Of a stretch of 64,000 nt of DNA, positions 1-64,000 are shown in pieces. The notes beneath the pieces are model-generated. The model made no database searches and was not told where the DNA came from. It saw nothing but the letters and a program-made list of their open reading frames with translations. Numbering within the stretch: the stretch's first letter is position 1; every line of letters starts with the position of its first letter. Both the position numbers and the translations under genes were made by a program. The stretch comes from Lutraria lutraria. Taxonomy: Eukaryota; Mollusca; Bivalvia; Venerida; Mactridae. The stretch is taken from the NCBI GenBank assembly GCA_964023205.1, contig OZ026848.1, positions 29,623,912 through 29,687,911 of the forward strand. The letters are read 5' to 3'.

Positions 1-138
1 ATATTTGTGTTTCGTGAAGCTATGTTGCACATACATAAATTATTACCAAGAGTCATTTCCCATTTAAATCAAAACAGGGGCGTATGAAATGTGAAATAAA
101 GCAAAATTTAATAGGGCGGCAAGGAGCAAGGTGTGGGA

Positions 139-1000
139 GCACACTGTAAGGAAGGATAGACAAATAAGAGTGTAAACTGTTAGGAAGGAGAGCCAAATAA
201 GAGTGTAAACTGTTAGGAAGGAGAGACAAATAAGAGTGTAAACTGTTAGGAAGGTTAGACAAATAAGAGTGTAAATTGTAAGGAAGGTTAGACAAATAAG
301 AGTGTAAACTGTTAGGATGGTTAGACAAATAAGAGTGTAAACTGTTAGGAAGGAGAGACAAATAAGAGTGTAAACTGTTAGGAAGGAGAGACAAATAAGA
401 GTGTAAACTGTAAGGAAGGAGAGACAAATAAGAGTGTTAACTGTTAGGAAGGAGAGACAAATAAGAGTGTAAACTGTTAGGAAGGAGAGACAAATAAGAG
501 TGTAAACTGTTAGGAAGGAGAGACAAATAAGAGTGTAAACTGTTAGGAAGGAGAGACAAATAAGAGTGTAAACTGTTAGGAAGGACAGACAAATAAGAGT
601 GTAAACTGTAAGGAAGGTTAGACAAATAAGAGTGTAAACTGTTAGGAAGGAGAGACAAATAAGAGTGTAAACTGTTAGGAAGGTTAGACAAATAAGAGTG
701 TAAACTGTAAGGAAGGTTAGACAAATAAGAGTGTAAACTGTTAGGAAGGAGAGACAAATAAGAGTGTAAACTGTTAGGAAGGAGAGACAAATAAGAGTGT
801 AAACTGTTAGGAAGGAGAGACAAATAAGAGTGTAAACTGTAAGGAAGGTTAGACAAATAAGAGTGTAAACTGTAAGGAAGGTTAGACAAATAAGAGTGAA
901 CACTGAAAGGAAGAAGAAACAAATAAAAGTGAGCACTGTAAGGAAAGAGAGACAAATAAGAGTGCAAACTGTAAGGAAGGAGAGACAAATAAGAGTGAGC
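139..1000. repeat. 33-bp minisatellite, subfamily A
   Basis: A tandem array of a 33-bp unit whose core reads gtaaactgttaggaaggaga followed by gacaaataagagt; about 26 copies. Units differ mainly at two places: tgttagg versus tgtaagg, and aggagagac versus aggttagac. Because 33 is a multiple of three and the unit lacks stops in several - strand frames, long repetitive reading frames arise by construction and should not be read as genes. Near 900-1000 the units become irregular and grade into subfamily B. Copy number is approximate. Confidence 0.95.
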
Positions 1001-1716
1001 AGATACACAAGAGTGCAATCTGCAAGGTGTAAGAGACAAATCAGAGTGTGAACTGCAAAGTGTAAGAGACAAATAAGAGTGCAATTTGCAAGGTGTAAGT
1101 GACAAATAAGAATAGACACTGCATAGTATAAGAGACAAATAAGAGTGCACACTGCAAGGTGTAAGTGACATAAATAAAAGTGCTCACTGCAAGGTGTAAG
1201 AGACAAACAAGAGAGAGCATATTGCTAGGTGTAAGAGACAAATAAGAGTGTACACTGCAAGTTGTAAGTGACAAATAAGAGTGCCCACTACAAGGTGTAA
1301 GTGACAAATAAGAGAGCATATTACAAAGAGTGAGAGAGAAATAAGAGTGCAAACTACAAGGTGTAAGTGACAAATAAGAGTGTGCACTGCAAGGTGTAAG
1401 AGACAAATAAGAGTGTGCACTGCAAGGTGTAAGAGACAAATAAGAGTGTGCACTGCAAGGTGTAAGAGACAAATAAGAGTGTGCACTGCAAGGTGTAAGA
1501 GACAAATAAGAGTGTGCACTGCAAGGTGTAAGAGACAAATAAGAGTGTGCACTGCAGGGTGTAAGAGACAAATAAGAGTGTGCACTGCAAGGTGTAAGAG
1601 ACAAATAAAGAGTGCAAACTACAAGGTGTAAGAGACAAATAAGAGTGCACATTGCAAAGAGTAAGGGAGAATTATGAGTGCGAACTGCAAGAGACAAATA
1701 AGAGTGCAAACTACAG
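1001..1716. repeat. 33-bp minisatellite, subfamily B
   Basis: The continuation of the preceding array with a second 33-bp unit, gtgcactgcaaggtgtaaga followed by gacaaataagagt. Both subfamilies share the half gagacaaataagagtg and differ in the other half. Seven or so units at 1378-1600 are nearly identical, while the flanks (1000-1370 and 1600-1716) are degenerate with length changes. This is the pattern of recent local amplification inside an older array. Confidence 0.93.
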
Positions 1717-1810
1717 TAGGGAAATATGACAGCAATTTCAATGAGGGTCAAATGATCATAATTCAAAACTAACCCTGTTGTGAGACTGAAAGATCTACAC
1801 CTTTATGCTA

Positions 1811-2500
1811 AAAGTTAACAAACAAGAGGGCCAAGATGGCCCATGATCGCTCACCTGAGAACAAAGGCGCTATAATTAATGACCAGGTAATATAGTTTTC
1901 ATCTGTTATTACCCATTTTTACATAGATTTTGAGAACAAAACCAACAATGTAGGTATAATACTGTTAAACAAGCTAAAACGTAGCAAATTTTCTAATCCA
2001 AGGGCCCATAACTCTTAAAGTTGTGGTCGGATTCCACCAATAACTGAACTTGTCCAAGACAGTAAGGTAATACACATTCATTGTAAATATTATTAGGATC
2101 GGTGACTAAATGAAGGCGCTAGAGTGTAAACAAGCTAAAATATAGCAAATATTCAAAGTCAAGGGCCCATAACTCTTGGCGTACTGGTCCGATTGCGCCC
2201 ATAATCGAACTTGTCCAAGATCTTTTAATTATACACATTTGAAAATATGATTAAGATTGGTGAATAAATCAAGGTGCTAGAGTGTAAACAAGCTAACTAT
2301 AGCAAATTTTGTAATTCAAGGGCTCATAACTCTAGAAGTTATCGTCCGATTTTGCTCATAATCGAACTTAGCCAAGACAATGTGGCCATATACATTGTGA
2401 GCAAGCTTAATCATGATTGGTTAAGAGCTGTGGATGCTAGAGTGTAAACAAACTAATTGTGGCGGGACGCCGGACATTCATCGATGAATCAGGTGAGCTA
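1811..2500. repeat. Dispersed repeat with three ~165-bp internal units
   Basis: Starts with aacaagagggccaagatggc and gctcacctgag, and ends with caggtgagctaaaa, so the ends carry a short inverted repeat (GCTCACCTG / CAGGTGAGC). Between them lie three diverged direct repeats of about 165 bp (roughly 1970-2120, 2125-2285 and 2290-2455). Each contains caagggcccataactct, then a gaactt(g/a)(t/g)ccaagac segment, then aaggcgctagagtgtaaac. I recognise the ends as resembling a very common bivalve repeat, from memory only. It probably represents a non-autonomous DNA transposon; no protein is encoded. Confidence 0.75.
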
Positions 2501-3660
2501 AAAATCAAATCAACAGATAAAATAATGCACATAGGGAAATAATCAGAATAAACCAATTAGCTGAATGCCTTGTTTTGACAGAAATAGTAATTCCTAGGTT
2601 AATTGCAGTGTTCCTAATGTCAAGAAAAAAATACAGTTTAAATATGAGGCAAAACATTTTGATTCCAAGACATTTAGAAAATTGATGTTATTATTTAAAA
2701 TCATTCTGGTAATTTGAGTGTTTTTTTTTTTTTTAAAAACTCACGCGAGTTTCTCAGGATGAAGTATTCTCAGAAACAAGGAAGATGTTTTTTCTATCAT
2801 TTCCAGAAAATGTGTCATTTCATTTGGGAACATGTTACCAAATATGGATTTAGTGGCACAATTAAGATGATTATTTCTACAGTAAAAAATGCTTGTAGTG
2901 AACTTAATACAGTAAAGTGCATGCAGATGAATCCTCAAATGTCATGGGAATGTCCGAAAATTGCGACATTTCACACTGTTCAAACTTTCACATCTTTTGT
3001 TTATGTGAAAAAGTCACGAAAATAACACGTAATTATGTAGCTTTTTAAACTTTTGGCAACAGTAATTAATCAAGGAAGTTTTTTGTAGACACATTTTGGC
3101 TCAGACTGCTACTAGTTCTTAAGCATAAAAAATCTTGCTAATGGTATCAAATACTAACTTACAAGAGTCTTGTCCAGTTTGGGTTTTTTGTGATTTCAAA
3201 ATCGGTTGTACACTAATATTGTACTGGAAGAATACATTCAAAGTGTACAAAAATGAATGACTCGTAGCATTTTCTTTCAAATTGTATTGTTGTTATTAAT
3301 GTATGATTATAAACAAATAAGACCTTGCATATTTGTAAATCAGACAAGAATTTTGTCCATAAATGTACAAACATTTCATATTTAAACCTACTTGCGGACA
3401 CAAATTCCTTTTCAAATAATGGAAAACAAGATTTGCAAGTGTAAAAACTGCTATTTTAGCAAAGAAATGGTTCTGAAACAACTCAAGTCCCTTAAAAGTT
3501 CTCTTAAACCATAATTTACCTTATTTAACACAAAGTCATGCTGGTGACAATTAGGGCTGTGTGCCTATAATAAGCCAAATCAATTATTGATTAATACAAA
3601 TTGATTTTCAACTAAATGCACACATTTGGCTGCTGTTAAAACCATTGGATCTTTCATTTC
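2501..3660. other. Intergenic or intronic stretch, nothing recognised
   Basis: AT-rich unique-looking sequence. Short reading frames on both strands (about 100 aa at 2714-3025 on + and shorter ones on -) begin in a T-run or have no recognisable domain, splice context or protein-like composition. I see no supported gene or repeat here. Confidence 0.5.
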
Positions 3661-3663
3661 AGT

Positions 3664-3840
3664 GGGTTTAATGCTATTTTTCAATGATGTTTCAGTTACT
3701 TACAGTGGCCGGTTCACCAGACCTGAGTTTTCCTGGAAGGTTTAAGTTAGAACTGGTTAAAGTGAAGCCCAGGAGAACCGGTAAGGTGAAACAGCTACTG
3801 TATCATGACTGAAATATAGTTGAAAAACAGCATAAAACCA
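3664..3840. repeat. Head-to-head inverted pair of SINE tail segments
   Basis: The left arm, about 80 bp (gggtttaatgctatttttca then ttcagttac and ggttcacc...tttcctgg), matches the conserved 3' half of the tRNA-derived SINE seen at 40095-40340. The right arm is the same segment in reverse complement (cccaggagaaccgg ... gttgaaaaacagcataaaacc). The two arms form an imperfect foldback with no tRNA-like head on either side. Confidence 0.65.
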
Positions 3841-4744
3841 TGCTGACTTAGATGAGTGTTAGATATTATGTTCCAGACAAGTCTAGTCAAATTTATGCTG
3901 AAGAATTGATAACAAATATACACAAATAAAATACTTGAGAGCAATTTAATATTCTTTTCTTTCCCAGCATATGCAATATTTATTCATCATTAAATTTTTG
4001 CAAGTGAGATGAACTCAAAGAGTGACAAGTGACAACAAGGAGTATATTAAACAGACAGCAAGAGAAATATCAACAGAAAAGTGACAAATGAATAGAAAAT
4101 TCTTCAGAAAATGAGAAATTCGAGATTAAATGATACTTCAACATGCAACTTAAAGGTAATCACTCAGATTTTATCGAGGGAAATCAAATACATCTCTGAA
4201 TATAATTGACTTTCATTGCACTCTGTAAAACACTTAGAATAAAGCCTTTTTCAAATTTAATTCATGGCATGAATGACAATAAGGGTAAAACTTTTCGACT
4301 GAAAAAATAATTAACCATTACTATATGAAACCTGAGTAAGATTCCATACATGAATTATTCATTATTTAAAAGCACTCATACGCAGCTCTGAAACATTCAA
4401 CACATTTTTCATAAAAATGATGATTGTCACACAATAATCATATTTAAAAAACACAAGGTCTCTTCAATATGGTACAAAAGATCAGAGCTAGTTTTTGAGC
4501 TAAGTGCTGACATGAAATAAACAATGATTGACACTAATTGGAGCAAATATATCTCTGCGAGCTGAGATCAATAAATAAATGAACTTCAATGTTCAACAGA
4601 ACATAATCCATATGACTTGTATAGGTTACAGTGCAAGTTAAGGTGTTCTTGGAAAGTAAGAAAGCAAAAAGGAGTGTATTAAAAATATGGCCATTACAAA
4701 TGTCTAAATTACCATCTTAGCTAAGATATGTCTATGATATTGTC
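3841..4744. other. No feature recognised
   Basis: AT-rich sequence without a plausible exon, RNA gene or repeat shared with the rest of the window that I could detect by eye. Confidence 0.4.
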
Positions 4745-4759
4745 CTCATGAATTTGTTG

Positions 4760-4920
4760 AACAGCCCCTGGATCTATACAGTCTGATGACCTAATGTTAC
4801 AAGGCACAATATGAATATGTTATTACCATTCAGACATTCTTGATACTTCAGGCATGAATGCTTTAAAATGCAATTTCTCTGGCTTTCTACTTTAATGTGA
4901 CTTTCCCCGGGGGGGGGGAT
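4760..4920 (-). repeat. Dispersed repeat with G/C homopolymer, copy 1
   Basis: Read on the - strand this matches 7555-7690: both contain agtcacat, agccrgagaaattgcatttt and aaagcattca followed by tcaagaatgtct. The homopolymer next to it is CCCC plus a 10-nt G run at 4909-4918, corresponding to the long G run that starts the other copy. This is a short interspersed repeat of unknown class. Confidence 0.6.
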
Positions 4921-5119
4921 AAAGTATTTACCTTGAAATGTTTCTAAAGGCTCACAGATTTTACTAAAAGCTTTATTTAAAGTGATCTATTTTGTTGGTT
5001 ATAAGCTGTCAATGGCATTTAGTGGAGCGTCTCTTTAAAAGGATGAAAATACAAGTTTTCGAACACAACCTTATAAGTACGCTATTTGATGCTTGCAAAA
5101 ACACTGAAAATGACATTAA

Positions 5120-5197
5120 TCGAGGGTTCAGCGCAACAGTGTTGTAACTCATATTGAAATAAGAACAAGTTACGACAGTGTTGCGCTGAGCCCTCAA
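5120..5197 (-). mobile_element. 78-bp foldback element, copy 1
   Basis: Two arms of about 30 nt (outer part TCGAGGGTTCAGCGCAACA on the left; the right arm is its near reverse complement ending GCGCTGAGCCCTCAA) flank an 18-nt spacer, catattgaaataagaaca. The same 78-nt structure occurs at 20245, 21866, 26927 and 48250. This copy is in the reverse orientation relative to those at 20-27 kb. There is no coding capacity; it is probably a minimal MITE. Confidence 0.85.
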
Positions 5198-5244
5198 ATT
5201 TTGAATCATCTAAACTGGTTTTAAGCTTCGGTCAAAGAAACCAT

Positions 5245-5336
5245 GGTAATGTAATAGGAGGAAAACAATGTACCTGATGCGGTACTTGAACCTGCGACCT
5301 CCTACTTGCAACTCAGATGCTCTAACCAGTACTAAC
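5245..5336 (-). repeat. tRNA-Ala-like SINE A, - strand copy
   Basis: The reverse complement reads as a tRNA-like head with A-box-like gttagagcatctgagttgca, then gtaggaggtcgcaggttcaa, followed by the tail tacattgttttcctcctatt. It aligns along its length with the better preserved copy at 39858. The acceptor half is degraded, so this is a SINE and not a functional tRNA gene. Confidence 0.75.
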
Positions 5337-5337
5337 C

Positions 5338-5475
5338 CTTCAACAATGAGTCGGTAACTTCTCCATATATGGAGAAAAATCAACATTTTTGTCAAATTTT
5401 CATAGACCAGGATTCAAACCCGAGTCAACAGGTAACAAGTTAATAGCATACTGGATCACAGCTGTGGCCACACAT
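5338..5475 (-). repeat. SINE B fragment (tRNA-Thr-like family)
   Basis: Contains the family's central block, cttctccatatatggagaaa followed by tcaacatttttgtcaaattt, then a decayed B-box-like ggattcaaacccgagt and a decayed A-box region near ctgtggcca. The order matches the full copies at 23010-23225 and 40095-40340 on the - strand. Confidence 0.65.
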
Positions 5476-5594
5476 AAAATGAGATGATTAATTATTTTAG
5501 CAAATTCGAGTGTAGTAAATATTGCATGATGTCAGAGAACAATTTAAACCAATGATTTTAAAAACAAACAATAAAACTATGATTAAGAACTTAC

Positions 5595-5742
5595 ACACTG
5601 GCCATAGAAAGTACCCACAATTATACAGACAATAGTGGTACCAGTCCTTGGGTTCCTTCGCCTTTTTTCCTTGTCCTTCAGCACCCTCCCCTTTCCTGCC
5701 ACGAATTCGCACAGGTTTGGGGCTACGGTGCTTTTGACTCAT
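5595..5742 (-). CDS. Candidate first coding exon, unknown protein
   Basis: On the - strand an ATG at 5742 opens 49 codons plus one base, ending at a strong donor gtaagt (GT at 5594-5593). The N-terminus is basic and low complexity (begins MSQKHRSPKPVRIRGRKGEG, with a KKAKEPKD stretch), followed by an aromatic and Cys-containing segment with WYHYCLYNCGYFLWPV. The local base composition is richer in G+C than its surroundings, which fits a 5' exon. I do not recognise the product. Later exons would lie toward the left edge, and none was convincingly found. The stretch could also be a chance frame; an upstream 5' UTR is plausible but unproven. Confidence 0.4.
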
Positions 5743-5899
5743 GACAACCTCTTACGTCCTCCGTCAAATTTCGGTACTTTTCATACATTCCTTACACGGA
5801 AAACATTGTTAAATCCAAAGATACGATCCAACGTTATTTTTCTCAACACTAAATGTGACAACGCACCATCAGAAAATTACCGATATATCTAAATCAACT

Positions 5900-7550
5900 C
5901 CTACAACAGACCAATGCATTAATATCGCAACAGTAATTTTCAATATTAAGATGAGAAAGACAATAAAAGCGGCTATGAATGATCTATTCTTAACCTATAG
6001 GCAACATAAAACTGTGCTTCCAATTCTAGAGAAATCAATTCTATATTTCTTAAGTAATCCTTCGCATTTATCAGAAAACAATGCTATCATCTGACAAAAA
6101 TCGTTTGCTGTAGGTATAACAATCATAGTATATGAATTCTCCTAAAATCTCCTCATAGATTTTATATTTTTCATAAATATGTGAAAAATATTAATTTTGC
6201 CATTTGATATTTATTATTTCATAGGCTCCTAATTTCTCACATTTTTCCTCACAATTCCACTTAGGACTTCCGAATTAAATTGACAAATCAAGCTGTGAAA
6301 TATAGTTCTTCTTTCAGAACGACATACCACTGGATTTAATAAGCAAAATTATATGTTGACACGAAAATGAAACTGAATTCCATCATGAAAGTATTCTAAA
6401 AATAACATTATGAATATATTCATTCAGAAACGCAAATTCTGCTATATTCAGACCGACATCGGTAAAAGCATCTGTCACATGTAATTAACAAGCATGAAAT
6501 ACCAAGAATTAAATCGTCCCCGCAAGCTATATGGCAACAATTGTCTATCAACATCACCTATTTAAATCCATAATGATGATTATCAGTAAGCACTAAACTC
6601 AATAATCAAATTCAATAGATTCTTCGATCTCTTGTATTCACTCTCCAGTATGTCAGAATGGTCAGTCCTGTCCATGTCAATACACACACTAAGCTCATAT
6701 TATAATACATACACGGAATTCCATGTAATGGACAAATTTTTTTCTGGGGAGAAAATCTGTCATTGACCTTCTTTCTCAGCGGTATTATCATTGATTATAC
6801 ATAGATTAGGAAGCCAAGAGAATCTAAATGACACCAAGCTACTTTTGTAACCTTGATAATGTTTTCAAAGAAATGGTCGCAACAGTTGGATCTAATATTT
6901 ACGATCTCTCGTTTCAACATCGCATCAATTCTGTTATTGTCATCAAGGTAATTAATTCTCTGAATCCAAACAGCGCAATAAAAACAATTATTTAATCAAA
7001 CAAGCATCTTGTTCTAATCAAGTACACCACACTATTTGCTTCGGTTAAATATTGGAACTACTCCATTTTAGTCCTCATGGAAATTCCAAGTTTGGTGGAT
7101 TGATTGTAAAACTAGTTACCGACTGCTATCCCCTATGAGTGAATGACACCAATATTCCAGCTCAAATTATGGATGTAATTGTAACTATAATTAAATCCTT
7201 CCACAATTTGACTGTGCTTGATTTTTTGTTTTGGAATTAAAGCTTAATGTAATGGTATACTAGAGTTTCCAAGATGGCAAGATAAATCAGCCAACAAACA
7301 GAATACAAGTTGCAAGCTCGGAAATAATATTGATCCAACAGCGGCATTCCAAAACACACTTTGCCTTCTTTAAAAAAAAGCAATATTGAATTTTCTACCG
7401 ACTCTGTGGAGTAGAAAAATGTTTCTGAATGATACTCAGAGCATCTTGATCGTTATGAACTCTTAGGGTGGAAGAGAGCGAATTAATTTAAGTCAATTGA
7501 TGAGGACTTGTTCGCATGTCATTAATTTTACATTACATATAAGAAAATTG
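5900..7550. other. No gene or repeat recognised
   Basis: AT-rich sequence with only short non-descript reading frames. No splice-bounded coding segment or repeat family found elsewhere in the window was noticed. Confidence 0.4.
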
Positions 7551-7554
7551 GTTT

Positions 7555-7690
7555 AAGGGGGGGGGGGGGGGGGGGGGAGTCACATCAAAATAGGAAGCCG
7601 GAGAAATTGCATTTTAAAGCATTCAAGCTTGAAGTTTCAAGAATGTCTTAACAGTAAGTGACAGCTTAATAATTGCTGAAGGTAATAAAC
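7555..7690 (+). repeat. Dispersed repeat with 21-nt G run, copy 2
   Basis: A homopolymer of 21 G (7557-7577) followed by agtcacatcaaaataggaag and gagaaattgcattttaaagc, matching the - strand copy at 4760-4920. The shared unit next to a G homopolymer suggests the run is part of the element. Confidence 0.6.
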
Positions 7691-8324
7691 TTGGTTTATC
7701 GGTTACATAAACACTAAACGAGATTTATTTAGAATAGTGTTTATATTCGCCAATAAAAAATAAAACAGAAGCATCTTTTTCTCCATAAAAAAAACTCAAT
7801 GAATAAGACAGCACAGCATAAAGCTTCTGAAAGTAAAAAAAAATCAATCACTCTGAATGTTGCTTCCCAGCCTAGATGTAATCAAACTTGAGATCAATCT
7901 CTGAGCTCAAATCTTGTATCTTGTCTTTTTATGTTTCGAAGTTAATTATGATCAGACAATAACGATACTATTGACACATTAATCTGACAGAATGATTTAT
8001 CTGTACTTGTATTTAAACATTAATCTGAGCTCTATCTTTTCAACAATAATACTTTGAGAATGGAATCGAGATTTGAGCTCTGAGATTATTCTCAAGTTTT
8101 ATACCTACTTGGCTTGGTTTATTCAAAACCAGTGGTTGCATATATTCTAAGTATTATAAGCACACAGTAGAAATCTGCTGATTACAGTTTCAAACTTGTG
8201 ACTTCTGGTTCCTATATTGTGTACCCTTAAAACCAAGAGGTAGAGAGTAACAGACCATCTGAAAACTTCTAATGTAAGTTTGTTTGTTATGGGTCCAATT
8301 CCATTTGCCAGCAACACGGGCAAA

Positions 8325-8345
8325 CAGAGAGAGAGAGAGAGAGAG
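8325..8345. repeat. (GA)n microsatellite
   Basis: An uninterrupted run of about ten ag dinucleotides. Confidence 0.9.
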
Positions 8346-8354
8346 CAATTATAC

Positions 8355-8430
8355 ACCTGTCAAATGGTTATTTATACTTGATTATTCATAAAGTATGCAA
8401 GAATAGTTCATGAAAAATTCATGATTTCCA
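8355..8430. repeat. TTCATGAA-box dispersed repeat, copy 1
   Basis: Contains ctgtcaaatggttatttata, then attcataaagtatgcaagaa and ttcatgaaaaattcatga. The same order of palindromic TTCATGAA-like boxes between a ctgtcaa end and a ttcatgaaaa end recurs at 30540, 37520, 42165 and 51355. Confidence 0.6.
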
Positions 8431-9264
8431 TTGGAAGGGATAGGTCTCAGGACCTGCACTTTGTAAGTTCAAACTCTGGACACAGCAAAATTAATGTTCA
8501 CAATGATTTGGTTTAAGACATGGCATAAAATATATGATCTTTAGCTTTCCATAACTGATCATTTATATGGAGAAGTAGATTGATCGTTACTAGCGGAGAA
8601 CAGGGTTAGTACTGATGCAGAACTCAGGATAACTGATTAAGATAACTGCGGATGGTTCCCCGACCCTCTTCCACCAATGACGGGGAATAATAAATGAATC
8701 ATAATCTAACTGATTTTTACTATAAAATGGGCATTTATCATGATTATTTTCAAATAATTTTTGATTACTGTTTATTTCTAAAATGAAAAACAAAGTGTTG
8801 TTTGTTACAAAATCAGTATTCAGGTGGCACATTGTTGAAATTCACACCTTATAAGTTGTAGTAGATATCTAAAAACACTATAAGTAGACTATTTTATGAA
8901 ATTTGTGATGTTTTATACTGGAATATAGATATCTCACTTCCAATTTGAATAAATATATTAACAGGTAAAACTCTAAAAAGGTATAATATTTTATGTTTGA
9001 TGCTTGAAAAGAAAAATATTGTCGCTCAAATAATCAATTATTAATCAATTACTTTCATTGAGATTACCAATTATTATTCAATTACTGAGTAAACCTGTTC
9101 ATCAATATTTTAATTGACTAATGAAAAAGCAAAATACTCTTTAATTTAGTTGATTACTTGTTCAAGTAATTGGCCCCATGTCTGGAAAAAGGAAAAAAAC
9201 AAAAACATTTCCAACAATATCTATGCTTAGCATAACAACTAGTTGACCCTACTGGTGTTTTTTA
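8431..9264. other. No gene recognised
   Basis: AT-rich sequence. The 8440-8500 piece (ggtctcaggacctgcact...ttcaaactctgg) looks like a decayed SINE head but is too short to assign. Confidence 0.35.
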
Positions 9265-9475
9265 GGCTGGTGCCTTGGTCCAACGGTTAGACCGCTGGAT
9301 TTGTAACTCGGCAATCCAAGTTCAGTCCTAGTTCCAACAGGTCATACCTTTCCATGAAAATTCCGACAACATTGTCAATTTTCCTCCCTATGTGGAGAGG
9401 TGGCTGGTTCCTTGCGGAATTTAGTCCAGGGAAAACTTGTTAGGTGAATTGGCCACTGTATATAACAGAAAATGT
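9265..9475 (+). repeat. SINE B, + strand near-complete copy
   Basis: A tRNA-like head with A box tggtccaacggttagac and a predicted loop tttgtaa (TGT, Thr-like), then a B-box-like gttcagtcc. It is followed by the family body: caggtcatacctttcc, then ttgtcaattttcctccctat, gtggagaggtggctggttcc, and cagggaaaacttgttaggtg ending in ggccactgtata. It is diverged from the consensus and has no coding role. Confidence 0.8.
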
Positions 9476-9904
9476 GTTACAAAGGCCCTAAACTCAAATA
9501 AATAGAAACTGGTGCTTTTAGATTATCTACCAGTACTAAGGTGTCCCATAGCTCTTGAAAATGCTATAAATGCATGTCTGATATGCAAGAACATTTTCAA
9601 CATTTCCATTCTCACATTTTCTGCAAACTTGGTACTAGAATAGAACATTTTGTACAAATGTTCTTCTCTGTTCTATGTGACTTTTATTTGAATACATAAA
9701 ATGATAATGGTGCTTCAAAGTCAATACGATAACTCCTCAATTTGCTAAGCTAATACAGAACTGACAATTTATTCCCAAATAATTGCATTAGAGGTGCCGG
9801 CTGCACACTAATTGATCAAATTAAATGCATTAGAGTTCAATAAAGAACAAAAACTGAAGAAATATATGTCAATGCAATTTAACAGAAAACAATTATTGAA
9901 CAGA

Positions 9905-10065
9905 ACAGTTAAACCTGTGCACAAAGGCCACCCTTTGGAAAGACAAAATATGACCTTTATTGACAGGTGGCCTTTATTTAGAGGTCTGCTTGTTCTAAAT
10001 TATCAATGTTTTTTCAAAGAATGACCTTTATTCGGAGGTGGTTGCAAAAGACAGCTTTGACTGTA
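9905..10065. mobile_element. MITE P (CAGTCAAACCTGTG ends), copy 1
   Basis: Starts acagttaaacctgtgc and ends gctttgactgta, an inverted pair. Inside are several related blocks, aaggccaccctttggaaaga, gacctttattgacaggtggc and gacctttattcggaggtgg. Copies or fragments of the family occur at 20073, 23223, 23605, 28105, 31131, 35989 and 52513. Confidence 0.75.
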
Positions 10066-10239
10066 CTATGAACTAAAACTGCCACAAAGTGACTTAAAAT
10101 ACCCCCAACATACCGCCTTTTCACAGATGTATGGCTCCTAGTTGTACAAAATCTGTGCCATAATTGGTGTGATTGCTTGTTATTATAATGACAGTGATCA
10201 GGTAATTTAAAATCCCACAATATATAACTGAAAGACAAG

Positions 10240-10493
10240 CTAATTCATGGCCATTTTAGAGAATTGATATTCAAGTGTGACCATGACCTTGGAGATATTG
10301 ACGTAATTCTTTCACATGACACACCGTCCCATGATGGTGAACAAATGTACCAAGTGATTTTAAAATCTCACGATGAATGACATAGTTATGGCCCGTACTA
10401 GCTCATTTTTTACCTTTGACCTCCAAGCGTGACCTTGACCTTGGAGATATTGACGTAATTATTTCGCATGACACTGCCCCATGATGGTGAACA
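10240..10493 (+). repeat. Bivalve-type dispersed repeat, left part, split by LTR insertion
   Basis: Two tandem related units, each with gaccttggagatattgacgt and catgatggtgaacaaatg; the first continues into taccaagtgattttaaaatc. The second unit is interrupted right after aaatg by the LTR element and resumes as taccaagtaattaaaaaatc at 14095. The pre-insertion sequence is therefore visible in the first unit. Confidence 0.75.
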
Positions 10494-10497
10494 AATG

Positions 10498-11418
10498 TGT
10501 AACATAGCATTTTGGTATTCAAAATGCTTATTTTGCATAACATAAGAATTAATTGATTATAAGTCTAGTACCCTATTCATTCAGTATTAAGTTAAAAATA
10601 AACCATTTAAGATTAGATAAAATACATTTGATGTTATCTACTTACTTCCTACTTAAGAAATTCCCATAAAATAACTTGTCAATTTTTGTACAAACATGTC
10701 AAATTTATAATTGTTAATTTTTAGCACCTTTTCAATTAAAAGCCTTATGGCTTGATTAATACAAAAGGTCTGTTCCCTTAGTCCTCTTTATCTATCTAAG
10801 CCATACTGATTATCTATTTGATAATATTTAATTAATACCATATTATATTGTTGTCATAAAAACACTTTTGGCTATTTAAGTTTATCTTGTAATTTATAAA
10901 ATCAGTCTTACTTTGTATGTCGGTTAAGCAACATCGTTTTTAGAATCTAGTCTTACTTGTATCTCAGTCAGTGAACATTTTATATTAGTCTTACTTTGTA
11001 TGTCGGTTAGTTATCATCATTAGAATATAGTCTTACTTTGTATATCGGTTAAGCAACATCGTTTTTTAGAATACAGTCGTACTTTGTATCTGAGTTAGTG
11101 AACATTTAAGATAGTCTTACTTTGCATTTCGGATAGTGAACGTCATTAAAATAGTTATATTAATTTAGTTGAAATAAGTCAGGTGCTTGCTAATTGTGTC
11201 ATTATCGAAATACCTACCATCCAAGAAAATAAAAGGAAATCTAAACTTCACATTGAACTTTGTGTTTATTTATCTACATCAATGAGGATACTGGTATTAC
11301 ACCATTCATTAACCCAGTATACCACCACCGCTCGAGGGTTACAGAGTAGGGGCTCACTGCCAACAAGCGAGTTCCCCACAGTGCCCAGCCGTCGCCCTGC
11401 CTGCGACCCTCGGCTACA
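10498..11418 (+). repeat. 5' LTR
   Basis: A 921-bp terminal repeat, TGTAACATAG to CGGCTACA. It contains an internal set of degenerate ~60-bp direct repeats at about 10905-11150, each with agtcttactttgtatgtcgg or a close variant followed by gttaagcaacatcg or gtgaacatt. These could be promoter or enhancer repeats, as seen in other retroelement LTRs; that role is inferred. Confidence 0.93.
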
Positions 11419-11442
11419 GATTTTGGCGGAGAATACCTTGGG
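11419..11442 (+). other. Candidate primer-binding region
   Basis: Immediately inside the 5' LTR the sequence is gatttTGGCGGAGAATACC. A TGG a few bases after the LTR end is the usual start of a tRNA-complementary primer site. I could not match the following bases to a named tRNA. Confidence 0.45.
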
Positions 11443-13154
11443 TAGAAGATCAATCTTGGAATGGTATCGGAAACAGATGGAAGAAACTAGTGATGGTAGG
11501 AAAATTAGAACATTCAAAATATGGTTTACCAGAGTGGAAAAAATATGATAATTACCAGGAAAAGACAATGATGAACAGCATGTATGTAAAGTGCAGATTG
11601 AAAGGAAACTGTGATACAGATATAAAGTAAAGACTCTACTATGAAAAAAATGTAAAAATTGTAAAATGTAAAAAAAAAAAAAAGAAAAAAATGTAAAATG
11701 GTAACTAAAAAATGATAATGATAGATAAAAAAAGACAGAGTAACGTTGTAACAAAAACAATGTAGATAATTATAGATATTGTTTCTACTTACTTAATATA
11801 ATGGGTTATTAAATTATGATTAAGGTTCTTTATAATATTGCGTCATAGCATTAAGCTCTTGTTGAAGTTTTCAATCATTTTATACAGCTATGGTAATTAC
11901 TGCATGTACATTAGTCCATTAGTGTATTTATTATGCAGGTGAATTCTTAAAAGTTGGATCTATTAATTTGAATCACACTACCGATTGTTGCGCATGTTTT
12001 TTTCTAAAACTTAATAAGTCGTTAATACATTGGTGTTTACTGCATTTACATTATCACTTGGATGTATATATATTGCAGGTGATTTCAAAATATCAGATCT
12101 TGCAATTATTTATTTCACATTCTGCCTTGCTTTTAATGGTAATTCTTCATTCATTAGTTTAGGTTGTAAAGAAAAATTTGTGTCATACTAAATTCATAGT
12201 TGAGCTAAGTAATATAGTGAATATTAGAACTCTACCATGAAGAATGTAAAATGTATATTTGTATAGTAAATGTGTTATACATAATACTTAAGGTGGCTGA
12301 CATATAAAGTTGCATGAGTAAATCTTGAGTCATAGTCCACTAGAAACTGTTTTATACTAGTAGTAAGGATTGTTTTATTTTTTATTATACTTACATGGGA
12401 GATTAAAGTTATTGCATAGCCATGTTGGTCATCTTAAAATCTCACCATAAGGGAAAGTCAAATACAATATGTGTACATAGGTACCATTATATCAGTTATT
12501 GAAGTTTACTTCAAGGCTTATCAGTTAAAGTTGCATTTCGGAAATCTTAAGATAATGCCAAAAATATGTATTTTCTGTGTTTTATAGACTACAATTTATC
12601 TAATTGTTGCTGCATAAAACTTTGGTGACTATTACTGTATTGTTTAAAGACATGTATCTCATGTCCAATGCTATATTTTCTTTAGAGTGATAATTTTGTG
12701 TTACATAATAGCTTATGTGCTTATTATTCTCTTAGAGATACCAAGTTGAATGCTATTTCTTTAATTCATAGAATTATTTTGTATATAGATGTGCACATCA
12801 TTATGATAAATAATTATTGTATGAAGTTAAAACGTTAATAATATTGTATAAAAGAAAAATATTAGGAAAAGTTGACTTGTTGAAGTGCTATTAATGAAAT
12901 AAAAATACAAGTTAGCGTTATAATTTCCGGAAAAAAAAAGAGAGCAAAAGTTTAAAAATCAGTGTTTTAAATATTGTATGTATATGTGTATGTATGTATG
13001 AATAAGTGAGCAGGCCGCTTTGAATGTGTGATATGTTTTATATTTGAATGTTCATTATTTTAATTCTGATATATGTGTTTAATTTGAATGTTAACTTCAG
13101 TCTCATATTGTTTTTCTTAGAGTAAATTTTTATGATTGAGGACAATCATTTTTA

Positions 13155-13169
13155 CAAGGAAGGGTGATG
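13155..13169 (+). other. Candidate polypurine tract
   Basis: Just before the 3' LTR the sequence is caaggaagggtgatg, purine-rich and directly abutting TGTAACATAG. This is the expected position for plus-strand priming. Confidence 0.6.
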
Positions 13170-14090
13170 TGTAACATAGCATTTTGGTATTCAAAATGCT
13201 TATTTTGCATAACATAAGAATTAATTGATTATAAGTCTAGTACCCTATTCATTCAGTATTAAGTTAAAAATAAACCATTTAAGATTAGATAAAATACATT
13301 TGATGTTATCTACTTACTTCCTACTTAAGAAATTCCCATAAAATAACTTGTCAATTTTTGTACAAACATGTCAAATTTATAATTGTTAATTTTTAGCACC
13401 TTTTCAATTAAAAGCCTTATGGCTTGATTAATACAAAAGGTCTGTTCCCTTAGTCCTCTTTATCTATCTAAGCCATACTGATTATCTATTTGATAATATT
13501 TAATTAATACCATATTATATTGTTGTCATAAAAACACTTTTGGCTATTTAAGTTTATCTTGTAATTTATAAAATCAGTCTTACTTTGTATGTCGGTTAAG
13601 CAACATCGTTTTTAGAATCTAGTCTTACTTGTATCTCAGTCAGTGAACATTTTATATTAGTCTTACTTTGTATGTCGGTTAGTTATCATCATTAGAATAT
13701 AGTCTTACTTTGTATATCGGTTAAGCAACATCGTTTTTTAGAATACAGTCGTACTTTGTATCTGAGTTAGTGAACATTTAAGATAGTCTTACTTTGCATT
13801 TCGGATAGTGAACGTCATTAAAATAGTTATATTAATTTAGTTGAAATAAGTCAGGTGCTTGCTAATTGTGTCATTATCGAAATACCTACCATCCAAGAAA
13901 ATAAAAGGAAATCTAAACTTCACATTGAACTTTGTGTTTATTTATCTACATCAATGAGGATACTGGTATTACACCATTCATTAACCCAGTATACCACCAC
14001 CGCTCGAGGGTTACAGAGTAGGGGCTCACTGCCAACAAGCGAGTTCCCCACAGTGCCCAGCCGTCGCCCTGCCTGCGACCCTCGGCTACA
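13170..14090 (+). repeat. 3' LTR
   Basis: The same 921 bp as the 5' LTR, offset by exactly 2,672 bp; I saw no substitution when reading the copies side by side. It ends CGGCTACA and is followed by the duplicated AATG and the resumed host repeat. Confidence 0.93.
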
Positions 14091-14094
14091 AATG

Positions 14095-14225
14095 TACCAA
14101 GTAATTAAAAAATCCTTTAATCCATAGAGAAGATACAGAGCGGACAAGTTTCGGGACAGACTGACCGACGGACCGACAAAGTGACTCCCATATAGCCCCC
14201 TACCAATGGTAGTGGGGGTATAATT
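14095..14225 (+). repeat. Bivalve-type dispersed repeat, right part
   Basis: Continues the unit interrupted at 10493: taccaagtaattaaaaaatc, then gaccgacggaccgacaaagt, and ends gtgggggtataatt. The gacgga-rich block followed by gggtataat is also the end of the repeats at 41345, 45290, 47865, 50700 and 55025. Confidence 0.7.
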
Positions 14226-14984
14226 AACGTAATGAATTGAAATTGAAAATATTCAACTGTACACCCTAAACGATGAAGTGATTAAAATAATTATGCTGGG
14301 TTATAACAAAGCCAAACATAAATCATATGGTTCAGTTTCTTGTGCAATTATGCAAACAAACTCCCAAAGCAGATCCAATGTATAATACTACAAGTCATAT
14401 TGAAAAACGAGATACTTGATTAAAAGTTATGGATTTTCCCCAAAAATTCAAAAGGGGATCAGCTATGAGTCATGAAGGGAATCAATAGTGGGGCTACTTC
14501 TGATAACAGATAACAGAAAGTAATATATCATACCAGGCCTGTAGGAACAATTTTAGATGGGGGGGGTGGGCGGCTAATAAGTTTTGTCCAATATCGGAGG
14601 CTAAGCTATCCCCCCTGGTTCCTACAGCCAAGCATAGACTACCAAATTAATACATAGGCATTTAATCAAAAGAACAATTAGTGAATTTTTCCAAATCTTA
14701 AATCACAGAATTTATTAGGGAATATTACTTATATTTTCTCCCATCTGCAAAATCATATGTATAATTGCCTCTCAGTTCACTAACTGAATAATAAGTATCA
14801 TATAATTGTACCGAATATGTACACACGGGGACAGCTGTATGTAAGATCAATAAGTATTAAGATGCTATAATTATCTGATTTGATAATACTGGTCATACTG
14901 TGACATTGGTCAAACTGAACTGGGGACAGTAGAATAGAATTAAAATAAATCACATACTTTCATTTGTTCTCCTTTATCAGTAAT
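14226..14984. other. No gene recognised
   Basis: AT-rich sequence. A short G-rich patch lies at 14560-14620 (ggggggggtgggcgg...ccccctggttcctac). No exon or shared repeat was supported. Confidence 0.35.
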
Positions 14985-15695
14985 TTACAAACAGACAAAT
15001 GAACAAACATATTGGTATGTAAAAAGACAGACACAAGCAGTCAGACAGACATAAACAGTTCTACTGACATATATACAGACATACAGTTCAACAGACATAT
15101 AAACAGTTCTATGTACACAAACAGTCCAACAGACATAAACAGTTATACTGACATATATACACAAATTTAACAGACATAAACAGTTCAACAGACATATAAG
15201 CAGTTCAACAGACATAAACAGTTCTACTGACATATATACACAGTTTAACAGACACATAAACAGTTCTACATACACAAACAGTTCAACAGACATAAACAGT
15301 TCTACTGACATATAAACAGTTCTACATACACAAACAGTTCTATACATACACAAACAGTCCAACAGACATAAACAGTTCAACAGACATATAAACAGTTGTA
15401 CATACACAAACAGTTCAACAGACATAAACAGTTCAACAGACATATAAAACAGTTCAACAGACATAAACAGTTCTACTGACATATATACACAGTTTAACAG
15501 ACATAAACAGTTCAACAGACACATAAACAGTTCTACATACACAAACAGTTCAACAGACACATAAACTTTTCTACATACACAAACAGTTCAACAGACATAA
15601 ACAGTTCTACTGACATATATTCACAGTTTAACAGACATAAATAGTTCTACAGACATATATACACAGTTTGGACAGACATATTACAGTCAGACAGA
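14985..15695. repeat. Degenerate ~18-20-bp minisatellite (cagacataaacagttc)
   Basis: Repeated motifs cagacataaacagttcaa, ctgacatatatacacag and acatacacaaacagttc alternate in irregular order for about 0.7 kb. Long - strand frames rich in Val, Glu, Leu, Phe and Cys through this stretch come from the repeat and are not genes. Confidence 0.85.
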
Positions 15696-16530
15696 TGAAC
15701 AGACAAGGTCAAAGGTGATCCACAAATTTACATAATTTATATAAAAGCTAAAAAACATTTCTTTGTGTGATAATTCAGCTTCTACATCTCATTTAAATTA
15801 GTTTCCGGGACAACAAATGGATTTCACATAGACTGAAATTAAGTGAATTATAAACTAGAGACATACCAGTCTGGCTTGTATAGTATAAGTCACAAGTGAC
15901 AAGACTGGTACTCTTAAATATTTCCAAGAAAATGTCTTTCTAAATATAATTGATTTTCTACATCTAATCTCCATTTTCTAGCCTTCCATGAATGTAATGA
16001 AATAACATTTTGCAGTCTCTGGTATAATTATGTATCTGAAGTACAAAAAAGTAAAGTAATCTGGAGTCTATGTTTATTCTTTATTTTTTTTTGTTCTCAT
16101 CAAAGACTGAAAACAAAACAATGGATAATAATAACTTTCAGAACATAAGACAATTATTTGAATTTATTCAGTTACAGACACGCAATTTTAACTCTAACTT
16201 ATTTCAGTTTAGAATATTCGTAACAGATACCCCTCAAGGTTGACATATGAATGTCAAGGTCAGATATACATCACATCAAGGACGGAATATGAGAATCAGC
16301 ATATTAGTGAAATAGTTCAAGAAAATGCAAGAAAAGATTTCATATAATTTATTCTGACAAGGTTGCACTAAAGGGAAGCATTAACATTTCATAATGAAAA
16401 CAACATTGTGTTTTGTTCAACAGTCCTAAAGATATCCAAAATTATCTCAGAATACTGAAGCACTATTGTAAGGCAATAGAAAACAAGTCACTGGTGTTAT
16501 TTCTTAGAGGACATTTTGCCCCTCAATGTT
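15696..16530. other. No gene recognised
   Basis: AT-rich sequence. The cacaagtgacaagactggtac patch near 15890 and the ttgacatatgaatgtcaaggtc patch near 16240 may be decayed dispersed repeats. Nothing is firmly supported. Confidence 0.3.
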
Positions 16531-16536
16531 TATTTT

Positions 16537-16860
16537 TCAAGTATTCTTAAAGTCCCATAAGCTTATGAATGTATTGGTCCTAATAGCTTCTGTTTGTTCT
16601 ATAACAGAGGAATCTGGTGTGTTTTCCTCCCGTGCATACTTTATAACAAGAAAAAATGTTTCCGAAACCACTATCGTATCTTTTTCAATATCATTGAAAT
16701 AAATACTATTTATAGAACACCTGAGTTTTCCTGCAGTCATGCTATGCACACATAGTAAAGTGACGTCACACGCTCTACATATTTCAGCAAAAATCACAGT
16801 GAAATGAGTGTTTTCAGACGAAAAAGAGCTTGTTTCGTCGGTAATAATTATCTTGGGATA
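16537..16860 (-). CDS. Weak candidate terminal exon, unknown protein
   Basis: On the - strand an open frame of about 105 codons runs from just after a TGA near 16863 to a stop at 16537-16539. It is followed at once by an AATAAA-like sequence (tgaaaaataaacattg). Its composition is more protein-like than that of most short frames here (segments such as EICRACDVTLLCVHSMTAGK and NDIEKDTIVVSETFFLVIKY). An acceptor-like cccaag lies at its 5' end but lacks a good pyrimidine tract, and would join in phase 0, which does not match the phase-1 exon candidates upstream. No domain is recognised. It may be a decayed transposon fragment or chance. Confidence 0.2.
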   Translation of the reverse strand, partial: YPKIIITDETSSFSSENTHFTVIFAEICRACDVTLLCVHSMTAGKLRCSINSIYFNDIEKDTIVVSETFFLVIKYAREENTPDSSVIEQTEAIRTNTFISLWDFKNT

Positions 16861-16939
16861 ATATCAACAATTAAATGTTTTTCATATATTTTTCTACAGC
16901 AAAAAGCTAATGGGGTTTTAATATAACCAATCTAATACA

Positions 16940-17345
16940 TTTGGGGGGGGGGGGGGCATTTCTACTGGGGGGCAAATGTCCACATGGCCAATTTTTCAGG
17001 CGGGGGGGGGGGGGGGGCAAATGTTCGGGGAGCTTAAATGTCCGTATCTCGGTTGGAGAAACCCTAAAATTTGGAACTGTCCAGGCAGAGAATATCCATG
17101 GTTATAGGTATAATTCTATTTATGTACCTACTTTCATATCAAGCTTCATCAACCATACCTTAAAAAGTGTTTAAAGTTTTCACAAGATTAAGATTTTGGC
17201 ACCATATTTTGATTTTCTGTTACCATAGCAACCACAATTTTGATCTGAGATGAAAAATGATGTTTATAATCACCAAATTGCAATATAATCACATACCAAG
17301 TTTCATCAACCCGGCTTGAATAGTGATTAAGTTAGCACAGGATCA
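16940..17345 (+). repeat. Dispersed repeat with G homopolymers
   Basis: Two G runs (about 14 nt at 16943-16956 and about 16 nt near 17002-17017) precede a stretch (tgtccgtatctcggttggag ... accaagtttcatcaaccc) with the 'locate, then caagtttcatcaacc' phrasing typical of non-coding dispersed repeats in bivalves, as I recall them. A short + strand frame over the G runs encodes mostly Gly and is not credible. Confidence 0.4.
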
Positions 17346-17399
17346 AGCCCCTGTGAAATGACCACTGTCAAAACATGGTTGGCCATGTTTTAAACACGG

Positions 17400-18222
17400 T
17401 GAACCATGTTTCTTTAACATTCAAAGCTATAGGAAAAGTGGGGTGGTGGGTTCATTTGATTTCACTTGTATCTTGACTTGTAAAAACTTGGTAATATTGA
17501 CCTATAGAATTCAAAAAGCATTTAGAATCAAAGTACTGAAAGTACTGTCGGAATTTGATTTTTTCATATGAGACAAGTCACTGCCATGGTGTTGCTGGCA
17601 ACACAACAATGGCAGTTAGGAGAAGGTACAGTTCATGGATATTCATGCTTAGGAATTAACATACACCATCTCAATATTGCCATCTATTTATGTACATATT
17701 CTGATATTCATGTGCTAAATTCCATCAACCTAACATGATGGTTATCTAAGTTATCAGATGTTTCAAGTTTATTATGTAGCCCATTATCCAGCCTATATTT
17801 TTCCGAATCCATCGGTACCAAAATAAGCATTGTTGCTGTCGTATTTACTGATTTAATACATACCGAAAAGCTCTTCAAAACGCTCCATTTTAATCATATA
17901 TCTTGATTATGACCACATATCACTTTAAATGCACACTACAGTGTTAGAAACGAATTAAAATTGACCTATATAATTCTTTTAGTGATAATTTGGTTTTGAA
18001 GAATTTTTCGACTTTCCATGTTTTAGTTCCTAACTCGGAACAAAACTGACATAAACCATTATCGATTGATTAATCGTAGTTTAAGATTTTTTTTTCCAGA
18101 AAATATATGTAATTGGTATATGAATTATATTCAAACTTAATATCATGATGTTGGACTATATGACAGGTTTTGAAGTGAAAGTAAAAGTTTATTGTAAAAA
18201 AATATAGCTATTCGGAAACTAG
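17400..18222. other. No gene recognised
   Basis: AT-rich sequence, possibly continuing the preceding dispersed repeat until about 17770. No exon or RNA gene was seen. Confidence 0.3.
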
Positions 18223-18235
18223 CCGTTATACGGCG

Positions 18236-18882
18236 AGGTGTAAAACGCGGATCCCGCGGATCCGGATCCAATATAGAACATATAAGGGGGAATATGGAGT
18301 GTTACGGATCCATACATAACTTTCTTATTATTTGACAGAATAAGACAAAATCGGTATCGAATTAAAGCTGAATATCACAGCTTCATAGGCATATCAGATA
18401 TTGTAGTTTTTAATGGAAAAACAAACATGTAATTAAAGATAAAAACTGAGTGTTTTGTCCCGGATCCAGATCTGCAAGATAGAAAAATGGAGTGTTACGG
18501 ATCCATTCATAACTTTTTTATTTTTTGACAGAATAAGACAAAATTGGTATTGAATTAAAGCTGAATATATTGAAATATTTAATTGAAAAACAAATGTGTA
18601 CCTAAAAATAAAAACTGGGTATTTAGTCCCGGATCCAGCTTTGAAAGGTCTCGGAATTAAAGGACACATTCATGTATCTTTTATATTTGGCATAATGATA
18701 TGTTTTTAAACCAAAAGATATGCCTATGAAGCTGTGATATTCAACTTTAATTCGATACCGATTTTATCTTATTCTGTCAAATAATAAGAAAGTTATGTAT
18801 GGATCCGTAACACTCCATATTCCCCCCTATATGTTCTATATTGGATCCGGATCCGGATCCACGGGATCCGCGTTTTACACCT
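18236..18882. mobile_element. 647-bp foldback element with GGATCC-rich long inverted repeats
   Basis: The left arm (18236 to about 18395) starts AGGTGTAAAACGCGGATCC. The right arm (about 18713-18882) is its reverse complement, ending GGATCCGCGTTTTACACCT; the arms match over about 160 bp with few differences. Each arm carries clustered GGATCC sites (ggatcccgcggatccggatc on the left), then gagtgttacggatccatac and ttgacagaataagacaaaat. The centre (18465-18570) holds a third, diverged copy of the arm core in left-arm orientation. The element is flanked by a 13-bp direct repeat, CCGTTATACGGCG (18223-18235 and 18887-18899). No transposase is encoded. Confidence 0.85.
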
Positions 18883-18899
18883 GGCCCCGTTATACGGCG

Positions 18900-20072
18900 A
18901 CATTTGCTGATCTCGCTACGGAATATACCGACATCGCACGATTTCATCAGTTCCATTACGATCCTTAACATCAAAATACCCTTCACACACTGTGAACCAA
19001 CATAATAATTGCGAACTTCACAATAACTGTTATTTCTTCGCAAATGTATGTGTACTGCCGTTCTGTTCTCTGCACTTCGACGGGAAAACCCAACATTCTA
19101 TTTTTAGAATTTATCCAACTATATATAGCTCTAGCCGATAGTATCGATCGATACGCGTTGTGGATATAAACCTTAACATTAATTTACATATCATGTCAAA
19201 AAGTCACATATAAGACATACATCAATAGTAGATTAATGTAATTACATGCATACTTCTGTAGAGAAATTACTGACCTACTGAACGAAAGCCGAAAGTATAA
19301 CTATTTTATGCTAAACTAGTTGGTTTCCTAACCCTATCTTACCGCACACAATAGAGTGAAAGTGGGAACGGGAACCATGGCAGTTATGGAGCTCACGGCA
19401 TTTTTGTAAGTCGATGATAGCAAAGGAATTATCAAATTCCAAAAACTAATAGAAATGCATAATTTATCATTTTCATACACTGCCATTTGCACGTAATGAA
19501 ATTTGACAATTCATAAAATCACTCAAGACAATTTATAACAGAAATTATGACAACACATAACAGAAATTTCGGAAACCTATTTGTTCAGATTATGAATTGC
19601 AATTATTACAATATACTGTGGTTGGTTAATTTTTAGAAGAATGTGTTGGTATCAGAATCTAGGTATTAATTCACTTCAACCTTAGATAGAATAGATCGAG
19701 AAGGTATCACTGGAACCATCTTGTAGTTGTTCAATAGAATGATATAAGATTAGTAAGTTAATAGAAAAAAATCAATAGACAGAATTTCTGGTACCATTCC
19801 ATCATTACTTAATTAGGAATCGACTGAACCAGTCAATTATGTAAATTGAATGTAAAGTCAGCAGTATTTTCATACAGCAGACCAGTCAACAATTTGAATC
19901 CTTATCAATATAAAACACAACTCAATCAATTAGTGGCTGAATAAGGCAATGTTTGTGTCTGAAAGTATTCTAACTAAATTTCAGTAAAAACAGGAGACCA
20001 TTTAATGAAATACAAGTACAGACTTCAGGATAAGAAATCTGAGAACAAACAGACAGATGGACATATGATTAT
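18900..20072. other. No gene recognised
   Basis: AT-rich sequence. No splice-bounded coding segment or repeat shared with the window was noticed. Confidence 0.35.
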
Positions 20073-20483
20073 GCAGTCAAACCTGTGAAAAAAGGCCACC
20101 TTTGAGGAAGACAAAATGTAGTCTTTTTATAATTGACCTTATTCAGAGGTGATTTTGCTCTAAATAATTGATGACCATTTTTAAAGAATATGGCCATCAT
20201 AATTTTAGTCTCTACATCAATTTTCACAAACCTGTTAACATGTTACGAGGGCTCAGCGCAACACTGTCATAACTTGTTCTTATTTCAATATGAGTTACAA
20301 CACTGTTGCGCTGAACCCTCGATAAGTTACCCTTTGGAAAGACAAAATGTAGCCTTCAATGACAGGTGGCCCTTATTTGGAAGTGATTTTGTTCTTGAGA
20401 AACAATCATACTTTTTAAAGAATAGCCTATATTAACTGGGTGGCCTTTATACAGAGGTGCCAACTAACACATGTTTCCCTGTA
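20073..20483. mobile_element. MITE P pair with a nested foldback
   Basis: Begins gcagtcaaacctgtgaaaaa and ends acacatgtttccctgta. The internal aaagacaaaatgtagcc / gacaggtggcccttatttgg blocks appear twice, so two copies lie in tandem or nested. The 78-bp foldback at 20245-20322 sits inside the second copy, between acaaacctgtt and aagttaccctttgg, so it inserted after the MITE. Confidence 0.7.
20245..20322 (+). mobile_element. 78-bp foldback element, copy 2
   Basis: Arms CGAGGGCTCAGCGCAACACT and GTTGCGCTGAACCCTCG flank the spacer tgttcttatttcaatatg. It is inserted in a MITE P copy, which shows independent mobility. One CpG in the left arm has become CA (gtcataact versus gtcgtaact). Confidence 0.88.
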
Positions 20484-20600
20484 TTTTAATTTCAATTCTG
20501 ATATTGATCAATCTATAGGATATAAAGAATACAACAGTTACTGCCCATTTACATACAATGTACAACACAAAATATTTCACATTTAGCATCTTAATGAAAT

Positions 20601-20786
20601 AGGCTGAAAATCAGTTTATTTGGAGTGCTCTGACCCAGAATTTTAGCATTGGGTAGGTAGGGATTTTTTTACTGTATAATAGTAAAAAAAAAAAAAGCTC
20701 CAAAAATTTTTATTTTATCCATTTGCTAGAATTTTCTTGAGTAGGTCGGAGCACTCCAATCAAAACCTATTTTTTATTTTCAGCCT
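20601..20786. mobile_element. 186-bp inverted-repeat element (AGGCTGAAAAT ends)
   Basis: The left end aggctgaaaatcagtttatt then ggagtgctctgacc is mirrored by the right end ggtcggagcactccaatcaa then tattttcagcct, giving imperfect terminal inverted repeats of about 40 nt. The centre is A/T homopolymer-rich with no coding capacity. Confidence 0.75.
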
Positions 20787-20884
20787 TTAACAATACAACA
20801 TAATAATTACACCACTTAGAATTCAACAAGTTATTTCAATAATATTTCTTGAAGTAAGTTAGATGATGTATTTACTTTACTGGG

Positions 20885-21085
20885 GTTTAATGTCACTCCA
20901 ACAGTGATGATCAGTTTGTGACTTTTGTAGTATTAGTAGTGGAGGAAGGTGTAATATACCTGAGCAGGACAACCATCCTTCCATAAGCTGGCAGGAGTTT
21001 CTTCATGTGTTAAATTAGTCAAGTCTCACATGTGGGATTTGTACACACAGCCATGAGGAGCTAGTGATTACTAGTCAGTCACCAA
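20885..21085 (-). repeat. SINE D, copy 1
   Basis: Contains ggggtttaatgtcactccaa, later aggacaaccatccttccata, and near the far end gtgggatttgtacacacagc and ggagctagtgattactagtc, where the reverse complement reads as a decayed B box and A box. A related copy lies at 50440-50645. Both are decayed. Confidence 0.5.
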
Positions 21086-21865
21086 ATACTCGTAACAACT
21101 GATATAATAAAAATCATCCTCAGTAAGAATCATGCATTACTGAACCAAATGTGCATCACTTGTAACTTAAATTGATAGCAAATACAGCAGGAACTAAATT
21201 CATAGAGCAGATGACATGTTATAACAAAATAAATACTTTTCATGCCAAGACAAGGTAATGAAGTGCCAACTGTTGAAAACATTATATTGATACAAGAAAA
21301 AAAAATTAGCGCACATCTTATTATGCAGAAAAACGAAAGTGTCCAATATTATGCAGCTTATAACCAGTCAATAGGAATGCAGCTTTGCCATTGGTCAATT
21401 GCTTATAAATACAACCAATCAGACGAGACTTGTTTTCAAATTGATTTATTTTCCCAAGACAGACTCATGAGGTCACAAACCAATAAATATCAATGTTTGG
21501 GTAAGGTTTCACACAAAACAACAGTATTTTGTTACATAGAGTGGCCATTTCCAGATAACAATAGGTAACTTGCACCAAACTGATAATATACCCGTTACTT
21601 AGATGATGTTAATGTACAATGCAACTTAAAATGTAAAGATATTCATGTCAAAAACAGACACTACAGTTCACCAAAAATCTCAATTAAATGATGGATGTTA
21701 TGTTACATTTTAATGTATAGGAATGTCAATTGCACATAGCCCTGTTCTAACACAATGTGCCTTAACAAGCAAACTACAAATTCTCCCAAGTACAAGAAGC
21801 TGTGTTCGATAAATGCCTACACCCTCATACAAACAGATGGATGGATGGACAAGGCAATCACTAAA
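21086..21865. other. No gene recognised
   Basis: A + strand frame of 108 codons (21242-21568) has no recognisable domain and no splice context. Otherwise nothing is supported. Confidence 0.3.
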
Positions 21866-21943
21866 TCGAGGGCTCAGCGCAACACTGTCGTAACTTGTTC
21901 GTATTTCAATATGAGTTACGACACTGTTGCGTTGAACCCTCGA
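21866..21943 (+). mobile_element. 78-bp foldback element, copy 3
   Basis: One of the best-preserved copies: TCGAGGGCTCAGCGCAACAC at the left and GTTGCGTTGAACCCTCGA at the right, with spacer tgttcgtatttcaatatg. It lies in sequence without other recognised repeats. Confidence 0.9.
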
Positions 21944-22544
21944 AATGCTCACGCAACCATGAGCATAATAGAAACATTTTGTCTGGACACGCTTACGTTT
22001 ACAACGTCTTGGCGTGGTTACAGACACATACTATTGTTTGACATCATGTTTAGTTGTTGTTGATTATAATCAAGTGAAGAGGATAGGACCTGAACGGCAT
22101 TTTGATGCTGTGACAAACTAAATGTGGCTTCAAAAGCTTATTTCAGTGAGAGAAGGGCAGCGGAAACAATCTCTAAAACAAAATCTCCAAGTGACTCGAG
22201 GCTTCAAATATCAATCATAGAATGGGAAGTCATATGACTGGGAAACATAGGAAAATCCAAGCAATAATGGAATGGAAAATTAATGTGGAGAGTGATTGAT
22301 AACATAGAAGATATAGTATTGAGATATCGGAACAATCAATATAATTTACTGACACATGATCCTATGAGATTAACTCATGTTTTAATTCATGTGTGAGAAT
22401 ACAATGAGATAGCTGCTAGTAAGTTATAATCATGGTGTTATATTGATATAACATTTTAAAGCAACAAATTGGTTTTCGTTTCAATTAAGGGCATTCAGAA
22501 GAAAAATTATTTATGTTTTTCAGTGGGACTTCAACACCATTTTC

Positions 22545-22665
22545 AACTACAGTTCAGTTATATAATTATGGCGACTGATTCACCTAACCAGTGTTTTCCT
22601 CAAGCTGGGCAACTTCTCCATGTAAGGAGAAAAATAAACATTTTGACTAACTATTTATGACGCAA
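22545..22665 (-). repeat. SINE B fragment
   Basis: Carries the family's body: ggcgactgattcacctaacc, then gggcaacttctccatgtaag and gagaaaaataaacattttga. The tRNA-like head is absent. Confidence 0.6.
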
Positions 22666-22670
22666 CCATA

Positions 22671-22892
22671 TACAGTGTAACTTCTGAAAACCGGACACAC
22701 ATGGGACCGGCCAAAATGTCCGGAATTTGGAAGTTTCGGGAATTCAGAAGTATAACAAACATTGAAAATAGAGGGAGAAATTTCGTGATCAAGAAAATCG
22801 TCCGGATTTCAGAAGTTTCCAGATTTCAGAGGGTCCGGATTTCAGAAGTTTCCAGGTTTCAGAGGGTCCGGATTTCAGAAGTTACAGTGTAA
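22671..22892. mobile_element. TIR element (TACAGTGTAACTTCTGAA ends), left of a twin
   Basis: Starts tacagtgtaacttctgaaaa and ends ttcagaagttacagtgta. The interior contains a 33-bp direct repeat, about 2.5 copies at 22800-22880 (tccggatttcagaagtttcc...). Its right terminus overlaps the left terminus of the next element. Confidence 0.75.
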
Positions 22893-22979
22893 CTTCTGAA
22901 TACTGGACACCCATGGGACCAGTTCAGTTTTCAAAAGATTCCAGTTTTAGAAGGTTCAGTATTCAGAGGTTACACTGTA
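22883..22979. mobile_element. Small TIR element, right of the twin
   Basis: A 97-bp element starting tacagtgtaacttctgaata and ending attcagaggttacactgta. It shares the junction TACAGTGTA with the preceding element, so the two are immediate neighbours with one common boundary. Confidence 0.75.
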
Positions 22980-23009
22980 TTTATTTATTTACTTTGTATT
23001 GACACCAAG

Positions 23010-23225
23010 TTTTCAGTTAGATAGGCAGCTGATTCACATAACAAGTTATCCTAGATAATAACTTACCCTTGCACAAGAAACAGGAAACCTCTCCACAAGT
23101 GGAGGAAAATTAACATTGTTATCAAACTTACGTGGAAGGATATGACCTGCCATGATCCGGAATCGAACCCTGGGATCGCCAGGTTACAAATCCAAGGTAC
23201 TAACCATTGGACCACGGTTGCATTA
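23010..23225 (-). repeat. SINE B, full - strand copy
   Basis: The reverse complement has head gtggtccaatggttagtacc, loop tttgtaa (Thr-like), B box gggttcgattccg, then the body with gcaggtcatatcctt, ttgataacaatgttaatttt and cctccacttgtggagaggtt. The promoter boxes are better preserved than in most copies. It is followed directly by a MITE P fragment (23223-23262, ending acacaggtttgactgta). Confidence 0.8.
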
Positions 23226-23269
23226 TTTGGAGATGGCGGCTAAACACAGGTTTGACTGTATGTATATAG

Positions 23270-24274
23270 TACAGTCAAATTTACTCAAATCAGCATTTAT
23301 AACAGAAGAGAGCATTATCTGATGTCATTAAGAAACAGTTTCTCATTCTGTCATGGGATTATTCCAGCACAATGTCTAAAATCAATGTTGCTATACACCA
23401 TCAAGTAACATAAAGAGTTCTAGGCACTGATTGTTACAAGATCATCATGTCAAGAGAACAGTTAATTGCAAAATATGAATGGACAGATCTGTTTTATAGG
23501 AAACTGATAGTAATACGATCAAACATGTTTTTTTTGTCACTTTATTCATAAGTCAATATTTCAATTTCTACTTCATGCATTACTAGAGTAGTGAATCCTA
23601 ATTAGTCAACAGGTGTTTGCACCCGCCTCCAAATTAAGGTCACCCTGTGAATAAAGACCATCTGTCAATAAAGGCCACATTTCTTTTGTAAGTTGGCAAC
23701 ATAATTAGTTCGACATAGATAGTCACTTTATAGTTGAAAATATTTAGCTCAGACCGAAAATCTACTTCGATAATATAAAAATATAGAGAACCACGAATTT
23801 GATATACGTGCATTTTTTTTAATATGTAATAAGAAGGATAAAAATCGGGACTTTATCTTTACTTCGATATAAGTGGGATTTCTATACAAGCGATTTCGAT
23901 ATAATGAGTTTCAAGTATATAGATATAGATACTCAGACCCTATAGATAGATAGATTTGTTTCGATAAAAATGTACATACATAAACACATAACAATGAGCA
24001 ACAATACTACATGCTAAAAGAAACAAAGATACTAAGTTATACAAAAGTCATGTATTTATTTGCACATCAATACCAGGGAAAACACAAACAAAAAAGGAAA
24101 AAATATTTTTTTTCCTAAACAATTAACCAGAAACATATAACGGGAAACATGGCTATTCTTTTTTCCGAAAAAATCCCTAATTTTGCATGAATCAAACAAC
24201 CAAGCAAAACAAAACAAACTCCTGCAGGTCAAATATATTTTCAACCATTCATAGACCAGCATTAAGCAACAAAA
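23270..24274. other. Fragments only
   Basis: A fragment of MITE P (23605-23690: caggtgtttgcacccgcctc, gaccatctgtcaataaaggc) and a region at 23740-23960 with repeated ttcgatata motifs are seen. No gene is supported. Confidence 0.4.
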
Positions 24275-24655
24275 CCATTATCAATCAGCCAATCATTTAA
24301 TGAATTATTCAATCAATCAATTATTTAATGAATTATTCAATCAATCATTTAATGACTTATTCAATAAATCATTTAAGAAACAAATCAATAAGTCAATCAT
24401 TTTATGAATTAATAACTCAATTAATCAATCATTGAATGAATTATTCATTCAAAAAATCAACTAATTATTCAATCAATTAATGAATTTTTCAATCAGTCAA
24501 TCATTTAATGACTTATTCAATCAATCATTTCAGGAACCAATCAATCAGTCAATCATTTTATGAACTAATCACTCAATTAATCAATCATTGAATGAATTAT
24601 TAAATCAATCATTTAATGAATTATTCAATCATATATTGAATTAATTAATCAAGAG
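24275..24655. repeat. Degenerate AATC/ATTC-rich tandem repeat
   Basis: Variants of caatcaatcatttaatgaat and tattcaatcaatcatttaat are reiterated with irregular spacing. Confidence 0.85.
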
Positions 24656-24659
24656 TTAA

Positions 24660-25250
24660 GATGATCACATGCCTTCATTCACACACCAAGTAAATTGACG
24701 CAAATATTATTTTTGATATCATCATTGAACTAATGGCTACAACTTTCCCTGGAAACAATTATCTGAGAATACTCTTCCTCACATCTACTTTTCTAACCAT
24801 GCCTTAAGCTTCATGGAAATTGTGAAATATCTCTTTTGTTAACAGACCATTAAATGATACACCACTACAATACTACAAGAAGGCAATATAAAACAACATA
24901 GTTATATTCTCTAGTGAAAGACTTCATGGCATGACAATGGAATCGATTGATGGAATGGTATGGATTGCGAGTCATTTTATGAGATGGATAAGAAAAACTT
25001 CAAGCCTAAGCCTTGACCTACTTCAGTTTATGCTGACTTTGTTCAAATTTGAGAGGTTTAGGAGCAAAACTATTGTGATGGCAACATGTTGGTGTCAATG
25101 CGAGATTGTTATAATACAGCTCAGTCATCAGATGGTTGACACACAGAGACTAAGAACATGGTATAACTACTAATTTCCAGTCATAGCAAGAGAAGGGATA
25201 AAATCAAATAATATTAATGATAGGGCAAGCAAAGAGCAGAGTTAAAACTT
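24660..25250. other. No gene recognised
   Basis: A short + strand frame (24931-25173) was noted but has no domain or splice support. Confidence 0.3.
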
Positions 25251-25251
25251 T

Positions 25252-25945
25252 CTCAATAGCAAGGTTAGTTTAAAACTCAAGCATAGCATTGTCAGGGTAA
25301 AAAGCCAGCCATAGCAAGGTTAGTTTAAAACTCAAGCATAGCATTGTCAGGGTGAAAAGCCAGCAATAGCAAGGCTAGTTTAAAACTCAAGCATAGCATT
25401 GTCAGGGTAAAAAGCCAGCAATAGCAAGGTTAGTTTAAAACTCAAGCATAGCATTGTCAGGGTAAAAAGCCAGCCATAGCAAGGCTAGTTTAAAACTCAA
25501 GCATAGCATGGTTAAGGTAAAAAGCCAGCCATAGCAAGGTTAGTTTAAAACTCAATCATAGCATTGTCAGGGTAAAAAGCCAGCAATAGCAAGGTTAGTT
25601 TAAAACTCAAGCATAGCATGGTTAAGGTAAAAAGCCAGCCATAGCAAGGTTAGTTTAAAACTCAAGCATAGCATTGTCAGGGTAAAAAGCCAGCAATAGC
25701 AGGGTTAGTTTAAAACTCAATTATAGCATGGTTAGGGTTAAAAGCCAGCCATAGCAAGGTTAGTTTAAAACATAATTATAGCATTGTCAGGGTAAAAAGC
25801 CAGCCATAGCAAGGTTAGTTTAAAACCCAAGCATAGCATGGTTAAGGTAAAAAGCCAGCCATAGCAAGGTTAGTTTAAAACCCAAACGTAGCATGGTTAG
25901 GGTTAAAAGCCAGCCATTGTAAGGTTAAGTTAAAATCCAATCCTT
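25252..25945. repeat. 55-bp minisatellite
   Basis: About 12 tandem copies of a 55-bp unit: tagcaaggttagtttaaaac, tcaagcatagcattgtcagg, gtaaaaagccagcca. Two unit types alternate irregularly (cattgtcaggg and catggttaagg). There are no unique spacers between units, so it is not a CRISPR-like array. Confidence 0.95.
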
Positions 25946-26295
25946 GAACACTTCTGCAATGGTATAAATTCACGGAGGATGAAAAAAATCAATTGACAAT
26001 TATAAGCTTATGTCTGGTCCCCTATATTAATTATGTCACTACCCACAATTTCATCAGTAAAGTTGTTGATCTTATTAGGATAAAGCCTGAGTTGTGCCTT
26101 GATTTGTGTCTCGGAGATAATCACCATTGATTTCCATCAATATAGCTGGTACATTTGGAGGATATGTAGTTTAGTCTTTAGAATTATCCTTGCTGATTCA
26201 GCAAATATCACTAGATACATTTCATCTAAAACGAAATTAGCTCATATAAATCCATTTGAGAACATGAATAACCAATATTTTGAATCAGAACAAGA

Positions 26296-26425
26296 CGTCT
26301 GTTGTTTAAAGGCCCATTGGTCGTCTGTTGTTTAAAGGCCCATTGGACGTCTGTTGTTTAAAGGCCCATTGGTAGTCTGTTGTTTAAAGGCCCATTGGTC
26401 GTCTGTTGTTTAAAGGCCCATTGGT
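26296..26425. repeat. 26-bp tandem repeat at a SINE C tail
   Basis: Five copies of gtctgttgtttaaaggccca plus ttggtc or a variant. The last copy runs directly into SINE C sequence (catttcagagctgc). Other SINE C copies carry a single version of the same motif at that place. Confidence 0.85.
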
Positions 26426-26590
26426 CATTTCAGAGCTGCACCAGAGAGAGAGGGGAGAAGGTACAGGAGAACTGGGCATTGAAATACTGTCCCTTAGAAA
26501 TTCTAAAGTCGGAGCCGAGAACCATAACCGAAACCTTTCGCTTAGGATCCAGCACATTACCACTTGACCACCGATCATCCCCTACCAGAC
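26415..26590 (-). repeat. SINE C, - strand copy (internally shortened)
   Basis: Left part: catttcagagctgcaccaga, gaaggtacaggagaactggg. Right part is the reverse complement of a tRNA-like head: the B-box remnant is lost, but ccttagaaattctaaagtcg, ggatccagcacattaccact and tgaccaccgatcatccc remain. It is shorter than the copies at 34390 and 44600 because the central part is missing. Confidence 0.7.
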
Positions 26591-26926
26591 TTCTAAAGAG
26601 AGTGCATAAAAAACAAGTCGAACTGTATCACCATCAGGTAGAGATTGATCAATTTAGATAAAATATAATTTGATATCTCTTAACATTAATTGATAAGAAC
26701 TAGAGTTCTAAAATTAGTTAACTCCTTAGACCATGATTTCTTTCCCAATCCACATCAATAACCATACTCACATCAATAAATTAGATAAACCATAATAAAT
26801 TGTTTAATTAATTCCGATTGGATAGTAATTGAAATATTTACAAGACTAATCAGAAATAAGAACATTTTGATGAATTTCGTTTACTGTGAATTTAGCTTTT
26901 TCTATAACAGGAATGGCATCACTATA

Positions 26927-27004
26927 TCGAGGGCTTAGTGCAACACTGTCGTAACTTGTTCTTATTTCAATATGAGTTACGACACTGTTGCATTGAACCC
27001 TCGA
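26927..27004 (+). mobile_element. 78-bp foldback element, copy 4
   Basis: Arms TCGAGGGCTTAGTGCAACAC and GTTGCATTGAACCCTCGA with spacer tgttcttatttcaatatg. Compared with the other copies, CpGs are changed to TG or CA in both arms (agcgc to agtgc; gcgttg to gcattg), the signature of methyl-CpG decay. It is flanked by ta on both sides. Confidence 0.88.
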
Positions 27005-27239
27005 TATATGTATTGGACCATATAACATTGTGTCAATGGGACACAGATTACCCCAACATTCGGCTGTTTTGTCACAATGAATTACAGAGTTACATGCATG
27101 ACACCAGTAAAAATATGCCAGATTTTGCTTAAACAGGGGCAATCACTCTGATCTCCAATAAATTTATGTCAAATACTCAGGTGCGTGTTTGTAAGTTCAC
27201 ATGCTGACATACATTCTTAGAAAGTTTCATGGCACTAGC

Positions 27240-27335
27240 AGTTATACTTTTAGAGTTACGCATGACACAAACTAGTTTATGGATGGACAGCGTTACGGAA
27301 GGACAATGGTGGATCCATACGCCCCCATCAAAATG
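27240..27335 (+). repeat. Fragment of the 'gacgga' dispersed repeat
   Basis: cagttatacttttagagtta followed by atggatggacagcgttacgg and gatccatacgccccca resembles the far end of the repeats at 41345 and 50700. It is decayed. Confidence 0.4.
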
Positions 27336-27339
27336 GAAG

Positions 27340-28100
27340 TAGGAGAGCGGGGGGAGGGTCTTTTAAGTATTTTTTATGTTATAATGAATGAGATTGATAG
27401 CATTCTATTAACTGTATACATAAAAAGATATAAATCTGACAAAATATGCAAGACAATGGTTGTTGTGAAATCGGACAGAATTATTCAAAATATTCATGAC
27501 ATCAAAATCTAAAAGCTAAGTATTTTTCAGATTCCATTGGAGACTTCCATCAAACTTTCCTAATCAAGGAGCATAATAAGACAAAAATGCCAGTCAAGAG
27601 TTATGGCTCTTGGTGTGAAAAATAAAAAAGCTTCAAAGTCAATAATCAACAGAAAATTCTTCCCCCTCAAGCATTACTCAATAAATAATTAACAAAGAAA
27701 AAACTCTGGAAATTAACTTCTCCACCTCACATTAACATGGTATATTTACAGGGTTTGCAAGAGGACGATAGTGAAAGAACTGACATATTTCAGTTTACTA
27801 TAACATGAAGGTTTAAACTGCACAGTTTCAATTAATTAAATGTGTGAGATATGTGAAATTGCTGGTATTGAAAAAAAATAAAAAAATGACAATAATAATT
27901 TTGTTACAAAATCTGATGAGCATACAGTAGAGTTAAACTCACTGACCACAATAAAATAAGGCGAGATTGATCCCATTTTTATGTCATCTCCCTAGTCCCT
28001 GTACCGATGAGCATGTCATATTGCAATGTTGTACACAGAAAGAGTAAGTGCCATAAATCCAGCAGCCTTTCCTAGAAACAATCAAAGCTAGCAGTCTCAT
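27340..28100. other. No gene recognised
   Basis: AT-rich sequence. No supported feature. Confidence 0.3.
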
Positions 28101-28104
28101 TTAT

Positions 28105-28154
28105 TTAAAGGATGGTTTTCCTTCGGAGGTGGCCGCTAACACAGGTTTGACTGT
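28105..28154. mobile_element. MITE P fragment
   Basis: One terminus only: ccttcggaggtggccgctaa then cacaggtttgactgta. Confidence 0.6.
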
Positions 28155-28364
28155 ATTATACTGAACCAAGAAAAGTTCAACTGAATTAGGTTTGAGATGG
28201 ATTCAACTTTGACTTTACATAGTTAAGGTATAAATTTAGTAATCAATACTAGCTGCCAAACATTTATTACATCAAAATCAAAACACAGACCCACTAGATT
28301 AGTTCCCCTATACCAGATTCCACAGCAAATCACTCAATATCTCTGGTCCAAATATCTCTACTAT

Positions 28365-28435
28365 ACTGAACCCTTGACCTTTGGATTGGTAGTCCCGCAT
28401 GTTACCACAAGACCACCAATCCTCACTATGACTGA
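28365..28435 (-). repeat. SINE C head fragment
   Basis: The reverse complement of gaacccttgacctttggatt and agtcccgcatgttaccacaa, with gaccaccaatcc, reads as the tRNA-like head of the family at 34393-34715. Confidence 0.55.
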
Positions 28436-28439
28436 ACAG

Positions 28440-29155
28440 ACAAACAAACAAACCAGCAGAACAAACTGGCAACACATCGCCCTCCTCTGAGAGTTACAAG
28501 CATTAATCAAATGGTAAAAGATTTACACAGCAACTGATCAGCCAATCACTCGGACCAGAAAGCAACAAGTGGTAATATCTCTCCAGTGTTCCATGTAAAT
28601 TGTTTAATTTACCATGATCAACATGTCTAAGATGTGTAATCTAGTGCAGAAGTATGTGAAATGTGCTTCATGTCTATTGTTCAGTAGAAAAAATAAATGT
28701 GCTGAGATTTTTTATTACTTTAACAGACATAAGCAGGCAGGAATCTAGTTATTGGCATAGGGGCGGGGTTAAGATTCTGTCTGATAGATACTCCCACCTA
28801 ATGAGTAGCGTTTGGAGAGTTTTAACTTGATCCATTGTTGGCCATTTTTTTCTGTAGTGTTTTTTTTTTGTTATAAAATAAAGTGAGCAGGTTGGCTTTA
28901 TGTCTTAAACATTTGCTTGCATTAACATTATTGAAACTGTTTTGAGATCCAGTCGCTATTTAAGTTCTTGTGTCCCTAATTTCAAATACTGTGAGCTGCA
29001 GAAAGAGAACAGACCATTAATCAATATCTCTAGGAGTGAGCCCAAAAAACTTGGAGCAATTAACAAACCTCAAGAAAAAAGATGGTTTGACCTCAATGCA
29101 CCAGAAAGAACAGGGTGTCTGAGGATATGAAAACATGCCATTTGTCATTCACAAC
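28440..29155. other. No gene recognised
   Basis: AT-rich sequence. A 62-codon + strand frame (28942-29130) lacks any recognisable feature. Confidence 0.3.
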
Positions 29156-29158
29156 CAT

Positions 29159-29535
29159 TAGGCGTAAAAAAAATGTTAGTTTCTGGTTTTACGCTCATTA
29201 ACATCAGCGCAGCAAGCAGTGCCAACTCTCAACTAGGAAGTTTCAAGTTGTTACATCTTCTAGTTTCTGAGTTATGAGCTACATTCAAGTTTTTGCTCAG
29301 ACATGGATGAAGCAGACACAGATGACACAGTGATCACAATAGCTTGACTTTTTCTTTGAAAACAGCCGAGCTAAAAATAGGGTAGGTAGGTCTGGTCTTT
29401 CTGTTTTTGGCTCTTGAAAGCATGTGGAAAGTTAAAAAAAGTGAGTGTACTGTTTCTCGGGCCTTTCTAAATTTAAATGAGAGAAATTTAGCGTAGGTCA
29501 GGGAGCCAGAAACAAATATTCTTTTTAAGGCCTTA
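29159..29535. mobile_element. MITE E (TAGGCCTAAAAA ends) with an extra insert
   Basis: Starts taggcgtaaaaaaaatgtta with tttctggttttacgctcatt and ends tcagggagccagaaacaaat with ctttttaaggcctta, an inverted pair. A segment near 29205-29350 (agcaagcagtgccaactc ... gtgatcacaatagcttgac) is shared with the copy at 43055 but is absent from those at 48344, 52801 and 55691. Confidence 0.75.
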
Positions 29536-29539
29536 TAGC

Positions 29540-30135
29540 AATGTTAAGATGAATTATAGGCTGACAGGAAGAAGGCAGGATACAATTATTTTCCCAGACC
29601 ATCTATAATTCCTAACAATAAGGATCAAAGGATATATATGACAGGAATATGCATGAATATACTCATGTTAAAAACTACAGGATGTCTTGGACAGTTAGAA
29701 TCTTGTATATACAATGATTTTTATTGCAGATTCACACATCATTAACAAGAACATGTGACTGGGTTTTGTTTTTGCAGAAACAAGTCAAACAACAGACCTA
29801 AATTTTTTTAAACATTTGTCTATACATGCAGACAGCTCAAAGTATGGATATTTGAGAATGCTGTAGATGTCTATTTTGGTCTTTGATTCCATGTGTGACC
29901 TTGACTTCTGTATCCATCAGATCAGTCCGAAAAGACCAAACCATTTAGTCACTATGTTGATTTCTGTGAGGAAAACGACTATAATCAATGGTCCATGATT
30001 GAAAGTTGTGTTATTTCATCTTGTGAGATCATTCCCACGAAAAATGAGACATAGATTTTAAAGATTTGTCCATATTTAGCAGAGTTACAATGCTATAATG
30101 TTCTAGTCAAATGGATGTCTATTTTCAGTGTATTT
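29540..30135. other. No gene recognised
   Basis: AT-rich sequence. The 29890-30000 patch (gtgtgaccttgacttctgta ... ccattta) resembles decayed dispersed repeat. Confidence 0.3.
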
Positions 30136-30136
30136 A

Positions 30137-30314
30137 TACAGTGCAACCTCCCCAATGCAACACCCTTTGGGAGTAGCAAAATTATATCATTGTTGAGAGG
30201 TTGTTGCTCTAGAGAGGTTAAATTAATAGTTAAGTCATGCAGTGGGGAAACATCATGCTGTTGTTGAAGGGAGGTTGTTGCTCAAGAGGGCCACTCTGTA
30301 GAGGTTGTACTGTA
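30137..30314. mobile_element. MITE I (TACAGTRCAACCTC ends), copy 1
   Basis: Left end tacagtgcaacctcccc, right end gaggttgtactgta, with internal gagaggttgttgctctagag and ggaggttgttgctcaagagg. The sister copy at 53929 is in the opposite internal orientation. Confidence 0.78.
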
Positions 30315-30539
30315 TGATATATTTGTTAATAAACATTTTTCTTTTCAATATTGCGTACCAAACACCTACGGTCCAGCGCGCGACACACCATTAAATCTAT
30401 AGGCAAACATTTGTGATAAGTCATAAGATTTCAAAATATTTATTCTCAGTACTTTCAAAGCAATGATAAAATCTATCCTCAGCCTAAGTATGTATGTAAC
30501 TGTAACTGAATAAAAGTTCCCCTGTGGAACAGACTAACT

Positions 30540-30605
30540 GCTATTCATACTTCATGAACTATTCATGAAATATGCCAGAACAATTCAAGAAAAAATAATG
30601 TCATG
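30540..30605. repeat. TTCATGAA-box repeat, copy 2
   Basis: ctattcatacttcatgaact then attcatgaaatatgccagaa and caattcaagaaaaaataatg. Confidence 0.55.
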
Positions 30606-31130
30606 AATTCTGTCTATATATATCAAAATGGTAACCTTAACTAATCAGCTGTCAGAAAGTGTGTCATGCTAATGAAATGAGACATGCAAGAAAGAGGGTG
30701 ACATAAAAAGAAATAGTATAAATGTAAACAACCTGTGAGTATATAGGTTCCATACCAACAACACAATTTACTTAATCCAGTTTCTAATTTCACGAGAATT
30801 TCATCAAGATCATGGAAATTGTGCATTTTCCATGCATTTTCTGTTGCTAACAACCGTACAGGTATCAATAACACGAAACGAAAACGTAAACATACTTTAC
30901 ATATCATACAATATTATCAAACATTCATTATCCTGATAGTCGGTACTTTCAATGTCGGGGAAAGGTGGGAAAATATAAAAAACGCAAAAGACTTGGAAAT
31001 TTTTCAAAAATTCTGTATACATTTATAATGTGCATCCTGGCTCTAGGAGACTATCTTGTCAATCAAGCAGTCTATGCTTATGTCTGTATCATGCAATGAG
31101 CAGAGTATTCTATAACAATCAAGTTATCCA

Positions 31131-31312
31131 TACACTTAAACCTGTGAACATAGGCCACTCATGGGAAATACAAAATATGGCCTTTCTTGACAGGTGACCT
31201 TCATTTGGAGGTCATACTTTGCTTATTGATCAATAGCAGCTTTCCATAGAATGGCCTTTATCCACAGGGTGACCTTTAATTGGAGGTGAACAGTAACACT
31301 GGTTATACTGTA
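31131..31312. mobile_element. MITE P copy
   Basis: Left tacacttaaacctgtgaaca, right cactggttatactgta, with internal aatatggcctttcttgacag and gtgacctttaattggaggtg. Confidence 0.72.
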
Positions 31313-31604
31313 TGTTAGTTTAAGCTGATTTGAACAAGTGAACCAGTCTCCTACATTCCTCCTCTTTTAACTGATATTACAACAAAAGTCGATACAAATA
31401 AGTGTCCCTGGATTTCAGTATAATTTCGAAAATTGTCTATAACTGGCCTCTTAAGACCATCTTCAGACTATAGTTTCACTTAAATCCATCAAAATGACAA
31501 ACATCTCAAGTCACATTGCTTCATTTCCATTGAAAAACTCATGCAACAAATATTCTGTTCAAAGACAGTATTGATAGCTGCAGTAAACGAATTTCATCTA
31601 AACT

Positions 31605-31770
31605 AAAAACTTAAGGGACACAAATGCACCCGCTGAGTGATAAGTCAAAAAGGGGCCATAACTCCTGTGAAAATGTATGGATTGCAATGGAAATCAAACT
31701 TCACCTGATTTTATTGTTATACACACTTTCATTGTATGAAACCAATCCTTGAAATATTTCTTGAGATATC
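31605..31770. repeat. Fragment of 'ggccataactcc' dispersed repeat
   Basis: aagggacacaaatgcacccg then aaggggccataactcctgtg and ttgagatatcgctcagaaac resembles dispersed non-coding repeats of bivalve genomes; recalled, not searched. Confidence 0.4.
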
Positions 31771-33222
31771 GCTCAGAAACCAAAATTTGAACTGACGATA
31801 GACTCATAGTGTTTTACACTTAGCTGCCATTTTGAATGACAGGGGCATAAAAATGCCCCTACAAGAGGGGAAAGCAATAGACCCTGATCAGATGGGTTTG
31901 TCAAGTACAGCACAGATTGACTTTAAATATTTCCAAATAGACTTTTACATGGCCTTTGTTCTCAGCTTTGCCCGTATGCTATCACATGCAGACACATCTG
32001 GAAACATCTTGTAAGGATAAATCTATAGACATCAATAATTATATAAACATTAATTACAACTCACACAGTTTTATTGTTCTTTTCAAACAAATTCAATTGT
32101 ACCTCCAGGCAAGCATATATGTGTACTTCTATTGAAATACTCATAATTATCCCATCAATTATTCAAATGCAATATGGTAATTAACTTATTGAGTATTAAT
32201 TGAATAGCAGAATCATAATTGAAAGCCCTAACAATTACTTAAATCAATCGATATGTCCTTAAACTAAGACTTCAAAAAGACTTCAAAAGAACAATGTTGA
32301 GTATATTCACTTAACATAATTATGTTTATTCAAAACTATTCAAAACATAATAATAACAATAATTAATAGTAGTTAAATACAGTTGGGTAATACCAGTTAT
32401 CCCTGCTGTGTACCTCATTAGTTTTGATCATATCTTAAATCAAGCATATTTTCAGATAGGAACAATAAAAACAATAAAATGGACAAGCAAACTTTATAAA
32501 CAGCTGTACGTACATCACAAATTAATGGGAAAAGAATGCTTCCCACCAGTATGCTACCATTCTAAGTAAGCTCTCTAGTAAATATTTTCTGATTTTCAAA
32601 CATTAATGGGAATTTGATTCCATAATTCAGAAGTAATATGAATTTTAGGGCTGAAAGCTATGTCAGAAATAATGTACAAACTTGAAATTTCAATTGTGGA
32701 AACTGAACAAAAGTTCGGCTTTCCATAGCCGTCATTCCCTCGGCATGCATGAATTTTGATGCGGGCCAAAGTACTATATTTTTCTACATCGGCCATGCAA
32801 TTGTAAAACTAGTTCCCCGTTCCATGATGCAGCCCAAGTCTTTATAATTATGCAAGTTCAGTTTCCATGAGTACTTGCAGTACTTTGATTAATTTGTGTA
32901 TTTAAATGATTTGTTGAAATTGCATAATGCATAATTAAGGAACATAACAACTGATTAATATTTGCAGCCAACTAATAAAATTCCTTAAATTATATAGTCA
33001 AGGGAAACAACTCCATATCAATATAATTATTGCACACATACTAGTTACCTCCCTTATTTTGATATACATAATAAAAATGAGAATGAATGTTTGGTTACTT
33101 GAGTGTCATTGAACTATATTGTTATGCGTATGCATTTGTTGTTCTTAGGCCCATGCAGGTAATGCGATAAATAGCCTTCCTATAAGTGAAATGAATTAAA
33201 AAAAAAGAAACAGGACAAATCT
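31771..33222. other. No gene recognised
   Basis: AT-rich. The segment around 32700-32880 (agttcggctttccatagccg, ggcatgcatgaattttgatg, tcagtttccatgagtacttg) matches 35630-35790 closely and is therefore a pair of copies of an unnamed dispersed repeat. Confidence 0.45.
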
Positions 33223-33226
33223 TTAA

Positions 33227-34168
33227 GGTATCTGGCTTGGATGTCAGGTCAAATCAAGTTTCACCAATTTATAGATTTAAAAACTAAACCATAATTATAT
33301 ACTAAAATAAACCCACTGTATTAAGTGCATTGCAAGTAATTTGAAACAAATATTACATTTGATTGGTCTTCTATAAACCAATATCGCACGTAATTTACAA
33401 ATTTTTGAACAACGATAACTACTCTGTATATAGGAATATAATTACAACAAGAAGTCTTAAAATGACTAAATGTATAATGCAAGGAACCGTGTCTCAGTTT
33501 TTTGCTAACGTCGACCGTTCATTAGATACTTGACTTTAAAGAAATTCCGTACCCGGAACCCCCTGTTTATTATGTAATACATACTCCATACATAAAAAAT
33601 GAAAACAAGTATCAAAATTCTGAGGCATGGTTCCCTAGATTAAAATGCAAAATAAAAAATTCCCTACAAAATACCGAAAACCTCTTTGAGATCCTTCACC
33701 AAATAAGACGGCAATGTTAATTCGAAAATGACACCTACTATGTTTTTTTAAGCAGAGCAATTAACAATTAAAGTGTCGGATCATTATCGTCTCATGAAAT
33801 CAACGAATTTGATGCACGTACCCATTCAATTTTGATAGCCAATCAAAATCGCTTATGTTTACGGTTCAATAATTGAAACCATGCCCAGGTTTGATGCCTA
33901 TAGTAAGAGATTTTATAACAAATTTTTGTCATTAATGAATTAATAGTATCATATCATACCAATACAATGCACATTACGTTAGAGATGTTTAACGCTGATA
34001 AGGAAACGTCGATAAAGGGGTGCAGTATTTATCGCAATAAAAACACCATTTTTGAGCATTCGGTTTGAATTTTTTGTTGCTTGGTATTAAAGTATGATAT
34101 CTAATCTTTGTAAATAATGTAAAATATCATTGTACGTTATTTTACCGATTATAACCAAGCCAGATACT
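33227..34168. mobile_element. 942-bp TTAA-flanked TIR element
   Basis: The left end GGTATCTGGCTTGG is preceded by TTAA (33223-33226). The right end CCAAGCCAGATACT is followed by TTAA (34169-34172). TTAA target duplication with short TIRs is the hallmark of piggyBac-type elements. No transposase frame is present, so it is a non-autonomous derivative. Confidence 0.72.
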
Positions 34169-34389
34169 TTAACTACATGACCAATAATGAATTGTGAGGG
34201 ATAGGTGGCAGGCCCTTAAATCGGGGAAACTAGCTTTGCAGAGGAAATTACAAGTTTTGCAAAGTTGTTATATTAAAATCAACAAACCACTTATTATCAT
34301 TAAGCACTCAGTTAAATTAAATGTGGACTACAAAATCAGAAGTACTATTTAATCAAATGTTTGGAATGTGGTAAGTATTTATCTGTTGT

Positions 34390-34715
34390 ATAATGGCCAA
34401 TCTGATAGCTATGGTCATTTCAGGGCTGCCCCAGGGTGAGGAGAGAGAAGATACAGAAAGACCAGGCATTTATATTCTAGCCCTTCTCTTATTTCAAGTA
34501 GTTCTTACTGGTTCTTTATTGCCCAGGATAAATCACCAAACCATGTCTGACCCATTTCCTGTGATTTTCTTAACACTCTGCTTGGCTAAGCCGTTAAATT
34601 AGGGGACACTGAAAAATCATCCCCGAAATGTTGAAAGGCGGAGTTGAGATTTGAACCCATGACCTTTCATAAAGTAGCCCAGCATGTTATCCCTAGACCA
34701 CCCATCTCCCCTATT
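34390..34715 (-). repeat. SINE C, fullest copy
   Basis: Reverse complement: a tRNA-like head with A box tggtctagggataacatgct and B box tcatgggttcaaatctc, then the body (gttttgaaaggcgg equivalents, ttaacggcttagccaagcag, gcccaggataaatcaccaaa region) ending near gcagccctgaaatgaccata. The short + strand frame over it (34393-34602) is not a gene. Confidence 0.78.
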
Positions 34716-34719
34716 GGCT

Positions 34720-35985
34720 TCAGTAGTTGTGTTAACCTTGTTCTCCACAAGTGACTGCTAACTTCTACACAAGTATGATCAACAGGGGAAAAGGATGAAC
34801 CAATTTTACAGAGATATTTATCTTATTTAGCCTGTCATTCACTTTGTCTCAAAAGAGGCAAACAAAATGAAAGGGATTTCCTGATTCGGAAAAATAAATT
34901 AAAGTCTATTTCCTTTCAGACAAAAAACTACAGACAGCAGATAATTTTTCTCTATATCATTCATCAAAAGTCAGAAAACTTGGCCGCTAAGCCAGACATC
35001 CTATTGCTCTATAAAGCATTTCTCACCACAATTTCTCCCAAGCACAAAAATCTGCCGAGTCATAATGCAAAAACTGACATTCCCTGACCCCTAATCCAAT
35101 AAAAGCAACAGCTGTCCAGCGTTCCTTAACAGTGATCATTGATTTCCACTGACAAATGATCATTAAATTGCCACGGAAACATGCAAAACTTGACCAATAA
35201 TCTAGCTACTGAATGTTTTGAAGATAATCAATAAGGTATGCCTTAGTTTATAGCAACAGGAGATGACCAAATAAGGGACAAACAACGATACTGAAGGTCT
35301 TCCTCCATTCATTACAGGATATCCAAATCTGCTACATTTCTAAAGTTAATTCAATTTCTCTACGATCTTGGTTTGATTTCATTAAAGAATCAATTATTCT
35401 ACGATAAAAGATCAGTAATTTGTTTAACCAGTCCAAAAACCACAGTTGGAAAACCTATAATTAAGTCAGAATGCTTTCTGTTAGCAAAAAATCCATTATG
35501 TTTGCATACATGCACACAAATATGTAATACAATTCATAACTAGAGCTTGTCACAGAAATGACAAATACCCCCCCACACACTGCTTTGTTCATGTAACTGC
35601 CCCATATTTGAAACTGAACAATAATTCAGCTTTCCATAGAAGTCACTCTCTTGGCATGCATGAATTTTGATGCAGACCAAAGTACTACATTTATCTACAT
35701 CCGCCATGCAATTATTGTTCAACTAGTCCCCATTCCATGTTGCAGTGCAAGTCTATGTAAGTTAATTTTCTATGAGTACTTTCAGTACTTTGATTTTTAA
35801 TACATAAATATTTGTCAATATTTGTATTTGTGAAAATAATAGCTCTCATTTGTATACATTGAATATACATGACAATGTGCTGATAAATGTTTTAGATCTA
35901 CAATACTTTACTAATTATACCCTCAGGGCCAAATTAAGAATTTATTTTTTGTTACATGTAGGTTTACATCACACACCACTTACTA
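34720..35985. other. No gene; one dispersed repeat copy
   Basis: 35630-35790 is the partner of 32700-32880 (ttcagctttccatagaagtc, ttggcatgcatgaattttga, tttctatgagtactttcagt). The rest shows nothing supported. Confidence 0.4.
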
Positions 35986-35988
35986 AGT

Positions 35989-36122
35989 TCAGTAAAACCT
36001 GCATGTGTGGCCATTTTCAAATAAATGGTCATTAATTCACAAAATCACCTCTGAATAAGGGCCACCTGTCAATAATGGCCATATTTTACCTTTCCCAACC
36101 TTTAATCACAGGTTTTACTGTA
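35989..36122. mobile_element. MITE P copy
   Basis: Left tcagtaaaacctgcatgtg, right cacaggttttactgta, with internal aaaatcacctctgaataagg and gccacctgtcaataatggcc. Confidence 0.72.
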
Positions 36123-36389
36123 CAGAGGTAATATTAACAATTAGCATGTCAGACCAAACTAGATCAATCAGTCGGCTGATTTTTTCCTGTCAACATTTTA
36201 CCCTCCCCTAACAATTAACAATTTTATTTTCCACATATAACAACAGAACATATGTCAAGAATGAAAATTTGGAGTTAAAAAAGACTGGGGCTACTAGTCT
36301 GTGAAGTCCTAACCAAATCTCTTTGCTAGTAACATCAGATTTGGAATCAAGAAAGGTACAATTATCTAAAAAAACTCCTTCGCATGTAT

Positions 36390-36600
36390 GACATTGGTGC
36401 TGCTAATGGCATTGAAGCTGCTGATGATATTGATGCTGCTGATGATGTTGTGGTTGACATTGAAGCTGATGATGATGTAGTGGATGACACTGATGTTGTG
36501 GATGATATTGATGTTGTGATGCTATAGGTGCTGCTAATGACATTGGTGCTGCTCACATTGGTGCTACTATAATGACATTGGTGCTGCTCATGACAATGAT
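36390..36600. repeat. GCT/GAT/GTT-rich low-complexity tract
   Basis: Irregular triplet-like repeats, gctgctgatgatattgatgc and gatgttgtggatgatattga. The - strand reads as Ser/Thr-rich frames by virtue of the repeat. Confidence 0.8.
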
Positions 36601-36893
36601 GTTTTTACTCTGCAGCTGCTCTCGCTTTAGATGCTGATATGCATAAAGGCACATTCATAATATGCTTTCAAATGTATACTTTCTTGTATTTTGATTCATT
36701 CATCATTTTGGTCTTCATTTCATTAGGAAACAATAAGCAGTTATGCCAAACAGTTTGGATTTTGAACAAACAACAATCCAAGTCTTTAAACAACCTTTGT
36801 TAAAGAAGACTAAATAGAAAAAGAATAAATTAAACACAAAAACTGTAGCCATCTTTGATATCATATAGCTTATTACAATAAATCATTACATAC

Positions 36894-37025
36894 CATTTCC
36901 AGCATCATCCGTACAATCTTCAATGGTGTTGTAACAATCCTTCTCTATTTTATCTAAATCCATGTCAAAAACCAGAACTACCGCCCAAAACAATTTATAT
37001 TCAATTCCCTTCAGAAACAAATTTT
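36894..37025 (-). CDS. Candidate coding exon, unknown protein
   Basis: The - strand exon starts after the acceptor ggggaaagcag and ends at donor gtatgt. It is 132 nt and stop-free, entering and leaving in phase 1. It encodes NLFLKGIEYKLFWAVVLVFD then MDLDKIEKDCYNTIEDCTDD and AGN: a hydrophobic stretch followed by an acidic segment. The entry phase fits the donor of 49540, making both part of one model possible. Alternatively the internal ATG at 36963 starts a first exon of a separate gene (M-DLDKIEKDCYN...), with the rest as 5' UTR. The family is not recognised. Confidence 0.4.
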
Positions 37026-38069
37026 CTGCTTTCCCCGATTCAAAAAAAGAAAATATTTCTTAAGACAAGTAAAAAGACGCATGTAGCATTTTATTACGCT
37101 ACAATACAAGTAGCACTTTATTACGCCACAATACAAGAAGCACTATATTACACCAAGGCACTCAAATCCAGCATTATCGCAAGTAATGAATTCACAATGT
37201 TGAAATTACATCTAAATGTTAATTCGGTATATCCTTTAACTCAAAGATACGTCCTTATTTAGAAACATTCACAGTTCCCCAATTGCCAGCAGACTGTTGC
37301 ACCCATACTATGGAGTAGACTGTGCATACAAAATACAAAATTGGCAATCCGACATGAGAAAAATACAAAAAATCCATAAAACCAGCACAGTCTTTCTGCT
37401 TTCAACTGATTAATTCTTTCAACTGTTTTTTTCTCGCTCCACAATCTCGTGTTTTGTTGTAAAATATTCTCATAAAATCCAAATCTTGAGTTAGAATTTC
37501 ATTTACCCTTTCAAATAGAATTCATGAAAACAGGAATTTTTCTTGAATTTTTCTCAAACTATTCTTGCATACTTCATGAAGAATTCATGAACAATTCATG
37601 AAATATGAATAACAAGTTGACAGGGCTGTGCTTGAAAAAAATTCACAAAACAGTGACTGCATTAAAAATTAAAATTCAAGTCCAATCCAACTGTTTGTTT
37701 TATGTCTAAGATAGTAATCAGAAAAAGATCCAATTAAAAAAGAATTAATTCTGTAAAACACAACATCCAGTTCACGAAACAAAACTTGTTATCATGAGTC
37801 CCGTACACTGACCACAAATGTCCGAACTCCCTAACAATTGTACATTAAGACATGCATTCCTTTAGATGTATTGACCTCATCTATAAGGCAGTATTGATGT
37901 CAATGTTTAACAAATGATGTTAAGATACAATTAAGTCAGCAGCTTGCAGTCCTTTTTTATACATGCCCACCTTTATCATTAAATGCTCACTTAAACATTG
38001 ACAGTTCAGGCTGGTATAGATTAACTATTTGTTATTTGTACCTTATTTGTTTAACCACTCAAGTTTTAC
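37026..38069. other. Upstream or intronic sequence with TTCATGAA repeat
   Basis: 37520-37625 is a TTCATGAA-box repeat copy (atgaaaacaggaatttttct, tacttcatgaagaattcatg, aacaattcatgaaatatgaa, ending gttgacaggg). Three short tandem units of cacttt/tattacgccacaatacaag occur at 37085-37155. Nothing else is supported. Confidence 0.5.
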
Positions 38070-38765
38070 TAGCAATACAGTCCAGGTATATATTTAAGCC
38101 ACCTCTGTATTAAGTCCAGCTATATATTTAGGCCACCTCAATATTAAGTCCAGCTATATATTTAGGCCACCTCTGTATTAAGTCCAGCTATATATTTAGG
38201 CCACCTCTGTATTAAGTTTAGCTATATATTTAGGCCACCTCAATAATAAGTCCAGCTATATATTTAGGCCACCTCAATATTAAGTCCAGCTATATATTTA
38301 GGTCACCTCAATATTAAGTCCAGCTATATATTTAGGCCACCTCAATATTAAGTCCAGCTATATATTTAGGTCACCTCAATATTAAGTCCAGCTATATATT
38401 TAGGCCACCTCAATATTAAGTCCAGCTATATATTTAGGCCACCTCAATATTAAATCCAGCTATATATTTAGGTCACCTCAATATTAAGTCCAGCTATATA
38501 TTTAGGTCACCTCAATATTAAGTCCAGCTATATACTTAGGTCACCTCAATATTAAGTCCAGCTATATATTTAGGTCACCTCAATATTAAGTCCAGCTATA
38601 TATTTAGGCCACCTATGTATTAAGTCCAGCTATATATTTAGGTCACCTCAATATTAAGTCCAGTTATATATTTAGGCCACCTTAATATTAAGTCCAGCTA
38701 TATATTTAGGCCACCTCAATATTAAGTCCAGCTATATATTTAGGCCACCTTAATATTAAAGACAT
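38070..38765. repeat. 34-bp minisatellite
   Basis: About 20 tandem copies of a 34-bp unit: ccagctatatatttaggcca, cctcaatattaagt. Variants are ggtcacc for ggccacc and ctctgta for ctcaata. The block ggccacctctgtattaag resembles the ggccacctctgaataagg block of MITE P. Confidence 0.95.
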
Positions 38766-39857
38766 AGTAAGATTTTGCAAGTGTAAAGACATAATAAAGG
38801 ATAATTAAGAATTAAACTAGCGTTGCTCAAGTAAAATAGTGTGCAAAAGTAACTGTTCAGACAAAATTCATATTATTTTCAGAAATTTTGTACGGGAAAA
38901 ACTTATATGGATTGGGAAAGGTAAAATATCACTGTCTTGATGTTGTGTTTTTTTCTGTATTAGTTCTGCTTGCAGGCAGATTGGAAATTGGCAATTACAT
39001 CTAATCAAGGTATAGCATATTTGCTTAATTGAATTTAAATCATTAAATTAATTCAAACTTTATTTACTTACTAAAAAACAGTAAGTTGAATTGGATTTCA
39101 TCGAAATGTGTCTCAAATAATCAATAGAAGTACGCATTTGTGGTAATTATTTCTGTTTAAAGTAATTGTTCAATATCTTCAATATCACTATGACCTTGAC
39201 CTTTAACCTACTAAATCATTTGGGGTCATCAACTTCCATACCAAGCCCAAGATCCTCAGGCCAAATCGTTTATATACGAGGTTTGGTTACAGATCCACAG
39301 GCCAACATGTGCAAAGCGACTCTTCCTAAGAGAGGCATAATAACTAGGATAATAAATCAGAAAATCAAAAATTCTTGTCATATTGAAGAAAACATAAAAT
39401 TGATTAATCTTGATGGGAATTTTTAGTCCATTTTATGCTAAAGTCTCAAATGCATTGTTGAAAATGTTTTAGAAACAGAAAACAGGGACAGAATCCTAGC
39501 AAAGTCATCAAATTGATTACTAATAAATATCTATACCCAGTAAATTAATACTAGTACATGTGTAGAAACTACTAACTTAAGTTCTAATCTTATATAACTG
39601 CATAATTTATGTATGTAGATTTTCTATATCTAATGCAAGATATCATTAAATCAAACATCGTTATCAACTTGAAAGATAACAATGAAGACAAGCTGATTAT
39701 CCATGATAACAATACAAGGGGGAACCATCATACTCAGGTGGTTATGGTTCCCTAACCACTATACCATTGTGAGTTTGAACTCTACTCATGACAAGACACA
39801 TGCATATCATGTAGTGGTGTGGTATATTTTATTATAAATTGGCTGGGATATTCACCA
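38766..39857. other. No gene recognised
   Basis: 39175-39330 (actatgaccttgacctttaa, catttggggtcatcaacttc) looks like dispersed repeat; the short + strand frame there is not convincing. Confidence 0.35.
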
Positions 39858-39930
39858 GCTCGATTAGCTCAGTTGGTAGAGCATCTGACTTGCAAGCAGG
39901 AGGTCGCGGGTTCGAGCCCCGCATCGGGTA
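39858..39930 (+). tRNA. tRNA-Ala(TGC)-like gene, probably the head of SINE A
   Basis: A 73-nt sequence folds as a cloverleaf. The acceptor is GCTCGAT / ATCGGGT (G1-T72 and T3-G70 are wobbles), the D stem GCTC/GAGC, the anticodon stem TCTGA/GCAGG with one mismatch, the loop CTTGCAA (anticodon TGC), and the T arm GCGGG-TTCGAGC-CCCGC is perfect. A and B boxes (TAGCTCAGTTGG, GGTTCGAGCC) are intact. Against a functional gene: the same tail cattattttcctcctcctat follows the - strand relatives at 5245 and 48625, so this is best read as the least-decayed head of a tRNA-derived SINE. A tRNA caller may still report it. Confidence 0.55.
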
Positions 39931-40015
39931 CATTATTTTCCTCCTCCTATTACAGTCACATGTGAGAAAGCAGTCCAGCTAGCTTATACAGGTGTGTGGT
40001 TCAACCCAGGTATAC
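39931..40015 (+). repeat. SINE A tail
   Basis: cattattttcctcctcctat followed by tacagtcacatgtgagaaag. The first part is shared with the two - strand copies. Confidence 0.6.
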
Positions 40016-40094
40016 ATAATTATTATTCCTCCTAATTAAAGCCAGAAAGATGCTAAATGACCCTGGCTCACAAAAAAAATTAACCAGTCACAAG

Positions 40095-40340
40095 TTTTGG
40101 ATATTCTTCTTTTGATTTGGGTTTAACCCCATTTTTCAACAATCTTTCAGTAACATATGATGGACGATTCACCCAACAAGTTCTCCTGGATGGTATTCTA
40201 ACCACAAGGAACAGAAAACTTCTCCACATGTAGGGTAAAATTGACATTTTTGCCTAAGGGTATGACTTGCCATGACTAGGAATCGAACCGAGATCACCGG
40301 GTTACAAATCAAGCATACTAACCACTGAACCATGGCCGCG
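40095..40340 (-). repeat. SINE B, longest - strand copy
   Basis: Reverse complement: head gccatggttcagtggttagt, loop tttgtaa (Thr-like TGT), B box cggttcgattccta, body caagtcatacccttaggcaa, aaatgtcaattttaccctac and atgtggagaagttttctgtt, then tccaggagaacttgttgggt. It ends ttgttgaaaaatggggttaa acccaaatc. This is the reference copy for the family in this window. Confidence 0.82.
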
Positions 40341-40344
40341 GCTT

Positions 40345-41340
40345 GGATACTAATTCAAGAACAGCACAGAAAGCCATCGCCGGTCAATTGTTCAGGTGAG
40401 TGATAAATCGCGCGCTTTCAAGTGTCAAAAAGAAGCCCCTACCTATCTTAGTAACCCTTACTTTTAATAAACCGAAACAAAGAATTTTTATGCCTCAATT
40501 GTAAGAACGCTGTTTTTTTTGGAAGTGTATGATTGAAAAACATAATTATGTATTGTTCAGCCTTGGTCTATTTTTCACAATCCAGCTGTCACTCATTGAT
40601 TATCACAAATGAGATGAAACTCAATAAAAATCTAAAAATAACTCCGACTTCAAGAGTTCACTAAGTAAGCAGCAGGTGATGAAAGGATCATAAACTTTGA
40701 TCTGCATCAAGTATGCTGTAAAATGACCATTTAGGGAAATTTAACACAAAAATCTAAAGACATCAACAAAGATAAGTCAACCTTTCCCATTTAGAGTCAT
40801 TAATTTAGAGTAGATACTTTCATTATTCAATAGTAAAAATATTGTCAACAACTTTGTTAAAATCATTTCGAAAACATTAATCTTTATGTGATGTTTTCTG
40901 CTGATTAAGGAATAGCATTCATTTTACATACTGAAAGGTCAAGTTGCCAGTTAGAATGAGATTGTCAGACTTCCATCATGTACGAAGGAAATAAATAAAT
41001 ATTTGCATGGTTAAACAGCAAGTCGCCTAATCCAGTTTTGCAAGCCAATTAAAATCAATTGGTTTGTTTACCTGCAATCTTTGAATAACAGTGATTCTCT
41101 GGTTTAAGTCCCAGACTTAAGTAAACACTAGCCCCTGATTACAGTAGCAGGTGTGAGTTCAAATCCTGCACAAGAGCAGAACATTGTGCTAACTAGAGAG
41201 CTTCCAGACAGCTTTTGAAAGGTCAACAGTTCTATATCCAAATGTGTGTCAAGGGGTGTTTTACCACCATTAAAATGTGGAAAAGTCAGAATAGGACCCA
41301 TCATTAAACTGAACATAAAACATTAAACTTATAAACACCT
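40345..41340. other. No gene recognised
   Basis: AT-rich sequence. No supported exon. Confidence 0.3.
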
Positions 41341-41344
41341 GCAC

Positions 41345-41655
41345 TTTACAACAACCACTTTGTCACAGAGGTGGCTTAAATACCCTGCCGCCTATTTGAC
41401 ACTAGGAATACAATAGTTCACTATATGGCTAAGTTCAAGGGCACATAACTCTGGAATGTCTGGATCACTGGGCATGGAATTTGTGTCTTGCACATCTACA
41501 CTTCATATGGATGACAAATTCTAAATTTCATTGCAATCGCTTGTAGTAGTTCGCTCCACTAACTTGTGAAGTGATAAGTGGACGGACGGACTGACCGCCC
41601 AACCAACATAGTGACCCCAATATACTCCTCTCAATTGAGCGGGTATAGTAATTTC
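41345..41655 (+). repeat. 'gtcacagaggtg ... gggtataat' dispersed repeat F, copy 1
   Basis: Order of blocks: tttgtcacagaggtggctta, tttgacactaggaatacaat, aagttcaagggcacataact, cttgcacatctacacttcat, gtagttcgctccactaactt, gacggacggactgaccgccc, gtgaccccaatatactcc, gggtatagtaa. The same order is found at 45290, 50700 and 55025. It is non-coding. Confidence 0.75.
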
Positions 41656-42164
41656 TCTATATTTCAACAAGATAAGACTACGCCTTCAATATAAGAACAG
41701 ATATCTTGGGTCACTTATGTGGTCTTCATATCAAAGTTTTACTGTATATTTGGGACACAATTATTACTATATCATAAATCTTATAATACACTCCGATATG
41801 GCCATACATTACATATACAGAAAATCAATGAACTAATGCAGTTTCACTATTATTCATCGGGAACTTAATTTAGCAGATTTACTGGGTCGCGATGTCCTCA
41901 AAATCGATCACTACAAATGTAAATGCCAAGATAACAGTCAACAATTTAAAAATTGGGGATATCCGAAACTGAGAAATTAACTACTTGACTTAATTTATAA
42001 ACACATGCGAATCAATTACAAAATGTACTTGCATTTTTAATTCACTGATAATTTATGCTTATTTTATTCTATTGTAGAAAATGGTTAGGCAAAAATGCTT
42101 TCGTTAAATCAAAATCCACAAATATACATACCCATACCAATTGACCCCAGTTAAACATTTATTT

Positions 42165-42235
42165 ATGCTTCATGAACTTTTCATGAAATAACCAAGAGCA
42201 ATTCATGAAAAATTCATGTTTTCATAAATTCCATT
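42165..42235. repeat. TTCATGAA-box repeat copy
   Basis: ttatgcttcatgaacttttc, atgaaataaccaagagcaat and tcatgaaaaattcatgtttt. Confidence 0.55.
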
Positions 42236-42436
42236 CGAAAGCATTTCAGTCAAAACCAGGAAAACTGATGCCAAACAGAAATAAATCAAACCATGATAAT
42301 TATATACTAAATGTGTTATGAAAATACTTGTTACGTAATTTCCTTTTGTATGATACAGTATCACTGAATTGGTGATGGTATATAAGGTGTAAAAAATGTT
42401 TGTTTCTGTGTACATACTCATTGAAAATATGGTAGG

Positions 42437-43051
42437 TACAGTGTTGCATATAGGCCACATGATTGCGCAATTCATGCATATATATTTTGCAGATCGTGCA
42501 TTATCATTAAGTCAATGTGCGCCCGGTCACGCATCTGACTGCTGATTCTGCTGGCGATCGTAGTAAAGGTGTCCGCCATGTTTGTTTTTGTCTAATACCG
42601 GAATCAGACCATACAGCAGGCGTTTATTCATGATTATGTTTATTAGTTTTATTAAGCGATGTTATCCTTACACATCGATATACAAAGTGAAAGTAGAGAT
42701 TTTCGGGAAATGTTAGGTCATCTGGTCGATCTAAAACAACAACATACATTTATATTTATCGGACATTTACGTGCTAAACCTATCAAATAAACAGTATACC
42801 ATAAACGAGCACTATAATTGTGAAAAATAAAGGCAAGACCATACAATCTATGCCTCGCGGCAATCTATTTTTAGAGGTGCAAAGTCTATTGTTTATTTGT
42901 GTGTTTTTTGTTTTAGAGCAAATTACACTTTTAAGTGATTGTATTGTTTAAGTTACTCCAAGTCCCATACCTTTTTTTCAAATCTCCCACATTTTTTAGG
43001 TGAGTGGGGGAAAATCCCCCATGCTTTTGGAATCCTAGATGCAACACTGTA
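42437..43051. mobile_element. 615-bp TIR element (TACAGTGTTGCATMTAGG ends)
   Basis: The left end tacagtgttgcatataggcc and the right end aatcctagatgcaacactgta form an 18-nt inverted repeat with one mismatch. The interior near the left end is unusually rich in CpG (gtgcgcccggtcacgcatct, ctggcgatcgtag, gtccgccatg). On the - strand this holds a 35-codon frame starting MADTFTTIASRISSQ at 42579, probably fortuitous. No transposase was found. Confidence 0.75.
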
Positions 43052-43054
43052 GAT

Positions 43055-43388
43055 ATAGGTCAGAGCTTCTTTTTTGGACTCTTGAAAGAGTGTTGAAGGG
43101 TAAAACAAGAGTGCCCTAGCAGTGCCATGCTAAACTGCATGTTCACTGCCTCAGTGAGATCTATCCACCTATGAAGTTTCATGTTGATACCAGGTCCTGT
43201 TATGAGCTACATTAAAGTTTTCGCACAGCCACAGACAACAACTCAGTGATCACAATTGCTCGACTTTTTATTAAAATTGAGAAAGTGGTTGTCCTGTTCC
43301 TCAGGCCTTATAATTTAAAGTCTATGGTTGCAGGGGGGAAACTTAGGTAGGTCAGATAACAAGTAGCAAAAATATTTTTAGGCCTTAG
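43055..43388. mobile_element. MITE E, long variant
   Basis: The right end gtcagataacaagtagcaaa then tttttaggcctta is clear. It carries the same internal insert as the copy at 29159 (gtgatcacaattgctcgac). The left end is degraded and abuts the preceding element. Confidence 0.6.
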
Positions 43389-43389
43389 G

Positions 43390-44595
43390 TCAAAAATAGA
43401 TAATATCAGTAGACCATCACTGAAATTAATTTACAAATACTTGTCAAAACACTCCTGTGTCTTGAAAATAATTAAACAACTTTACGTAGAGTAAAATCGA
43501 TTTGAATGCTTCTAACCAACATTACGTAACAATTCAGTGTCATAAACAGAAACCAAGGAAATGCTACACTATAGTTTCCAGGACAAATTTTTCGGCTGCA
43601 GTTAGGTGCATGCGTCAGTAAATAAGATAAATAAGATAACAAGATTAATATGCTCACATTGTCATGTCCTATTTTTTAATTAGGTTACTTATTATTAATA
43701 GATTATTTGTTTTACGTAACAAGTAGCCGCACAGTTTTAATAGAAAATAGGGAGCCAAAAAAGGGACCTTCTGATGCCAAATTATTACTTAAGATCCATT
43801 ACAACTTATGTAGGACCATTACAAAAAAAGTTGTGGTTCAGTTGTGATCCCAAGAAACAAATACTCGTTACGTTTGGCCTCAAAAGACATATAAATCATA
43901 TCACAGATAATAATCAAAGGGAGAGAATTGTAACAAAATCACTCCATAGAGAAATGCCGTTATTAGAAAATGACATAAAACACTCAAGTCATTTACTTTG
44001 CTGCATCAGAATTAATTGGTTGAGATTATTATAACATTTATATGGAAATAAATGAGTCAATTCTGAGTAATAATTTAAGCTATCTTTAGATAAAACATCA
44101 TGTCCTAAAATGTGATGCATTTTGATACATTTTTAAGTATAATACGTCTCTGATTTTTAAAACCAATCTTGTTATCAAGTGAAGACTGACGCATTAATAT
44201 TTTAAAGATCAATTTCGAAAATGTGTTATCAAAAATACAGATCAATGCTCATCAAAGAATCAAATAATTTGGTCTGAATTAGTGTAAAATATGCATGACG
44301 GAGTTTGGTAAACGGACAACAGAAATCATATCATTAAAGCACTAGACTGTTGAATGAGGCAGTATTATGTTGTATAAAATACACAGAAGGAGACTTTAAG
44401 TAATTACATGGGGAAAACATCATAAAATATGACACTTGATTGTCTAAAAAACACTTCATGAAGAAATTTAATTAATAAACAAATATGACACTACATTATA
44501 TGGAATAGTTCATCAATGTATACAATCTGACATTATATGAAAGTGGTTAGACACTGTATAGAATAAGCTACTGTATTACACAGACTTCTTCATAT
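43390..44595. other. No gene recognised
   Basis: AT-rich sequence. An 86-codon + strand frame (43774-44034) has no recognisable feature. Confidence 0.3.
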
Positions 44596-44599
44596 TTAT

Positions 44600-44880
44600 C
44601 TGTCTCCCCAAAGACGGGAGATGAGGTACAGGAAAACCAGGCGTTTATATCCTTAGTCTTATTTCAAAAAGTTTTTCCTAGTTCATTATTGTGTCTGGTG
44701 GTAAAGCTACAATACTCGCCTTACCCTTTCCTGTGATTTTTTTAACACAGTACTTGGCTTGATGGTTGGGATGGGGACACTGAAACAGCATCCCTGAAAT
44801 ACTAAAAGACGGAGTTAAGACTCGAACCCTCAACCTTTCGTTTAATAGTCCAGGGCATTACCAGAAGACCATTGATCACG
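44600..44880 (-). repeat. SINE C, - strand copy
   Basis: Contains gaggtacaggaaaaccaggc, cctgtgatttttttaacaca and gtacttggcttgatggttgg. The tRNA-like head is in reverse complement: aagactcgaaccctcaacct, ttaatagtccagggcattac and cagaagaccattgatc. Confidence 0.75.
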
Positions 44881-45289
44881 CCTACACACTGACTTAGTAT
44901 AACACTGAACAATATGGAACAATTAAGAAATGGAAACATTGCCAAATATTAAAACTCAGTCTTGCAAACATACTGCATAGATTGAAAGCATGGAATGTAT
45001 ATAATAAATCTAAAATTAGGAACCGCAATGTGCATCCTCTTATATCTAATAGAAAACAAATCAGTTTTATGTCTTGATGCCACTTGTTTGAAAGCCTGCT
45101 TCAGATACAAGTCGGTTAATTAGCCTTTGATTCAAAGTGGTACTCCAGAATAATAGAATTTCTAGAAAGCATTGATGTGGCATACAACATCCATTATCAT
45201 TCATCGCTGACACTAAATATTATTTATTTGTGGGTGTGTGAGATTTAGGCTCTTGTCTTACTTACAACTGGCCAGATCTTGACTTAAAG
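44881..45289. other. No gene recognised
   Basis: No supported feature. Confidence 0.3.
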
Positions 45290-45562
45290 CTTTGTCACAG
45301 AGGTGACTTATACCCCTGCTGCCGCTTTGACACTAAGAATGCGATTGTACACTATAGGGCTAAGTTCAAGGGCACATAACTCTGGAATGAGTGAATCACT
45401 GGGCATGGAAATCGTGTCTAGTACATCTACACTTCATGGTGATGACATATTTCAAGTTTCATTGCAATCGCCATCGAAATGTGGAAGTGATACTGCATGC
45501 GGACAAACTGACGGACGAACCAACCGCCTGACAAAGTGTCACTCCAATACGCCCCTCTAAAA
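45290..45562 (+). repeat. Dispersed repeat F, copy 2
   Basis: Same block order as 41345: gtcacagaggtgacttatac, tttgacactaagaatgcgat, ttcaagggcacataactctg, tacatctacacttcatggtg, then aaactgacggacgaaccaac and gtgtcactccaatacgcccc. Confidence 0.75.
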
Positions 45563-46438
45563 ATTTGTTTGCAGAGCTATAAAAAGTCTAAAGTGAACAG
45601 TAGTTAACTTAAAAGCAGTTTTCAGGAATCAGTATAAACACAAACCTTGTTTACATGAATGGTAAGAAATTGAATATGCATGTAATGTCCTTGACCACAA
45701 TCTTGTCACAGAATACATAGGTGACACCCTGGGCTGAGACAAACCCACAAACCCAAGGTCTACGGACTTGATGCTTTTACCCATAGAGCAAAGTTGGTGA
45801 TATAATACTGTGCCTGAATGAACAGACAAAGAGAAAAAACATTCTGTGTTCTTTGCATACTGATATATAGACTGGATTATTTATGTCCCTCTATTATGTA
45901 TACCATATCTATCCTAATAAATGTACCTCCCACAAATTAATAACCTCCCGTTTTTTAGGGAAAAAAACAAACAAACAAACAAATGTAACTCCATTATATC
46001 TCTTAATAATCCTACCATTTATACCCAGTGCATCAGTAAAATCGGTATAAGCTGGACAAATTAAAAATGAATTCCTCAAACTGTTAGCACCCTGGGTACA
46101 TTTATTAGGAAATAATCTATACATCCATATGTCTGTACCTAATAAATTAATACCAATGCATTATTGGATAACAATGAATCTAAGACAAATGTGCAACAGT
46201 TTATAAGATGAGCTATCTTTGTACAAAACACATGTTCATACAATATATAGCATCGATCATTAACCCTTTTTAATGCAATTGCTATTTTTACAGAATTTAC
46301 CAGCTAACACCATACAGATTCAAACTATCATTCGTCATGTTATGACATCTGTTTAACCAGCAAAATCTTCACAACTCACTGGATAGATAATCCTGCCAAC
46401 ATGAGAAATAAAACAAAACTTGTTTTTTTTAATGAAAG
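45563..46438. other. No gene recognised
   Basis: AT-rich sequence. Nothing supported. Confidence 0.3.
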
Positions 46439-46440
46439 TA

Positions 46441-47388
46441 CAGTAAAACCCCGATTATTCGAATGTCGTTGGGCCCTGAAAAATCATTCGGATAATCCAT
46501 GGTTTCGAATAATCCATTTCAGTCTGATGTACCGGTTGGAAACGATAAATTCCGTACTGTCCGTATATTGCAAGGGAGTTAACTCTCGTGTGCAAACATG
46601 ACGTTACTTGAGTGATAATAAGAATAAAATAAAAATGTATAACAAACATTTATTATTGGTTTATCCTCGTTTTATGAATGTATATGAGTTAACAAATGAA
46701 ACAATAATTCTTGTTCAGTAAATGCCTGCGCATTTATGGATTATGCAGAACACAATCCGACACAATAATATGTCATTCTCACTTCACTTACTAACGATCG
46801 ACTAGGCATCGCTATCGTCACATTCTCAAACAATTAAAAGAATCGAAGACGTAATGTTTTTATGTTTGGAACATTTTTTTCACTAAATCATCATATTCTA
46901 GTTAGTTTTGTTTAATTGTGTTCAAATCAGTTTTTAAATTTTGAATGACACTGAAATGCAAATAATTTCATACAGATCACCAGGTACGTACACGTATTAA
47001 CTTATTATACCCGAGATCATAGTGAAATAGTCGTCGCGATTTGTATAAAATCGAAACAAACAATATGGTCAACTTAACGATAATTAAACTGTTGACACGC
47101 TTCGTGTATGAATTGATGTTACACATTGTTTGTCACACGACATTTGATTCTCAATCGGCCATTGTTATCAATTGACGATTTCGAATAATAGGTGTGAAAA
47201 TACGCGCATTCGTAACTTTAGGGACCAAATAATGTATTCGGATTACACCAGGTATTCGTAAAATCCGATTCATATAACCGGGGTTCGTTGCAGTTGAAAT
47301 ATATAGAGACGTAATCGGGACCGTAGATTTTATTTGGATAATACCGGGTATTCGGATAACCGGTGTTTGGATAATCAAGGTTTTACTG
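46441..47388. mobile_element. 948-bp pogo/Tigger-like MITE
   Basis: The left end CAGTAAAACCCCGATTATTC and the right end (reverse complement) CAGTAAAACCTTGATTATCC form TIRs. Both sides carry TA (46439-46440 and 47389-47390), the target duplication of the Tc1/mariner superfamily. CAGTARAACCYYGATTATCC-type ends are characteristic of pogo/Tigger elements. The outer 80-250 bp contain further 'ggataatcc/cgaata' motifs in inverted arrangement. No transposase frame is present. Confidence 0.82.
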
Positions 47389-47864
47389 TATGTAAGATGA
47401 TCATGAACACAATTATGTTGCCAAACAGCAAATATTACAGTTTTTATTATCATAAAAGTACATATTTACTATAATTTATGGGCCAAAAAACAATACAGCC
47501 AACTGGGTATTTGTGTATCTTATGTGAAATTGTATAGTAAGCTTTTTATGTACTAAACTGTACCAAGCATCAGATATTTGCTTACTTGATCCAGGGCCTG
47601 TTTCTAAGGGTGTCCATGGGTGTTGTTTGATCTTTTATGAAAGATCAAGAGATGCCACTACTTTATATAAAGCAGACTTGATACCTTTTAATTGTTTTTA
47701 AGTCTTTTTTGCATGCTGGTAAAAGGAAATACCAGAAATATATACTAATGTTTTTAAAGTAATGCTTAATCTATAAAAAGGTACCCAAACCCCAATATAT
47801 GCCACATTCTCAAACAACCATCCCTTTAACACATCTGAAACCTCAAAGTCATTAATAAACTAGA

Positions 47865-48015
47865 GCTTTGTCAGAGAACAGAGTAATACCCCCTCACCGT
47901 TTTGACACTAAGAATGTGATTATGCAGACAGATGGACAGACTAACTGACCACCCGACTGACAGAGTGACTCCATTATAAAACCCCTTTCAAACTTTGTTT
48001 GAGGGGGGTATAATA
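47865..48015 (+). repeat. Dispersed repeat F, internally deleted copy
   Basis: agagctttgtcagagaacag and gttttgacactaagaatgtg run straight into cagacagatggacagactaa and gagtgactccattat...ggggggtataataa. The middle half of the family is missing. Confidence 0.7.
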
Positions 48016-48249
48016 AAGACTGCAACACCATAGAACATTCTGCTCTTCACACAGCAAGAGAATGAGAAAGAATATTCAAACCAAAGATAAAAATATATGA
48101 AAACTTTCAATCATCATTGAGGATAATTATATCCTTACTGTTTTATTTAATGACATTCATTTCATTGCCAATTAGTTTATCTATGAGTATTAATTACTAA
48201 ACAATCAGACAATAACTTAACATTTCTTCCATTTAGCTCATTTTCCATT

Positions 48250-48327
48250 TCGAGGGTTCAACGCAACAGAGTCATAACTCATATTGAAATAAGAACAAGT
48301 TACGACAGTGTTGCGCTGAGCCCTCGA
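48250..48327 (-). mobile_element. 78-bp foldback element, copy 5
   Basis: TCGAGGGTTCAACGCAACAG at the left and GTTGCGCTGAGCCCTCGA at the right with spacer catattgaaataagaaca, in the same orientation as the copy at 5120. It lies 16 bp from a MITE E copy. Confidence 0.88.
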
Positions 48328-48343
48328 TTTTGTTAATAACCAT

Positions 48344-48557
48344 TAGGCTAAAAAAATGTTTGTTTCTGGTTGCGTGCTCATTAAAATAGAGTAGATATAA
48401 ATCAAGGTGTTTTTTGCTCTTGAAAGCGCATGGAGAGGTAAAAGAAGTGAGAAAGTGGGTGTATTGTTCCTTCGGCGCTTAATAAAAAGTCTACGCTTGC
48501 AGGGAAAAGTTAATGTAGGTCGGGTAAACAGAAACAAACAATTTTTAAGATTTTAAA
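48344..48557. mobile_element. MITE E copy
   Basis: Left taggctaaaaaaatgtttgt with ttctggttgcgtgctcatta, right aggtcgggtaaacagaaaca with atttttaagattttaaaa. Confidence 0.7.
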
Positions 48558-48624
48558 ACCCCAAATTAATTCAGGTTTCTTTTTCTCTAACCAAACTTCA
48601 ATCAAAACGACTTGTATAAATTTA

Positions 48625-48715
48625 CATAAGCAGTTACAAGGAGGAAAAGAAAGTACCCAGGCTTGTACCTGCACCCTCCTGCTTGCAGGTCAGATGCTAT
48701 ACTAACTTAGATTAT
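48625..48715 (-). repeat. SINE A, - strand copy
   Basis: The reverse complement carries tagcatctgacctgcaagca, ggagggtgcaggtacaagcc and the tail gggtactttcttttcctcct. It is decayed relative to 39858. Confidence 0.68.
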
Positions 48716-48781
48716 CAGGCTGGTCAATATCACAGCCAATTTATTTATACAAATACCATAATAATATACCATATTGCTACA

Positions 48782-48842
48782 TACCATAAAATTCCTAATA
48801 AACGCCCCCGGGGTGGGGGCGTTTATTAGAAATTTTACGGTA
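48782..48842. mobile_element. 61-bp near-perfect hairpin
   Basis: The 28-nt arms (left ends taataaacgccccc, right starts gggggcgtttatta) match at 26 of 28 positions with loop ggggt. The structure could be a minimal foldback transposon or a hairpin-forming transcript element. Confidence 0.7.
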
Positions 48843-48860
48843 TATTTTAAGTCAAATTAA

Positions 48861-49429
48861 AGGGGCATGCCCAGGAACTGCTGTGTCTTGGGTTTTATAC
48901 ACCAAAAATGCGTTTATCACTTGTAAAAACAATTATTACCGAAAAGTCAAAGAAGAATGTGCCTTCAAAAATGGCCCTATAACGCACGCGTGGGTATTTA
49001 TATGCCGGTTTAAACAAAAGGCTTACAAGCCTTTTATTGACGACAACGATATTTCCGATTCATCTGAGAATTTAACTTAGCGTGCACGCTGCCTTTCAAG
49101 CAGCAAAACAATGATATTTACCTATAATTGATCGATAGATAAGCTTTATGTCGCAAACAATGAACATGACATGAGCAATACTTACCATTTCACAGTTTGT
49201 TGACATTTTTTCCGCTTTTGACAGATCCCGAAAGGGTCGAGTTATGAAAATTACGAAATATTTTCTAAGGCGTAATCGGCAGGTTTGGTAAATCTTGAAA
49301 TGTGTATTTTGAGTCAAATAGCGGGACATTTCGTAAATATTTTACAGGACTTTCATTAATTGATTTTGGCATTCAAATGATACCAATTTGATTTATATTC
49401 GAGACGCTTCAGTTCCAGGGCATGCCCCT
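48861..49429. mobile_element. 569-bp TTAA-flanked TIR element
   Basis: The left terminus AGGGGCATGCCCAGGAACTG is preceded by TTAA (48857-48860). The right terminus CAGTTCCAGGGCATGCCCCT is followed by TTAA (49430-49433). TTAA duplication points to piggyBac-type mobilisation. The TIR itself contains the palindrome GGGCATGCCC. Short frames of 65 aa (+) and 77 aa (-) inside show no transposase features. Confidence 0.82.
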
Positions 49430-49539
49430 TTAAAGTTCATGTTCTTTTTTTGATCTCCTGAACAATTTCTAAAAATAGGAATAAAAATAATCTTGCTCTG
49501 AGCACTCAATATTTATATTGAAAAAAACTTAAAACTAAC

Positions 49540-49725
49540 CTTTGGAAGACTTCACATATTTCAGCGACTTCCTGTGTCTCAAATAATCATCGCTACTGTA
49601 AGCACTGTCGGACCCATTTTGTCCCCTAGGTATCGTACTAGGGATTCTGGATTTAAGTTTTCGTGCAGGATATTTTCCTACTGATACATTAGTTTTCAGC
49701 ATCGGTATCCCAAACTTTGACATGT
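49540..49725 (-). CDS. Candidate coding exon, unknown protein
   Basis: The - strand stop-free segment starts at acceptor-like ttacttaaag and ends at donor gttagt. The in-frame ATG at 49723 opens MSKFGIPMLKTNVSVGKYPA, then RKLKSRIPST, a Ser-rich GSDSAYSSDD and RHRKSLKYVKSSK. It is basic and low in hydrophobics, as in a disordered region. Read as an internal exon (186 nt, phase 1 in and out) it joins the donor at 56747 and the acceptor at 37025. Read from its ATG it could be a first exon. The family is not recognised. Confidence 0.45.
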
Positions 49726-49744
49726 CTTTAAGTAATATCAATGT

Positions 49745-50440
49745 TTAATCACTCCACAATATTACGAATACCGGCACTAAATTTTGTCACAAATTTCAAT
49801 TAATTCATCAAACAGTAAAAATCCGAGTTTCACAAAATTGAAAATCAATTTCCACTGAATTGCATTTGAATGCTCACTTTATATGTACATAAAATTCAAC
49901 ATTACTATATTCAAATGTGACACATGACCTTGACCTCTGGATACTAAAACATAATGACCTTGATCTAAAAACTAGGGATCAAGACATATTGTATCATCAT
50001 AATCTTCGTTTTAAGACAAAAATCATATTACCTTGATTAAACGTTTTCGAAATAAAACTTCTACAATGTTCGAACTATGAAACTTAAGCTTTCCATTTTC
50101 AGCATTTTCAATACATTTACATAAGGTAGGTTTCCTGAAGTATTGAAAGTGTATAAGAATAATATATACAGTAACTGTAAAATAAAACATCAGAAATGAG
50201 TTACTGCATCGCTTAAATTAAATTCTCTGCCCAACATATGGGACAGGTAAAAATATTACCATTAAATTTACACATTAATTAAGTACTGTGGTGTCATTTA
50301 ATTTCGTTGGTACTTTATTTCATGGAATCACCCAAATCAGCAGCTCCATTGATAATTATGTAAAATTGCGGATTTCAAATTTTGGCAATGAAAATACAGT
50401 TAGTCCATACTTGCTTTTCTTTGGGGTGTGGGTGGGGGTT
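49745..50440. other. No gene recognised
   Basis: Includes a short patch, cacatgaccttgacctctgg, of dispersed-repeat type. Otherwise nothing is supported. Confidence 0.3.
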
Positions 50441-50650
50441 TAAATATTACATCAACAGCCAGAGCCATTAGGCAAACTTTTCAAGCCTTAACGGAAGGGA
50501 GGACAAGCCAAGATGTACACCAGGGTAGAGTCACCAACCTTCTGAAAGCTAGCCAAACAGCTTCCTCACAGGTAAAATTCACCTGGTTGTGAGTGGGATT
50601 TGAATTCACAGCAGTGAGGGGTTAGTGTAATAATCATCATCTAGACAGAG
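50440..50650 (-). repeat. SINE D, copy 2
   Basis: aacagccagagccattaggc, ggagggaggacaagcca-type body, ctgaaagctagccaaacagc, then gtgggatttgaattcacagc and gtgaggggttagtgtaataa, in which the reverse complement gives decayed B and A boxes. Compare 20885. Confidence 0.55.
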
Positions 50651-50699
50651 ACCATAACTACTTTACAACAGAGGTAGACTCTGCGGATTATCATAAACT

Positions 50700-51015
50700 T
50701 AACTAGAGCTGTCACAGAGGTGACTAATACCCCCACTGCCGCTTTGACACTAATCCTGCAATAGTACACTATACGGCTTAGTTCAGGGGACATCACTCTT
50801 GAATGAGTAAATCACTGCGCTGAAAATTGCATCTTGAACATCTACACTTCATGTTGATAACATATGCAAAGATTCATTGCAAAAACCTAAAAATGTGGAA
50901 GTAGTTCGCTCCACAAACTTTATGCGGATGGACTGACGGACCAATGACCGACGGACCAACAGAGTGACTCCAATATACTCCCTCTCAAACTTCGTTAGTG
51001 GGGCTATAATAAAAA
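50700..51015 (+). repeat. Dispersed repeat F, copy 4
   Basis: agagctgtcacagaggtgac, tttgacactaatcctgcaat, cttgaacatctacacttcat, gtagttcgctccacaaactt, gacggaccaatgaccgacgg, then ctccctctcaaacttcgtta and ggggctataataa. Confidence 0.78.
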
Positions 51016-51354
51016 ATCCACAAAAACACAAAAAAGAAACCACAGCATTTAACCATGTAACAAGATTTTATCATTTAAGCCCACTTGCAAGTTTCAAAAC
51101 TAAATTAGTGACATTCAGAAGTTACCAATTAATATTAAAATTCCAAATAATTTGAATCAGTTTCACACATTTTTAATATCAACACAATGAAATGTGAAAT
51201 TTAATCAGACAGTGTCAATATACTCCCATTTCGTGGTAATTAAAAATTAATTTGATCCGTAGAATCCCGAGAAGCATTTAAATTATTAATGAACAAAAAA
51301 AATTAAAATACATTTCAAGTTTTTCCAACTAATACTTAATTATTAAATATTACA

Positions 51355-51440
51355 CCATGAAAACTTGAATTTTTCTGGAACTGTTCTTGCATATTTCATG
51401 AATATAGTCCATGAAGTATGAATAACTGCTTGACAGGGGT
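51355..51440. repeat. TTCATGAA-box repeat copy
   Basis: ccatgaaaacttgaattttt, ctggaactgttcttgcatat, ttcatgaatatagtccatga and agtatgaataactgcttgac aggg. Confidence 0.6.
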
Positions 51441-51984
51441 ACAGTCAACACATTTACACAAGAACCAAATCATCTAGAGACATTAATTCACACAACTGCT
51501 TCACGATTCACCTATATCGTATACATCAAAGTTTTAATGAATAATCAAATATGACTCAGCAGTGGCTTGCATTAATGCAAATAGCTCACTCCACATGAAT
51601 AATTCAATTTAACTCACGGAAATAAACCAAGAATACTTCGTAATTAGATTTCATCATATTGCAACGGGAAGCTGTCTCTAAAAAATATTCAGTGCAATCT
51701 CTACTTCATTATCTCTTATCAACTCCAGGGATATTTTGGGGCGATTTTATAGCCGAAATTCGGTCACATCCCAATGGAAAATAGTATCTTTTTTCCCATT
51801 TCACAGACAAAAATTCCCAAACCCAAAAAAAATTTTTTTTTTTGATTATCGAAGTAAAAAGTTGTTGGTATGCACTTTTTCCAAATTTTGATTAAAACAT
51901 CGCGAAAATTCCCAATCCCAAGGATATAGGTCATATTCCTAAAATACCAAAAAAAACCTGAACTGACTGTCCTCAGTATCAAGT
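51441..51984. other. No gene recognised
   Basis: AT-rich sequence with T/A homopolymers around 51825-51845. Nothing supported. Confidence 0.3.
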
Positions 51985-52140
51985 TGTTTAGAGGCCCATT
52001 CAACAGCTATGGTCATTTCAGAGCCACCCCAGAGACAGGGGAGAGATTCAAGATACAGGAGAACTGCGCATTAATTTTTATCCCTTCTCTTATATCCTGA
52101 AGTACTATTTCCTGGTTAACTTGGCCCCATAATTTGGACT
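51985..52140 (-). repeat. SINE C, tail part
   Basis: gttgtttagaggcccattca, acagctatggtcatttcaga, gccaccccagagacagggga, gatacaggagaactgcgcat. The tRNA-like head is absent. Confidence 0.65.
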
Positions 52141-52269
52141 GGGACATCAGTATTAATATTAGATCACCTTAATTTTATCTGAAATGGTTTCAACATTTCC
52201 TCTATATATAAATATTGGTATCAAAACAACCTTTAAACATAAAAACCATCTCATTAAAAAAATCCTCTC

Positions 52270-52480
52270 ATTATATTTGTTTTGGTTTTACGCCCCTTTT
52301 CAACAGTCAGAGTCATATGAGGCAGACAATTCACCTAACCATTGTACCTGGGAAGAACCAGTACTTTCTCACAGAAGAGATATATGGTCAGTACCTGGGC
52401 TCGAACCCATGACCCTCTATCAGTGAGTGGTTACAGTGATTTGAAGTCAGCAACCTTAACCACTAGACCACCTCATTATT
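52270..52480 (-). repeat. SINE B-related copy with a different head
   Basis: Tail ggttttacgccccttttcaa with gtcatatgaggcagacaatt matches the SINE B tail. The centre and head (acagaagagatatatggtca, gtacctgggctcgaacccat, caaccttaaccactagacca) differ somewhat, with tRNA-like boxes in reverse complement. Confidence 0.6.
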
Positions 52481-52512
52481 TATATAACCACCTTCATACA
52501 ATATTTCCTCTC

Positions 52513-52620
52513 CAGTCAAACCTGTATTAGCAGGCACGCACGAATAAAGGCCATTCTGTGAATAAGGCAATTCTTTTAACAACTTCCACTGATTATTAAC
52601 AAAATAACCTCAGAATAGAC
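52513..52620. mobile_element. MITE P fragment
   Basis: ccagtcaaacctgtattagc, aataaaggccattctgtgaa. Only the left end is clear. Confidence 0.5.
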
Positions 52621-52800
52621 TGAGGCCATCAAGGTAATGACACTCGACTACGTAATTAAAAATAAATAATATCAAACCTGACTACTTACAAACCCTAAAG
52701 TTGTCTAAATATTACGGTTTTCCTGTATTTGTAGAAACACAAAAACAATCCTAGTTTTGTTAACTGCAGTAATAATTAGTCTAATTAGAAGTTAGATATT

Positions 52801-53006
52801 TAGGCCAAAGAAATTGTTTATTTCTTGTTTTATACTCATTAAAAATAGAGTAGGTAGACTGGAGATTTTTTTTGCTCTTGACAGCATGCAGAAAACTGTG
52901 GGGAAGTTGATGTACTTCTCCTTTACCCTGACAAAAGTGTAGGGTCGTATGGAAAAATTAGGGAGGTCAGGTAACCAGAAAAAAACATTTTTTTATTCGG
53001 GCCTTA
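52801..53006. mobile_element. MITE E copy
   Basis: Left taggccaaagaaattgttta with ttcttgttttatactcatta, right gaggtcaggtaaccagaaaa with ttttattcgggcctta. Confidence 0.75.
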
Positions 53007-53928
53007 CTTCAGAATTTTACCTGATGGTGCAAATATTTTACCTAATTAGTACCATACATTATACACCGAACTGCAAGTTCGATTATAAAAAGCAGCACAA
53101 TATTATTAACTGTGTTACTATACAATGTATTCTTAGAAATAACCCTAATTGAAACAAGAGGTAATTAACCGTAAAATGAAATTCACTTGCTAATTCACGC
53201 ACAAGCATTGCACAGGTATATAGTATGTCATCATGCTATAAATCAAATCACGTATTAATGATTCATTTCACTCATCAAAATTTCACAGAACAGACTACTA
53301 AAAAATATTTTTGCTTATTAGTAAATGTTTATAGTTACAATTGTTTTGAATCCAATTCAAAATATAGACAATTAGCATCACAGATTAAGTCATTACACAA
53401 ATTCCATCCTTTTTAATCAATGTGAGAATTTATAAATTAATTTAATTCACTTTACAAATTTTGTCCATTTTTATTAAAAAGCTAATCTAAGAAATTAATT
53501 CACACAATTTTAAATCTCGATCATTTTATAAATCACAAGTATACAGAATGCAATTGTTTAATCAGAGAATGCACATATAAATCCGGGAAATTGCATCCAC
53601 AACGGATATGAATCATAATTCCTTCCACAACAGAACTTTCACATAATCTATTAAAAAAAAAACAATAAAGAAAAAAAAAAATTAATTTCCAGTTCGGGCA
53701 AATACCCAAGACAATATTATGAGTTTTCTATGGGAACCAGCCAGTTGTAGATAAAACCAGTAACCAGGTGTGAAGTTGGTGAGAGTTATTCTGAATCTAG
53801 AGTAAATATACCTTATGTCATTAGCAGATTTCATGGAAACTCTAAAGCATGGGTGTAGCACCTATCATTCTCAATATAAACACCTTTAATACATTGTTTC
53901 TTCTGTAGTTGGGTTAACACCTTGAATA
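53007..53928. other. No gene recognised
   Basis: AT-rich sequence. Nothing supported. Confidence 0.3.
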
Positions 53929-54086
53929 TACAGTACAACCTCTCCAGAGCGGCCCTCTCTTGAGCAACAACCTTTCTGCACTGCATGATTTAACGATTAA
54001 TTTGACCTCTATAGAGCAACAACCTCTCAACAACAACACAATTTTGTTATTCCAAAAGAGTGTTGCTTTAGTGAGGTTGTACTGTA
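53929..54086. mobile_element. MITE I, copy 2
   Basis: Left tacagtacaacctctccaga, right gtgaggttgtactgta, with internal ctcttgagcaacaacctttc and ctatagagcaacaacctctc. It is the reverse-oriented sister of 30137. Confidence 0.8.
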
Positions 54087-54089
54087 CAC

Positions 54090-55020
54090 TTCTAATTAAC
54101 CTTAAGCTAGGGTAGCTCTTATTAGAGAATTATGAAAAATCTTGATTCTTAACAAAACTTTGCAAGTCATACAATATGGTGCATTCCAAGTAACCAAAAA
54201 TCATAAAAAAATGAATTTTAAGAAATTACAAAAATGTAGCCCCCCCCTCTAAGGACATTTATTAGGGAGCTTTTGGTAGCAGCGGGCATTACACATAACA
54301 CAGACTGACGTACAAAAATTTGACAGACATAAAATAATAATAGAAAACATCCACTTGCAATGTCTTGTATGTCTTAAATGTGCAATCGTTTTATGAAATT
54401 ACACAATTTTATCATCAGATTCTGCCTTGCAATGAATCATTCATTCCCTTAGATTGTTTTTTAGATTGAATGTCTGTATGTTTAGACGTCGGAGAAAAAT
54501 CTATTTACGATATTTATAAATAACAATTAACTTCTCAATTTAACCCTGTTATCAGCTTGTTATAAGACTCACTTTAAATAAACTATTTATTTATGAAAGT
54601 AAAAAAAAGGCCTCTTTCACAAAATTCATGGAAAATGCCAAAGCCTTTAAGTTTTAAAAATCAGATAAAGAGAGACATAATTTCTTTGAAGATTGATTGA
54701 AGAACAAACCAGTTATTTGTTCCACAGATACAACAACTCTTTTTTTTTTTGGTTTTAATGTATATTAAGTTATATCTGTCTGGGCCATAAACAACAAAAT
54801 AATTATTTGCCTCATGTTAAGTATCTGACATACTAAAATACCTAAATTGCAATTAAGAACTTTGGATGGGCTCTGTGTATTTTTATTTAATGGTAAAAAA
54901 ATTGGTGATCCTTATAATTTTCTAAACAAACGAAACAACAGTCTACAGAATGTTTAACGGATGCTCCTGAAGTTTGCCAGAGTTGATTGTCTTTAATCGA
55001 GGATGCAATTGATATTTATA
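54090..55020. other. No gene recognised
   Basis: AT-rich sequence with a few homopolymers. Nothing supported. Confidence 0.3.
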
Positions 55021-55024
55021 AATT

Positions 55025-55615
55025 TAACTAGAGCTGTCACAGAGGTGACTAATACCCCGCCGCTGCTTTGACACTAACAAAGTGATAGTACACTATATGG
55101 CTAAGTTCAAGGGACATAACTTTGCAATGAGTGGATCACTGGACATGAAAATTGTGTCTTGCACATCTACATTTAATATTGATGATATATTTCAAGTTTC
55201 AATTCAATCCCTTGAAAAATGTGGAAGTAGTTTGCTCCACAAACTAAGAGTGCCATTGTACACTATATGGCTATGTTCAAGGGCCCATAACTCTGGAATG
55301 AGTGAATCGCTGGGCATGAAAATTGTGTCTTGCACAAGTACATTTCATGGTGATAACATATTTCAAGTTTCAATTCATTACCTTGAAAAATGTGGAAGTA
55401 GTTCGCTCCACAAACTAAGAGTGCCCACTTGATGGTTATTACATATTTGAAGTTTCATTGCAATTGCTTAAAGAATGTGAAAGTAGTTCGCTCCACAAAC
55501 TTTTGATACTTCATGTGGACGGATGGACGGACCGACCGACCAATGATGGACCGACCGACAGGAGTGACTCCAATATACCCCCTCTCAAACTTCTTTTGCG
55601 GGCGTATAATAACAA
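55025..55615 (+). repeat. Dispersed repeat F, expanded copy
   Basis: Same blocks as the other F copies, but the central ~175-bp unit (tacactatatggctaagttc ... gtagtttgctccacaaacta) is tandemly duplicated (about 55070-55245 and 55248-55420), followed by a shorter third piece. It ends ggacggaccgaccgaccaat and ctcaaacttcttttgcgggc gtataat. A 116-codon frame across it is a repeat artefact. Confidence 0.78.
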
Positions 55616-55690
55616 AATGTATGTTCTTCTTCTTTGCGTTCGCTAATAACAAATGTATGTCAACAGTATGTTTCAATTTACTGCAACATC

Positions 55691-55889
55691 TAAGGCCTAT
55701 AAAAATTGTTTGTTTCTTGTTAACCAAACTACTCTTAATTTTTCCACACGACCCAAGACATTTTATTATGCCCAAAGGTACAGTATAATTATCTACTTTA
55801 TAACTTTTTTACCTTTCCAAATGCTTTCAAGAACCAAAAGAAAAAGAAAATAGAAGTACCTAGAAACAAACATTTTTTTTATGCCTAAG
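55691..55889. mobile_element. MITE E copy
   Basis: Left taaggcctataaaaattgtt with gtttcttgttaacc, right ctagaaacaaacattttttt atgcctaa. The interior differs from other copies. Confidence 0.65.
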
Positions 55890-56746
55890 TAAAAACAATA
55901 TATTTGTATATTGCAATATCAATTTCCCCAGCAAAACTCAGCACCGATATATTGATATTTTGAGTACATGCATTACAAGGATGATAACTCATCACAGTTT
56001 AGAAACAACAGTATATCAAGATTTACCTCCCTTTGTGTATTATTGACATTTGTCCTTTTTTGAAGAACTTGAGTTAGATACAGGAAAGTAAGTTTATAAC
56101 TAAGCTAAATACTAAGACAAACATGACTTTATTGTTAGTTTTTCTGTACATGTAAGGTGTTGTTGTTTTTTACTGCAAAATACAATGAACTGTTACCACA
56201 CCAGAGAACTGACTAACTTGAAGAAAACAATTTATATTTGGGCTTCTGCATTTCATGTCAAGTCCTCAAAAAATCCAACATCTTTTTTGGTGCCGTTGGA
56301 CAGAAGACACTTAAAGTAACAAGTTACATTCTGTGATATAACTTGCTAAACATGAAGACAATATAAAGTAAGCTACATTATAGAGACGTAGCTTAACTGG
56401 TTAAAAATAATAATACTATTTATCCCAAGTACTGGGTTTTGTGTTTATAGAACCATGAGAACGGTGTAATTAATCTCATGATATCTTGTCTTTTAATGAT
56501 TCCAAGTTGATTACGATCAGACTATAATGATATCGATATTATTGATACATTATATTTGTCTGACAGCATAATTGATGTGAACATGTATTTAAACATTAAT
56601 CAGCTCAACTCTTCATAACCATAATACTTTAAGAATGCCTGTTTACCAGTATAAAGCAGTACCTTCAAAGTGCATGATACATAGAGGGTCCAAAACATCG
56701 AAAAAAGAAAAAATGATGTCACTATAAAACTTGTTAGAAAACAAAC
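55890..56746. other. Intronic or intergenic, nothing recognised
   Basis: Downstream (in - strand sense) of the exon at 56747. AT-rich, no supported feature. Confidence 0.3.
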
Positions 56747-56942
56747 CTTTTGAGCCAGCCGGGAGTGGGGGTTTCCCGTACCCACAACTCTGCAGATAGT
56801 GGTCCCGGGCTCTAGATCTAATTTGTCGATACTTGTTTTTTCTTCTGTACTTCTCTTCTTCCCCAGCAAGAACCTCTGAGGCATCTTTCCAATCCATATC
56901 CATCTCTGATAATGGTAAAGAATGTCGTCTGACATGTTTTTT
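56747..56942 (-). CDS. Exon 2 of an unrecognised - strand gene
   Basis: The - strand segment follows a good acceptor (ctataaatctttcag) and ends at a gtttgt donor. It is 196 nt: 65 codons read in phase 0 from exon 1, plus one base. Residues start KKHVRRHSLPLSEMDMDWKD and continue with a charged GEEEKYRRKNKYRQIRSRAR segment, then DHYLQSCGYGKPPLPAGSK. The composition is strongly protein-like (acidic and basic clusters, no stops) and the phase matches the five-codon exon at 59898-59912. I do not recognise the family. A shorter alternative acceptor just before the internal ATG-GAT-ATG would keep the same frame. Confidence 0.6.
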
Positions 56943-57113
56943 CTGAAAGATTTATAGAACAGAATTAAAGCACAACAGCTCAGTTACTCAGCCTAGTGGC
57001 TTTTGAAATCATTAGGATAAATGGCCTGTAAGCTCTGGCAAAACCTACTACTCACAATAATCAGAATGCTACAATATGATATGCTACAATATCATCTTCC
57101 TGGGCATCACCCT

Positions 57114-59330
57114 AATAAGTACACTACTCAAACTAATAAGTACACTACTCACCCTAATAAGTACACTACTCAAACTAATATGTACACTACTCACCCTAAT
57201 AAGTACACTACTCAAACTAATAAGTACACTACTCACACTAGAATGTACACTACTGAAACTTATATGTACACTACTCAACCTAATAAGTACACTACTCAAA
57301 CTAATATGTATGCTACTCACCCTAATAAGTACACTACTGAAACTTATATGTATGCTACTCACCCTAATAAGTACACTACTCAAACTAATAAGTACACTAC
57401 TCACCCTAATAAGTACACTACTGAAACTTATATGTATGCTACTCACCCTAATAAGTACACTACTCAAACTTATATGTATGCTACTCACCCTAATAAGTAC
57501 ACTACTCAAACTTATATGTATGCTACTCACCCTAATAAGTACACTACTCAAACTTATATGTATGCTACTCACCCTAATAAGTACACTACTCAAACTTATA
57601 TGTATGCTACTCACCCTAATAAGTACACTACTCAAACTTATATGTATGCTACTCACCCTAATAAGTACACTACTCAAACTTATATGTACACTACTCACAT
57701 TATTATGTATGCTACTCACCCTAATAAGTACACTACTCAAACTAATAAGTACACTACTCACCCTAATAAGTACACTACTGAAACTTATATGTACGCTACT
57801 CACCCTAATAAGTACACTACTCAAACTAATATGTATGCTAATCACCCTAATAAGTACACTACTCAAACTTATATGTACACTACTCACCCTAATAAGTATA
57901 CCACTCAAACTTATATGTACACTACTCACCCTAATAAGTACACTACTCAAACTTATATGTACACTACTCACCCTAATAAGTACACTACTCAAACTAATAT
58001 GTACACTACTCACCCTAATAAGTACACTACTCAAACTAATATGTATGCTAATCACCCTAATAAGTACACTACTCAAACTTATATGTACACTACTCACCCT
58101 AATAAGTACACTACTCAAACTAATATGTACACTACTCACCCTAATAAGTACACTACTCAAACTAATATGTACACTACTCACCCTAATAAGTACACTACTC
58201 AAACTAATATGTATGCTAATCACCCTAATAAGTACACTACTCAAACTAATATGTACACTACTCACCCTAATAAGTACACTACTCAAACTAATATGTATGC
58301 TAATCACCCTAATAAGTACACTACTCAAACTAATATGTATACTACTCACCCTAATAAGTATACCACTCAAACTTATATGTACACTACTCACCCTAATAAG
58401 TACACTACTCAAACTAATATGTACACTACTCACCCTAATAAGTACACTACTCAAACTAATATGTACACTACTCACCCTAATAAGTACACTACTCAAACTA
58501 ATATGTATGCTAATCACCCTAATAAGTACACTACTCAAACTTATATGTACACTACTCACCCTAATAAGTATACCACTCAAACTTATATGTACACTACTCA
58601 CCCTAATAAGTACACTACTCAAACTTATATGTACACTACTCACCCTAATAAGTACACTACTCAAACTAATATGTACACTACTCACCCTAATAAGTACACT
58701 ACTCAAACTAATATGTATGCTACTCACCCTAATAAGTACACTACTCAAACTAATATGTACACTACTCACCCTAATAAGTACACTACTCAAACTAATATGT
58801 ACACTACTCACCCTAATAAGTACACTACTCACCATAATAAGTATACCACTCAAACTTATATGTACACTACTCACCCTAATAAGTACACTACTCAAACTAA
58901 TATGTACACTACTCACCCTAATAAGTACACTACTCAAACTAATATGTACACTACTCACCCTAATAAGTACACTACTCAAACTAATATGTATGCTACTCAC
59001 CATAATAAGTACACTACTCAAACTAATATGTACACTACTCACCCTAATAAGTACACTACTCAAACTAATATGTATGCTACTCACCCTAATAAGTACACTA
59101 CTCAAACTAATATGTATGCTAATCACCCTAATAAGTACACTACTCAAACTTATATGTACACTACTCACCCTAATAAGTACACTACTCAAACTAATATGTA
59201 TGCTACTCACCCTAATAAGTACACTACTCAAACTAATATGTACACTACTCACCCTAATAAGTACACTACTCAAACTAATATGTACACTACTCACCCTAAT
59301 AAGTATACCACTCAAACTATTATATACAAT
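57114..59330. repeat. 21/42-bp satellite array
   Basis: About 53 copies of a 42-bp dimer of two diverged 21-bp monomers: aataagtacactactcaaac-t and (a/t)atatgtacactactcaccc-t. Variants include tgtatgcta, attatatg and gaaac. Since 21 is a multiple of three and the monomer has no stop in three of the six frames, it creates overlapping frames of more than 700 codons on both strands. One of them reads as a 14-residue repeat, KYTTQTNMYTTHPN. These are consequences of the repeat, not evidence for a protein. The array lies within the inferred intron 1 of the - strand gene. Confidence 0.96.
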
Positions 59331-59389
59331 ACTAACACTATTATGTATATTACTTTCTCCAAGATATTGCTGGATTACAGGGCCTCAGT

Positions 59390-59895
59390 AACTGGAGGTG
59401 GAGAAGCTAGGGGAACTACCCCTCCCCCAATAACTGTGACTGTTATGAATTTTATAAGGGGTCATAAATGATTCCCCACCCAATGTGAAACGAAATATTT
59501 TGGCTCTAAAATTATCCCCACCAATCTGAATAAATCCTATAGGCCTGGGTATCTGCAGAATCAAAGAAAACAGGTCATCTGACCATTGGCATTGTGATTG
59601 AAATAATGTTGAAAAGAGCGAAAAACACTGTTTCTTCAATGAGAAATAAAATTAATTTAAAAATGCACTGAAATCAGTTCAGTTATGCAGTGTCAACGTG
59701 TAAGTGATTAAATTTGTGAATCTTTGGCTCGCCATGATTTCGTATTCACTCGCTAACTTTAGAGCAAGACGCTCGTGCGACGCACCATAAACGATTGTTG
59801 TTTATTAAATCAATGCTCAAACCGTTCAATGAATGACAAAACAATTTCACACCATTTAATTAAACAATATGAAGTGAGAAAAAATATTAACACTT
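59390..59895. other. Intronic sequence next to the satellite
   Basis: No repeat or exon identified between the array and exon 1. Confidence 0.35.
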
Positions 59896-59897
59896 AC

Positions 59898-59912
59898 CAT
59901 TTCACCAGACAT
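59898..59912 (-). CDS. Exon 1 (five codons) of the unrecognised - strand gene
   Basis: On the - strand gaagATGTCTGGTGAAATG is followed by the strong donor gtaagt (M-S-G-E-M, phase 0). The upstream - strand sequence is G+C-rich with CpGs (cgtgtcgcggcacggg, gagggacgcggg), fitting a promoter and 5' UTR. A second upstream ATG in ATGGCCGCTACAAATCG, in another frame, runs 16 codons to a TGA that overlaps this start, so it would act as an upstream ORF if transcribed. The intron to 56942 is 2.95 kb and contains the satellite. Confidence 0.5.
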
Positions 59913-60836
59913 CTTCAAACCCGCGTCCCTCCACTCGATTTGTAGCGGCCATTTTATCCCGTGCCGCGACACGATTCACGTGATGTCTAAAAAGGCAAAA
60001 GTGTTATAAATTCTAGGTGTATGAGATATAAATGTTTTGAGGTAAACTGGAGGCAGCTTGTATCTATATAAGTTCAGAGTTTATTCTGAATTTTCATTTT
60101 AGTTATGAAACTTTAAATAGTGAAAAAGGTCGTACAGGCAAGTGTTGATACTTAATGGAGGAGCTAGTGGCTGAGCACAACAAATTAGAGACAATTAAAA
60201 AACTAAATTAAATTGAGGTTTTGAAATTCGTTTGTGTACATCGATCACTACAGTAAATAGTATTTGCTGTAGTGAGTTCAAATCACTAAAATATGTCGGC
60301 CAAATAAAAATAAAAGCGAAAGAAAAAGACTTATTCTATCTTATTTTAGGCGCCGCTTCCGACGAAGGTCAACATCCAAGCATATATAGCATAACACAGC
60401 GTAACCGAAAATTTCCACTGAAAATGTTGTCTTACTTTGCGTATCATTTGGCTAGTTTGCATAAATATTTACGAGTAGATTGCAATCACGTGCTACCCTC
60501 ATCAGTTTGTAAGTTTGCGAAAAAACAGGCTTTTCTACATTCTAGGGCGTATATTTTTATTCCACTTGCAATACACTGTTATTATACATGGTGGTCCCAA
60601 AATATACGAAACATGCATTGAATTCAGCAGGCACTGAGGCCCATTAGATACAAGAAATCAAAAATGATTTGACTAGGGTTATAAAGGATGAATGTCATTG
60701 TGATACGTCTGGTCGAAACGCTGATAACCGAGATAAAAAAAACACTGAAAATTACCGTCGCAAGTGTGACTTTATAAAGTGACGTGAATACAAAGGCAGT
60801 GTGTAGAGTGTAGGACTACTCAACGTTGGCTACAAA
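59913..60836. promoter_or_regulatory. Inferred divergent promoter region
   Basis: About 0.92 kb separates the - strand start (59912) from the + strand sulfotransferase start (60837). The left 60 bp are CpG-rich. I could not place a TATA box or initiator with confidence. A 129-codon + strand frame inside (60232-60621) lacks any recognisable domain. Confidence 0.35.
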
Positions 60837-60975
60837 ATGGCTTCGGAGAAGCCCCATTTAAAAATGGAGAGGGTCGTAAATAAAGGAATCGTGATGTTTG
60901 ATTGTGAATTTGATGCCATTCAAACCATGGACACCAGAGAAGATGATATCTGGGTGTGTAGCTATCCACGATCAG
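60837..60975 (+). CDS. Sulfotransferase exon 1
   Basis: 46 codons plus one base, from MASEKPHLKM to CSYPRS; donor tcag|gtaaga. The intron interrupts the codon for the Gly of YPRSG. Confidence 0.9.
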
Positions 60976-63900
60976 GTAAGAATTATTTTTTCTGTATGGT
61001 CAAGTAACCAGTTTTCGTGGTATAATATAGCATGCACGCTATTCCAGAAAAGTAGTAAACAGATCAACTGTCAGATTTGTTAGCTTACTATCATGTTGAC
61101 TATAAAGAGAAATGGTATTTTTTTGCGGTAACATAACTTTCAGCCATTTGCAGGTATTCGATGTATTCTTATTCCAGGCATGGCTCATCATTGTGTACTG
61201 AACGTTCAGTAGATAGGCGGAGCAACTGACTGGTTCCTTGCCAACAGGGACTGATTCAAGCATATCACGATACGCACGCTTGCATGAGATAAAAAATAAA
61301 TTCTTGAATTTGAATCAAATTGAGATGACTCACGAAAACACCAGTCCAAACTAAAACGCTCAAATGGATGTGTTAGAGGGAGTTTTGTTTTAAAAGTCTA
61401 ACAGATATTCGTCATATATTCATATTGATTCTGTGTTGAGTTCGATCATGATAATCCTTTGCATTTAATATTCTGAAATAATGAATACTTAGTGACGAAT
61501 ACGACGCCGTTTTATCAATTCCACGAAAACTGGTTATGTCATCATACGATCAACCAAAGTCACTATATCAAAAGACCTATTTTTGACTCGTCAATTAAAT
61601 TTCACGCAACCGAAATTCTGTCTATTCGTTATCAATCGTTTAAATATGTGAACATAGCTTTTTTTCAGGAATAAATAACAATAAGTTCATGGACTATTAT
61701 TTATGTTTTTTATCGAGTTTTATGATGAGACTTTATGTTCAGCATGAAGATTGGTCTGTGACGAATTTGTTGAAAAAATTCGTCTGAGGCTATTTTTCCT
61801 CCTGTCACTGATCAGAATGATTCCAATAGAGACATTGGCAAAAACTTGTTGAGATTAAGATTTTTAATGTTTGTCCAGCTCGCTGTAATAAAACCGTAAA
61901 ATTTGCTTTTTTAAGCTGTAGAACCAAAAAAAAATTATTTATTTATTTATAAACCTAAAGAATATTACCAAGCACACGCAAAGAAAGAGGAGTTCTCAAT
62001 ACAGAGTACTCGGACGAGAACAAGCAGATCTTATTTGTTTTTTCTGCAACGGTCAATGGCATTCTTCACAAGAAACTTTGCAATGCCTCTTGTAGGGTTC
62101 AAATCAACGAATCCGACGTTCGAGTAATATTTCAAGTATGATATTTTAAGGCTTGATGTCTCTGGTTACCGTGCCTACCCTATACCCCCCGACCCCGGAC
62201 TTTTTATCAGGTCCGAGGAACGGTACATCTACTTTCTTACTTTATTATCTTTCTACAAGCATGCAACCAGAAATAAACGCTTTTAATATGTATTCGTTTA
62301 TTTCCGAAATAGACACAATGCTCTTAAAATTCACACGGACAACTAAGCAGGTCAAATACATGTACAGGTCAAATAAGATAATGTCGCCATATCCCTGATA
62401 ACTAAACACTGAATATTCACTAATGCGACAGAAAACAACTAAGATATTGGCCTTATCTAACTTGTGTTCATTTGAGTAGATATATTTGAATGTATAATCT
62501 ATCAAAGTATGTATTATCTATGTCAAGTAAATCACCCAAGTATCGTGAAGCTACTTAATGCACCAATATCATAGGCCAGTTTTTCTACTGATAACTTCTG
62601 CATGTATTTACCATATAAAACATGGGAAGAAAAAATGAAGAAATAAGATACATGTACTAAAGCCGGTTTCTCTTACATCTTAAATCCCCTCTCTCTTGGT
62701 AGGCCCTGAAATGTCCATAGCAGTCTAATTGGCGATCAAACAACAAATAAATAAAAGAAATAAATGCATATTCTAAAGGTACGACTTTGACACAAGAGTT
62801 GGTGTATTTGATACAGACTGGTGATTTTGAAACAGCAAACAAGCTACAACTGGACGAGAGGGTACCGATGGTAGACACTAAAGATGATAGATATCCATAT
62901 TACAAAGGTGCCTGATGTTTCTTAAAAACGTTCTAGCTTTTAACATGGCAAGAGGCGAAGGTCATTTGCCTTGAAAATAGAAAATAACCTAACAATGTTT
63001 GTGAAGTGAATTTGTTTATCGCCAACTTTCAGCGAGTTTCAGTTATATACGGCGGCCAGTTCACCTAATCAGTTTTCCTGGACTGTATTTTAACCAGTAC
63101 TAACTTATGCTTTCACAAGCAGCAGGCAACATCTAACTATATGGAGGAAAATCAACATTTGTGTCAAATTTTCAACGAAGTGTATGACTTGCAGCGACCG
63201 GGATTTGATCTTCCAAAATGAGCCGGCAACTTCTTCACATATGGAGGTTGTGACGTTTTAATAAAAAAGGCTTATTAAATAAATTAATCCCTCAAAACGC
63301 AAAGCGACTTCTTATATTTACATTGACACAATGTCTTAATGTTCACGTTTGTAAATTAAAAACAAACTTGACCTGAAACACGAATCTTAAAGATATACAA
63401 TAAAACATGGTTACAGTGAACTCAGATATAGCTAATAATCGGATAGAGGGATGTACATGTATTTATTTTTTCCAGAGCACGCACTTGTTTAATTACATGT
63501 AGTTGTAAATTAAATTCTTATATAAGAAAATACGGATATAAGGAAGTCATTCAAACCGTGTTCTACTGTACTTAATTGTATCATTTTATTATTGTCCAGG
63601 AGTGAAACATATAGATGGACTTCCCTCTCCGAGGATGATCAAATGTCATCTTCATCATTTTATGCTTCCAGAACAGTTACAACAAGGAAAAGGAAGGGTA
63701 TGTAATCTTATTATCAAACAATTGGGGTCTTGGGGATTCCTACCACTTTGATTGATTGACATTAAGTTCAGTGTGTTTGATCTTTTAATGCTCGACAAAA
63801 TTGCATTATGTATAGGTTAGAGTGCATATTTGGGTGTTCTTTGTAAACAAAAAAGCTAAAATGAGTGGTAGCGGTACATACACTGCAAAATGATATGATG

Positions 63901-64000
63901 CTTATTTGCTAGTTATAGCATGCATCCCCAAGCGTAACAACTTAAATTTTTCAGATTGTTTACATCTGTAGAAACCCTAAAGATGTTGTCACATCATTTT
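60837..64000 (+). CDS. Cytosolic sulfotransferase (SULT family), 5' part, cut by window edge
   Basis: SULTs transfer sulfate from PAPS to hydroxyl or amine groups of small molecules in the cytosol. Four exons join in phase: 60837-60975, 62779-62907, 63600-63697 and 63955 onward, giving the first 137 residues of a family usually about 290 long. Visible hallmarks are the 5'-phosphosulfate loop WVCSYPRSGTT (residues about 39-49), then TQELVYLIQTGDFE; SPRMIKCHLHH (about 99-109), whose His matches the catalytic His of the usual KTHLP; and ICRNPKDVVTSF (about 126-137), the 3'-phosphate-binding RNPKD motif. Departures: Leu replaces the common Trp after SGTT, and KCHLHH replaces KTHLP. The start follows acaaaATGG, a fair Kozak context. 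Substrate and subfamily cannot be told. The gene runs off the right edge. Confidence 0.92.
60976..62778 (+). other. Sulfotransferase intron 1
   Basis: 1.8 kb of AT-rich sequence. No repeat family shared with the rest of the window was identified. Confidence 0.6.
62779..62907 (+). CDS. Sulfotransferase exon 2
   Basis: Acceptor attctaaag (weak pyrimidine tract). It encodes GTTLTQELVYLIQTGDFETA to DDRYPYYK. Donor is aaag|gtgcct, non-optimal after GT. It enters and leaves in phase 1. Confidence 0.88.
63025..63250 (-). repeat. SINE B copy within sulfotransferase intron 2
   Basis: gttatatacggcggccagtt, cacctaatcagttttcctgg, catctaactatatggaggaa, aatcaacatttgtgtcaaat and gtatgacttgcagcgaccgg follow the family's - strand order. 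The tRNA-like head is largely lost and a second ...cttcttcacatatggagg piece follows. Confidence 0.68.
63600..63697 (+). CDS. Sulfotransferase exon 3
   Basis: Acceptor attattgtccag. It encodes GVKHIDGLPSPRMIKCHLHH then FMLPEQLQQGKGR; donor gtatgt. It contains the catalytic-His segment and leaves in phase 0. Confidence 0.9.
63955..64000 (+). CDS. Sulfotransferase exon 4 (partial)
   Basis: Acceptor aatttttcag. It encodes IVYICRNPKDVVTSF up to the window end. Confidence 0.9.
   Translation, partial: MVYICRNPKDVVTSF

What the first reader, a model, noticed from the sequence alone, without database searches (positions are those of the whole stretch)
5120..48327. Five copies of a 78-bp near-palindromic foldback element
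Copies at 5120-5197, 20245-20322, 21866-21943, 26927-27004 and 48250-48327 consist of two ~30-nt arms and an 18-nt spacer and nothing else, occur in both orientations, and all have the same length. One copy is nested inside a MITE P, so the element moved independently. All five keep the same arm-versus-arm differences (GGGCTC on one arm against GGGTTC on the other; ACACTG against ACAGTG), so the arms have separate histories and are not homogenised. Being shorter than almost all MITEs, it may be a minimal transposon, or a source of hairpin RNAs.
Basis: partly seen in the sequence, partly recalled or inferred. Interest (0 to 1): 0.75.

Follow-up and report, generated by a model that had tools for sequence, protein, structure and literature searches.

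The report
Tiny hairpin-shaped jumping DNA element
The repeats are copies of a 76-base mobile DNA element that folds back on itself and has spread to thousands of places in this animal genome by duplicating a four-base target, which makes it a very short example of a known class of borrowed-enzyme transposons.

Summary
Five near-palindromic copies sit at the stated places, and they are a small part of a large dispersed family. In the window's own genome (728.5 Mb), 3283 places carry both conserved ends exactly 76 bp apart, control 0. One 18-base end pattern occurs 7164 times, control 0.

The element is 76 bp (CGAGGG...CCCTCG). Of 102 distinct copies examined, 82 have a perfect 4-bp TSD, 68 of them AWWT, in a preferred palindromic target ACAWWTGT. 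Two empty sites, gap-free at the junction, were found in other repeats. It is therefore a terminal-inverted-repeat MITE, amplified recently: at least 40 copies are identical.

AWWT TSDs match published Sola2 elements (PMC3627910, passages read), but no transposase partner was found, so that assignment is provisional. Long relatives sharing the outer 13 bases and then diverging are essentially absent.

The claim that arms are never homogenised holds in the window but only partly in a wider sample. Human Made1 (80 bp; PMC1784062, passages) is a close structural precedent. Hairpin RNA production is untested.

The parts
5121..5196 (-). 76-bp element copy 1 (11/66 pair G/C; right-hand terminal base on + is A instead of G); no intact 4-bp TSD, 3 bp ATT at its edges
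20246..20321 (+). 76-bp element copy 2, about 14 bases inside the start of a dispersed repeat ('MITE P') with uninterrupted relatives at 9905-10032 and 31130-31261; TSD not intact (GTTA / ATAA)
21867..21942 (+). 76-bp element copy 3
21863..21866 (.). target-site duplication AAAT, left of copy 3 (right copy 21943-21946)
26928..27003 (+). 76-bp element copy 4
26924..26927 (.). target-site duplication ATAT, left of copy 4 (right copy 27004-27007)
48251..48326 (-). 76-bp element copy 5
48247..48250 (.). target-site duplication ATTT (+ strand), left of copy 5 (right copy 48327-48330)

Best explanation
A 76-bp palindromic MITE: a non-autonomous DNA transposon reduced to its two 29-bp terminal inverted repeats and an 18-bp spacer. 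A transposase supplied by another element cuts it out and inserts it with a 4-bp staggered cut at sites like ACAWWTGT, leaving a 4-bp AWWT duplication. The superfamily is most likely Sola2, from the TSD alone (about 0.5). Shown: discrete 76-bp unit, TSDs, empty sites, thousands of copies, recent amplification. Inferred: cut-and-paste mechanism and the transposase type.
For: 3283 sites with both ends exactly 76 bp apart, control 0; 7164 hits of an 18-base end pattern, control 0; 40 listed copies 100% identical over 78 bases on 15 contigs (only 40 of 790 candidates are scored). Perfect 4-bp TSD in 28 of 30 loci of that set (two of the 30 are one duplicated region) and in 82 of 102 distinct copies pooled, 68 of the 82 AWWT (103 rows, one a chance pairing inside a copy already counted); chance match at a fixed boundary about 0.008. 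Empty sites: of 85 joined flanks, 7 had a spanning match at another place; L027 aligns without a gap at the junction to several relatives of its host repeat, including window 30136-30264, and L060 does so with L007. Published Sola2 TSDs: AWWT; ATAT, AAAT, ATTT (PMC3627910, passages). Sola2 transposases occur in bivalves (PMC10294476, passages), but the host here is unnamed.
Against: No autonomous partner found. The outer 13 bases followed by a different continuation give 3 hits against 2 in the control. Of 57 copies with a non-standard spacer, 30 were fetched and all but L107 read on as the same element with indels or truncation; L107 looks like a chimera with another repeat family; L111 is unresolved. 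Sola2 terminal sequences could not be compared. 20 of 102 copies lack a perfect 4-bp TSD, among them two of the five window copies. The other five spanning matches (L036, L043, L052, L088, L096) have gaps near the junction or are weak.
Confidence: 0.9

Rival explanations
1. A Tc1/mariner palindromic MITE like human Made1 (TA target duplication).
For: Nearly the same size and anatomy as Made1, 80 bp = 37 + 6 + 37 (PMC1784062 passages).
Against: TSD is 4 bp, AWWT in 68 of 82 TSD-bearing copies, and AAAT, ATTT, ACAT contain no TA; ends are CGAGGG.
Confidence: 0.03
2. A dispersed family of hairpin RNA (miRNA-like) genes, copied through RNA.
For: Stable hairpins on both strands; Made1 gave rise to the human mir-548 family (PMC1784062, passages).
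Against: Symmetric ends, exact 4-bp TSDs at a palindromic DNA target and both TIRs kept point to DNA transposition. Expression untested.
Confidence: 0.04
3. A MITE of a 4-bp-TSD superfamily other than Sola2 (Sola1, Ginger, Chapaev or an undescribed one).
For: No partner transposase or terminal sequence comparison was possible; that these other superfamilies have 4-bp TSDs is recalled, from no call.
Against: The specific set ATAT, AAAT, ATTT equals the published Sola2 examples.
Confidence: 0.4
4. Fragments of a larger repeat or segmental duplication.
For: L013 and L028 share over 99% identical flanks.
Against: That is one pair among 30 loci; the other flank matches printed (over 150 bases) are repeats in different registers, and empty sites lack the element precisely.
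Confidence: 0.01

Closest known systems
Made1 (MADE1), human palindromic MITE of Hsmar1
   Same: 80 bp, two long TIRs with almost no spacer, high hairpin potential, non-autonomous (PMC1784062, passages)
   Different: mariner family; here a 4-bp AWWT TSD, different ends, 18-bp spacer, and no known autonomous parent
Sola2 DNA transposons
   Same: AT-rich 4-bp TSDs AWWT, namely ATAT, AAAT, ATTT (PMC3627910, passages)
   Different: Those described there are long, mostly coding elements with 12-21-bp TIRs; terminal sequences not compared; no transposase found here
MITEs in general (iMITEdb classes)
   Same: Short, non-autonomous, TIRs plus superfamily-specific TSD, high copy number (PMC5199201, passages)
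   Different: The six insect superfamily averages quoted in the passages are about 373-482 bp; this one is 76 bp

Membership tests
MITE (TIR non-autonomous DNA transposon) | terminal inverted repeats | tested here: met
   25-27 of 30 complementary in the 5 window copies
MITE (TIR non-autonomous DNA transposon) | target-site duplication of fixed length | tested here: met
   82 of 102 copies with perfect 4-bp TSD
MITE (TIR non-autonomous DNA transposon) | dispersed, precisely bounded, high copy number, too short to code | tested here: met
   3283 strict 76-bp sites; unrelated flanks; empty sites
MITE (TIR non-autonomous DNA transposon) | derived from / moved by an autonomous element with matching ends | tested here: inconclusive
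   none found sharing the outer 13 bases with a different continuation (3 hits, control 2); a partner sharing fewer bases is not excluded
Sola2 | 4-bp AWWT TSD | tested here: met
   68 of 82 TSDs are AWWT; published set in PMC3627910
Sola2 | terminal alignment over the first 11 bases to a known Sola2 element (Repbase rule, PMC4455052 passages) | not testable with these tools
   no Sola2 reference sequence available
Sola2 | Sola2 transposase in the parent | tested here: inconclusive
   no parent found; the genome was not searched with a Sola2 protein for want of one
Tc1/mariner MITE (Made1-like) | TA target duplication | tested here: not met
   4-bp TSDs, many without TA
miRNA gene | processed small RNAs from the arms | not testable with these tools
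   no small RNA data; fold only; no Rfam family reaches its gathering score on the copies

The most novel reading that the evidence does not exclude
An orphan minimal transposon: a 76-bp element with only two 29-bp arms and a spacer, whose recent amplification to thousands of copies has no recognisable parent in its own genome, so that a transposase with ends similar over only a few bases moves it in trans. Copies as short as 32-35 bp with both ends and a TSD (L066, L084) could themselves be mobile, which would put the substrate minimum at about 30 bp.
Probability: 0.15. Interest if true: 0.55.

Novelty: new member of a known kind. Interest (0 to 1): 0.33.

Why it matters
It gives a sharply defined, very small high-copy TIR element (76 bp) with its preferred target (ACAWWTGT) and 4-bp TSD, a clean data set for asking how short a transposase substrate can be. 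Its variable arm pairs differ by single steps between complementary and mismatched states (T-A, C/A, C-G at 7/70; G-C, G/T, A-T at 11/66), while a C/C mismatch at 19/58 is nearly fixed (40 of 42), so it can be used to ask whether palindrome arms are corrected or selected. As a thousands-strong set of hairpins it is also raw material for small RNAs, as Made1 was in primates.

Tried and rejected
Exact matches to degenerate arm patterns (29 and 22 bases) were not found in the viral contigs or in the bacterial and archaeal genome contigs (the tool may leave out records near the window's own genome). Text search for six arm fragments in PMC full texts gave 35 papers, 30 listed; none of the 30 is on this element by title or abstract start. 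Listings of searches for short, palindromic or bivalve MITEs showed nothing closer than Made1. BogoMITE (PMC9942856, passages) is about 389 bp.

Autonomous partner: a pattern that excludes the standard spacer gave 57 hits. 30 were fetched with it and two more as L111 and L112; the other 25 were seen only as 35-base matches. Of the 30, all but L107 read on as the same element with insertions, deletions or truncation. L107 carried short coding-like frames after the end sequence; three pieces match no Pfam family, and the stretch belongs to a separate repeat family (664 first-look candidates, 40 scored, matches other than itself starting 25 or more bases in, most at 41), so L107 is probably a chimera. 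L111 has foreign sequence after the end and no second end at 13 of 18 within 3 kb; unresolved. The different-continuation pattern gave 3 hits against 2 in the control. Counts of copies longer or shorter than 76 bp by spacing pattern were asked for and never answered (N{57,87}; N{25,55}), so the genome-wide length distribution is not measured; the 73 of 103 rows at 76 bp come from a set enriched for odd lengths.

Chance: direct matches of 2-5 bp at fixed boundaries were counted along the window as a null.

Full report
Observation. They are 71-75 of 78 identical to each other, lie in both orientations, and have arms 25-27 of 30 complementary around an 18-nt spacer; an ungapped scan found no weaker copy in the window. 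Both strands fold into hairpins of -37.7 to -48.3 kcal/mol, 8.6 to 12.5 s.d. below shuffles. The window has one Rfam match at gathering score, a tRNA-Ala, and none on the copies.

Genome-wide. The window is G000:C17:29623912-29687911 of an unnamed 728.5-Mb assembly in 71 contigs. My impression from its repeats that the host is a mollusc was not tested. A typed 78-mer gave 40 perfect matches on 15 contigs; only 40 of 790 first-look candidates are scored, so this is a lower bound. The end pattern CGAGGGYTCARCGCAACA has 7164 exact hits, reversed control 0; its 100 listed hits are 76 distinct places, 24 of them hit on both arms (my count). Both ends exactly 76 bp apart, nine fixed bases each, occur at 3283 places, control 0 (the pattern is its own reverse complement, so forward and reverse counts are the same places). 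Three of the five window copies fit that strict pattern.

Boundaries and target. Two of the 30 (L013, L028) lie in one duplicated region. Pooling the window and L001-L113 and removing duplicates gave 103 rows; one (102 bp, L026) is a chance pairing inside a copy already counted, leaving 102. Of these 82 have a perfect 4-bp TSD; by class (both strands merged) 33 ATAT, 32 AAAT/ATTT, 3 AATT and 14 others; the site logo is palindromic, A-C-AWWT-G-T, with the A and C at 0.62 and 0.55. The chance of a 4-bp match at fixed boundaries here is about 0.008. The pool is not random: it contains copies chosen for being perfect and copies chosen for odd interiors. In the window, copies 21866 (AAAT), 26927 (ATAT) and 48250 (ATTT) have TSDs; copies 5120 and 20245 do not.

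Independent movement. Copy 20245 lies about 14 bases inside the start of a dispersed repeat with uninterrupted relatives at 9905-10032 and 31130-31261; the left-hand match is short and a second copy of the repeat lies just upstream, so this nesting is likely rather than proven. Better evidence: I joined the flanks of 85 copies with the element and one TSD copy left out. Seven had a spanning match at another place. L027 aligns without a gap at the junction to the same repeat elsewhere (window 30136-30264, L046, L007 and others), and L060 does so with L007; the other five (L036, L043, L052, L088, L096) have gaps near the junction or are weak. Flanks of the 30 perfect loci share repeats in different registers, L013/L028 apart (matches over 150 bases were printed). 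This is insertion of a discrete unit.

Arms. In 42 copies (37 from the start of C1, chosen by having at least one intact 18-base end, plus the 5 window copies) position 19/58 is C/C in 40 and unpaired in 41, position 7/70 is C/A in 34, C-G in 5 and T-A in 3, and 11/66 is G/T in 28, G-C in 10 and A-T in 4. The joint states (27 CA|GT, 7 CA|GC, 4 CG|AT, 3 TA|GC, 1 CG|GT) form a single-step chain: TA|GC, CA|GC, CA|GT, CG|GT, CG|AT. So the mismatched form is the commonest but forms paired at both places exist at both ends of the chain; this could be compensatory change, arm-to-arm correction, or plain mutation of a few source copies, and my sample cannot tell. In a 40-copy sample, 76 of 121 differences from the commonest form are transitions, 39 of them at CpG, the usual decay of silent copies.

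Length variants. In the pool, 73 of 103 rows are 76 bp and 8 are 74 bp, in a set enriched for odd lengths. Eight copies of 32-64 bp keep both ends, 7 of them with a 4-bp TSD (L066, L078, L084, L087, L089, L094, L095; not L088). Deletion in place and movement of the short form cannot be told apart from single copies.

Partner. No long relative was found: the outer 13 bases followed by a different continuation occur 3 times against 2 in the control. A parent sharing fewer than 13 bases, or one that shares the 18-base end with an interior missed by my spacer filter, is not excluded. L107 is best read as a chimera, L111 is unresolved.

Family. PMC3627910 (passages) gives Sola2 TSDs as AWWT, with ATAT, AAAT and ATTT as examples, which are the three main classes seen here. 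Repbase puts non-autonomous elements in one superfamily if TSD length is equal and the first 11 bases align (PMC4455052, passages); I had no Sola2 ends to align. Sola2 elements occur in bivalves (PMC10294476, passages). I hold the MITE reading at 0.9 and Sola2 at about 0.5. Made1, 80 bp with 37-bp TIRs, shows that such tiny palindromic MITEs are known and can become miRNA genes (PMC1784062, passages).

Verdict. Real, well-bounded, recent and abundant; a new family of a known kind, notable for size and for the lack of a visible parent.

Noticed in passing
48781-48843: Another short palindrome: two 29-nt arms, 93% complementary, 5-nt loop (AATAAACGCCCCC ... GGGGGCGTTTATT); no second copy in the window's self-comparison.
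   Followed up: no
10495-11421 and 13167-14093: 927-bp direct repeat, 99.9% identical: recent duplication or assembly artefact.
   Followed up: no
18232-18886: Large foldback, 139-nt arms 98% complementary with GGATCC-rich outer arms.
   Followed up: no
57112-59354: 42-bp (2 x 21) tandem array of about 53 units, open in three frames over more than 760 codons.
   Followed up: no
L013 and L028: Over 99% identical flanks on C12 and C5: segmental duplication or uncollapsed haplotype.
   Followed up: no
L066 143-174; L084 1503-1537: 32- and 35-bp internal-deletion forms with both ends and a 4-bp TSD.
   Followed up: partly
L107 1499-1830: An 18-base element end abuts a coding-like repeat family with many relatives (664 first-look candidates).
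   Followed up: partly
L111 3036 (- strand): An 18-base element end followed by unrelated sequence, no second end found within 3 kb.
   Followed up: partly
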